The position numbers and the translations under genes were made by a program. A stretch of DNA of 36,061 bases from a virus, in the IMG/VR virus record IMGVR_UViG_3300009149_003930, positions 1 through 36,061 of that record; one strand, given 5' to 3'. Shown piece by piece: positions 1-36,061 of this stretch. Within the stretch, counting starts at the first letter, position 1. Every line of letters starts with the position of its first letter. The notes under the pieces were generated by a model. That model was given only the letters and a program-made list of their open reading frames with translations. It had not been told where the DNA came from and did not search any database.

Positions 1-359
1 GCACCTGCCGACTCTCCTTGCATAGTAAACAAAAAGCTGCAAATCTGGCCTAGGGCTGATGTAAGATGTTTAGGAGAAGCTGTCTGGACTTTGCCAGGAA
101 CACCTCCAAACCCAAATTCAAGGAGCTGGAGAAGATCCCATCCCATACAGTAGGGAGCCAATTGACCCAAGTCATGTATGTGTATAAGTCCCTTTTCATG
201 GGCTCCAGCTGCTGTCTTTGGCAACAAGGAGAACCAGTACTTCTTTGAGGCCAGAGAGGACAAATGGAAATCAAGGCCTTGTAATGAGTACGACGAGTTA
301 GAGTTCTCCCGGACCATCCAATCTTCGTCTTCAATATATTTTCTTATTGCATCAAGCAT
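1..359 (-). CDS. nrdD: Anaerobic ribonucleoside-triphosphate reductase, N-terminal part (runs off the window)
   Basis: An open minus-strand frame runs from an ATG at 359 to the window edge, giving 119 residues with no stop. It is preceded by AGGAG six bases upstream and by an in-frame TAG directly before the ATG, so the start is secure. The translation contains EKGLIHIHDLG, then a YCMGWDLLQLLEFGF stretch, then SALGQICSFLFTMQGESAGA, the arrangement found in the catalytic barrel of class III reductases. The enzyme makes dNTPs from NTPs without oxygen, using a glycyl radical near its C-terminus, which lies outside this window. It directly follows its activase NrdG, the usual pairing. A usual N-terminal ATP-cone is not seen, so this looks like a short phage or archaeal-type NrdD. 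Confidence 0.88.
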   Translation of the reverse strand, partial: MLDAIRKYIEDEDWMVRENSNSSYSLQGLDFHLSSLASKKYWFSLLPKTAAGAHEKGLIHIHDLGQLAPYCMGWDLLQLLEFGFGGVPGKVQTASPKHLTSALGQICSFLFTMQGESAG

Positions 360-368
360 CTAGGTCTC

Positions 369-1127
369 CTATTCTTTGATTTGAGATGGATTAACTCGAT
401 ATTTGGACAATTCTTCTGGAAAATCTTTGTCTGGAATTGGAGTGAAGACCTTTCCAGACAAGGTATCCTTTGTTATTTGAACATCTCGGATTTGCCAGTT
501 GTCTAAAGGAATATGATTGCACACAAGAATATCTGCCATAGCCCTTAGAGTCCTAGAAGTGTGGAATTCTTTACAAGCGGTTGTTCTAATTAAGAATCTG
601 GTAGATGATGTCCTTAGAAGCCGAAGGGCTGTTATGAAACCAGCCATACCCAAATCCCCAGTGTCTTCACCTGTCCTGAGTCCTGCTACTTTACAGTAGT
701 TCAAGCCTTTGAAATCAAGAGCCACATAATCAACAAGATCAGCAAACAACAAAAAAGACAGTTCCCAAGGGTATGCTCCACTAGTGTCAATTTTGAGCCA
801 TAAATAATTTTCTTTTGCAAACTCAGCAATTCCTTCCACTATCTTGGGGGATGCCATAGGTTCCCCTCCTGATACAACCAGACAAGACAGGAGACGACTG
901 TGTTGTATCTGCTTAAGTATTTCTCCCCAAGGAACCAACTGGTCTTCGGAACCAGTAAATTTTACTAGATGATGATTGTGGCACAACGGGCACCGATAGG
1001 GACACCCAGGTATGAAGACCTCGGCTGCTATTGTACCTGGAATAGCATCCAGAACAGTAAGAGGCAAAAAACCCAACAGAGTCTCATCAGTAAGAGGAAG
1101 GCTAGTTGGCATTCTTTTTCCAGTCAT
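369..1127 (-). CDS. nrdG: Anaerobic ribonucleotide reductase activating protein, radical SAM
   Basis: This is a 252-residue radical SAM protein. The cluster-binding motif GCPYRCPLCHN has cysteines at about 42, 46 and 49, the CxxxCxxC spacing that holds the 4Fe-4S cluster; VVSGGEP follows as the SAM-binding glycine-rich stretch. It matches the NrdG/pyruvate-formate-lyase-activase group that generates the glycyl radical on NrdD. The gene ends in TAG and its stop overlaps the AGGAG of nrdD; the following codons are GAG ACC TAG and then the nrdD ATG in the same frame. The start at 1127 has no classical Shine-Dalgarno; the only AGG upstream lies inside the GTAGGTTTA element. An alternative start is the Met at codon 6. 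Identification as NrdG rather than another activase rests on the adjacent nrdD. Confidence 0.87.
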   Translation of the reverse strand: MTGKRMPTSLPLTDETLLGFLPLTVLDAIPGTIAAEVFIPGCPYRCPLCHNHHLVKFTGSEDQLVPWGEILKQIQHSRLLSCLVVSGGEPMASPKIVEGIAEFAKENYLWLKIDTSGAYPWELSFLLFADLVDYVALDFKGLNYCKVAGLRTGEDTGDLGMAGFITALRLLRTSSTRFLIRTTACKEFHTSRTLRAMADILVCNHIPLDNWQIRDVQITKDTLSGKVFTPIPDKDFPEELSKYRVNPSQIKE

Positions 1128-1130
1128 TGT

Positions 1131-1153
1131 AAACCTACTTTCATAAACCTACT
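1131..1153 (-). promoter_or_regulatory. Two GTAGGTTT elements before nrdG
   Basis: Copies at 1131-1139 and 1145-1153 read AGTAGGTTT on the coding strand. The first ends four bases before the nrdG ATG, where a ribosome site would lie; the second contains the TAG stop of the upstream small gene. Confidence 0.6.
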
Positions 1154-1289
1154 CCAAAGAAGTAAGTTGTTCATTCTTGTTTTCCCAAACATCTCCCCTA
1201 GGAAGAGATTCTGTTAGCCTCTTCCTCATAGCTCGAAGTCTTCTGGCCAGAAGGTCTTGAATGAGGGTAGGAAGAGGAAGATCAGTCAT
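1149..1289 (-). CDS. Small hypothetical protein (46 aa)
   Basis: A 46-residue frame starts MTDLPLPTLIQDLLARRL and ends in NEQLTSLE. Its ATG overlaps the TGA of the HNH gene (ATGA) and is preceded by AGGAG nine bases upstream, which supports translation. It is basic in the middle, with no recognised domain. Its TAG stop lies inside a copy of the GAGTAGGTTTAT element, and a second copy separates it from nrdG. It may be the gene that originally followed sbcC, before the endonuclease gene inserted; that is inference. Confidence 0.5.
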   Translation of the reverse strand: MTDLPLPTLIQDLLARRLRAMRKRLTESLPRGDVWENKNEQLTSLE

Positions 1290-2160
1290 GCTTTGGGTCT
1301 CCTGATTATCTCTATCTCTTCATTTTGAGCTTGAAGTTTCCTGTCTCTCTGAAAGTCCTGAAAGTATGAAGTCCAGTATTTCCTTCTTCCATTTGTCTTC
1401 ATATGGCATCTATGGCAGAGAGTTATTAGATTCCAAGGATCATTGTTCTTCTTGTTGTAATCTATGTGATGAACATCAGGAAGCTTTCCATTTCCACTTC
1501 CTTCTCCACACAATTGACAGATATGACCATCTCGTTCTCTGATTCTTTCTTTGAGAATGTTGTTGAACTCAAGGCTATACTCTTCAGAGGAAATTCCTCC
1601 TTTCCAATTTGGATTGAGATTTCCAAATTGATCTGGATGATTATCTCTCAATTTCTGCTTGTGATCTTCAGAAAGATGTTTGCCAAAGAAGGGATGATTT
1701 TCACCAGCCTGAAGCCCTATATGAGACTCGGAACACTTTTTCTTAGTGTCTTCAGACATAGGAACTCCCCGTCGAGAAGATGGCTTTCCGTACACAGGAT
1801 TATTCTCCCCTTGTTGCGTACAGAAGCATCTTGTTTCCACTTCTTTGTATGCTTATGACCATAAAAAGGAGCTAACTCTCTAGTCATCCCATATATAGGA
1901 TTGTTCTCACCAGACATACGTCGTGAATGTTCTTGTTTCCACTCTTTGGTATGGCATTTGCCTAAATGGGCTTCACTATTCTTTATTTTAGCTTCTTCTG
2001 TATGATGTTTGCCAAAGAAGGGATTGCTCTTTCCTTCCACACGCTCAGAAGCATCTTGTTTCCACTTCTTTGTATGCTTATGACCATAAAAAGGATTGTT
2101 CATCCCAATCCTTTTTCCAGACATCTTGGCTTTAGTTTCCTCTGTATGATGCCAGCTCAT
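1286..2160 (-). pseudogene. NUMOD3-repeat HNH homing endonuclease, interrupted by a frameshift
   Basis: Two overlapping frames together make one homing endonuclease of about 291 residues. The upstream frame (from 2160) holds repeated blocks such as NNPFYGHKHTKKWKQ and SNPFFGKHHTEE, typical of the NUMOD3 DNA-binding repeats. The downstream frame continues them (ENNPVYGK, ENHPFFGKHLSEDH) and ends with an HNH nuclease: CQLCGEGS, PDVHHIDYNKKNND, NLITLCHRCH. The frames join at a C4 run at 1807-1810: one extra base there (G5 on the coding strand) restores KGENNPVYGK. The deletion may be a real mutation or a homopolymer sequencing error. Free-standing homing endonucleases commonly sit beside phage nrd genes, as here. 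The gene starts ten bases after the sbcC stop, so it probably rides on the same transcript. Confidence 0.85.
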
Positions 2161-2169
2161 TCCTATCTC

Positions 2170-4059
2170 TCAATTCTCTGAACACAATAACCTAGATATC
2201 CCCTGCTCCTTCACTGCAGTCCAACATTTTGAGAAGAGCTGCTGGAATGCTGAATTATGGGTCACAACTAGTAAAGTTCCCACTTGCTTGGCTTCTTCTC
2301 TTAGTAGATTTACAAGCCGCTCTGCTCCTATGGAATCTACATTATCCAGAACTTCATCTAGGGCTAGGAACTCAAAACCTCCTCGACCCCTCTGCAAAGC
2401 GACACGCCTCAAAGCAAAGAGAATTATGTGGTCTATCCTGGCCTTCTCCCCTTTGGAAATGGCCTTGTATTCAGGGCCTCCTTGAGGATTTGTAACCGAC
2501 AAGCTTAACTTCCTCCGAGATTCTTTGGAAGCTAACTGTGTTGTAGATGAGAAGGACACTTTTAATCTAGAGTCAGTCAATTTGGCTGAATAATGTCCTG
2601 ACCACTTATTTAAGGCTCCAATCATTCTCTCAAGGACATAAGAACGTATCCCAGTATTTCCAAAGGCTACTTCCCAATACCTAAGAGCCGGAAGCCATTC
2701 CTCAATTTCTGCTATTCCTGAATCATAGGATTGATCAGCCTTTCGGAGCATTTCAAGCTTAGCCTTTGCCTCTGCAGCTTGTCTGATATAATATGTCCTG
2801 TTGTTCTCTACTCGTTCTAGTTCTTTTGTCTTAGATACATAGTCCGAACGCCAGGACTCTTGCTGCCTAGCTGATTCTTTGAGTTTGTCTATCTGTCTCC
2901 TAATAATTGAAATTTGTTCCTCTACATGAGACAATTGAGATTCCTTGTCTTTTTGCATCTTCTCAAGACTCTGGAATCTTCTTTCCAAATCTTGTAAATT
3001 AGTTTCCACAAGAGAGATTTTTGATTGAAGATCATAATGATCTTTTGTAAGAAGCTTTGTAATCTTCCGAACATCTTTAGATTCAATAGGTCTGAGACAA
3101 ACAGGACAGTCCCCTTGAAGGGTCTGAGCATCATCAATCTTCTGGGTGATAATCTGCTGTTGCTTATCCAACAAACTCCACTCAGAGTTCTTGGCTCGTA
3201 AATCACCGTTGACTGTTTTGACTCGATCAGAAGTTTTCTTGATGCCCTCTTTCAACACTCGTTGTTCTTGTAGTAAACTAGATTCTTTTAGACTTTCCTT
3301 GGAAACATCAACCTCAGTAACCTTCCTGGTATTGCTTATCTGTCTCTTAAATTGACGAACAACTCTTGCCAGATCATCCCGAACCTCTGTCTCTTCTGTG
3401 AGTTTGGACATCATGTCTTGAAGGATTTCCTCTGTGTCCTCTATCCTCTGAACCTGTCCATCTTTTTGGGAGTGAAGCAACTCTCTAGAGGTCAAAAACT
3501 CTCTCAAGCCTTTCCGAACCTCTGAGAGATTTGATGAAAAATCTGGTAGAGATAACAGGCTCTCAAGGATGTCCTTCTGTTCCTTGTCTGTCGCTGCCGC
3601 TATGAGGGTTATTCTGTCTTCTCCCAAGACGACTGTATTGAGGAAAACTTCCCACGTGACCCCCATAAGTTGTTCTAAAAGAGTCTGAGTCTCCTTAATA
3701 GTTCCGAGGGTTAGAGATTTCTCATCCCTCTGCAAGAGGAGGGTTGTTCCGAACTCAGGGTCTGACCTATACCTGTCTACTATGATCCGACGCCCGTCCG
3801 GGCAAAGGAGGCCAAGAGACCCGTGACAGGATTTCTCACCTTGTCGAACAATAGAGTTACCCGTGATTCCCCTCATTGTCCTTCCAAATAGTGTCCAGCA
3901 TATAGGCTCCAACAAAGCCGATTTACCAGACCCGTTGGAGGAGGAGAAACCCGAGTCTCTGTTCTCTCCAGTTATTAGCACTAAGCCTTGGTCCTTGAGA
4001 TTGACATCCAGAGTCTCATAGCTGAGAATGTTTTCTGCTCGTAGGTATTCAATCTTCAT
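2170..4059 (-). CDS. SbcC/Rad50-like (T4 gp46-like) recombination ATPase subunit
   Basis: This is a 629-residue SMC-like ATPase. The Walker A motif SNGSGKSALLE is at about 41-51. Long heptad-rich coiled-coil arms flank a zinc hook, GDCPVCLRPIES. The C-terminal half carries the signature AISKGEKARIDH, Walker B with D-loop (FEFLALDEVLDNVD) and the switch histidine in LLVVTHN. With the SbcD/gp47 subunit it forms a nuclease complex that resects double-strand ends for recombination-dependent replication. The ATG at 4059 overlaps the last 11 bases of sbcD and has AGGGAG upstream; the reading frame extends 31 codons further up, but that part only shadows sbcD. It is shorter than bacterial SbcC (about 1,000 residues) and close to T4 gp46 in size. 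Confidence 0.92.
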   Translation of the reverse strand: MKIEYLRAENILSYETLDVNLKDQGLVLITGENRDSGFSSSNGSGKSALLEPICWTLFGRTMRGITGNSIVRQGEKSCHGSLGLLCPDGRRIIVDRYRSDPEFGTTLLLQRDEKSLTLGTIKETQTLLEQLMGVTWEVFLNTVVLGEDRITLIAAATDKEQKDILESLLSLPDFSSNLSEVRKGLREFLTSRELLHSQKDGQVQRIEDTEEILQDMMSKLTEETEVRDDLARVVRQFKRQISNTRKVTEVDVSKESLKESSLLQEQRVLKEGIKKTSDRVKTVNGDLRAKNSEWSLLDKQQQIITQKIDDAQTLQGDCPVCLRPIESKDVRKITKLLTKDHYDLQSKISLVETNLQDLERRFQSLEKMQKDKESQLSHVEEQISIIRRQIDKLKESARQQESWRSDYVSKTKELERVENNRTYYIRQAAEAKAKLEMLRKADQSYDSGIAEIEEWLPALRYWEVAFGNTGIRSYVLERMIGALNKWSGHYSAKLTDSRLKVSFSSTTQLASKESRRKLSLSVTNPQGGPEYKAISKGEKARIDHIILFALRRVALQRGRGGFEFLALDEVLDNVDSIGAERLVNLLREEAKQVGTLLVVTHNSAFQQLFSKCWTAVKEQGISRLLCSEN

Positions 4060-5161
4060 TACTAGAACTCCCTTCTTTGTACCCTTGAGATACCTCTTCC
4101 AGAAAACCTGAGTAGAAGGATGATCGTCGGACAAAATCCAAATACTCTCCATCTATTTCCCCATTTGGAGGGACAATCTTTAAATACTCAATTACAATTT
4201 CATCTGTTGAGAGATCAGCAGAGATACCTATTTCCTCTTCTGATAAATTGACATCTGAAGTGTCTCCAACTCCTATAACATCTACACCTAATGCTCCCCT
4301 CTTCAGGAGAGTCCGTCTAACTGTTGCTACTTGGTCTTGGTCAGATATTTCTACTCTGACAAACTGATTTTCCACATCAGACGTATTGATCTCATCCTCT
4401 GAGATAACTTTGAATCCTCCAATCTCTACTGGAACAGGAATTGATTTTACTGAGAATCTCCCATCTCTGGTAGTATGCAATAGGATCACTCGTTTCCTCT
4501 GTTCACACTCTCCAAAGTTTTGCTGGATAGGTGAACCTACATACACTACATTCTTAGAGAGTTTCTGGGGTGTGTGATAATCTCCTAAGAACACATAATC
4601 AAAATCCTCTGCTCGGAGGGCCTTCAGAGGAACACCCTCTTGACTGAGGTAGTCAGAAGGTCCCATCTTCCCACCAATGACTGATAAATGGCCTATCAGG
4701 AAGTGTAAACCTTTGCCACTTTGAGCTTTGGAAGCCATCCTTTCGATGGTTTGATCTACAGTTTGTACAAAAGGATTGTAGGGCACAAAATGGAAATAGA
4801 CATTCTTGTCAACCTTAGATACAAGAGTTTTGGGTTGTAAAACTACTTGTGTTTTGTGTGCAAATACCTGGAGACTACTTACTTCTCCAACTTGGTCTAG
4901 TTGATCATGTTGCCCAGCTAGAATAGTTACAGGAACTATTTTAGTAAGATTGTGTATAAACTCGAAGCCCAGGAGCAAAGGTTCAACCCCAATGCTTGAT
5001 CGTGAGTGCCAGTAGTCCCCGGCTACAATTACCTGATCTACTTTGTGAAAGTTTACTTGTTCCAAAAACCATTTGAAGAACTCATTAAGCATTCGGAGAC
5101 GTTCATACCCAAACTGTGGGTATCTATGTATATGGAGATCTGCAAGGATGAGAGTTTTCAT
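4049..5161 (-). CDS. SbcD/Mre11-like (T4 gp47-like) nuclease subunit
   Basis: A 370-residue calcineurin-like metallophosphoesterase. The metal-binding motifs appear in order: ADLHIH (8-12), AGDYWHSR (47-54), AGQHDQ (82-87), IGHLSV, and FLGDYHTPQ. The third motif reads GQHD where the family normally has GNHD; this Asn to Gln change touches a metal and phosphate ligand and could alter activity. It pairs with the SbcC-like ATPase encoded directly downstream (11-base overlap) and trims double-strand ends in recombination. A C-terminal region rich in acidic residues follows the catalytic domain. The upstream gene ends two bases before its ATG. Confidence 0.92.
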   Translation of the reverse strand: MKTLILADLHIHRYPQFGYERLRMLNEFFKWFLEQVNFHKVDQVIVAGDYWHSRSSIGVEPLLLGFEFIHNLTKIVPVTILAGQHDQLDQVGEVSSLQVFAHKTQVVLQPKTLVSKVDKNVYFHFVPYNPFVQTVDQTIERMASKAQSGKGLHFLIGHLSVIGGKMGPSDYLSQEGVPLKALRAEDFDYVFLGDYHTPQKLSKNVVYVGSPIQQNFGECEQRKRVILLHTTRDGRFSVKSIPVPVEIGGFKVISEDEINTSDVENQFVRVEISDQDQVATVRRTLLKRGALGVDVIGVGDTSDVNLSEEEIGISADLSTDEIVIEYLKIVPPNGEIDGEYLDFVRRSSFYSGFLEEVSQGYKEGSSSNED

Positions 5162-5163
5162 GT

Positions 5164-5613
5164 CTATTCTTCTTTCACTGCTTCAAGGACAACCTTCAGC
5201 TTGTCAATAGCCATGTAAATATCCCTGGTGTTTCTCTTCTCAACAACTTCCTTTGCTGCCTCAAGCAGCCGGTCTTTCTGATCTTCTACTCTCTCAGTCT
5301 CAATAGGTGGAAGTCCTCCTGCATCTAGAGGCTGATTGTCATCTTTCACATAATCTGTCATCCTCTTCTCCTTCTCATTGGCACTAGATTTAGATATTAT
5401 TGTAGTATCCTCTTTGATTCCCTTACTCTTCATGATTTTGTCTCGGCATTTGGTCGAACAGCAGCGTATCAAGTTCACTGGGTCGAACCAGTTGGTCAAG
5501 TGGTAGCAGCCTTCACAATAGTAAGGGATAGGACTATGGAACATAACCGGGTCTGTCCCGACTGGTGTCTCGGCCCCCACGGGGATGCTAGGATACATAT
5601 TATTGAACTTCAC
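5164..5613 (-). CDS. Hypothetical protein with a Cys-rich zinc-ribbon-like segment (149 aa)
   Basis: I do not recognise this protein. Residues 30-60 contain YYCEGCYH followed by RCCSTKCRD, giving a CxxC...CCxxxC pattern that may bind zinc. The C-terminal half is charged and helical, ending in a run that reads like an amphipathic helix (YMAIDKLKVVLEAVKEE). The ATG overlaps the TGA of the exonuclease gene upstream (ATGA), and the TAG stop sits just before sbcD, so it belongs to the recombination operon. A role with the exonuclease or the SbcCD-like pair is suggested only by position. Confidence 0.75.
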   Translation of the reverse strand: MKFNNMYPSIPVGAETPVGTDPVMFHSPIPYYCEGCYHLTNWFDPVNLIRCCSTKCRDKIMKSKGIKEDTTIISKSSANEKEKRMTDYVKDDNQPLDAGGLPPIETERVEDQKDRLLEAAKEVVEKRNTRDIYMAIDKLKVVLEAVKEE

Positions 5614-6539
5614 AACCTCAAGTCTCCCACAGGATTAGTCATTCCAGAAAAGGCTTCTCGCCATGCATTGAACGAGACAATTACACTTGCAAATTGATAT
5701 TTTTCACAAAGACTCTTGAAGGCTCCCAAGTCTGGAGACACCCATTCAACTTCTGAAAGAGCATGTTTCGCCTTCTCAACAATCTTTGCCTCACAACCTA
5801 ATCTCATTAAATGGATATTTCTAAGGATATCATATCGACCAATATGGATCTTTTTCACAGCGGTCTGAACACGTTTGGGGACAGTATCATCCGGTTTAGC
5901 TTCCAGGATCTTACTCAAAGTCTTGTAGTGCCCAATAACAGCCTTGGCCGTTATTTTTCCAACTCCTTGGATCCCAGGTATAGAATCTGAGGTATCTCCA
6001 ATCAGGAGCCTACTCAGGAAATACTGGGCGGGGGTCTGTTCCAATTCCTTTTTGATCAACTCAGGAGTGTAAAGACGCTCCCTTATAGGATGGAACAGAA
6101 ATACTCTACTATTCACCAATTGAACAAAGTCCAAGTCATTGGAAATTATTATGACTTTGTCAGCAGTAGAATGAGATGCTTCAGCAATAATGTCATCAGC
6201 TTCTACTCCTCGTTCCATAGCAGATGCAACTCCGATCAGAGACAGTGCTTTTTGTAATATACCAAGCTGAGATATGAACACAGCAAAATCGTCTTTTTCC
6301 CCTTTGTGGCGTTCTCTCCTTCCAGACTTGTAACCTGGATATATTCTCATCCTGTCTTCTGAACGTCCTATATCCCAAGTCATTAAGACAGAATTGGGCT
6401 GGAAGTCTTCTACAAGGGATTTTACCATCCGGAGGGTCCCATAGACTACTTCTACCCGTTGGCCTTGTGAAGTAGTGAGCATGGGGATCGATTTCCAGGC
6501 CCTGAATGCTAGATTTGTCCCATCTATTACAAGTTTCAT
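5610..6539 (-). CDS. 5'-3' exonuclease / flap endonuclease (PIN and H3TH domains)
   Basis: A 309-residue protein of the FEN family (Pol I 5' nuclease, T5 D15, T4 RNase H). It begins MKLVIDGTNLAFRAW with the first metal-binding Asp; VEADDIIAEA and ISNDLDFVQL carry the central acidic residues; LIGDTSDSIPGIQGVGKITA supplies the remaining Asp residues and the helix-3-turn-helix that grips DNA. It removes RNA primers and flaps from Okazaki fragments. The polymerase encoded at 9736-12324 lacks this domain, so the separate enzyme completes the set. I chose the ATG at 6539 (AAGGA upstream) over an in-frame TTG three codons earlier. Confidence 0.92.
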   Translation of the reverse strand: MKLVIDGTNLAFRAWKSIPMLTTSQGQRVEVVYGTLRMVKSLVEDFQPNSVLMTWDIGRSEDRMRIYPGYKSGRRERHKGEKDDFAVFISQLGILQKALSLIGVASAMERGVEADDIIAEASHSTADKVIIISNDLDFVQLVNSRVFLFHPIRERLYTPELIKKELEQTPAQYFLSRLLIGDTSDSIPGIQGVGKITAKAVIGHYKTLSKILEAKPDDTVPKRVQTAVKKIHIGRYDILRNIHLMRLGCEAKIVEKAKHALSEVEWVSPDLGAFKSLCEKYQFASVIVSFNAWREAFSGMTNPVGDLRL

Positions 6540-6552
6540 TTGCCTCAATCCT

Positions 6553-7587
6553 TCACATTTCGATCTCTAAATCTTGGCTTTTCCATTCCCTTAGTTCTGA
6601 CACAGCCTGTTGGAGGGTTTTTATTACCATCTTCTTGAAGGATTTATCTGTTTCCATCAATTTCATCCATTCTGCTCTGGTTACAGTCTTGTCTATGGTA
6701 GAGAGTCTGTATCTGCCTCCAGCTCTCTTCAAATAATCTTGATCTCGAAGGTAGAGAAAGATGGCTAAATTATCTGAGAACCCTTTGGCAAAAAACAAAG
6801 GCAAAGAACATTCCAAAAAAGGGCTGGCGATTTTATTCTTGATTACTTTGATTCCTACCAAAATCCCAACTGCCTTCTGTGGACGATACTTTGGGCACAG
6901 TCGCTTGATACGTCTCACCTCTAAGCGTTGACTTGCATAAAACTTGATGGCTGATCCGGCAAAAGTTACCATGGGATTGCCCCATTGGATCCCAATATCA
7001 ATCCTAACTTGGTTCACAAAGACCAAAGTGGCCTTCGTTTGGGACATCACATGGACAAGTTTCCTCATCCCTTGAGATACCAGTCTAGCATGATCCGCGA
7101 TTTGCCGTTCTCCATATTTCTTCTTCTGCTCTGACAAAGTTGATGTAGCCGCGACTGAATCCCAGACCACGAGGGGTTTGTTATCGTCGCCACTTCTTCT
7201 CTTTAGAAAGCCCTCCATCGTAGTGAATGCCTCCTCCATTGTCTCAGGAGAAGCATAGAGAACTTGACTCACATCTAGGCCAAACAAACAGGCATAATCA
7301 GCATCCACTGCGGCCTCCGAATCCATCAACAAGACGGGACTTCCCAGCTTTTGGGCTTGTCCAGCTATGGAATGGGCCAGGGAAGACTTCCCTGACCCTT
7401 CTTTTCCGTATATCTCCACAAGGCGGCCTTTTGGGATACCTCCTCCTAATATCTCATCTAACACCAAACTCCCTGTGGAGATAAACCCAGGAATCTTACA
7501 TAACGCGAACGGATCTGAAAGCCACGAGATGCCTAGATCTTTAAGATTTGCAAGATCAGGCTTGCCTTTCTTTGGTCTTCGATTCAT
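6553..7587 (-). CDS. RecA/UvsX-like recombinase
   Basis: A 344-residue strand-exchange ATPase. Walker A GKEGSGKSS lies at 61-69, Walker B is PLVVWDSVAA, and the DNA-binding loop 2 region follows FVNQVRIDIG, ending in GSAIKFYASQRLEVRR, a pattern typical of RecA. The N-terminal stretch GFISTGSLVLDEILGGGIPKG leads into the core as in RecA. It coats single-stranded DNA and promotes homologous pairing for recombination-primed replication. The ATG overlaps the stop of the dUTPase gene. UvsY-like, gp32-like and UvsW-like partners are all encoded nearby, which supports a T4-style function. Confidence 0.93.
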   Translation of the reverse strand: MNRRPKKGKPDLANLKDLGISWLSDPFALCKIPGFISTGSLVLDEILGGGIPKGRLVEIYGKEGSGKSSLAHSIAGQAQKLGSPVLLMDSEAAVDADYACLFGLDVSQVLYASPETMEEAFTTMEGFLKRRSGDDNKPLVVWDSVAATSTLSEQKKKYGERQIADHARLVSQGMRKLVHVMSQTKATLVFVNQVRIDIGIQWGNPMVTFAGSAIKFYASQRLEVRRIKRLCPKYRPQKAVGILVGIKVIKNKIASPFLECSLPLFFAKGFSDNLAIFLYLRDQDYLKRAGGRYRLSTIDKTVTRAEWMKLMETDKSFKKMVIKTLQQAVSELREWKSQDLEIEM

Positions 7588-8012
7588 TGGGTCTTGTTTC
7601 CCTTAATATATCCAAGATGAGGATCTTTTTGCCTTTGGATATTGATGGCCCTCTTGTGAAGATACATGTCTACAACCTGTTCTCCATTCATCTCCAACAG
7701 AATACATAAGGACAGAACAAAATGAAGAATGTCTATTAGCTCCTCCTTGGCTTCTCCTTTCTTAAACTTCATCGTCGGTTTCCACCACTTCCATTGGACA
7801 CAATCTCTCATCTCCTCAACTTCATGGACTAAAGCGGTAAGCACCCCATTGATCCTGGCTTCTACTTGACCTACTGAAGCCTTCCCACTAGCTATGTCCT
7901 CCAGGGAGATGTTTACACCTCCCTGGATGTAGTAATTATTCTGAAGTTGGATCAGATAATCAATACCAGCAGAAGCTATCTCCCTGCTAGTGATGTTTCT
8001 CTGTTCAACCAT
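7584..8012 (-). CDS. Dimeric dUTPase / MazG-type NTP pyrophosphohydrolase
   Basis: A 142-residue all-alpha pyrophosphohydrolase. The metal-binding motifs are HEVEEMRDCVQWKWWK (ExxE type) and EELIDILHFVLSL (ExxD type), followed by YLHKRAINIQRQ; this is the layout of the dimeric dUTPase family rather than the trimeric one. It converts dUTP to dUMP, keeping uracil out of DNA and feeding the thymidylate-synthase-family enzyme at 15019-16383. The gene overlaps the SSB gene upstream by eight bases and recA downstream by four, so it is part of the replication operon. Confidence 0.85.
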   Translation of the reverse strand: MVEQRNITSREIASAGIDYLIQLQNNYYIQGGVNISLEDIASGKASVGQVEARINGVLTALVHEVEEMRDCVQWKWWKPTMKFKKGEAKEELIDILHFVLSLCILLEMNGEQVVDMYLHKRAINIQRQKDPHLGYIKGNKTQ

Positions 8013-9135
8013 TTGACCTTCTACCCGGTTGCAACTTTCTTTTAGGAGAAGGCTTCTGCCTCTCTTTGACAGCCTTGTCTATATCATCAAAGATTTCTTC
8101 AGCATCTTCATCTACTAGATCCTGTGTCTTGGGGACTGCCTTTCTACGAGCAGGAGGTGTAGGATGTTTTCCCACTCGTCTCTTAGGCTTCTCTTCTTCC
8201 TCTAAGGGTTCCTCCTCAAGAGGTTCCTCTTCCAGAAGTTCATCATCAAGGAGTTCGTCATCAGCCATATCTTCAAGAGCATCTTCGGAAGTGTCGTCGT
8301 CTTCTTCAAGAATCTCATCATCAAGAGGCTCTTCTTCAACATCTCTTCTTTCCCTGGTTCTTCTTTTGGAAGTCTGTTCTCTGGACGGACGTCTTTTAGT
8401 TTCAGATCTTCTTGGTCGTCTCCTGGAAGATCTCTCTTCATCCTCATCAACATTCTTACCAGACTCAGCAAGATCAACAGCATCAGCGACTTCATCCGCT
8501 ACATCTTGTAAAGCATCCATGTCTGGTTCAGCTAAGAACTTGCTCAAATCTGCTGCCTCTGACAAAAGGGCCTTGATACCACTCCGTGTCTTATCTACTG
8601 GAGAAACCTTTGGGAGGACAACTACAGTATATTCTGTGTCAATTCCTTTCCCTGTCCTCTTGATCTTGACATCTGATCCCTTGATTGGATCAGTTAGATC
8701 ATTGCAATCTGGATCAAGAATGTATTCAACAAGTGGTTGCATGATCTGTCTGCCACACATCAATACTTGAGGCCCTGCCTTTATGTCATTACGATCTATA
8801 ACATTCAGATAATGTCTAGTTGTCGCTCTGAACTTGCTCGCAACCTTTTTAGCTCTCCTACTGCCCTTGTATGCTGTACTAACCTCTGCACAGACTGGAC
8901 AGTCCTCACCGAATGCCAAGGCTGGGCACTGAATGCCTTTTCTGTCTCCTGTTGGTTCAGTGTAATAATGATAGGCTGTCTCTACATTGAAGGTCTCCAT
9001 ATCTCCTACAGGAGGCAAGATTCTCAATACTGTTGTTCCTGTCTCCAGATTCAGAAACTTTGTGTCTCCAAATCTGCCTGACTCATCCCAACGCCTCTGA
9101 AGCTCTCTGAGCTTATCAAGATTCTGCTTTGTCAT
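8005..9135 (-). CDS. Single-stranded DNA-binding protein, gp32-like, with long charged tail
   Basis: A 376-residue protein. The N-terminal part resembles gp32-type SSBs: TVLRILPP opens the fold, and H56, C70, C79 and C82 (CPALAFGEDCPVC) match the His-Cys-Cys-Cys zinc site spacing of T4 gp32. From about residue 235 the protein is low complexity: first a basic RRRPRRSETKRR block, then long Asp/Glu runs (EEEPLEEEPLEEEE), then a basic end (PSPKRKLQPGRRSNG). Acidic tails of SSBs recruit replication partners; the basic extreme end is unusual. The start at 9135 has AGGAG seven bases upstream; the open frame extends 33 codons further but has no ribosome site there. The tail DNA is repetitive, which explains a long Ser-rich frame on the other strand. 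Confidence 0.87.
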   Translation of the reverse strand: MTKQNLDKLRELQRRWDESGRFGDTKFLNLETGTTVLRILPPVGDMETFNVETAYHYYTEPTGDRKGIQCPALAFGEDCPVCAEVSTAYKGSRRAKKVASKFRATTRHYLNVIDRNDIKAGPQVLMCGRQIMQPLVEYILDPDCNDLTDPIKGSDVKIKRTGKGIDTEYTVVVLPKVSPVDKTRSGIKALLSEAADLSKFLAEPDMDALQDVADEVADAVDLAESGKNVDEDEERSSRRRPRRSETKRRPSREQTSKRRTRERRDVEEEPLDDEILEEDDDTSEDALEDMADDELLDDELLEEEPLEEEPLEEEEKPKRRVGKHPTPPARRKAVPKTQDLVDEDAEEIFDDIDKAVKERQKPSPKRKLQPGRRSNG

Positions 9136-9145
9136 CTGTCTTCTC

Positions 9146-9739
9146 CTATGTTCTGTCTGTGTAAGATTCTGCTTTACGAATTCCAGCCAATGCCTGAAGC
9201 ATTCCGGCTCTTTGGTCAAATGCTGACCTAACAACTCCTACATATCCCAAGTTCTTGGTAGCTTTTCGCATTCTGTCCTTTAGACTCACCACATCCTCAT
9301 TTATCTCCACACGAGCTTTGATATCATCGACTGTTGCTAGTTTGACTTTCTCCAATTGCTTGGCTTGTACCTTACAATTGGTAGCCTTTTCCTTCATTTC
9401 TGCCTTTGCCTCTTCCTCTCCTTTCCCAAAACCCTTAGAGATCATTTCAAAAGAATTTGCATCCTGCAGCAGTTTACTTTGCTTGTCCAATGATCTATTA
9501 AGGGCCTCACGATCCTTGTCTCGTTCCTCTATAGTAAGATTTTGCCTCTTATCATTGAGTTCTATTTCCAAGCCTTGTAAAACAGACTTTGCCTGGATGT
9601 AAGATGCTGCCCATTGAGCACTTTTAGAAGCCTGAGTACAGAGTTCTGCTGAAAGATCTTCAGGGTCTATTATGAGCAATTTCTGAAGATCTACCACCAT
9701 AGTCTTCTTCCCGACGGTTACTGGAATCTTTTGTTTCAT
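9146..9739 (-). CDS. Probable UvsY-like recombination mediator
   Basis: A 197-residue, highly helical, charged protein with no catalytic motif. It is encoded between the polymerase and the SSB, and a RecA/UvsX gene follows two genes on. Its layout resembles UvsY: an N-terminal helix with SKSAQWAASYIQAKSVLQ, a long Lys/Glu-rich middle, and a C-terminal helix ending FDQRAGMLQALAGIRK. UvsY loads UvsX onto SSB-covered DNA. The assignment is inference from layout and position; there is no diagnostic residue. The ATG at 9739 has a very strong AAGGAGGT six bases upstream and overlaps the polymerase stop. The gene ends in TAG. Confidence 0.55.
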   Translation of the reverse strand: MKQKIPVTVGKKTMVVDLQKLLIIDPEDLSAELCTQASKSAQWAASYIQAKSVLQGLEIELNDKRQNLTIEERDKDREALNRSLDKQSKLLQDANSFEMISKGFGKGEEEAKAEMKEKATNCKVQAKQLEKVKLATVDDIKARVEINEDVVSLKDRMRKATKNLGYVGVVRSAFDQRAGMLQALAGIRKAESYTDRT

Positions 9740-12324
9740 ATTACAACCTCCTTTGCCTTTGCCTTTGCTTTGGCCCACGAAGAGCCTATTTTTATGTCTA
9801 TTCTTAAGGGTACAGTTAACCAATCAGTATCTAGCTCAGGAAAGATATGCTTGAGAACAGCAACGGGCCTAGTAAATGCCTTTTGAACTAAAACAACAAC
9901 TTGTCCCTCCTCTCCTGGGTACACATCTAGAAGTGCAGAATCATGAACTGTGTTAATTATTAGAGAATTAAGCTTGTATTTCTTCAATAGCTTCCCAAGA
10001 AACGTTACCGCTGACAGGGTAAGATCTGATGCAGAGGCCTGGATACGAGCATTGACTGCTTGTCGTTCTGCCTCCATCCTGCTTCCAATGTTTTCAGACA
10101 CAACTGACCTCAGTCTTCTTATCCGACCAAAAAGAGATGGCACTTGTCCATCACTATATAAGAGACTTTTTGATTTCTTGATGTAAACTCCCACTCCTCG
10201 GAACTTCTTGAAATACTCCATGAGCAGACCCTCTATTTCCTCTGGAGTGGAATCAACCAGGTGAGCGACCGTCTTCGCACCTGCGCCATATATTAATGCA
10301 AAATGGGCGTCTTTGGCACAATCTCTCTGCTTCTTCACAATCTCTTCAGGTTTACAGTCATACATAGTTGCTGCTACGAGGCGATGAGGATCTCCCCCAG
10401 AAGACAATATCTTACCTAGCGACGGATCTTGGGCATACATCTGAAGTACTCTGATTTCCATTTGAGCATAATCCGCCTCTAGGATCTTTCCACCCTTCCA
10501 TCGAGAGATGAACAGGCTCTTAATGTCTTTAGCTAACTCTGCATCCCTGGAAGGAATGTTCTGAAGATTGGGTTGACGACAGGCCAATCGTCCACTTACA
10601 GTCCCATGTAATGAGAAACTGGTGTGGACCCGTCCGTCCTCAGTATCACTGTGCTCATGATATGGTATGAGATAAGTCCCAAGAATCTTTGAGGTTTTGG
10701 CTCCCTCTAACAACAGTTCTATAATGCCTGTTTGATCCCTATCTTTTAGTTTCTCTAGAGCCTCTTGAGATACTGCTGGAGCATGCTTCTTTGCAGTTCT
10801 CGTCATTACTGGTAATTGAAGCCCAAGAGAATGATTAAACAACAAGTCCCCTAATTGGGTAGGACTTCCTGGATTGAACTGTTTGTCCTTTCTGATCTTA
10901 TCCTCATTGATTTTTCTTGGTGGCACATCTTTGCCAGTATTGGCCTTCTTCTGTTCTGCCTTCTCTTTAGCCAATTCTGTGGCTTCTTCAAGAGCTTGAT
11001 TTATAACGGCCTCCTCCCACTGTTGTACAACAGGATGGGAGCATATCTCAGTATGAATCTCTTGGAGCCTATCAGAGTATTTGGCAGTCAAATGATTGAG
11101 TTGCTTTTTGTCAATTTGAGCTCCAGCATGTTCTATCCCAGCCACTGCAATTGAACACCGTGAGAGCCACTTGGCAAAAGGTACCAAGTCCTCCTCTGCC
11201 AAGTCCTTGTGAATCTTGTAGAATACCTCTCTTGTGGCAATGGCATCTCCTGCCGAGTAGGGCTCAAGAATCTTTATGGGAACATACTCCAAATCCCCCA
11301 TACCAAGCTTGTGTTCTTTGAGATAAATATCCAAGCCTTTGTCATAGCCTGCTATGCTATTAGCATATGTCCAACAGAGGTTCTTTAGACTATGATGTCC
11401 TGGTCGTTCATCTAATGCATAAGACATAAGCATTGTATCTGCCCAGATTCCAGGATTTATACCCATCTTCTGCCAGAACCATTTGATATCAAACTTCCAA
11501 TTTTGTCCTACAACTCTTGGCTTTGTCTCTGCAAAGAAATTATCCAGAAGACTACGGAGGTTTGCTCTCTCTCCATTCTTCCAAGGAGCACCGGGATGAT
11601 CTACTGGGAGTACATATGCTTTCCCATCAGCTCCTGCAGTGAATGACATAAGGAGTATCTTTGTATTGGCTTTGTATGGAGATAGCCCAGTAGTTTCCAG
11701 ATCAGCAAAGAACAGAGATCGTTTAGGAATACCAGACAACACTTTTTCTAAACCTGAAATTGTCCGGATTACACTGTATCGTATCTTGATCTTCTCTCTA
11801 GAGGATATTTTCCTAGCTAGAATCAAGTCTTCTATGAGATCAGGCATATACCCAATATTCCTACCTATGTAGGCCGGATGCCAAGTGCAAACAGCTAGAC
11901 CATGAGGAGTCCTAAGAACATTCCCACGCCAAATGCTCACAGGAGTCTTCTTGGCTAATGCTCTAACAGCAACACCTCCACACAGAACCAGGACATCTGG
12001 CTTAACAGCTTCGATTTCTTCTCTAAGATGTGGAAGACAATGCTTGACTACCAAAGATTCTGGGGTTTCATTCTCAGGAGGCCTACATTGGACAACATTG
12101 GAGACATAAACATCTTCTCTGTCTATTCCAGCCTCCTGTAGACACCGATTCAAAACCTTTCCTGATGGACCTATGAAGGGGAAGCCTTCCATCTCCTCAA
12201 CATATCCTGGAGCCTCTCCCACTATGAATATCTTGGCCTCAGAGTTTCCATATCCTGGAACCTGTTTAGATCCTTGGAAGGGACAATCTTGACAAATGTC
12301 AACAAGCTTGGTATTCTTGGTCAT
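9736..12324 (-). CDS. Family-4 uracil-DNA glycosylase fused to DNA polymerase I
   Basis: An 862-residue fusion. Residues 1-180 form a family-4 uracil-DNA glycosylase: cluster cysteines C11, C14, C80 and C96, active-site motif VGEAPGYVEE, FIGPSGKVLN, and the HPAY motif at about 149-152. Residues 200-400 form a 3'-5' proofreading exonuclease starting FFADLETTGLS. The C-terminal half is a family A polymerase: VSGRLACRQPNLQNIPSR, motif A LEADYAQMEIRVL, motif B KDAHFALIYGAG, and motif C NTVHDSALLDV. It is the main replicative polymerase here; the 5' nuclease is encoded separately. The glycosylase may excise uracil, or sense it ahead of synthesis. The ATG overlaps the upstream stop and has GGAG six bases before it. 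Confidence 0.95.
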   Translation of the reverse strand: MTKNTKLVDICQDCPFQGSKQVPGYGNSEAKIFIVGEAPGYVEEMEGFPFIGPSGKVLNRCLQEAGIDREDVYVSNVVQCRPPENETPESLVVKHCLPHLREEIEAVKPDVLVLCGGVAVRALAKKTPVSIWRGNVLRTPHGLAVCTWHPAYIGRNIGYMPDLIEDLILARKISSREKIKIRYSVIRTISGLEKVLSGIPKRSLFFADLETTGLSPYKANTKILLMSFTAGADGKAYVLPVDHPGAPWKNGERANLRSLLDNFFAETKPRVVGQNWKFDIKWFWQKMGINPGIWADTMLMSYALDERPGHHSLKNLCWTYANSIAGYDKGLDIYLKEHKLGMGDLEYVPIKILEPYSAGDAIATREVFYKIHKDLAEEDLVPFAKWLSRCSIAVAGIEHAGAQIDKKQLNHLTAKYSDRLQEIHTEICSHPVVQQWEEAVINQALEEATELAKEKAEQKKANTGKDVPPRKINEDKIRKDKQFNPGSPTQLGDLLFNHSLGLQLPVMTRTAKKHAPAVSQEALEKLKDRDQTGIIELLLEGAKTSKILGTYLIPYHEHSDTEDGRVHTSFSLHGTVSGRLACRQPNLQNIPSRDAELAKDIKSLFISRWKGGKILEADYAQMEIRVLQMYAQDPSLGKILSSGGDPHRLVAATMYDCKPEEIVKKQRDCAKDAHFALIYGAGAKTVAHLVDSTPEEIEGLLMEYFKKFRGVGVYIKKSKSLLYSDGQVPSLFGRIRRLRSVVSENIGSRMEAERQAVNARIQASASDLTLSAVTFLGKLLKKYKLNSLIINTVHDSALLDVYPGEEGQVVVLVQKAFTRPVAVLKHIFPELDTDWLTVPLRIDIKIGSSWAKAKAKAKEVVI

Positions 12325-12497
12325 GGAGTTCTCCGTTTACTAGGAAACTTTTGGTACTTCCATTCATAGGACCATCTTTCCTGCCATACATCACATCTTG
12401 CACACCATCTAGTGGGATACAAATAGTAATGTTCACAGCCATAGACCCACTTGTGAAAGCCAAGCCAGCATAAGACTCGCCAAACTTTGGTTACCAC
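12321..12497 (-). CDS. Small Cys/Trp-rich zinc-binding-like protein (58 aa)
   Basis: This short frame fills what otherwise looks like a gap. It starts at a GTG (12497) that overlaps the TAA of the upstream gene, with GAGG seven bases before it, and its TGA overlaps the polymerase ATG. The sequence reads RVLCWLGFHKWVYGCEHYY, then RWCARCDVWQ, an LCxLGxHxW...RxCxxC pattern seen in many small phage zinc proteins. It is rich in aromatic and basic residues. Function unknown; coupling to the polymerase is by overlap only. Confidence 0.8.
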   Translation of the reverse strand: MVTKVWRVLCWLGFHKWVYGCEHYYLYPTRWCARCDVWQERWSYEWKYQKFPSKRRTP

Positions 12498-12778
12498 TTT
12501 GCTGCCTCAGTTCTTTGTTGATCTTGTTGATCTTGTCGGGTCTGTTCCATCTGTTTCATCTTTGTAAAACAATTATTGCAAAGAATTCCTAAGCCACTAC
12601 CTACCGTTGAAGACCAAAACAATGTTTCAGACGGAATGTGTGCTGAGCATAAATTACATTCACAATCTACTAACAAATAACGATGTGAAACTCTAAGAAT
12701 GTTGGCATATTGCTTATCAGTCAGTTTGTTCGGGTCGATGTCTGACAGTGCTATGCTGGGTGGCAATAGATGGCTCAT
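12491..12778 (-). CDS. Hypothetical zinc-ribbon-like protein (95 aa)
   Basis: A 95-residue protein with paired cysteines: CECNLC near residue 40 and LCNNC near residue 68, consistent with a four-Cys zinc ribbon. The C-terminal end is Gln-rich (RQDQQDQQRTE). AGGAGG precedes the ATG. It is the first member of the tight cluster leading into the polymerase gene. No family recognised. Confidence 0.75.
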   Translation of the reverse strand: MSHLLPPSIALSDIDPNKLTDKQYANILRVSHRYLLVDCECNLCSAHIPSETLFWSSTVGSGLGILCNNCFTKMKQMEQTRQDQQDQQRTEAAKW

Positions 12779-12803
12779 CGTTCAATCCTCCTCATATAGT
12801 CTC

Positions 12804-13175
12804 CTAGTCCACTACAAATTGCATGGCGTCATTTTCTGATTCTCTTTTGGCCTGATTGAACTTCTTGAAGTCTTTCTCACAAGCCTTCTGGATGCGATCT
12901 CCGATGGCTTCGATCTTTTCAGGAGAATTGAACCTCTCTATATCAGGCTTGCCGCCTATCCCCTTCAGTATAAAGTCTTTCACTATCTTCGGATGTGACA
13001 CCTTTGGTTGAAAGTCGTAGCATTTTAGTTGCCCGTTACCACTACTACGAAGATCAAGATGATGATGTGTGCACAGTTCAGCATCATCGCATGGTCCATC
13101 TTCTGGGCAGAATGTGTGGAACTTACAATTTCTTGCGTCGCAATGAATCAATCGCTTGGTCATATTTGTGCTCAT
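12804..13175 (-). CDS. Hypothetical Cys/His-rich protein (123 aa)
   Basis: The N-terminal 50 residues hold many Cys and His residues (IHCDARNCKFHTFC, PCDDAELCTHHH, LKCYDF), suggesting one or two metal sites. The C-terminal half is charged and helical. The ribosome site is weak (GAGATG). It ends in TAG. Not recognised. Confidence 0.7.
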   Translation of the reverse strand: MSTNMTKRLIHCDARNCKFHTFCPEDGPCDDAELCTHHHLDLRSSGNGQLKCYDFQPKVSHPKIVKDFILKGIGGKPDIERFNSPEKIEAIGDRIQKACEKDFKKFNQAKRESENDAMQFVVD

Positions 13176-13222
13176 TGTGTCATCTCATCCGTTGCATTGT
13201 TCTGTAAAGTCAGTACTCCAAC

Positions 13223-13405
13223 TCATCGCTCCACCACCTTTGCTCCATTCAACCTGACGTGGATTATGTTCTTATGTTGGTCAACAATAATTGCCGTCCC
13301 GTTACCAAATGTAGATTGCACCGTGCCAGTAACCGGGTCATCGGGTGGGTATTTATCGACTATCATCGCCATTATGACCCTTCCTACAAGAGCATCTGCG
13401 TTCAT
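13223..13405 (-). CDS. Small hypothetical protein (60 aa)
   Basis: A 60-residue frame starting MNADALVGRVIMAMIVDKYP and ending AKVVER. Its ATG overlaps the TGA of the gene upstream, and both proteins end in the same VER tripeptide. It has the hydrophobic pattern of a small beta-barrel fold. Not recognised. Confidence 0.6.
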   Translation of the reverse strand: MNADALVGRVIMAMIVDKYPPDDPVTGTVQSTFGNGTAIIVDQHKNIIHVRLNGAKVVER

Positions 13406-13617
13406 CGCTCCACCACCTCCATTTTCTTAAGAGAAATATAGCTGCCCTGCGGGTGAGTGAAAAGGTATCCCGGCTCGCAATCTCCGCATCCATCCTCATC
13501 GCAATGCGACATAATGGAGCCATCGGCAAGCTTACATTCACAATCGTCACAGTCATCAAGTAGCCCATCGTAACCATTCTCCTTGAGCCAGTTCTCGACT
13601 ATTTCCTTGACAGTCAT
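13402..13617 (-). CDS. Small Cys-rich phage protein (71 aa)
   Basis: It starts MTVKEIVENWLKENGYDGL, a helical beginning found in small phage proteins, followed by cysteine pairs in DDCDDCEC and CDEDGCGDCEPGYL that probably bind a metal. AGGAG lies ten bases before the ATG. Overlap with the next gene indicates coupling. Function unknown. Confidence 0.7.
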   Translation of the reverse strand: MTVKEIVENWLKENGYDGLLDDCDDCECKLADGSIMSHCDEDGCGDCEPGYLFTHPQGSYISLKKMEVVER

Positions 13618-13636
13618 GTCTTGTTCTCCTCGTCTG

Positions 13637-13990
13637 TTACAACTGCGGAGGCGTGCTGTTCTCAGGCTTGAGTGCGGCTAGAGCCTCTTGAATCTCCCAA
13701 ACCAGCTTCCATATTGTGATGCTGGTATGTATGTGTTTATAGTCTGGATGAGATCGCCATCGATTTACCGCTCCTATCAGCCGCTCGACAAGGGGCTGCT
13801 GGTTGACGAGGGATAGTATGAGTTTGAGTTCATCTGCCTCTGCTCCAACAAGTATCTCGCCAAAGCACCAAATAATTTCACCGTTGGCGTCAACCATGTA
13901 TGACTTGTACTCACCTTCCTCATACTCACGAGTTTCAATAGCCCAGGGAATTGGATGCGCTGCCAGTAACGCTTTCCATTGCTCGTTCAT
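13637..13990 (-). CDS. Hypothetical protein (117 aa)
   Basis: A soluble 117-residue protein with GGAGG before its ATG. The N-terminal half (PWAIETREYEEGEYKSYMVD, then NGEIIWCFGE) looks like beta strands and the C-terminal half is helical. No recognised family. The open region on the other strand is a shadow. Confidence 0.65.
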   Translation of the reverse strand: MNEQWKALLAAHPIPWAIETREYEEGEYKSYMVDANGEIIWCFGEILVGAEADELKLILSLVNQQPLVERLIGAVNRWRSHPDYKHIHTSITIWKLVWEIQEALAALKPENSTPPQL

Positions 13991-14014
13991 ACGTCCTCCA
14001 TTTTGTCTCTCAAT

Positions 14015-14416
14015 CTACTCCAGTTCCTTTAGTACAGTTTCAATCTCTTGTTGCAACTCCTTTGGAAACTTGTCCACTCGCCTTGTTAGCCACAAGAGGC
14101 CATAGACAACCAAGTCTAAGAGGCTAGAGGTTGCCCCACTGTCAGGTATGAAACCATTGGCCTGTATGTTGGCCAGATTCTGTGGATTGCCATAAACTGT
14201 TTTAAGCCTGTCAAATTTCCGGGCAAGATTATAGAACGCTGAAACCTCTTGTCCTTCCCAATAGGAAGAACCATATCTCAGAGCCTTTACCTTGTGGGTA
14301 GCAATTATGACATAAGTAAGATCAGTTAGATTTATTGGAGCATCTAGCTCTGGGGTACTTGGCAAAGTCCTTGATATCTCAGCCAAATCTTGGACAAGTC
14401 CTGCTAGATCAAACAT
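14015..14416 (-). CDS. Hypothetical protein, possibly nucleotide-modification-associated (133 aa)
   Basis: A helical 133-residue protein. The stretch KALRYGSSYW followed by FYNLARKFDRLKTVYG and then LLDLVVYGLLWL resembles small phage and bacterial proteins that sit with nucleotide-modifying enzymes (Nmad1/DUF1599-like); I infer this from pattern memory only. It overlaps the HD nucleotidase gene by eight bases, and the thymidylate-synthase-family gene is next upstream, which fits nucleotide metabolism. AAGGGGG precedes the ATG. It ends in TAG. Confidence 0.6.
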   Translation of the reverse strand: MFDLAGLVQDLAEISRTLPSTPELDAPINLTDLTYVIIATHKVKALRYGSSYWEGQEVSAFYNLARKFDRLKTVYGNPQNLANIQANGFIPDSGATSSLLDLVVYGLLWLTRRVDKFPKELQQEIETVLKELE

Positions 14417-15026
14417 TTATTAACCCCCTTCTTGATTCCTTTGTTACTACAAAGCTCTTTAATTGGTGGACAACATCCGAAAACCACTTTGAGCAACTGT
14501 CATGTCCCGACTGCTCTACAGCCATATCATCTAGGTGCTCTATGCAGACTTTGAGCAGGTTGTCAATAGAGACATTACCCATCCTTCGCTCTTCTACAAG
14601 ATATATGGTCAACTCCAGGAGATCAGCCATCTGGAGAATATCATGGGCTATCTTACCTGCTAATGACCCAATCAAAACTTGCTTAAAGAGACCCCCTGCT
14701 ATCTCCAATATCTTGTCAGAGACATCCCCATGTTCAGACACCTTGTCTGCAATTGGCTTAGGGATGTCTCCTGACACAATCTCTAACACATCATGTTCTA
14801 AGGCAAGCAAGGCTAACCTTTCAAGATCAAAGCTACTCAGATCCAAATCTTGACCAATCTTCATAGCATAGAAGGTTACAAAGAAACTGTGTTCAGCAAC
14901 AGACATAGGCAAAAGCCGAGGATACACACCACACCGGATTATGTATCTCAAACGGCGGTGTTCCAACAAATTTGATAGAGGTTCTCCAATTCCTCGTGTC
15001 GTGGGATAAGGGTCAGTCTCAGTCAT
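14409..15026 (-). CDS. HD-domain phosphohydrolase, YfbR-like 5'-deoxynucleotidase
   Basis: A 205-residue HD-superfamily enzyme. SVAEHSFFV carries the first His (about 46), LALEHDVLEIVSGDIPKPI carries the HD pair (78-79) and the GD-P motif of YfbR-like nucleotidases, and LQMADLLE supplies the last Asp. Such enzymes dephosphorylate dNMPs; in phages they adjust pools or feed modified-base synthesis. It lies directly downstream of the thymidylate-synthase-family gene, overlapping it by eight bases. The ATG at 15026 has GGAGG ten bases upstream; the longer open frame (to 15083) lies inside the upstream gene. Confidence 0.82.
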   Translation of the reverse strand: MTETDPYPTTRGIGEPLSNLLEHRRLRYIIRCGVYPRLLPMSVAEHSFFVTFYAMKIGQDLDLSSFDLERLALLALEHDVLEIVSGDIPKPIADKVSEHGDVSDKILEIAGGLFKQVLIGSLAGKIAHDILQMADLLELTIYLVEERRMGNVSIDNLLKVCIEHLDDMAVEQSGHDSCSKWFSDVVHQLKSFVVTKESRRGLINV

Positions 15027-16383
15027 TGTTTTGTCTCTCCTCCCTGCTATAATTACGGCCAAAGCAATCTGGACGATGGCCATATAACAAATTCATGTAT
15101 TCCCTGTATTTGGGAAATCGTTCCTGGATCACCGGGTCTTTCCACAAGCCCTGTCTCCCTTTTTTCTTTGATCGAGACAAGAACTCAATAGCTGCCCAAG
15201 TTAGATCACAATTAGGCATCTCTATGAGAACTCTAACCAGATCCTCTTTAGTATCCCACAAGAACCGATTCTCAGATGACTTATGGATTTCCCACAACAA
15301 AAACATCTTGGCAAAAATTGACCAAGTGCCAAACTCATTAGTCATTTCCAATAATTCTGGGATGGATAGATCTGAATCCGTTCTGTCATCAGGCTCGTCA
15401 TGCTTTCTGAACTTGGCAAGTTCCCTCAGTCCCTGAGCCCAATGTACCAACTTGAACAATTGTCCAGAATCATAGAGAAAATACTGACTTATTGGAGGAA
15501 TCTTCCCTGGAAGAAGGACTTTACCTTTGAACAGTCCCTCTTGAGGCACTGGAAATGGAACTAAGAGTCGGCATAAGTCGTCTTGCCTTCCTGCACACAA
15601 TGGATTAGTAACATCTAAAATCTCTTGGACACGATTATCCATCTGGGAGTAATAGTGACTACTTCCTAAAAGGACAGTAAGATGGCCTGTCAAAACCTTT
15701 TCCCCAGCAAACTTTTCAATATATGGAGCCAATATTCTTGTCAATAGAGCCCAAAAAGAAACATTCACTCCAGTCAAACCCCAGACAAAATCTGAGCTGC
15801 GAATTGTAACCATGCAGTGGAGATGGTATAAACCTACTGTATCTTTGCGGACAAGGAACTGAAACCAATCATTGCATGGAATATCCTTGGACTGACAGTT
15901 GTCCAGAGCCGGATCGAAGATTACTCCTACTGCTCGCCTTGTGTAAAGGTCTTCATGCAACCTTTCCAAAATGGCTTTGAATTGATCTAACCCATCACCA
16001 TCTTTGTCAAAGAAACTGTACAAGTTCACAGGAGTGCGTCCCCAATTCCTTAGTCTTGGCCCATAACCTCCACGCCAGACCGTCCCATCGTCAGAGAAAT
16101 CAGTTGCTTTTGGGAGATAATGTGTTAACCAAGCTATGTCATTTCGACCTGAGAGAACCCACAAGCACTCTGCTACCGTTGCAAAGATGTTATTCCTTCT
16201 TTCAGGAAGTATGTAGATTGCCTTGTCAACTAGAATGGAGAATGATAGTCCTAAGATCTCTTTGGTCTGTTGTCCCCTAACAGAGAGGCTGAGGCCTCTC
16301 TCCCGGATGAGAGAGAGGCCCTGACCCAATAGAGACAGGCCATCTATTGCTTCAATGCTCCTGTCTGAAATAGGAAGGATCAT
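15019..16383 (-). CDS. Thymidylate synthase / pyrimidine hydroxymethylase family enzyme with long C-terminal extension
   Basis: Residues 45-250 match the thymidylate synthase fold: AECLWVLSG (Glu), WRGGYGPRLRNWG, TRRAVGV, the nucleophile in DIPCNDWFQF (C170), RSSDFVWGLTGVN with Arg195, Ser196, Asp198 and Asn207, and GSSHYY with the late His/Tyr pair. The residue after the catalytic Cys is Asn, where most synthases have His. Asn207 suggests a dUMP rather than dCMP substrate, since dCMP hydroxymethylases carry Asp there. The protein has about 200 residues beyond the core, helical and of unknown role; typical enzymes have 264-320 residues in total. It could make dTMP or 5-hydroxymethyl-dUMP; the sequence alone does not decide. 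It overlaps both neighbours. Confidence 0.82.
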   Translation of the reverse strand: MILPISDRSIEAIDGLSLLGQGLSLIRERGLSLSVRGQQTKEILGLSFSILVDKAIYILPERRNNIFATVAECLWVLSGRNDIAWLTHYLPKATDFSDDGTVWRGGYGPRLRNWGRTPVNLYSFFDKDGDGLDQFKAILERLHEDLYTRRAVGVIFDPALDNCQSKDIPCNDWFQFLVRKDTVGLYHLHCMVTIRSSDFVWGLTGVNVSFWALLTRILAPYIEKFAGEKVLTGHLTVLLGSSHYYSQMDNRVQEILDVTNPLCAGRQDDLCRLLVPFPVPQEGLFKGKVLLPGKIPPISQYFLYDSGQLFKLVHWAQGLRELAKFRKHDEPDDRTDSDLSIPELLEMTNEFGTWSIFAKMFLLWEIHKSSENRFLWDTKEDLVRVLIEMPNCDLTWAAIEFLSRSKKKGRQGLWKDPVIQERFPKYREYMNLLYGHRPDCFGRNYSREERQNND

Positions 16384-17372
16384 GTGGTGTGAGCTCCTCC
16401 AAAGCCTCTATTTGTCCAACCCATCTTGTTCTTGTAGGCCACAACCATGTTCATCCTCCGGACATTTGCAGGATAAGCTGGATTTAGATCCAAATCCACT
16501 TTGGCCTTCTGGAGAAGACGTTTCAGATATGCCTCACTCTTGCCCTTAATATCCAGATCAAAGGCCACTTCCTCAGAACCTCTGATACGCTTGGGATTCT
16601 TACGGCGTTTGTTTGTTGCAATACGTTTGTCTATGTCTGGTGAGGGCATTTTCATGTCAATCTCTCCAGGAAAGGCTGAAGAAATCTTCATCTCTCCCTC
16701 TTCTCTATCTAGCCAAATAGCACAACGTCCCTCTTGTTCTAGCATATCTGCGATGGGTTGAGATGCCCTATCAACCAGTTCTACAATCTCATCCCCATAA
16801 ACGTCAGAGGATTTCTCTTTGGCAGACTCTTGTGGAAGCTTCTCTAACTCCACCTCAGTCTTTTCAGTCTCCTTTTCAGGCTTCAACTTTTTTGGAGTTT
16901 TTACCTTCTTAGCAGCCTGAGCTCTCCTCTTAGTCTCTTCAGAGCAGAGAACTCGCTGAGAGCATTGTGTACACTCTGCAGCCTTTGAAGAGTAGAACCC
17001 AAAGCACTCTTCTTCCACTACATCTTTTTCATCTACATCATGGACATCTCCTTCAATTTCCTGCTCTTCTTCAACCTCTTCATCTTCATCTTCAGAAACC
17101 TCTTCTACAGACTCATCTTGATCCACATCAGACTCGTCTTGATCTTCATCATCAGAAACCTCTTCAGGTCTCAAGCCATACTTGTCTAAAGACTTGAGTG
17201 CTGATTGACTCAGACCACTTGCAGCATCCGGCTCCTCTGCCAGATAATCTTGCACACACTCCCCAATGTCTTCTGAAGACATCCCTTTGCTCACATCTAT
17301 ACCTAATTCCTTGGCAATCAGGGCAAGCTCAACACGCTTTGGGGACATCTTATTTGTTGTCTTTTTCGCCAT
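16380..17372 (-). CDS. Acidic protein with C-F-G zinc-finger-like module (330 aa)
   Basis: I do not recognise the whole protein. The N-terminal 60 residues resemble a small helical domain. Residues 70-115 are almost entirely Asp, Glu, Ser and Gln. Then comes ECFGFYSSKAAECTQCSQRV ending in LC, a C-F-G-x8-C-x2-C-x5-C pattern that also occurs in the proteins at 17531-17902 and 25081-25656. A Lys/Glu-rich linker follows. The C-terminal 130 residues look globular (GRCAIWLDREEGEMKIS, then AYPANVRRMNMVVAYKNKMG). GGAGGA precedes the ATG. Its stop overlaps the start of the thymidylate-synthase-family gene. Confidence 0.78.
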   Translation of the reverse strand: MAKKTTNKMSPKRVELALIAKELGIDVSKGMSSEDIGECVQDYLAEEPDAASGLSQSALKSLDKYGLRPEEVSDDEDQDESDVDQDESVEEVSEDEDEEVEEEQEIEGDVHDVDEKDVVEEECFGFYSSKAAECTQCSQRVLCSEETKRRAQAAKKVKTPKKLKPEKETEKTEVELEKLPQESAKEKSSDVYGDEIVELVDRASQPIADMLEQEGRCAIWLDREEGEMKISSAFPGEIDMKMPSPDIDKRIATNKRRKNPKRIRGSEEVAFDLDIKGKSEAYLKRLLQKAKVDLDLNPAYPANVRRMNMVVAYKNKMGWTNRGFGGAHTT

Positions 17373-17508
17373 CTGTCTCCTCCTGCAATTCTTTTGCAGC
17401 CTTTAGATGTTTCATAGCACCGGCAATGCAGAACATAATCTTGTCTAGCTGCGAGTGTGCCTGCGCATCAATGAGGTATCCTATCGCAATGTCTATCTCA
17501 GTTGCCAT
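17350..17508 (-). CDS. Small helical protein (52 aa)
   Basis: A 52-residue frame, MATEIDIAIGYLIDAQAHSQ to the end, with a strong AGGAGGA seven bases before its ATG. It is amphipathic and helical with no Cys motif. It overlaps the 330-residue gene by 23 bases. The longer open frame upstream of 17508 runs over the tail of the interrupted gene at 17531-17902 and is not used. Function unknown. Confidence 0.65.
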   Translation of the reverse strand: MATEIDIAIGYLIDAQAHSQLDKIMFCIAGAMKHLKAAKELQEETDGEKDNK

Positions 17509-17530
17509 TTGTCTCCTCCTGTTCTTGTTG

Positions 17531-17902
17531 TTATTCATAAGCTCCACAATCTTCAAACTTACCCCATTGGTCAAATTCAAATGATATGTAGAATCCACCA
17601 TATCCTCTTTCAACTCTGACAAAACCAGAGGCAATCTCTAATTCATCTTCATCTAAGCCAAATTAGGTAAGTAGATCAATCAGTTTCTCTTTGTCTGTCT
17701 TCTTGCCTGCCTTCTTGTCCTCCTCTGCTTCTTTAGTCCTCTGTGCTAACCTGTTCGCCTTGGTCTTCTCTTCTTCTTGAATTCGTCTCACTCTTTCCTC
17801 AGAGCACTGAATCTGTTGAGAGCACTGAGAACAATCCCCTTCACTTGGGGGATCCAGACCAAAACACACATATCTTTCTTCTTTGACACCATTGTTTGCC
17901 AT
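17531..17902 (-). pseudogene. C-F-G zinc-finger protein interrupted by an in-frame TAA
   Basis: From the ATG at 17902 (GGAGG just upstream) the frame gives 79 residues: YVCFGLDPPSEGDCSQC then SQQIQC (C-F-G-x8-C-x2-C-x5-C), a charged helix, and KLIDLLT. A TAA follows at 17663-17665. The same frame then stays open for 43 more protein-like residues (FGLDEDELEIASGFVRVERG ... FEFDQWGKFEDCGAYE) before a second TAA at 17531. That second part has no start codon or ribosome site of its own and fills the gap before the next gene exactly. A CAA (Gln) to TAA change would explain it: LLTQFGLDEDEL reads naturally. It may be a real nonsense mutation, a sequence error or readthrough. If the first stop is used, the product is the 79-residue zinc-finger protein. 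Confidence 0.7.
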
Positions 17903-17959
17903 TTGTCCTCCGTTCTCCATTTATTTCTCGTCTAACTAAAATAGCTAACGTTTTTGATC

Positions 17960-18850
17960 TTAAAATTCGGCGGAAGAATCTTCTTTTTCTTTTTGAAGAA
18001 TGCTCTTGATTCTCTTAACATGCTCTCGATATTGGCGATCTGACAAGGGTTTACGTCTAAAGATTTGACGGCCTAGGAGTCCTATGATTGTTAATCTCAC
18101 TGAATCATTAGGAGCCTTCAAATACAAGGTAACTACAGCATTGTTGTTGTCAAAGGTTTCTTCTGGACTAGTGTTGTATGCATCCATCAATCTATCCACA
18201 ATGGACTCTTCTGTTCCAGAGCAAGGGTATTCAAAGGTATGACCACTGCGGATAAGATACCTAAGCGATGGAGGCACAAAAAAACATGAAAAGGTTGAAC
18301 GATCGTCTGATGAACAAGGATTGTGCTTTTTGTTTCTGTCCACCTTTCTTACTACATCTAAACAAACGTTCTTGAAGCATGTCCGAATAAACTTGACTCG
18401 TTCTGCTGATGGAATTGCTTGTATACGTTCCCACTTGCTAATAATCATTTCACATCCTTGTTGAACAAGATCATCTGAATCTATACTAATGTCATGCAGA
18501 GAAAACTTCTTTGAGTCCTGTTGAAGAAAAGGCAAAACTGTTGTAATTGTCTCTTTGAGTTCATCTCTTTGGGAATTTGTCTTGCTTGTGCATCGCAGCA
18601 AAAATTTCCTATCACAAGGTTCCTTCAACTGGGGGTCATGTATTGTCTCTTTGAAATTTTCTTTTTTGAAATTTTCCTCGCGGGCGCCCGTTATTGGCGT
18701 AGCCAATTCCTTCCTTACGGAAGGAGTAACTATATTCTTATTAGTATTAATATAACCATGATTAATAAGATCTAGAATATCTAGAGGGGGTGTGAGGGGG
18801 GGTTTTTTTGTATGGGACTTAGGAGAATTTACAAGAGTATGGGATTTCAT
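17960..18850 (-). CDS. Possible sigma-like transcription factor (296 aa)
   Basis: A 296-residue protein with a Pro/Lys/Thr-rich N-terminus (about 1-80) that looks disordered. The middle, DSDDLVQQGCEMIISKWERI then KFIRTCFKNVCLDVVRKVDR, resembles sigma-70 region 2 (DLIQEG...KFxTYxxxxIRxxxxDxxRK). The C-terminal part, LSDRQYREHVKRIKSILQKE, could be a DNA-binding helix pair but is not a clear region 4. This is an inference from pattern; a replication accessory factor is the alternative, since it lies directly after the primase gene. GGAG lies about ten bases before the ATG. If it is a sigma factor, the repeated GAGTAGGTTTAT elements would be candidate promoters. Confidence 0.42.
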   Translation of the reverse strand: MKSHTLVNSPKSHTKKPPLTPPLDILDLINHGYINTNKNIVTPSVRKELATPITGAREENFKKENFKETIHDPQLKEPCDRKFLLRCTSKTNSQRDELKETITTVLPFLQQDSKKFSLHDISIDSDDLVQQGCEMIISKWERIQAIPSAERVKFIRTCFKNVCLDVVRKVDRNKKHNPCSSDDRSTFSCFFVPPSLRYLIRSGHTFEYPCSGTEESIVDRLMDAYNTSPEETFDNNNAVVTLYLKAPNDSVRLTIIGLLGRQIFRRKPLSDRQYREHVKRIKSILQKEKEDSSAEF

Positions 18851-18853
18851 TTT

Positions 18854-19780
18854 TTATGTACTCCAGATGTCTGTAGGGTGGTATAGGGTTGCAGCATGTA
18901 TTGCTCTGTAAATCTCTGTGGATGAACTACTGTCTGGATCTTTGTCTTTTAGCCTGGCAATTTTTACTGTAATTATGTCTGACAATTGCTCAGCTATTTT
19001 ACAGGCGGATCGTATGGCATCTTTGTCTAAAAGAACTATGGCATTTTGTATGTCTGAAGACATAAGCATTTGGATCTGTGTTTGTGTCAAAGTTTTACCT
19101 AATAGAGCTATGGCATGAGGTCCCACAGATAGACCATCAAATATGCCCTCAACCAAGACTACATACTCATATGTCTTTGCTTTGTCAAGATTCCATAAGA
19201 CTCCTCCTCTAGGAATTGGGGGATTCAGATATTTGGGAAAGTGTCTACTTGAGTGTCTAATACTTCTGGCCTGAAAGTGCACTATTTCTCCACAGTCTAT
19301 TACAGGCAAGATTACCCTGTCTTTATAATGCCCTTGATTACAATAGGTGATCCCATAGTTTAGAGATGTACTATAATCTATGCCTCTTGACACCAGGTAA
19401 TCAAGACCAGGTTTTGCTCCCTCAGAATCCAGGGTTAGACTAGGAGGTAGAATACCATTTTCTCCTGTAATCTTATGAGTAGATTTTGCTCCGGGGTAGG
19501 GGGGATGGTTAGTTCCCCTTAGACTATTGGGGATTGGTCCCTCGTTGATCCTCCACGGAATTCGGAATTTCTTGAAAAGGGATTGAACTGGTCCGGCACA
19601 ATTACATCGGAAGCAATGGTATACACCTTTCTCTAGATTGATGCCCATCTTGAAATGGGTATCTGGAGTGCGATGGGTTGATCGTCTGGGACAGTAAGGA
19701 CAGCATACAGATAGTTCTATCCCATCTTGTGTCCGGACTTCCCCAAAGACTCGTTCTATGTCTGCTACTATTGAGTTCAT
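18854..19780 (-). CDS. DnaG-like DNA primase (zinc finger and Toprim)
   Basis: A 308-residue primase. The N-terminal zinc finger has Cys27, Cys30, Cys56 and Cys59 (CCPYCPRRSTH, YHCFRCNCAG). The Toprim domain carries VVLVEGIFDGLSVG with the catalytic Glu and IVLLDKDA with the Asp. It lays RNA primers for lagging-strand synthesis. It is shorter than bacterial DnaG and lacks an obvious C-terminal helicase-binding domain, as in T4 gp61. It lies 31 bases after the helicase gene. The spacer holds two copies of the GTAGGTTT element and no classical Shine-Dalgarno, so the element lies in the ribosome-binding position. Confidence 0.9.
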   Translation of the reverse strand: MNSIVADIERVFGEVRTQDGIELSVCCPYCPRRSTHRTPDTHFKMGINLEKGVYHCFRCNCAGPVQSLFKKFRIPWRINEGPIPNSLRGTNHPPYPGAKSTHKITGENGILPPSLTLDSEGAKPGLDYLVSRGIDYSTSLNYGITYCNQGHYKDRVILPVIDCGEIVHFQARSIRHSSRHFPKYLNPPIPRGGVLWNLDKAKTYEYVVLVEGIFDGLSVGPHAIALLGKTLTQTQIQMLMSSDIQNAIVLLDKDAIRSACKIAEQLSDIITVKIARLKDKDPDSSSSTEIYRAIHAATLYHPTDIWST

Positions 19781-19786
19781 CTCTAC

Positions 19787-19808
19787 AAACCTACAGTATA
19801 AACCTACT
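19787..19808 (-). promoter_or_regulatory. Two GTAGGTTT elements before the primase gene
   Basis: Copies at 19787-19795 (TGTAGGTTT) and 19800-19808 (AGTAGGTTT) fill the 31-base gap between helicase and primase. No other Shine-Dalgarno sequence is present. Confidence 0.6.
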
Positions 19809-19811
19809 CAC

Positions 19812-21137
19812 TTATTGTGATCCTTTGTGTATGAAATTGGTTAGTATTCTCATCCTGGCAAAGTCTGCTGTGGCATCTATAACTTGCCCACACTCATCAT
19901 CTCTGTCTTTGGCCATGTAGAATCGGCATGATGTATCTCCTGATTGTATCTCTTTCCGAGTTCTGTGTAAAGTTATGAATACATCTGCTGCTGCATACAC
20001 TCGCCAAGACTCTGATACCTCTTCTTCATACAAGACAGGAGATTCTTCAATAGGCTTATTGCCTGCTGATCTGTAATTCTTACGTTCTGGCCTTTTGGCT
20101 TGGATAGCTGTCCAGACTGGGATGTGGAATGATTGTCCCATTCCACACAGTTGTTCATATATCTCTCCAATTCCTTCATAAGTATCTGTATGGTGGGAGG
20201 GATTCAGAAGTTGTCCATAGTCAACGATCACAAAATCTATTGGCATCTGGTCCATAAGAATAGTCAGGTGGCCTTTGATTGTAGACACCCCAATTGATCT
20301 CATGGGAAAGTGCTTGATTAAAAGCTTGCCTCGTTGGAGTTGTTGCTTCTTGTGGTCAAGAGCCTTTTCAAAGGCTACCGGGTCTTTCCGAAGGTCTTTG
20401 CGAGTCAACCCTGCGTAATAGTAGGCTAATCGGGTGGCAATGCGTTCCTCAGACATTTCCATAGTATAATAGACTCCAGATTTACCCACGTCCGTTCTAA
20501 TAGCTCCAGCTGCTATGTTGACTAGGAAGGCACTCTTGCCTCTATTGGGGAGAGTCATAATGACTCCCAATTCTCCTGGTCCTAAGCCTCCACCGATCAG
20601 CATGTCTATGTGTTTGAGAGTTGTAGGGACTCTATTTGGATTATACTCACTCTCAATAGACAGATAATCATTGTTTTTCTCCCAGGAGAGTCCCAGATTT
20701 TGTCGGTCTTCTCCTACCCGGATAGCCTCTTCAAATAGTTGGACAATGCCCTTGTAGTCTTGCCTGTCTAAAAGTTCTCTGGACTGAAGAACGGCCTTCT
20801 TGACTTCTCGTTCTCTGGCAAATTGTATTACGATGTCTTGGAGGAATACCACGTCGGAGGTTTGAGGCTTGACTGCCCAGATTCGGCCTATTAGTTGCTT
20901 GACTCCTACAATACCCTTGCCCTCTAAGAAGGCTAGGAAGGTTTCTCTAGCAGGAGGAGATTTGAATTGGTTCAGAAATTCAATTCCAGCAGCTGCTATG
21001 GCTTGTGACGTGGTGCCTTGGAACCTTTGGGGAATCAGAAGGTCTTTGAAGATACTACTTAGGCGTTTAGACCTAAGTAGTAGAGCAAGCATCTTGGTTT
21101 GGAGAGGATAGTGAGTCCTCTTGGTAAAATCTACCAC
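19812..21137 (-). CDS. DnaB-like replicative DNA helicase
   Basis: A 441-residue RecA-fold helicase (DnaB/gp41 type). The N-terminal 150 residues are helical. The ATPase core has Walker A LPNRGKSAFL, the following MEMSEERIATR typical of DnaB, Walker B FVIVDYGQLL, and a late KDRDDECGQ segment. Walker A reads NRGKS, a minor variant of GxxxxGKS. It unwinds the fork ahead of the polymerase and works with the primase encoded directly downstream. The start is a GTG that overlaps the TAG of the upstream gene. Confidence 0.9.
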   Translation of the reverse strand: MVDFTKRTHYPLQTKMLALLLRSKRLSSIFKDLLIPQRFQGTTSQAIAAAGIEFLNQFKSPPARETFLAFLEGKGIVGVKQLIGRIWAVKPQTSDVVFLQDIVIQFAREREVKKAVLQSRELLDRQDYKGIVQLFEEAIRVGEDRQNLGLSWEKNNDYLSIESEYNPNRVPTTLKHIDMLIGGGLGPGELGVIMTLPNRGKSAFLVNIAAGAIRTDVGKSGVYYTMEMSEERIATRLAYYYAGLTRKDLRKDPVAFEKALDHKKQQLQRGKLLIKHFPMRSIGVSTIKGHLTILMDQMPIDFVIVDYGQLLNPSHHTDTYEGIGEIYEQLCGMGQSFHIPVWTAIQAKRPERKNYRSAGNKPIEESPVLYEEEVSESWRVYAAADVFITLHRTRKEIQSGDTSCRFYMAKDRDDECGQVIDATADFARMRILTNFIHKGSQ

Positions 21138-21751
21138 AGTCGTCCCAATTCTCTAGCTCTGTCTCCAATAGACATCTCTTGGAATGGTACAGTATTCTTA
21201 GAAGCTTCTTTGGCAGTTTCTTGGGCTTGTTTGTATATGCTTAGTAGTCTTTTTCGTCCAAATTCTTTGAGGGCTTCTTTGGCTGCTATGGAACCAGCTT
21301 TGGAACTGTAACCTTTCAACCATGCCCAGAGAGGATGGCTACCATAGAGTCGTTCAGGAAATCTGTTTAGAGAAACCTCTTCTTCAACTGCTGTGAGATA
21401 TGCCAGAAGTTTGAGAGCTTTGGCTTGAGAAGTATTGCTACTCATCCTCTCTGATGGGAGAAAACTTTGCCATCGTTCTTTTGCCTTGTCTCCACACAAG
21501 ATGGAAAGGTAATGGACTTTGCAGACTCTGAACTGTAATTGGACATACTCTTCCATCTGATTACTTTGTGTAATGCCAAGTTCTCGAAGAGTCTGGACAG
21601 CTAGAGCTGCCCACCTGATGATTTTAGGATTCTGCAAAGCATACCGGAGGTCAAAATGATCTCCTCGATATTTGTAGAATACTTGGATAACATCCTTTGG
21701 AGTATAGGATGCTGTTTTAGGCCATGGCTTCGATCGGCGAATAATAGACAT
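21131..21751 (-). CDS. Hypothetical replication-cluster protein (206 aa)
   Basis: A basic, helical 206-residue protein between the UvsW-like and DnaB-like helicase genes. It overlaps the first by 35 bases and the second by a few. Position beside the helicase suggests a helicase loader or accessory factor comparable to gp59, but I see no diagnostic motif. AAGGGA precedes the ATG. It contains a hydrophobic stretch, LYGSHPLWAWLKGY, but no membrane segment. Confidence 0.68.
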   Translation of the reverse strand: MSIIRRSKPWPKTASYTPKDVIQVFYKYRGDHFDLRYALQNPKIIRWAALAVQTLRELGITQSNQMEEYVQLQFRVCKVHYLSILCGDKAKERWQSFLPSERMSSNTSQAKALKLLAYLTAVEEEVSLNRFPERLYGSHPLWAWLKGYSSKAGSIAAKEALKEFGRKRLLSIYKQAQETAKEASKNTVPFQEMSIGDRARELGRLW

Positions 21752-23102
21752 CGAATTGTTCCCTTCTGTAAATTGCCTCTCGTTCTATACTGTGTTTGAG
21801 TAGGTATTTTTTGTCATGTAAATCTATGAAGTCAATGATATTTACAGAATCTTTTTGGGAGGTCTTGCGCAGTCCCCTACCAACTCGTTGTATTGTCCCA
21901 ATAGGAGCTTTACCTCCACAAGCTATGATTAAAGTATCTAGACTCGGTATGTCTTGTCCTTCCTCAAAGATGTTGGTGGCTATGATTATTAAGGGATAAT
22001 CAGATTCAAGGATCCTGACAGCTTTGAGCCTGTCTCTGGCAGGATCCTTGCCACTGAGGAATATGGATCTTCTTCCCAACATTTTATTCAGTAGAAGGCC
22101 ATGCTTGATTCTGTGTACTAGGATCATGATCCTTTGGCCCTTGTCTCTATGCTCTTCTGCCTCTTGGATTATCCGGTCATTTCTCCATTCATTAAGGACT
22201 ATTCCATCAACATATTGTTTGGGATAAACTTGCCTAGGAAGTGGGGGAGCTTGTGACTCAATCATTTGTATGTGTGGAACAGATAGGTATCCTTCGTCTA
22301 TAAGACTCTTAGAGGTCTTTTCATAGACATCCATACCAGTCATACCCATCAGTCGAAGATTAGCCTCATCGTCTTTTTCAATGGGTGTCCCAGAGAATCC
22401 TATGCGAATGCTGGCTAGGTATTTTCCAGCAATTGACTCCCATGTAAATGCCGAGGAATGATGACATTCGTCTAACATAAGAGTATTTATTTCACTCAAG
22501 AACTTGGCTGATTCATCAGTCCTAGACCAAAGAGTCTGAACTAAGGCCACTGTGATTCTTTGGCTTGTGTCCCATTGACCCTCGCCAATCTTTCCGACAG
22601 TCTCTCCTGTTCTCATAGAGACTCTGTCAGCAGTTTGTAGTAATAGGTTCTTTCTATGGACAAGGATAAGGCATTTAGCTTGAGGCCACAGAAGGGTTAC
22701 AGCTGCAATAATCTCTGTTTTGCCTCCTCCTGTTCCTACCTTAATAATGCAGCGACGCTTTTTGGCTATGAATCTAATTGCGTCTTGTTGATAGTCTCGG
22801 AGATTGACTTCATTTAGGACTATTGTGTTTGGGTCAACAGAATCGCCGAGAACTTGATAATTGATCTTCCATTTGATCACAAATCCATGTTCTTTGCAAA
22901 GATCTCTGACCCATTTCCAAAGACCTGTAGGAAAGATTTTACGTTGGATGAAGTGAACTTTTCCATCCCATTGTCCCTTCTGGAAAGATGTAAAGAATTG
23001 GTAGTTTTTGCGGTAGGTGGACATCTCTGCTCGGAGAGTTCTGTAGAGTTCCCTCGGACAATCTTCAATCTGAGAGAATGTTGGCGAGATAACAATACGC
23101 AC
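21717..23102 (-). CDS. UvsW-like superfamily 2 DNA helicase
   Basis: A 461-residue SF2 helicase. Residues 1-90 resemble the small N-terminal domain of UvsW (FFTSFQKGQWDGKVHF). LRDYQQDAIRF is the Q-motif-like entry, KVGTGGGKTE (121-130) is motif I, MLDECHHSSA is motif II, GFSGTPIE is motif III, and IATNIFEEGQD and QRVGRGLRK are motifs V and VI. UvsW-type enzymes rewind and branch-migrate recombination intermediates and unwind R-loops. The start is a GTG at 23102 with AGGAGG eight bases upstream. The last 35 bases overlap the next gene. Confidence 0.92.
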   Translation of the reverse strand: MRIVISPTFSQIEDCPRELYRTLRAEMSTYRKNYQFFTSFQKGQWDGKVHFIQRKIFPTGLWKWVRDLCKEHGFVIKWKINYQVLGDSVDPNTIVLNEVNLRDYQQDAIRFIAKKRRCIIKVGTGGGKTEIIAAVTLLWPQAKCLILVHRKNLLLQTADRVSMRTGETVGKIGEGQWDTSQRITVALVQTLWSRTDESAKFLSEINTLMLDECHHSSAFTWESIAGKYLASIRIGFSGTPIEKDDEANLRLMGMTGMDVYEKTSKSLIDEGYLSVPHIQMIESQAPPLPRQVYPKQYVDGIVLNEWRNDRIIQEAEEHRDKGQRIMILVHRIKHGLLLNKMLGRRSIFLSGKDPARDRLKAVRILESDYPLIIIATNIFEEGQDIPSLDTLIIACGGKAPIGTIQRVGRGLRKTSQKDSVNIIDFIDLHDKKYLLKHSIEREAIYRREQFDVYYSPIEAMA

Positions 23103-23257
23103 AAGTTTGTCCTCCTATACCTGGGGGAGGAGGAGAGCACCTACTGGAGGACGCCTAGATAGGCACTGCTCCTCGACTCCCGACAGATTGCAACTGCTAC
23201 CTAATAGATACTAACGTCCTCGGCTAAGAGATTCGGCGGTTGCTATTCTCAACATAC
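23103..23257 (-). other. Structured leader upstream of the uvsW-like gene
   Basis: This 155-base gap has no good gene. It holds the ribosome site of the helicase, a short GCCTA/TAGGC dyad and a purine-rich GGGGGAGGAGGAGAG tract (plus-strand reading) that can partly pair with a CTCC-rich segment downstream. A 16-codon frame occurs but lacks a ribosome site. I tested for a tRNA and found no T-arm or acceptor stem. It may be an untranslated leader. Confidence 0.35.
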
Positions 23258-23452
23258 TCATTGCAGTCGAGATATTGTGTTGGCTGCAAGATTTGCTACT
23301 AGGTAAGCTATTCGACCTACAGTGGCTGGATAGCCCTCTGGTTCAGTAATGAAACCATCCATCTCGCGGACCACATCTTCTACCCACATGGTTAGAACCT
23401 TTTTGGCATTCTTGACCCTTTCAACTTCACCCTTCGTCGATGTGTGTATCAT
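23258..23452 (-). CDS. Small helical protein (64 aa)
   Basis: A 64-residue frame with AGGAGGACAG before its ATG, the leader shared by many genes here. The sequence is helical (VERVKNAKKVLTMWVEDVV) with a nonpolar C-terminus (RIAYLVANLAANTI). It lies between ligase (downstream) and the UvsW-like gene region. Not recognised. Confidence 0.65.
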   Translation of the reverse strand: MIHTSTKGEVERVKNAKKVLTMWVEDVVREMDGFITEPEGYPATVGRIAYLVANLAANTISRLQ

Positions 23453-23476
23453 CTACCTGTCCTCCTATTTCCTTTG

Positions 23477-25656
<2,180 letters not shown>

Positions 25657-25685
25657 CTGTCTGTCTTCAATACTTGTGGGGTTGA

Positions 25686-25925
25686 TCAGTGTATTTGGGT
25701 CTTGATTTCACACAAAGTGTCTCTCATAGTCTGAGCACTGACAGTACTATCACCTACTGCATTATGGATACTAGACAACCAGTGCAACTCGGCACGAACT
25801 CCCTCTATTTCATTGATCAAACCCTTCGCAATTGCACGATCCAAGATGGCCTTGGCCTCTTCAACTGCTTTTTCAATTATTTCCATTTGCACTTGGAACT
25901 CTGCTGCTACACTTGTCTGTGTCAT
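25686..25925 (-). CDS. Small helical protein (79 aa)
   Basis: A 79-residue protein beginning MTQTSVAAEFQVQMEIIEKA, predicted to be mostly coiled coil (EIIEKAVEEAKAILDRAI). AGGAGG lies eight bases before the ATG at 25925; the open frame extends ten codons further without a ribosome site. It lies just upstream of the ligase frame. Not recognised. Confidence 0.7.
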   Translation of the reverse strand: MTQTSVAAEFQVQMEIIEKAVEEAKAILDRAIAKGLINEIEGVRAELHWLSSIHNAVGDSTVSAQTMRDTLCEIKTQIH

Positions 25926-25939
25926 CTCTGTGTCCTCCT

Positions 25940-26404
25940 TTACAAATTGAACCACTGAACTCTGTTACCTACTCTGGAGAGTGCCAACCTACCTCCATAA
26001 CTGATACTCTTGGAAATGAGCCAACCCTTGACTGTGATATTTGAGTCCATGTGTCTCTGAAGTGCCTCTATCATCATAAGGATAACGCCTACATCCTTCT
26101 CCGTGACTGCTATATCGTCTGACAAGGTAGTATGGACTATAATCAAATCCGTCGTTCTGTCGTGCCATACAGATATAGCAGAGTTGATTTCACCCACTCC
26201 TGGCTCAGAAAAGTTCAACTCCTGGACTATCCAGGAACCTCCAAATTGAGCCTGAGCAATCTCTGATGCTCTGGGACTAATGCCTTTGACACTGTCTATA
26301 TTGGCTTGGGCCGCACCTTTGTTAACTATCTGTTGGGCTTCTTCGTTGGGTATGCCACAGTCTACTAAATCGTCTTTATCAACTATCCTGTTCATCTTAA
26401 TCAT
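25940..26404 (-). CDS. Hypothetical protein (154 aa)
   Basis: A soluble 154-residue protein. GGGAG six bases upstream favours the ATG at 26404 over the TTG that opens the frame. The sequence has a beta-rich middle (GGSWIVQELNFSEPGVGEIN, LIIVHTTLSD) and a C-terminal helical part (MMIEALQRHMDS). It follows an intergenic patch with GTAGGTTT elements, so it may be the first gene of a transcript. Not recognised. Confidence 0.68.
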   Translation of the reverse strand: MIKMNRIVDKDDLVDCGIPNEEAQQIVNKGAAQANIDSVKGISPRASEIAQAQFGGSWIVQELNFSEPGVGEINSAISVWHDRTTDLIIVHTTLSDDIAVTEKDVGVILMMIEALQRHMDSNITVKGWLISKSISYGGRLALSRVGNRVQWFNL

Positions 26405-26595
26405 CTTTTGATCTCCCAATTGTTCTTTCTAAACCTACTACTTAGCAAACCTACGAGAAGAGAAAAGGTTTCCATCTTTTTCTGTTCCAAGTTTCTGATC
26501 TCCCACATAAACCTACTATGTAAACCTACTCTTGCTGATACTATTGTTTCCCATATGTTTCCCACATGTCTCTCCTGATGAATCAAGTCTTGTGC
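26405..26595 (-). promoter_or_regulatory. Intergenic element patch: four GTAGGTTT copies plus one AAACC-N15-GGTTTCC block
   Basis: This gap of 191 bases holds element copies at about 26432-26440, 26448-26456, 26509-26517 and 26523-26531 (plus strand AAACCTACT or AAACCTACG). A bipartite AAACC-N15-GGTTTCC block lies at about 26448-26474. A near-identical block of about 45 bases recurs at 32256-32300. A 61-codon frame across it is composed mostly of the elements and is not credible as a gene. A role in transcription start or translation control is inference. Confidence 0.5.
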
Positions 26596-26829
26596 TCATG
26601 TCAATGCTTTTGCATCAGCGTTTAACACAGCCTCCATACCATCTGAGGTTAGTCGCACCATAGCAAAGGGGATTCCATAGTCCCCACGTCCTACATCAAC
26701 TGCTGTAAGAAGATCACGTCTGACAAGAGAACGAAATGTCCGTCTGTCAAACTTGCCTTCAAGTGTCCGTTCTCCTGGCATGTAGAATCGTAACAGCCGA
26801 ATCTGTCTTTCGTTTAACTGCTTTGCCAT
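26596..26829 (-). CDS. Possible winged-helix protein (77 aa)
   Basis: A 77-residue basic protein. LNERQIRLLRFYMPGERT, FDRRTFRSLVRRDLL and MVRLTSDGMEAVL follow the helix-helix-recognition helix-strand-wing order of winged-helix DNA-binding domains. If so it is a small transcription regulator. GGGAG precedes the ATG, which lies inside the end of the upstream 44-residue gene. The winged-helix call is by pattern only. Confidence 0.6.
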   Translation of the reverse strand: MAKQLNERQIRLLRFYMPGERTLEGKFDRRTFRSLVRRDLLTAVDVGRGDYGIPFAMVRLTSDGMEAVLNADAKALT

Positions 26830-26948
26830 TCTTCATCTCCCATAAACCTACTCCCTCCAAAATCTTCAGTTTGAATCAAAACTGTCTTACCATCAGAGTA
26901 TGTTAGCAAGTAACCACCATAATGATCCTCAACAAATACTGTTGTCAT
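26814..26948 (-). CDS. Small hypothetical protein (44 aa)
   Basis: A 44-residue frame, MTTVFVEDHYGGYLLTYSDG onward, with AGGAG five bases before the ATG and an ATGA overlap with the gene upstream. It looks like a small beta protein. Near its end a GAGTAGGTTTATG element is translated (GGSRFM), so here the element lies inside a coding region but still just before the next start codon. It overlaps that next gene by 16 bases. Confidence 0.6.
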   Translation of the reverse strand: MTTVFVEDHYGGYLLTYSDGKTVLIQTEDFGGSRFMGDEEWQSS

Positions 26949-27208
26949 TTGTTCTCCTCATGTATAGCACAGTAGAATGTGGAGTAGTATCCTTCTTCGT
27001 AGGATGTGTTGTAGTACTCAAAATTGGCAACCCATTGGTCAAAGGAGTAGTTATTGTCCTCCTCTGAAGGGATGTGTGTAATCCCTGGATGCCAAGGAGA
27101 TTCAATATCCATTTTGCTTGCTACAACTGTGATTGGTATCTTGCGCCACAATTTGCGGGCAGTTGTCTTGGACAACCTCTTGAATTTGCCTGGGTAATGA
27201 TCAATCAT
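26945..27208 (-). CDS. Hypothetical protein (87 aa)
   Basis: An 87-residue protein with a basic N-terminus (KFKRLSKTTARKLWRKIPI) and an acidic, Tyr-rich C-terminus (FEYYNTSYEEGYYSTFY). GAGG lies before the ATG and both ends overlap neighbours by four bases, so it is part of a coupled set of small genes. Not recognised. Confidence 0.72.
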   Translation of the reverse strand: MIDHYPGKFKRLSKTTARKLWRKIPITVVASKMDIESPWHPGITHIPSEEDNNYSFDQWVANFEYYNTSYEEGYYSTFYCAIHEENK

Positions 27209-27546
27209 AGGTCTTTCCTCAAGGATTTGATGAGATAATCTAGAGTGTTTATAACTATTAATACTGTCTGTTTTTCTTTAGATCTCAGACAAGCATCAAA
27301 ATTCTTGAAGGTTTGAGTCATCTTAGGTATGCCACGATCAACCCAAGATGCCAGTTTGTTACGGTTGTGTCTAGCAAGGTGATTAGCCCTCTCTATGTCA
27401 TCCTGTATGAGATCTGATTCTTCTCTGTCCCAATGATCCATTGAAATACCCATATCCATATCCTTGTCTTTCTCCATGTTGTTAGGGATAGCTAAGCCTA
27501 AGCCTCTAATGACCTTTTCTCCTGATATCTTATGGACAAGTTTCAA
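27205..27546 (-). CDS. Hypothetical protein (113 aa), source of a duplicated fragment
   Basis: A 113-residue charged helical protein that starts at a TTG (KLVHKISGEKVIRGLG); no ATG is available before an in-frame TGA. Its first 17 codons and the end of the preceding gene are repeated at 33722-33815, where the copy is cut short. The middle is rich in Asp and Met (KDKDMDMGISMDHWD). Function unknown. Confidence 0.66.
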   Translation of the reverse strand: MKLVHKISGEKVIRGLGLAIPNNMEKDKDMDMGISMDHWDREESDLIQDDIERANHLARHNRNKLASWVDRGIPKMTQTFKNFDACLRSKEKQTVLIVINTLDYLIKSLRKDL

Positions 27547-27565
27547 TCCTCTAGTAGGTAGTTGT

Positions 27566-27703
27566 TTAGTTTCTCAAGGGTATAATCAAAACACGTCCTC
27601 GTTGATCGTAGAGAGTTTTATTGCTAGGATATAAAGTAGCTTCAAGATTGCTATCCAGCCTTCCCAGTTTGACATAATATATGTTCATTGTATCATCATC
27701 CAT
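27566..27703 (-). CDS. Small hypothetical protein (45 aa)
   Basis: A 45-residue frame starting MDDDTMNIYYVKLGRLDSN and ending in GRVLIIPLRN. Its ATG overlaps the last codons of the upstream gene (ATGGATGA), suggesting translational coupling rather than an own ribosome site. The frame is open for 39 codons further up, where it shadows that gene. Not recognised. Confidence 0.5.
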   Translation of the reverse strand: MDDDTMNIYYVKLGRLDSNLEATLYPSNKTLYDQRGRVLIIPLRN

Positions 27704-27923
27704 TTGAGCGTTGTCCAGCCTGATAAGCACACACATAAATCTCACACTCTCGAACTGTCTGAACTGTGAACACATCGCCACCTTCAGTGTGAATGTCAAA
27801 TGACATTCCCAAGGTATCAAACTGCCACTTCATGGTTAGACCATCATAGTGCTTTAGGATTTCAGTAATCCTTTCCGCCACTCTGCGTTGCTTGTCACTC
27901 ATTGTTACTAAAGCCATTGTCAT
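27696..27923 (-). CDS. Hypothetical protein (75 aa)
   Basis: A 75-residue protein starting MTMALVTMSDKQRRVAERIT, with AGAGG close before the first ATG. An internal Met (MSDKQ) is an alternative start. The first half is helical and the second half beta (FDIHTEGGDVFTVQTV). It could form one unit with the overlapping 45-residue gene. Not recognised. Confidence 0.62.
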   Translation of the reverse strand: MTMALVTMSDKQRRVAERITEILKHYDGLTMKWQFDTLGMSFDIHTEGGDVFTVQTVRECEIYVCAYQAGQRSNG

Positions 27924-27963
27924 GTGTCCTCTACATTAACTGTTTTAGCTACCATCATCAGGC

Positions 27964-28005
27964 CTTGGTCACTACACCAAGACAATGGGAGCATAAGCTC
28001 CCATT
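27964..28005 (-). terminator. Twin hairpins after the 79-residue gene
   Basis: Two perfect inverted repeats stand in the 88-base gap: a 6-bp stem at 27964-27981 and a 9-bp stem (AATGGGAGC/GCTCCCATT, four-base loop) at 27984-28005. The second begins seven bases after the stop codon of the upstream gene. No T-run follows on either strand, so it may be a weak terminator or a processing or stabilising hairpin. Confidence 0.4.
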
Positions 28006-28011
28006 TCGGGA

Positions 28012-28251
28012 TTATATAGGTATTTGCAGGTCTAGCCATCCAGAACTGACACTGGCAATTATCTGATTGGCCTCTTCTTTTGTCAGTTCAATTGAGATGC
28101 CTCCCTTTCCAGCTTCTAAACCAAAACTCAGGAACCTCTTGGGTGAACAGTTGCAACCTTCTAGTCCACATCCATTTGTACTAAACCGCACGAATGGGGT
28201 TTGAAGGCAACCTTTGTCACCTTTTTCTTGTTGGAACCTTGTAACTATCAT
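28012..28251 (-). CDS. Small Cys-containing protein (79 aa)
   Basis: A 79-residue protein with GCGLEGCNCSPKRF in the middle, a possible metal site, followed by GISIELTKEEANQIIA. AGAGG lies seven bases before the ATG. The gene ends just before the twin hairpins. Not recognised. Confidence 0.62.
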   Translation of the reverse strand: MIVTRFQQEKGDKGCLQTPFVRFSTNGCGLEGCNCSPKRFLSFGLEAGKGGISIELTKEEANQIIASVSSGWLDLQIPI

Positions 28252-28270
28252 CTGTCATCCTCTTCTCGTT

Positions 28271-28480
28271 CTATATGTTGCTGAAGTCAGGTGTGGAGTT
28301 CTGGAATTCAACACACTCTTTACACAGAGTAGTGTATTCAAACTCATTACTGCCACACTTTGGGCATATCTCCTTGGGACTGTCCTGAATCTCCTTGATT
28401 GTAAAGATGGACCCACACTTCAGACATTCCAGGACTTCTGTTGCGTCCATACTTCCACACTTCAGACATTTTGCCATCAT
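28271..28480 (-). CDS. Zinc-ribbon protein with four CxxC pairs (69 aa)
   Basis: Four cysteine pairs occur in 69 residues: CLKCGS, CLKCGS, CPKCGS and CKEC, enough for two zinc ribbons. Such small proteins often bind nucleic acid or other proteins. The start overlaps the upstream stop (ATGA); two Met codons are adjacent. It ends in TAG. Confidence 0.75.
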   Translation of the reverse strand: MMAKCLKCGSMDATEVLECLKCGSIFTIKEIQDSPKEICPKCGSNEFEYTTLCKECVEFQNSTPDFSNI

Positions 28481-28707
28481 CTGTCTGTATCCTCCAGTGC
28501 TTTCCTCAAGGCAGCTTTTAATGCGCCCCTCTTGAATCTACTGCGCGGATATGGAAACTCCAAGCCACCCTCAAACTGGCCATTGATCAATGGCCTAATT
28601 ACAACCCATCCTGGTCTGCCACTCTCATATAGGTTAGCAAATGATCCTGGTCTGATAAGTATCCTGCCCAATAATCGCTTGACCATAAGCTCTTGACACA
28701 TCTGCAT
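28477..28707 (-). CDS. Small basic protein (76 aa)
   Basis: A 76-residue basic protein (VKRLLGRILIRPGSF, YPRSRFKRGALKAALRKAL) with AAGGAGG five bases before its ATG. Coupled by overlap to the zinc-ribbon gene. No family recognised. Confidence 0.66.
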   Translation of the reverse strand: MQMCQELMVKRLLGRILIRPGSFANLYESGRPGWVVIRPLINGQFEGGLEFPYPRSRFKRGALKAALRKALEDTDR

Positions 28708-28717
28708 AGTACCCTCC

Positions 28718-28951
28718 TTAGGTAACTTTTACATACTTCATACATGTCTGAAGCAAGTGATCATAGTCTCCACTCATTGCTTCATCCATGAATGGCTTGA
28801 CAAGATCACTTTGGCCACCTCTTTTCAAGGCCTTTGCCACTTTGCCTAGGATGGCGAATGCATTGCCATTTGACCCGGTGAGTTTCAATTTGATGTCAGT
28901 CAAAGGACCACTCTGTGTAATACTCTGTGTTTCTGTTGTTTGCTCTGTCAT
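28718..28951 (-). CDS. Conserved phage-type protein (77 aa)
   Basis: The protein reads IKLKLTGSNGNAFAILGKVA, KALKRGG and MSGDYDHLLQTCMKYV. The pattern KLxGxxGNAFxxxGxxxxALKRxG...SGDYDHLLxT is familiar from small proteins of phages and mobile elements, whose function is not known to me. GGAGGACAGACAG precedes the ATG at 28951; five further codons upstream lie in the ribosome site. Confidence 0.75.
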   Translation of the reverse strand: MTEQTTETQSITQSGPLTDIKLKLTGSNGNAFAILGKVAKALKRGGQSDLVKPFMDEAMSGDYDHLLQTCMKYVKVT

Positions 28952-28982
28952 CTGTCTGTCCTCCATTTATAGATTGTTAGAT

Positions 28983-29291
28983 TTACTCTGGATGGGTTGC
29001 AGCCCACTCAGCCTTAGCCTTTGTTATAACATCACCCATTATTTCCCCACAGTCCTCCAAGAGGGCAGCGCAACCAGCCAGTCGCGTACACTTCTCAGAA
29101 CACCTACCTGCCAATGATGCAACCTTACGATTGATCCATCGTACCCTGTCTGAAGCCTCGTTACAGGGAGCTTTCTTTATTCTGTCAAGATCAGTCGTGA
29201 TGTCATCAAACACTTCACTTACTTCTGAGAGAATTTCCTTTGCTGCAGCCTCCATTGTCCACGCCAACCTTGACTGATTCTCTGTTGCCAT
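28983..29291 (-). CDS. Hypothetical helical protein (102 aa)
   Basis: A 102-residue helical protein with four scattered cysteines (GRCSEKCTRLAGCAALLEDC) and a Trp-rich start. GGAGG precedes the ATG. Not recognised. Confidence 0.68.
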   Translation of the reverse strand: MATENQSRLAWTMEAAAKEILSEVSEVFDDITTDLDRIKKAPCNEASDRVRWINRKVASLAGRCSEKCTRLAGCAALLEDCGEIMGDVITKAKAEWAATHPE

Positions 29292-29309
29292 TTCATAGGT
29301 CCTCCATTG

Positions 29310-29564
29310 TCAATTTATTTGAGCATTTGTAAGCATGAATTGGTGAACTCCATCCAAATACCACACATACCAGGTGGAGCCTTCTACCTCAAGTTTCTCT
29401 TTGATAGACTCCCAGCTTTCACCATTCTACAGTTTTCTAAGAAAGTCCTGCTTCTCATGGTCTCCATCCATAGCAGCATCAATTACATTATTAAGAACAA
29501 CACAAGCACACTGTTCAACAGGTGTTTCCAATTGCCAAACATCAGACATACATTCCATAACCAT
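29310..29564 (-). pseudogene. Hypothetical protein (84 codons) interrupted by one in-frame TAG
   Basis: From an ATG at 29564 with AAAGGAGGT just upstream, the frame reads MVMECMSDVWQLETPVEQC ... DFLRKL (45 residues), then TAG at 29427-29429, then NGESWESIKEKLEVEGSTWY ... LTNAQIN and TGA. The second half has no start or ribosome site, and its codon usage and protein character match the first. LRKLQNGESWESI reads naturally with Gln at the stop. The gene upstream shows the same lesion. Function unknown; the tail (WYVWYLDGVHQFML) looks like a small beta domain. Confidence 0.7.
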
Positions 29565-29596
29565 TTACATACCTCCTTTCATTTTAGACTGTATAT

Positions 29597-29812
29597 TTAC
29601 AATGCTGCCAGATATTCCCTAATTTGCTGCTGAATCATTGGGATTGATGGGGGCACAGGATAACGGAAGCTGTTCACAGCAATCAAGATATCTATATCAT
29701 AGATATTAACCCGACAGCAACCATCCTACACAAAGGCCATCTTGTGCTCCTTGTCATATTGCACATACCTGGCCCCATTGACCCACTCAAAAACTCTCTG
29801 AATTGGATCCAT
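29597..29812 (-). pseudogene. Hypothetical protein (71 codons) interrupted by one in-frame TAG
   Basis: From the ATG at 29812 (AGGAG five bases upstream) the frame reads MDPIQRVFEWVNGARYVQYD then KEHKMAFV (28 residues), TAG at 29726-29728, then DGCCRVNIYDIDILIAVNSF ... REYLAAL and TAA. The frame is continuous apart from the amber codon and no second start exists. Gln at the stop would give MAFVQDGCCRVNI. Function unknown. Confidence 0.7.
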
Positions 29813-29835
29813 AATGTCTCCTCTCACACTATAGG

Positions 29836-30036
29836 TTAAGAAACTCTAACAACAATACTTTCCTTGTGTTCAATAGCCTCACAAATGTGGCACAACTGCT
29901 CTGCCTCTTCTATGTCCTCAAACATAACTGGTGTGTAAGACAGTTCTGCAATATCTCCTAAGTTCCCTACATGCTGCCATTTGGCAAACATTGTGACATT
30001 GCCCAGGACAGCAACCATAACTACATATCTTGGCAT
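29836..30036 (-). CDS. Hypothetical protein (66 aa)
   Basis: A 66-residue frame from MPRYVVMVAVLGNVTMFAKW to the end, coupled to the upstream gene by its stop (TGAGATG). The ribosome site is weak (GAAGATGAG). The open frame upstream of 30036 shadows the repeat-bearing gene. Two Cys and a His lie near the C-terminus (LCHICE). Not recognised. Confidence 0.6.
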   Translation of the reverse strand: MPRYVVMVAVLGNVTMFAKWQHVGNLGDIAELSYTPVMFEDIEEAEQLCHICEAIEHKESIVVRVS

Positions 30037-30037
30037 C

Positions 30038-30226
30038 TCATCTTCTTTGATTAGATATTGTCCAGTATATCTCTTTGGATTTTGTATCCAGTAGAGACAC
30101 AATCTCTTTGGATTTTGTATCCAGTAGAGATATTATGGCAGCTAACAAATCAGCCAAGTTCCTATTCTCAGGAATGTTTGGCAGAAGTTTCTGTATGAGA
30201 TTCAGTACTGCAATTGCTAGATTCAT
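30038..30226 (-). CDS. Small protein with a tandem 11-residue duplication (62 aa)
   Basis: A 62-residue frame with AAGGAG before its ATG. Residues 34-55 contain LLDTKSKEI twice because of a 33-bp tandem duplication (29 of 33 bases at 30069-30097 and 30102-30130 match exactly). The N-terminal part is helical and hydrophobic (MNLAIAVLNLIQKLL). The duplication keeps the frame. Not recognised. Confidence 0.6.
   Translation of the reverse strand: MNLAIAVLNLIQKLLPNIPENRNLADLLAAIISLLDTKSKEIVSLLDTKSKEIYWTISNQRR
30069..30130. repeat. Tandem duplication, 33-bp period, two copies
   Basis: Two copies of ATCTCTTTGG...CCAGTAGAGA lie 33 bases apart, 29 bases identical, inside the small gene at 30038-30226. 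The high identity suggests a recent slippage or recombination event. Confidence 0.9.
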
Positions 30227-30235
30227 TGTGTCTCC

Positions 30236-30541
30236 TTACCTTATTTCTGACAGGAGCTTTCGCCTGGTCTCTATTGATGTCTGTCTTATTCGCTGCTTAA
30301 CTTGGAGGGTATAACCAAGTCTTTCAAGCTCAGCCTTGAGCTCTGTGTATTCAATAGGTTTAGCCAGTCTGGTTGTCCGTACAACAAGCCAAGGGTCTGC
30401 ACTGCCATGCTGGCCAATGGACATATAGCTTGAACAAGTGTATTCACTATAGTTTCCTATATCATTTGGAAACAGTGCGATCACATCACCTTCAGGGAAT
30501 ACACGAAATACAACATCTGTTATGTCTATACTGCTGGTCAT
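30236..30541 (-). CDS. Hypothetical protein (101 aa)
   Basis: A 101-residue soluble protein starting MTSSIDITDVVFRVFPEGDV, beta-rich first and basic-helical at the end (VKQRIRQTSIETRRKLLSEI). The 5' end overlaps the upstream gene by 50 bases, longer than usual here. GAGAAGAGA precedes the ATG. Not recognised. Confidence 0.66.
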   Translation of the reverse strand: MTSSIDITDVVFRVFPEGDVIALFPNDIGNYSEYTCSSYMSIGQHGSADPWLVVRTTRLAKPIEYTELKAELERLGYTLQVKQRIRQTSIETRRKLLSEIR

Positions 30542-30785
30542 TTATTCTCTTCTCTCTTTTGTATAGTGCCCATGTGCTTGACTTATATGTCGTGCAACCG
30601 ATTCGGCATACACCATACCCAGCTGCATCAATTGCATCTATTACATATTGAGGCAGTCTGAAAGCATACCGCCACTGTAAAATGCGCTTGGCCTTACAGT
30701 CTGTGGCTAAGAGCATCTGCTGCGCACTGCCATAGGAGTAATCCTTGGCTGGATCAGTTTGTGTCTCAACATTGAATGTTCTCAT
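30492..30785 (-). CDS. Hypothetical protein (97 aa)
   Basis: A 97-residue protein (MRTFNVETQTDPAKDYSYG, then LQWRYAFRLPQYVIDAID). Its last 17 residues overlap the next gene and are Cys/Arg-rich (RHNRCCISCIP); they may be a read-on tail or reflect a small frameshift near the end. The ATG overlaps the upstream stop. Not recognised. Confidence 0.62.
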   Translation of the reverse strand: MRTFNVETQTDPAKDYSYGSAQQMLLATDCKAKRILQWRYAFRLPQYVIDAIDAAGYGVCRIGCTTYKSSTWALYKREKRINDQQYRHNRCCISCIP

Positions 30786-31051
30786 GTTGTCAGTTCCTCT
30801 GGATAGGCAGCTTTAAACATTGGCAATCTTCCAGTTGATGCAAAGTAATTGAGAATCCTTGCCAATTCCTTGGCCTCTTCTTTCCGGATGAGACAATAGG
30901 TAATTCCCGTATGAATCTCTAAGTCCACACTGGATTTGATGCTACCAATTCGCCAATCTCTTGTTTCCTTCAAGAGAATGTTGTAATCAATTGTAGGTGT
31001 CTTGATCTTGATCCGACGGCGGCTTGTTCTGTCTTCTCCATATCTCAGCAT
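30782..31051 (-). CDS. Hypothetical protein (89 aa)
   Basis: An 89-residue protein with a basic start (GEDRTSRRRIKIKTPTI) and a helical C-terminus (LIRKEEAKELARILNYF). GAGGAG precedes the ATG, which overlaps the end of the gene upstream. Not recognised. Confidence 0.68.
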   Translation of the reverse strand: MLRYGEDRTSRRRIKIKTPTIDYNILLKETRDWRIGSIKSSVDLEIHTGITYCLIRKEEAKELARILNYFASTGRLPMFKAAYPEELTT

Positions 31052-31197
31052 TGTGTCTCCTCATCTTCATCTTCATCATCATCGAAAGTATCGTCAAACC
31101 AACAGGATTTACAATACTCTCCATGCTCTCCATATCCCTCGCCTTCCATTATTGTGCGGCCACAACCAACACAATCTCTCATCTGTCTTACTCTCAT
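31045..31197 (-). CDS. Small zinc-finger-like protein with acidic tail (50 aa)
   Basis: A 50-residue frame with GGAGG seven bases before the ATG. RDCVGCGRTIMEGEGYGEHG followed by YCKSCW gives a four-Cys zinc-finger pattern; the tail is almost all Asp and Glu. Its TGA overlaps the next start. An internal Met (MRDC) is an alternative start. Confidence 0.75.
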   Translation of the reverse strand: MRVRQMRDCVGCGRTIMEGEGYGEHGEYCKSCWFDDTFDDDEDEDEETQC

Positions 31198-31245
31198 CCT
31201 ATGTCCTCCACAGGTATAGGTGTTTTGTCGTGCGTTAGTCTGTCG

Positions 31246-31404
31246 TTATTGATTGAGTTCTAATAACTCGGCTTCTGTATAGAACAGACAATGTGCGCCG
31301 CAGACTGGGCAGAGCTCATCGTTCTCTGTTATGAGTTCTTGTGCCGACGCATTCTCAAACCTTTGTCCACACTGATTGCAAATGTAACCCCCGCCGTTAT
31401 ACAT
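31246..31404 (-). CDS. Small zinc-ribbon protein (52 aa)
   Basis: A 52-residue frame: YICNQCGQRFENASA and then ELCPVCGAHCLFY give two cysteine pairs typical of a zinc ribbon. GGAGG lies ten bases before the ATG. It ends in TAA. It is part of the run of small metal-binding proteins here. Confidence 0.78.
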   Translation of the reverse strand: MYNGGGYICNQCGQRFENASAQELITENDELCPVCGAHCLFYTEAELLELNQ

Positions 31405-31418
31405 CTGTCTAACTCCTC

Positions 31419-31601
31419 CTATTTGTGTTGCTTGTTAACGTTAAGTGATATAGCGATGCCCTTGTGCTCAGGCACGGGCAGAAATCCTCTTGTTGTTGCT
31501 ATTATCAATGTCTTGCCACTCTTCGACGGCCCACTGCTGAGGGTGAGATCAACTGTGATTGTCAATGTGTCATCCTTGACACTCATCTTGATGTTGTCCA
31601 T
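31419..31601 (-). CDS. Small conserved-looking phage protein (60 aa)
   Basis: The 60-residue protein contains DTLTITVDLTLSSGPSKSGK then TLIIATTRGFLPVPEHKGIA, a compact beta protein of a type I associate with small phage proteins of unknown function. GGAGGTGATACACA precedes the ATG. It ends in TAG, which overlaps the ribosome site of the next gene. Confidence 0.72.
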   Translation of the reverse strand: MDNIKMSVKDDTLTITVDLTLSSGPSKSGKTLIIATTRGFLPVPEHKGIAISLNVNKQHK

Positions 31602-31644
31602 TGTGTATCACCTCCTCTCTTTCCTTCCATAGTTCCTGATTGTA

Positions 31645-31998
31645 TCACAGAGGCAAAGGATAATAAATTCCATCCTTTTCCACTAAATCTGACTTGAAGA
31701 CTGCTTCTCCACAACCGTCAATGGAGAAAGAGACATCTGGCTCACCATGGCCATTGATCTCAGGATAGATCCTTACATAGGAACCAGCCTTGACCTGGAT
31801 TACTACATCTCCAAGATCAATAGTGACAACTCTCTTGGGTTTACCTACACCAAGATCAATCGCCTTCAACGGAAACTTCTCCTCACATACACCACAAAGT
31901 GTTGAATTGTCCTGCGTAGGGAATTCCCTACCACATTTGTCACACGTGCGTGTCCTGAACCGCCTTGGGTCTGGACCTTCTCTTCTAATCATTGCCAT
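31645..31998 (-). CDS. Hypothetical zinc-finger protein (117 aa)
   Basis: A 117-residue protein. TCDKCGREF with TLCGVCEEKF forms a CxxC...CxxC zinc ribbon; the rest is beta-rich (RVVTIDLGDVVIQVKAGSYV) and ends in YYPLPL. GGAGG eight bases before the ATG at 31998 sets the start; the frame continues 20 codons further into the gene upstream. Confidence 0.72.
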   Translation of the reverse strand: MAMIRREGPDPRRFRTRTCDKCGREFPTQDNSTLCGVCEEKFPLKAIDLGVGKPKRVVTIDLGDVVIQVKAGSYVRIYPEINGHGEPDVSFSIDGCGEAVFKSDLVEKDGIYYPLPL

Positions 31999-32054
31999 CT
32001 TAGTTTCCTCCGTGTACCTATTTGAAATTTTCTTCGCGAAATCAGAAAAGAGTT

Positions 32055-32225
32055 TCAAACTCTCCTCGATGTGGTGAAGCTCGTCTTCGTTAGCGAATCC
32101 GAATTGTCCTTCCCCAGTCGCTTCTGCCCAGCCCTTCGTCGAGCTTTCGAGATTTCTTCCAAAAGTCGAAGAAGTCGGTCTTTTGCCACCTTTCGGATTT
32201 CTGTCATAATCGGATGTTCAGACAT
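32055..32225 (-). CDS. Small basic helical protein (56 aa)
   Basis: A 56-residue frame with GGAGGACAGGTGA before the ATG, reading MSEHPIMTEIRKVAKDRLLR then LLEEISKARRRAGQK. Codons are CGA/TCG-rich, unlike most neighbours and like the genes at 34-36 kb. An alternative frame over its second half (FANEDELHHIEESLKLFSDF) is also protein-like and runs into the next gene, so a frameshift here cannot be excluded. Confidence 0.5.
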   Translation of the reverse strand: MSEHPIMTEIRKVAKDRLLRLLEEISKARRRAGQKRLGKDNSDSLTKTSFTTSRRV

Positions 32226-32550
32226 TCACCTGTCCTCCATGTGTTTTCATTTAACAAACCTACTTAGTAAACCTACGAGAAGAGAAAAGGTTTCCGCAAT
32301 CTTTCCTCTTACATAAATGGCATAATGGTAAATACAGACCTTCAATCTACTACTTGTAATGTACTGAAAGGTGAAGTATACATAATGGTAAATACTCCAC
32401 ATGAATTGGGGAACTTTCCCTATATGTCTCCAAGATCAATAGAGTCAAGAAAAACCTTCCTGTAAATACACATAAAAGTCTTGGAACTTGACAATGCACC
32501 ACATGTTGTGGAGCAAAAATTGAAAGTGTCTTTCTGTAATAAGTGGCGTG

Positions 32551-32622
32551 AATGTTCCAGATAATGTTCCAGATAATGTTCTAGATAATGTTCTAGATAA
32601 TGTTCCAGATGATGTTCCAGTT
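32551..32622. repeat. 12-bp direct repeat array, six units
   Basis: Units read AATGTTCCAGAT, with AATGTTCTAGAT as units 3 and 4 and a diverged GATGTTCCAGTT at the end. The array ends five bases before a TATAAT box on the plus strand. Iteron-like operator or origin sites are likely; the open frames across it (repeating LEHY) are artefacts. Confidence 0.9.
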
Positions 32623-32632
32623 TGTGTATAAT
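32603..32632 (+). promoter_or_regulatory. Candidate sigma-70-type promoter for the plus-strand gene
   Basis: A perfect TATAAT at 32627-32632, with TG two bases upstream (TGTGTATAAT), follows the repeat array; TTCCAG at 32603-32608 would serve as a poor -35 at 18-bp spacing. It points to the plus-strand frame at 32670. The -35 lies within the last repeats, so a repeat-binding protein could act on it. Confidence 0.45.
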
Positions 32633-32669
32633 CACATGTGGGGGACGGAGGGGACGGACACTGGAAATC

Positions 32670-32951
32670 ATGTGTGAAAAGAGTGTAATCCGCATTCTCT
32701 TCCAACAATGTGTGTATTTAGCCACAGTTTGGTTCTACTTCCCAGGGGTAAAGAAGACCCAAGTTGATTGTGTGTTTAGCCACAATGACGAGCTTTGGTC
32801 CTTTATTCCTAAATGGGTCCAGTTCTCCAGTCCCCATGACGCCCTTATGGATTTCCCATACATTGCTTTCATGATACTAGAAATCACAGTAGGTAACGAC
32901 GGGAAGTTGGCTGTTCATGTCTTTTTTCAAAAAGGGTCTAATTTTTCTTAG
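32670..32951 (+). CDS. Hypothetical plus-strand protein (93 aa)
   Basis: The only plausible plus-strand gene. From the ATG at 32670 it reads MCEKSVIRILFQQCVYLATV then WFYFPGVKKTQVDCVF ... HNDELWSFIPKWVQ ... ITVGNDGKLAVHVFFQKG, a soluble alpha/beta-looking sequence with varied codons; the opposite strand has no long frame here. The Shine-Dalgarno is weak (GGA). An in-frame TTG at 32622 could extend it. Its TAG converges on, and overlaps by a few bases, the stop of the next minus-strand frame. Not recognised. Confidence 0.5.
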   Translation: MCEKSVIRILFQQCVYLATVWFYFPGVKKTQVDCVFSHNDELWSFIPKWVQFSSPHDALMDFPYIAFMILEITVGNDGKLAVHVFFQKGSNFS

Positions 32952-33202
32952 ACTTCTAACGTATCTTTTAGAACTTTTTCTGCATGTCTAAACTTTTTCT
33001 CTTGAAGAGCTGCAATAATCACCTCTTCAAAACTGTCTCTGAAGATTTCCCGGCCAATAGAGATCAGGTCAGCCTGGTTTCCATCTGGCACTCTTACAAG
33101 ACAGTTCTTGATGTAATTACATAGAATTTCTCTGATATCATCCTTGACAGTCTCAACAACCAGTGCCAGGATGATTTTGTCTGTACTATAATCTTGTGTC
33201 TC
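32948..33202 (-). pseudogene. Hypothetical protein frame without a start codon (84 codons)
   Basis: An open frame with clear protein character: DYSTDKIILALVVETVKDDI, LISIGREIFRDSFEEVIIAA, then FRHAEKVLKDTLEV and TAA. AGGAG lies at its 5' end at the right distance, but codons there read ACA CAA GAT TAT, with no ATG, GTG or TTG. Either the start codon was lost, or a base or two is missing, or translation enters from the preceding gene: that gene's TAG, ten codons, a second TAG and this frame are all in phase. Helical; not recognised. Confidence 0.55.
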
Positions 33203-33213
33203 CTAAATTGAAG

Positions 33214-33237
33214 AGTGTCTTCCTTTAGGAAGACACT
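33214..33237 (-). terminator. Perfect 10-bp hairpin at the end of the 52-residue gene
   Basis: AGTGTCTTCC and GGAAGACACT pair perfectly around a four-base TTTA loop, starting within the TAG stop of the upstream gene. No T-run follows on either strand. It may end or stabilise the transcript, or serve as a processing site. Confidence 0.45.
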
Positions 33238-33394
33238 ATGAAAACTTTACTTGTAAAGTAAATTGAATCTTCTGTAAGTCATCAATTAGATTTGGGATGT
33301 GGATTAGTATCTCTGCCCTTTCCACCTTTGAGAGAGTCTGGAACATTTGAGCTCTGTTCAGTAATTCGCAGATTCTCTTCTGTCTTATGTTCAT
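33236..33394 (-). CDS. Small helical protein (52 aa)
   Basis: A 52-residue frame, MNIRQKRICELLNRAQMFQT onward, helical and amphipathic, with AAGGACA directly before the ATG. It ends in TAG inside a perfect hairpin. Not recognised. Confidence 0.62.
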   Translation of the reverse strand: MNIRQKRICELLNRAQMFQTLSKVERAEILIHIPNLIDDLQKIQFTLQVKFS

Positions 33395-33428
33395 TGTCCT
33401 TATGTGTGGGATAGCCTCTTGGAGAAAA

Positions 33429-33623
33429 TTACATACTTGGACTTTGTTTATCTTCTTCTCCTTTTATAAATGTAGAACTAAACCTACTCTGAAATCTACT
33501 GCTTGACTCCCTACGGGAGTTGAAGTCCCATTGAAGGTAGATGCCTGAACCATTACAGTCCACGCAGGTGTCTTCCTTAACCTTGCCTAAGCCCTTGCAT
33601 GTTGGGCAAGTTTCAACTTTCAT
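33429..33623 (-). CDS. DnaJ-type zinc-finger protein (64 aa)
   Basis: CPTCKGLGKVKEDTCVDCNG is a pair of CxxCxGxG motifs as in the DnaJ central domain, giving one zinc site; the rest is Ser/Arg/Phe-rich (RRESSSRFQSRFSSTF). It lacks a J domain, so it is not a co-chaperone by itself. CGGAG precedes the ATG. Confidence 0.72.
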   Translation of the reverse strand: MKVETCPTCKGLGKVKEDTCVDCNGSGIYLQWDFNSRRESSSRFQSRFSSTFIKGEEDKQSPSM

Positions 33624-33878
33624 CTTGGGGTCTCCGTAAATGTAGAGTTCTAACTTCTCTCATAAACCTACTCAGATAAACCTACTCAGATAAACCTACT
33701 CAGTCATTGAGACCTGAATGTCCTTTTCTCCTGATATCTTATGGATGAGTTTCAATCCTCTAGTAGGTAGTTGTTTAGTTTCTCATGAATCTAATCAAAA
33801 CTCCTCTCCGTTGATTCTCGTTGATAAACCTACTCCATTCTCCTTGTCCTGCGCATTGGTCTCAAAATCCTTTATGTC
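33624..33878 (-). promoter_or_regulatory. Non-coding patch: four GAGTAGGTTTAT elements and a duplicated gene fragment
   Basis: Three element copies stand in tandem with a 14-bp period (33664-33672, 33678-33686, 33692-33700), and a fourth lies at 33826-33834. Between them is the 94-bp copy of a gene junction from 27.5 kb. No credible gene is present. Confidence 0.6.
33722..33815 (-). repeat. Dispersed duplication of the 27513-27605 segment
   Basis: About 93 bases are shared with 27513-27605, covering the end of the 45-residue gene and the first codons of the 113-residue gene (KLIHKISGEKD). Here the frame stops after 19 codons, at a GAGTAGGTTTAT element. It is a broken remnant bounded by elements on both sides. 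Confidence 0.85.
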
Positions 33879-34223
33879 TTACAGAAGTTCGATCTTTCCG
33901 TCAATATTGAACGGATAGCGAGATCGGCCTTTTGCTGCAGACATGTCATAGTCTGGCAAGTCTTTATCAAGGCCAGGAATCTCTTTAGCGTCATAACCTG
34001 GAATTCGTTCAGCCTGGAATAGGAACTCAACAAGGTGACGACGATCTAGATAAAGACGATCTACTGCATAATTTGGCTCTTCGTTGATCTCGTCTGGAAC
34101 TCTCGCAAATTTGTTAATGAGTGAAAGACCACCGTTATCCCAAAAGCTTGCAAAGAGGTCACTATCAACAATATCAATCCGATATGGACCATCTCCAGAT
34201 TCTACTACATATTTCTTTTCCAT
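33879..34223 (-). CDS. Hypothetical protein (114 aa)
   Basis: A 114-residue soluble protein (MEKKYVVESGDGPYRIDIVD, FQAERIPGYDAKEIPGLD) with GGGAGG before its ATG. Beta-rich first half. It ends in TAA. Not recognised. Confidence 0.68.
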   Translation of the reverse strand: MEKKYVVESGDGPYRIDIVDSDLFASFWDNGGLSLINKFARVPDEINEEPNYAVDRLYLDRRHLVEFLFQAERIPGYDAKEIPGLDKDLPDYDMSAAKGRSRYPFNIDGKIELL

Positions 34224-34278
34224 TTTTCTTTCACCTCCCTTCTTTTCTTCAAAATAGACCTACTCCTGTAAAGTCTGT

Positions 34279-34473
34279 TCAGCTCTTGAAGAGGAAGCTC
34301 CTTCCCCCAATCGGTCCAAAATCTACACCATTTGGCCCGTATCGTCCAGGATCGTCTTCTTCGACGGCTTCCTGTTCTTCTGCTCGGGAGTTCGCAATTG
34401 TGCTTTCGTGAAGCTTCCTTGCACGTTCTCGAGCTTCTGCGACTTCTTGAGCAGAAAAGATTTTCTTGCCCAT
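34279..34473 (-). CDS. Small charged protein ending in IGGRSFLFK-type peptide (64 aa)
   Basis: A 64-residue protein with a helical N-terminus (KIFSAQEVAEARERARKLHE), an acidic middle and the end PIGGRSFLFKS. The last eight residues before the final Ser also end the neighbouring 34527 gene. GGAGG lies eight bases before the ATG at 34473. CGA/TCG-rich codons. Function unknown. Confidence 0.66.
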   Translation of the reverse strand: MGKKIFSAQEVAEARERARKLHESTIANSRAEEQEAVEEDDPGRYGPNGVDFGPIGGRSFLFKS

Positions 34474-34526
34474 TTGCTTGTCCTCCAAAACACTTTTGTG
34501 AAATAAACCTACTCTGAAATCCCTTC

Positions 34527-34922
34527 TCAGCGTTTGAAGAGGAAGCTCCTTCCCCCTATCTTTACCTCAAGGTCTCTCGAACCTTCGCCGAGTCCAACAA
34601 CTGCTTCTGTTTCTTCCTTCTGTCCTTTCCCGACAACTTGAAGGACTTCTGATAGGGGAAGGCAGAATGTCGTTACGATACTCAGCATCTCCCTCGCTTC
34701 CCCTCCCGTCTCAAATGTGCGGAGAACGAGGTATTCTGGCTCTCCTTTCACATTGTGGCCGATCTCCCATCCTGAAAGGACTTTTGGCTCTCTTCCCGTT
34801 CGGGGCAGAAGTTGGTCCATTACCCAGGTTGGAAGAAGATCGTGCCCTTCTGCAAAAGTCTCCAGAAGTTGGGCGATAGTTTCATCCGGTCTCATTTTCT
34901 TCATCTCCCTTCTTTCCTTCAT
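34527..34922 (-). CDS. Hypothetical protein ending in IGGRSFLFKR (131 aa)
   Basis: A 131-residue protein from the ATG at 34922 (GGAGG eleven bases upstream); an ATG at 34895 with GGGAG is an equally good start. It reads DETIAQLLETFAEGHDLLPT, EYLVLRTFETGGEAREMLS and ends VKIGGRSFLFKR, the same C-terminal peptide as the next gene. Codons favour CGA and TCT/TCG. Not recognised. Confidence 0.66.
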   Translation of the reverse strand: MKERREMKKMRPDETIAQLLETFAEGHDLLPTWVMDQLLPRTGREPKVLSGWEIGHNVKGEPEYLVLRTFETGGEAREMLSIVTTFCLPLSEVLQVVGKGQKEETEAVVGLGEGSRDLEVKIGGRSFLFKR

Positions 34923-34940
34923 TTCTGTAATGTCCTCCAA

Positions 34941-35280
34941 AATAGATCAATTTTCGAGCTCTTCTCGTCCCGAAAAATCCGAGAATCGAGAGAACCTTCC
35001 GAAAAGTAAACCCCCGGCGGGGAAAAAGGTTTCCGGTTTTCTTTTCTCCAAAATAAACCTACTCCTGAAGATTTTTGGAGATTTACAAAATAAACCTACT
35101 CTGAAATAATCTCCGAATTTACAGAATCGGTCGGCTTTCGGGGGTTTTCCGAATTTCCCAAAAAGGGGCCGAAGGGGCCAAAGGCGGACGGGGCCGAAGG
35201 GGCCAAAGGGGCCGAAGGCGGACGGGGCCAAAGGCGCTTCAAGGCGGACGGGGCCGAAGGGGCCAAAGGCGGACGGGGCC
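34941..35280 (-). promoter_or_regulatory. Non-coding region with elements, a GC-rich stem and a GGGGCCRAA array
   Basis: It holds two GAGTAGGTTTAT elements (35055-35063, 35092-35100), one AAACC-N15-GGTTTCC block (35008-35034) around a CCCCGGCGGGG-like stem, and the repeat array at 35165-35283. The 94-codon frame across it is made of repeats (GPFGPFGP) and elements, and I reject it. Confidence 0.55.
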
Positions 35281-35283
35281 GAA
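35165..35283. repeat. GC-rich array of GGGGCCRAA and GGCGGAC units
   Basis: About nine GGGGCCGAA or GGGGCCAAA units alternate with GGCGGAC spacers over some 119 bases. The array abuts the T-run of the terminator at 35281-35319. Function unknown; it is unlike the AT-richer genome around it. Confidence 0.85.
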
Positions 35284-35319
35284 AAAGAAAAGGGGCGAGA
35301 ACCTTTCGGCCCTCGCCCC
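35281..35319 (-). terminator. Strong intrinsic terminator after the 35337-35663 gene
   Basis: On the minus strand a 12-bp stem (GGGGCGAGGGCC pairs with GGTTCTCGCCCC, two G-T pairs) closes a GAAA tetraloop and is followed by TTTTCTTTTTC. It lies 17 bases after the stop codon. This is the clearest transcription end in the window. Confidence 0.9.
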
Positions 35320-35336
35320 CTTCCGCCGACTTTCGT

Positions 35337-35663
35337 CTATCCGGAAAGTTTCGCCGAAAAATCCCGAACGAGGCGGATATTTTCCCGAAGGAAAAAAGTC
35401 TCGTTTTCGAGAGTTTCGAATTTTCCGTTCCGAATCGAGTTTCCGAGATTTTCGGCTCTTTTCGAGATTTCCTCGGAAAGGGCGAGAAGGCGGAGTTTCG
35501 CCGTTTCTCGGACTTTCGCCGAATATATTTCCCGGATTTCGGACATCCGAGCCGTCGAAGAATTCTCGACTCCCGTCCGTTTCGTCGCCTTCGCCGAGCT
35601 TTCGGCTTTCGCCGTTTCCCGGATTTCCTTCGGCGTTTTGCCGATTTTCGTCGTTTCGGACAT
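35337..35663 (-). CDS. Hypothetical helical protein, CGA/TCG-rich codons (108 aa)
   Basis: From the ATG at 35663 (GGAGG eight bases upstream) it gives 108 residues, Lys/Glu/Arg/Ala-rich and helical: TPKEIRETAKAESSAKATKR, then RLLALSEEISKRAENLGNSI. The open frame continues to 36056 through the 17-bp repeats, but that part is not protein-like. Codon use (TCG, CGA, CGG, TTC) differs sharply from the replication genes. It is followed by a strong terminator, so it ends a transcript. Function unknown. Confidence 0.65.
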   Translation of the reverse strand: MSETTKIGKTPKEIRETAKAESSAKATKRTGVENSSTARMSEIREIYSAKVRETAKLRLLALSEEISKRAENLGNSIRNGKFETLENETFFLRENIRLVRDFSAKLSG

Positions 35664-36061
35664 TTTCGCGTCCTCCGTTTCCGTCCGAATTCGAAACTCC
35701 GCCCGCTTCCGGAAAATCCGGATTCCGGGGAAGCCTTCGAAAGGGAAACCCCCGGGGGGTCGAAAAGGTTTCCGGTTTTTTCGCTTTTTCGAGGGACTTT
35801 CGGCGGTTTCGGCGAAAAGGAAAGAAAACGGAGGAAAAACGAAGGCCTTTGGGGAATTCGGCGAAAGGGAAGTCGAAACTCCGTTTCGGGGGAAACTCCG
35901 TTTCGGGGGAAACTCCGTTTCGGGGGAAACTCCGTTTCGGGGGAAACTCCGTTTCGGGGGACCCCCTCGATTTTCCGAAAAGGCGGAGTTTCGGGGATTG
36001 GCTGACCTTCTTTTTAAACAGACATAAAATTCTATGGTTTTAAGGTTTACACACATTACAC
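35664..36061. promoter_or_regulatory. Non-coding, GC-rich region with iteron-like array (to window end)
   Basis: No credible gene occurs in these 398 bases. They contain an AAACC-N16-GGTTTCC block (35746-35773) around a CCCCCGGGGGG stem, and five 17-bp units at 35875-35959. The last 60 bases become AT-rich. Frames on either strand are repeat artefacts. Confidence 0.5.
35875..35959. repeat. Five tandem 17-bp units with internal dyad
   Basis: The unit is GAAACTCCGTTTCGGGG, five perfect or near-perfect copies. Each holds GAAAC-TCC-GTTTC, an inverted repeat able to form a small hairpin or bind a dimer. The period is not a multiple of three, so it is not a protein repeat. Iterons of an origin or an operator array are possible. 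Confidence 0.9.

Follow-up and report, generated by a model that had tools for sequence, protein, structure and literature searches.

A dispersed, one-orientation element upstream of genes in a fragment of an uncultured bacterial virus, and its possible role as a single-box phage promoter

T4 MotA boxes are short, share one orientation and lie upstream of middle genes, where each requires, some 12 bp further downstream, a -10 box, and the SPO1 middle promoters (gp28 sigma) are built from two boxes, AGGAGA and TTTNTTT. In the early promoter/stem-loop cassettes of T4-type phages, regulatory sequence stands at the joints between shuffled small genes. Mycobacteriophages provide further cases: the cluster A stoperators, which are L5 repressor sites, comprise 23-36 sites of 13 bp (PMC3029335), and the start-associated sequences (SAS) of cluster K are a 13-bp asymmetric repeat present in 11-19 copies, with function unknown (PMC3203893). 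Judged by its sequence and distribution, the element described here appears to belong to this known kind, the dispersed, one-orientation control elements of phages.

The window, i.e., the whole IMG/VR record of 36,061 bases, is a fragment of an uncultured bacterial virus, and every accepted gene lies on its minus strand. Its replication module comprises an NrdD fragment, NrdG, HNH endonucleases, SbcC-like and SbcD-like proteins, an exonuclease, UvsX/RecA, a single-strand binding protein, a family A DNA polymerase, thymidylate synthase, primase, DnaB, an SF2 helicase and a NAD ligase, and is followed toward 36 kb by numerous small unknown proteins that resemble the early region of large lytic phages. 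Blastn of the window against phages and plasmids gave no match, and no phage isolate matches at the DNA level. At the protein level, the nearest named phages to the DNA polymerase are Herelleviridae, at just 30% identity, and the best relatives have up to nine replication proteins in common with the window, at about 22-41% identity; over all relatives retrieved, the replication proteins are about 20-43% identical.

The element is real in the window. On the coding (minus) strand it reads GAGTAGGTTTAT, alternatively given as (A)GTAGGTTTA(T), and all 20 places listed in the original prediction carry it, offset by 1-2 nt, with the exact 12-mer in 10 of these copies. Allowing up to two mismatches, 19 matches are found in the window where shuffles lead one to expect 3.0, and none of 100 shuffles reaches 19. 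GTAGGTTTA is the window's most over-represented 9-mer, with 17 occurrences on the minus strand (0.16 expected). When the 20 copies are aligned, the 8-base core GTAGGTTT is invariant except for one T to C change at 34264, the position following the core is A in 17 of the 20, and conservation is weaker on both sides. All 20 occurrences of the core are on the minus strand, with none on the plus strand, so that the predicted uniform orientation is borne out; however, because the window's genes are all on the minus strand, orientation relative to transcription is indistinguishable from orientation relative to the genome. Since copies often stand in tandem, they represent only about 12 independent places (Table 1), grouped as 12 single or tandem clusters, with 7 of the approximately 12 falling within 32-35.1 kb. 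About half of the 12 clusters contain tandem copies, whose start-to-start spacing, mostly 12-16 nt, is loose and without DNA-helix phasing.

Copies were predicted to lie mostly between a stop and the next start, and 18 of the 20 listed copies are indeed intergenic (18 of 21 counting the extra copy in the thymidylate synthase-like gene), with P ~2e-16 per copy and ~8e-9 per cluster on the hand-made, 90% coding gene map used for the placement statistics; those at 26842-26853 and 33478-33489 instead fall within predicted ORFs upstream, at their 3' ends. Fourteen of the 21 lie 60 nt or less upstream of a start. The majority of clusters head a gene or operon (nrdG-nrdD, the primase and genes onward, the ligase/helicase operon, early-type small genes, several small genes at 33.4-34.5 kb), and within packed operons the element is absent before internal genes. 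Gap-preceded genes that lack it include those at 29564, 29291, 27923, 23102 and 17920. The last copy stands at no fixed distance from the start codon (2 to 131 nt), while 6 of the 12 clusters end 13-17 nt before a GGAG-type Shine-Dalgarno (SD) site, which is a normal leader length. Two further predicted features were recovered: nrdG and primase have no SD, their last copies lying 2 and 5 nt before the ATG, and a separate GGAG follows the element in most other leaders.

Table 1 Copies of the element and associated features in the window
Position	Strand	Feature	Context
35324-35287		strong terminator-like hairpin	upstream of the 35.1 kb copies
35053..35101	-	two exact copies, 37 nt apart	at the head of the long leader of gene starting 34922
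34503..34514	-	exact copy	GGAGG of gene starting near 34474 lies 17 nt downstream
34254..34265	-	variant GAGTAGGTCTAT	~16 nt before SD of gene 33879-34223
33824..33835	-	exact copy	precedes truncated duplicate (33717-33815) of leader and start of gene 27205-27546
33662..33701	-	three exact tandem copies, period 14	upstream of gene 33429-33623
33478..33500	-	copy GAGTAGGTTTAG and degenerate AGTAGATTTC 12 nt upstream	in 3' end of ORF 33429-33623
33429-33623	-	small Cys-rich zinc-finger-like protein	
33236-33451	-	probable ATA-started ORF	copies at 33478..33500 ahead
32254..32277	-	two copies, 13 nt apart	head of early-type operon starting 32225
26842..26853	-	exact copy	within 3' end of ORF 26814-26948, 13 nt before start at 26829
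26507..26531	-	two copies, 13 nt apart	
26429..26455	-	two copies, 16 nt apart	leader module in common with 32260-32295; head of 26.4 to 19.8 kb operon (NAD ligase, helicases; from 26401)
19786..19809	-	two copies, 13 nt apart	last one 5 nt before primase ATG (19780); no SD
17960..18850	-	protein with weak sigma-70 region 2 similarity	candidate partner of element
15828..15839	-	21st copy, missed by the original prediction; probably chance	inside thymidylate synthase-like gene
1129..1154	-	two copies, 14 nt apart	last one 2 nt before nrdG ATG (1127); no SD

Where a gap precedes a gene, clear enrichment is confined to three words: the element itself, GGAAACCT, a leader word that accompanies some of its copies, and the SD sequence GGAGGAC; where such a gap has no element, the SD alone stands out. 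Sigma-70 promoters (TTGACA and TATAAT, 16-18 nt apart) number 28 against a shuffled expectation of 28.8, a test that, like the other promoter tests, would not register host promoters present in only a few copies. TTGACA with at most one mismatch precedes the element at 0 of 20 sites, i.e., there is no -35 partner. In comparison with T4 MotA boxes, a -10 box is not convincingly enriched downstream: TATAAT with at most two mismatches lies 8-16 nt downstream of 10 of the 20 copies and of 5 of the 12 last copies, at most mildly above the 31% found at random. The SPO1 middle promoters offer a likeness, being phage-specific promoters of a phage with distantly similar replication genes, but their AGGAGA/TTTNTTT pair (16-19 nt between) is absent from the coding strand here, as are Bacteroidota promoters (TTTG, then TAnnTTTG about 19 nt on). 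Among upstream words at fixed spacing, 4-mers and 5-mers are at the level of random positions and none is convincingly common to the sites; the best 6-mer occurs at 3 sites only (nominal P 0.03), two of which derive from a duplicated gene end.

Folding of the leader RNAs revealed no common structure, the mean unpaired probability being 0.43 compared with 0.46 at random positions, and the element, unlike the T4-type early cassettes, has no consistent stem-loop. TRAP-type RNA binding, prompted by GAG/UAG triplets and an anti-TRAP-like match at 33429-33623, was rejected: TRAP-type sites need triplets in a 2-3 nt register, the register here is wrong, and no TRAP was seen. Pairing in trans with ACUACCUACU in the 27.5/33.7 kb duplication was likewise discarded, the complement being only 7 bases long, with 4 such words on the strand against 1.6 expected. 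In copy number, mostly uniform orientation and position upstream of starts the element resembles the cluster K SAS. SAS, however, are coupled to the sites where translation begins and can in part base-pair with 16S rRNA, whereas here the start distance is variable and a separate GGAG-type site usually follows.

Searches with the RecA, polymerase and sigma-like proteins as queries retrieved distant relatives only, none of them enriched for GTAGGTTTA, so the element is known from this contig alone. Among viral contigs, a tandem-element DNA pattern gave 19 matches, apparently unrelated tandem repeats, many of them coding; a pattern of element plus GGAGG gave 41, of which none was enriched and none close; and a search with the 23-mer of the leader gave none. 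One viral contig (L034) with 26 copies of GAGTCAGGTT/GAATCAGGTT was rejected as a carrier, these forming a single local 12-nt tandem array. Two other viral contigs contain dispersed words mostly upstream of genes, TTGACAA...GATATTAT in L112 and TATATTTGC in L184, which look like host-type promoters. Dispersed intergenic words of such kind can be promoters, and both differ from the window's word.

We tentatively favor, at somewhat less than even confidence, the reading of the element as a single-box, phage-specific promoter, ranked first because several promoters are expected in the window, the element is the sole sequence candidate, and its orientation and leader geometry fit. As a compact single-box start signal it would be read by an RNA polymerase either modified or encoded by the phage, RNA would begin just past its TTTAT end, and the short purine-rich leaders would carry the SD site; we infer both the RNA start at the element and its recognition by a phage factor. 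A phage-specific promoter was among the functions originally proposed, and the operon-heading position, the lack of any other enriched promoter motif and the strict orientation argue for it, as do the normal leader length in half of the clusters and the terminator-like hairpin ahead of the 35.1 kb copies, but a second box is missing. Tandem repetition every 12-16 nt is unusual for a promoter, and at nrdG, where the last copy is 2 nt from the ATG, a usual leader is possible from the upstream copy only. Also counting against a promoter, several gap-preceded genes lack the element, the window proteins scanned include no RNA polymerase gene, and the sigma-like protein scores below threshold.

That protein (17960-18850) had been put forward as the partner of the element. 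It does show some similarity to sigma region 2, but both hits, to Pfam Sigma70_r2 (E 0.0012) and NCBIfam sigma70-ECF (E 0.0009), fall below the curated score cut-offs, and its structure model is unusable (pLDDT 41); a comparison with the PDB gave no meaningful match. Its sigma identity is only weakly supported, and as a possible recognizer of the element it is a candidate, not evidence. A bolder version of the promoter reading seems to us unlikely. In it, GAGTAGGTTTAT would be all that a new transcription system of the phage recognizes: a polymerase, or a divergent sigma factor that is perhaps the 17960 protein, would read a single, often tandem box and leave the nrdG and primase mRNAs almost leaderless.

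An alternative that we lean against, while giving it some weight, is that the element acts in the RNA leader, its transcribed copies serving as a binding site for a protein of phage or host, a cleavage site or a ribosome contact, and thereby controlling downstream translation or decay. An RNA operator had also been suggested originally. It agrees with the copies before nrdG (2 nt) and primase (5 nt), which abut the start codon where the SD is absent, with the sense-strand location of every copy and with the 13-17 nt by which several precede an SD. The tandem spacing, being unphased with the DNA helix, suits sites on flexible RNA. Against this, the leaders have no common structure or accessibility, the last copy-to-start distance varies widely, and most operon-internal genes, which would be equally good targets, are without the element. 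Rather unlikely in our estimate is a stoperator-like site, i.e., an asymmetric 12-bp DNA site at which a monomeric phage repressor would block initiation or elongation in one orientation. Size, copy number (about 20 or more), single orientation and a mostly intergenic or gene-end pattern match the cluster A mycobacteriophages (PMC3029335, PMC9283540), and a tandem spacing near the site length fits packed monomers. However, the sequence differs, tandem sets are common here, neither an immunity repressor nor an integrase was recognized among the proteins scanned in this fragment, which bears no temperate-phage sign, the replication genes are similar to their counterparts in lytic Herelleviridae, and host promoters on which the sites could act are not evident.

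The copies could also be patches of homology that duplication has spread to the joints between modules, in a recombination-prone regulatory cassette where regulation is secondary, but this we regard as improbable. Three dispersed duplications (33717-33815 with 27508-27606, 34514-34560 with 34266-34312, and 32260-32295 with 26438-26473) end beside or inside copies, in keeping with the scattered recombination site once proposed for the element, and suggest that leaders are shuffled at joints, perhaps as a side effect. As a primary function, recombination is weak: because the core stays constant while flanks diverge, and the primase and nrdG copies have no duplicated flanks, the element itself seems to be under selection. 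The end of the 27.5/33.7 kb duplication (GATTGAAAC) is like that of some CRISPR repeats; a CRISPR origin of this duplication was rejected, as it overlaps a gene start and has no match in 399 genomes from the phylum to which the MAG with viral contig L111 belongs. Finally, a chance or low-complexity repeat without function would account for part of the copies, which stand in tandem sets and could arise by slippage, but enrichment and placement go far beyond shuffles; this explanation is statistically refuted, and we give it almost no credence.

If the element is an RNA or stoperator site, it would extend two poorly understood element classes by an example that apparently lies outside the mycobacteriophages. 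If it serves the phage as a promoter of its own, the operons of this uncultured lineage could be mapped directly from sequence, and the element would point to a transcription factor that recognizes one box only.

The 99-nt duplication spans the leader and first codons of the gene at 27205-27546, and within it lies the sequence CTACCTACTAGAGGATTGAAAC, which resembles certain CRISPR repeats in their 3′ half. A search of 399 genomes from the phylum of the MAG that contains L111, one of the contigs compared with the window, gave no match.

The tandem repeat with unit AATGTTCCAGAT falls within an ORF-poor stretch of 722 nt, flanked by a terminator-like hairpin (33214-33237) and, at 32277, by the element, the short, mostly intergenic word that is a candidate phage promoter. 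Three copies of the element stand in tandem upstream of the Cys-rich protein gene, the product of which shows weak similarity to anti-TRAP, the DnaJ zinc finger and Q-like antiterminators. For the neighboring ORF at 33236-33451, ATA is the sole well-placed start downstream of an AGGAG site, and the two ligase ORFs align to consecutive portions of a single ligase family model. The contig end, GC-rich and dissimilar to the remaining contig, carries 17-nt tandem repeats GAAACTCCGTTTCGGGG together with repeats of GGCCGAAGGGGCCAAAGGCGGAC, and is perhaps a terminal repeat region.

On the compared contig L112, the majority of the TTGACAA...CGATATTAT words lie upstream of genes, and they are apparently a promoter word of that phage. 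At the three places on L031, another compared contig, AGCGAGCCA alternates with AGAAACCCA, with 9-nt variable stretches in between; these arrays and those on L072 could encode a 12-residue protein repeat, ERAxxxKKPxxx.

Features in the window and on compared contigs
Feature	Location	Details
NAD-dependent DNA ligase in two ORFs	window 23477-25656	ORFs 25081-25656 and 23477-25057
Dispersed duplication, 99 nt	window 27508-27606 and 33717-33815	89% identity
Type II hammerhead ribozyme	window 27943-28011	minus strand; Rfam RF02276 match
Tandem repeat, 12-nt unit AATGTTCCAGAT	window 32539-32634	
ORF with ATA start	window 33236-33451	
Small Cys-rich protein gene	window 33429-33623	
GC-rich contig end with repeats	window 35158-36000	
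Dispersed TTGACAA...CGATATTAT words	L112, sites between 11790 and 19680	plus strand
Period-36 arrays	L031 6970-7160, 9618-9870, 11496-11600	also L072

The RF02276 match scores above threshold (43.7 bits, against a gathering score of 37) and occupies the gap ahead of the gene whose start is at 27923. Phage and prophage regions are a reported source of hammerheads, including type II (PMC3088659). The predicted ribozyme could cleave a polycistronic mRNA at that gap.

Follow-up and report, generated by a model that had tools for sequence, protein, structure and literature searches.

Two Adjacent Small Genes Each Interrupted by One TAG

A small gene in this phage sequence (gene A) has an in-frame TAG where its homologues encode Trp, and a probable small gene beside it (gene B) is interrupted in the same way. 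We think it very likely that these are isolated TAG changes in the sequence, be they real recent mutations or consensus errors. The window analysed is an entire IMG/VR record, a linear fragment of 36,061 bases in which the minus strand carries all of the convincing genes. Gene A (29310-29564, minus strand) runs from an ATG at 29564 to a TGA ending at 29310, giving 84 codons plus the stop, with the TAG at codon 46 (29427-29429) and the ribosome site AAAGGAGG upstream. Gene B (29597-29812, minus strand) begins with an ATG at 29812 and finishes with a TAA ending at 29597, giving 71 codons plus the stop, with its TAG at codon 29 (29726-29728) and the ribosome site GAGAGGAGA upstream. These features confirm the original prediction of two frames with good ribosome sites and one TAG apiece.

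Both genes sit within a block of small genes. The minus strand was scanned for frames 55 or more codons long that have a ribosome site, contain one internal stop and lie outside other genes, which returned genes A and B and the frame at 34947-35663 for TAG, one frame for TAA and none for TGA. Of the frame at 34947-35663 and the TAA frame, one was judged to be the natural end of a gene running into repeats and the other a stretch of repeats. In all four fragments codon usage favoured the frame given here over the other minus-strand frames, a signal too weak to decide the status of gene B.

The TAG of Gene A Aligns with an Invariant Trp

Searches of viral contigs identified relatives of gene A on nine distinct contigs (loci L001, L002, L003, L007, L008, L020, L021, L023 and L025). 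The two halves match these relatives independently, with E-values of ~1e-6 to 1e-5 before the TAG and ~1e-12 after it. Because both halves have relatives, sequence comparison places gene A far beyond chance as a true gene. In a ten-row alignment the TAG column holds Trp in all nine relatives, within the motif LW[D/P], and TGG is the codon printed for eight of them at this position. The standard code specifies Trp by TGG only. With Trp in every relative, TGG is the most probable ancestral codon, which would imply a step from TGG to TAG by one G-to-A substitution in the coding strand, as opposed to C-to-T from CAG. Gene A therefore has what a nonsense mutation would leave behind, namely a sense codon one base away in the homologues and conservation on both sides of the stop. 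Downstream of the TAG the relatives share nine invariant positions. Eight of these are unchanged in the window and the ninth is Leu in place of Met, which argues for a stop of recent or artefactual origin and for a frame that has not long been decaying. An exact DNA pattern spanning the TAG of gene A matched nothing in other viral contigs.

This alignment bears on several parts of the original prediction, which had proposed that Gln restores a natural reading at both stops. For gene A the Gln reading fails given the invariant Trp, and the suggested comparison with homologues carrying CAG returned Trp nine times out of nine. The alternative of natural ends at the same place likewise found no counterpart, as no relative has a stop there. 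Mutation was among the options listed and, together with consensus error, makes up the reading that we favour, but the C-to-T direction attached to it does not hold for gene A. Filling an in-frame stop with whichever residue gives the most natural reading can thus mislead, and it is the homologues that settle which residue belongs there.

The two closest relatives also have gene A within a block of small genes, though with other neighbours. Two of the relatives, at 2971-3216 of L007 and 3998-4228 of L020, have TAG as the natural stop after their C-terminus. The family consists of small phage proteins with the sequence LWDGESW...GSTWYVWYMDGV.

Predicted Fold and Consequence for the Gene A Product

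The family has no match in Pfam, PHROGs or NCBIfam. A structure model built on the alignment has four helices at moderate confidence (pLDDT 76.5), and the product is probably a small helical protein. The second helix of the model closes with residue 45, immediately ahead of the TAG, leaving the last two helices as the portion that would be lost. Comparison of the model with PDB and BFVD structures matched nothing, and the fold suggested no function.

In the explanation that we favour, gene A is a genuine accessory gene, the phage uses the standard genetic code, and the conserved Trp codon of the gene has become TAG in this sequence. Translation would then stop after 45 residues, the C-terminal half, which is the more conserved, would not be made, and the full-length protein would presumably be lost. 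The lesion proposed for gene A shares with amber nonsense mutations in phage genes one in-frame TAG in place of a conserved sense codon, with conservation in the remainder downstream. It differs from them in that it is known here from the sequence of a metagenomic contig alone, where a consensus error is equally possible.

Gene B Is a Plausible but Unproven Gene

Searches of viral contigs, genomes and phage records, and of the records that contain a relative of gene A, found no relative of gene B. Dinucleotide shuffles of the gap that gene B occupies gave a similar architecture (a start with a ribosome site, at least 65 codons and at most one stop) in 3.7% of cases, which places gene B modestly beyond chance. 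It is plausible, but unproven, that gene B is a real gene. Lying just upstream of gene A, it would most likely carry an isolated nonsense change like that of gene A, a shared cause being our inference.

Recoding and Readthrough Fit the Window Poorly

The original prediction noted that TAG also ends other genes and that genome-wide recoding did not fit simply, and both points were borne out. Among the 61 frames listed, 11 terminate in TAG, one of them a fragment of the NAD-dependent DNA ligase gene (ligA), and in several cases the TAG overlaps the ribosome site of the gene that follows. The 6,536 codons of the seventeen larger genes contain no TAG, while the same codons hold 87 TGG and 96 CAG. 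Reading of TAG as Gln through a suppressor tRNA (code 15), which might be confined to one stage of infection, has precedent in phages such as phAss-1, and the remainder of this phage genome is unseen. In phAss-1, TAG occurs inside 41 ORFs, three suppressor tRNAs are present, and the suppressed positions of TerL are Gln in its relatives (PMC10607447). The window shares with such TAG-recoded phages an in-frame TAG in otherwise intact phage genes. They differ in that recoding there involves dozens of genes, conserved Gln positions and tRNAs with a CUA anticodon, whereas here only two small frames are affected, TAG is an ordinary stop for about ten other genes, and the position in gene A is a conserved Trp and never Gln. 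ARAGORN found no tRNA in the 36 kb window, the record being a fragment of the phage. In four records with gene A relatives no suppressor tRNA was found, the sole tRNA there being a tRNA-Ser in the record of L008; a tRNA-Glu lies near L020. We regard Gln suppression as the least likely of the readings considered. A suppressor that inserts Trp, supplied by the unseen part of the phage or by the host and giving full-length products of A and B only when active, would, if demonstrated, be an unusual assignment among the recoded stop codons of phages. Nothing positive supports it, and we rate it as highly improbable too, if a little less so.

Programmed or context-driven readthrough would give each protein in two forms, short and long, and is suggested by a downstream half of gene A that still looks functional and by the likeness of the sequence around the two TAGs, which lie within 300 bases of each other in the setting TGTAGRATGG. 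Against this reading, the stop is not kept at this place in any relative of gene A, and predicted pseudoknot-free RNA folding 3′ of the TAGs falls within the range of shuffled sequences (z of -1.5 and -0.7), so that no stimulatory structure is apparent. We found no evidence for either the stage-specific suppression or the programmed readthrough that had been raised initially, and consider readthrough very unlikely, though it ranks just ahead of the two suppressor readings. The related pattern TGTRGRATGG has three copies in the window against 0.28 expected, a pattern noticed after the fact. As a mutational motif it was rejected, as the unconverted copy at 20138 reads TGTGGAATGG.

Real Nonsense Mutations or Consensus Errors

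Single-base lesions in this contig are not confined to TAG. The ligA gene (23477-25656, minus strand) has a frameshift near 25100 that cuts off its 5′ part (25081-25656) from the remainder in another frame (23477-25057), with PF01653 positions 3-64 found in one frame and 85-253 in the other. A NUMOD3/HNH homing endonuclease gene (1286-2160, minus strand) also occupies two frames, with the break at a run of G near 1810. Lesions of several kinds fit gene loss or consensus error, and a mechanism specific to TAG is uncalled for.

Isolated TAG changes can be read in two ways, about equally likely, and each on its own falls somewhat short of an even chance. If the changes are consensus or sequencing errors, one or both places would hold sense codons in nature, and the ligA and endonuclease frameshifts would have the same origin. 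The presence of several kinds of single-base lesion within a single metagenomic contig of 36 kb, one at a run of G, and the little decay in the conserved downstream half of gene A point this way, while the integrity of most of the long genes, with their thousands of codons free of internal stops, argues against it. If the changes are instead real and recent, genes A and B would be non-essential accessory genes, and a shared role may explain why both were lost. Their place among small genes, which gene A also has in its two closest relatives, the adjoining position of the two lesions and the broken endonuclease gene are consistent with this. Against it, the strong ribosome sites and conserved downstream half show little further decay, and loss of ligA would be unusual. 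Under either form of the isolated-change reading, if the lesions are independent, two stops of the same kind less than 300 bases apart and in a similar setting have to be taken as a coincidence.

Other Frames and Repeats in the Window

A third gene interrupted by TAG was considered at 32948-33394 and rejected, since a terminator-like hairpin directly follows the first TAG and the second frame lacks a usual start. The DUF7174 match of this candidate falls short of the curated cut-off. The region 33100-33240 (minus strand) presents, in order, a TAG stop, a terminator-like hairpin, an AGGAG resembling a ribosome site and an open frame without a usual start. Convincing relatives were not found for another TAG-containing frame, at 32718-32918. 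The sequence at 34900-36061 is repetitive and its translations are of low complexity (FGPFGPVRLWP; FPPKRSFPRNGVSPETE), and a tandem duplication of about 30 bases (atctctttggattttgtatccagtagaga) lies at 30065-30125 inside overlapping small frames.
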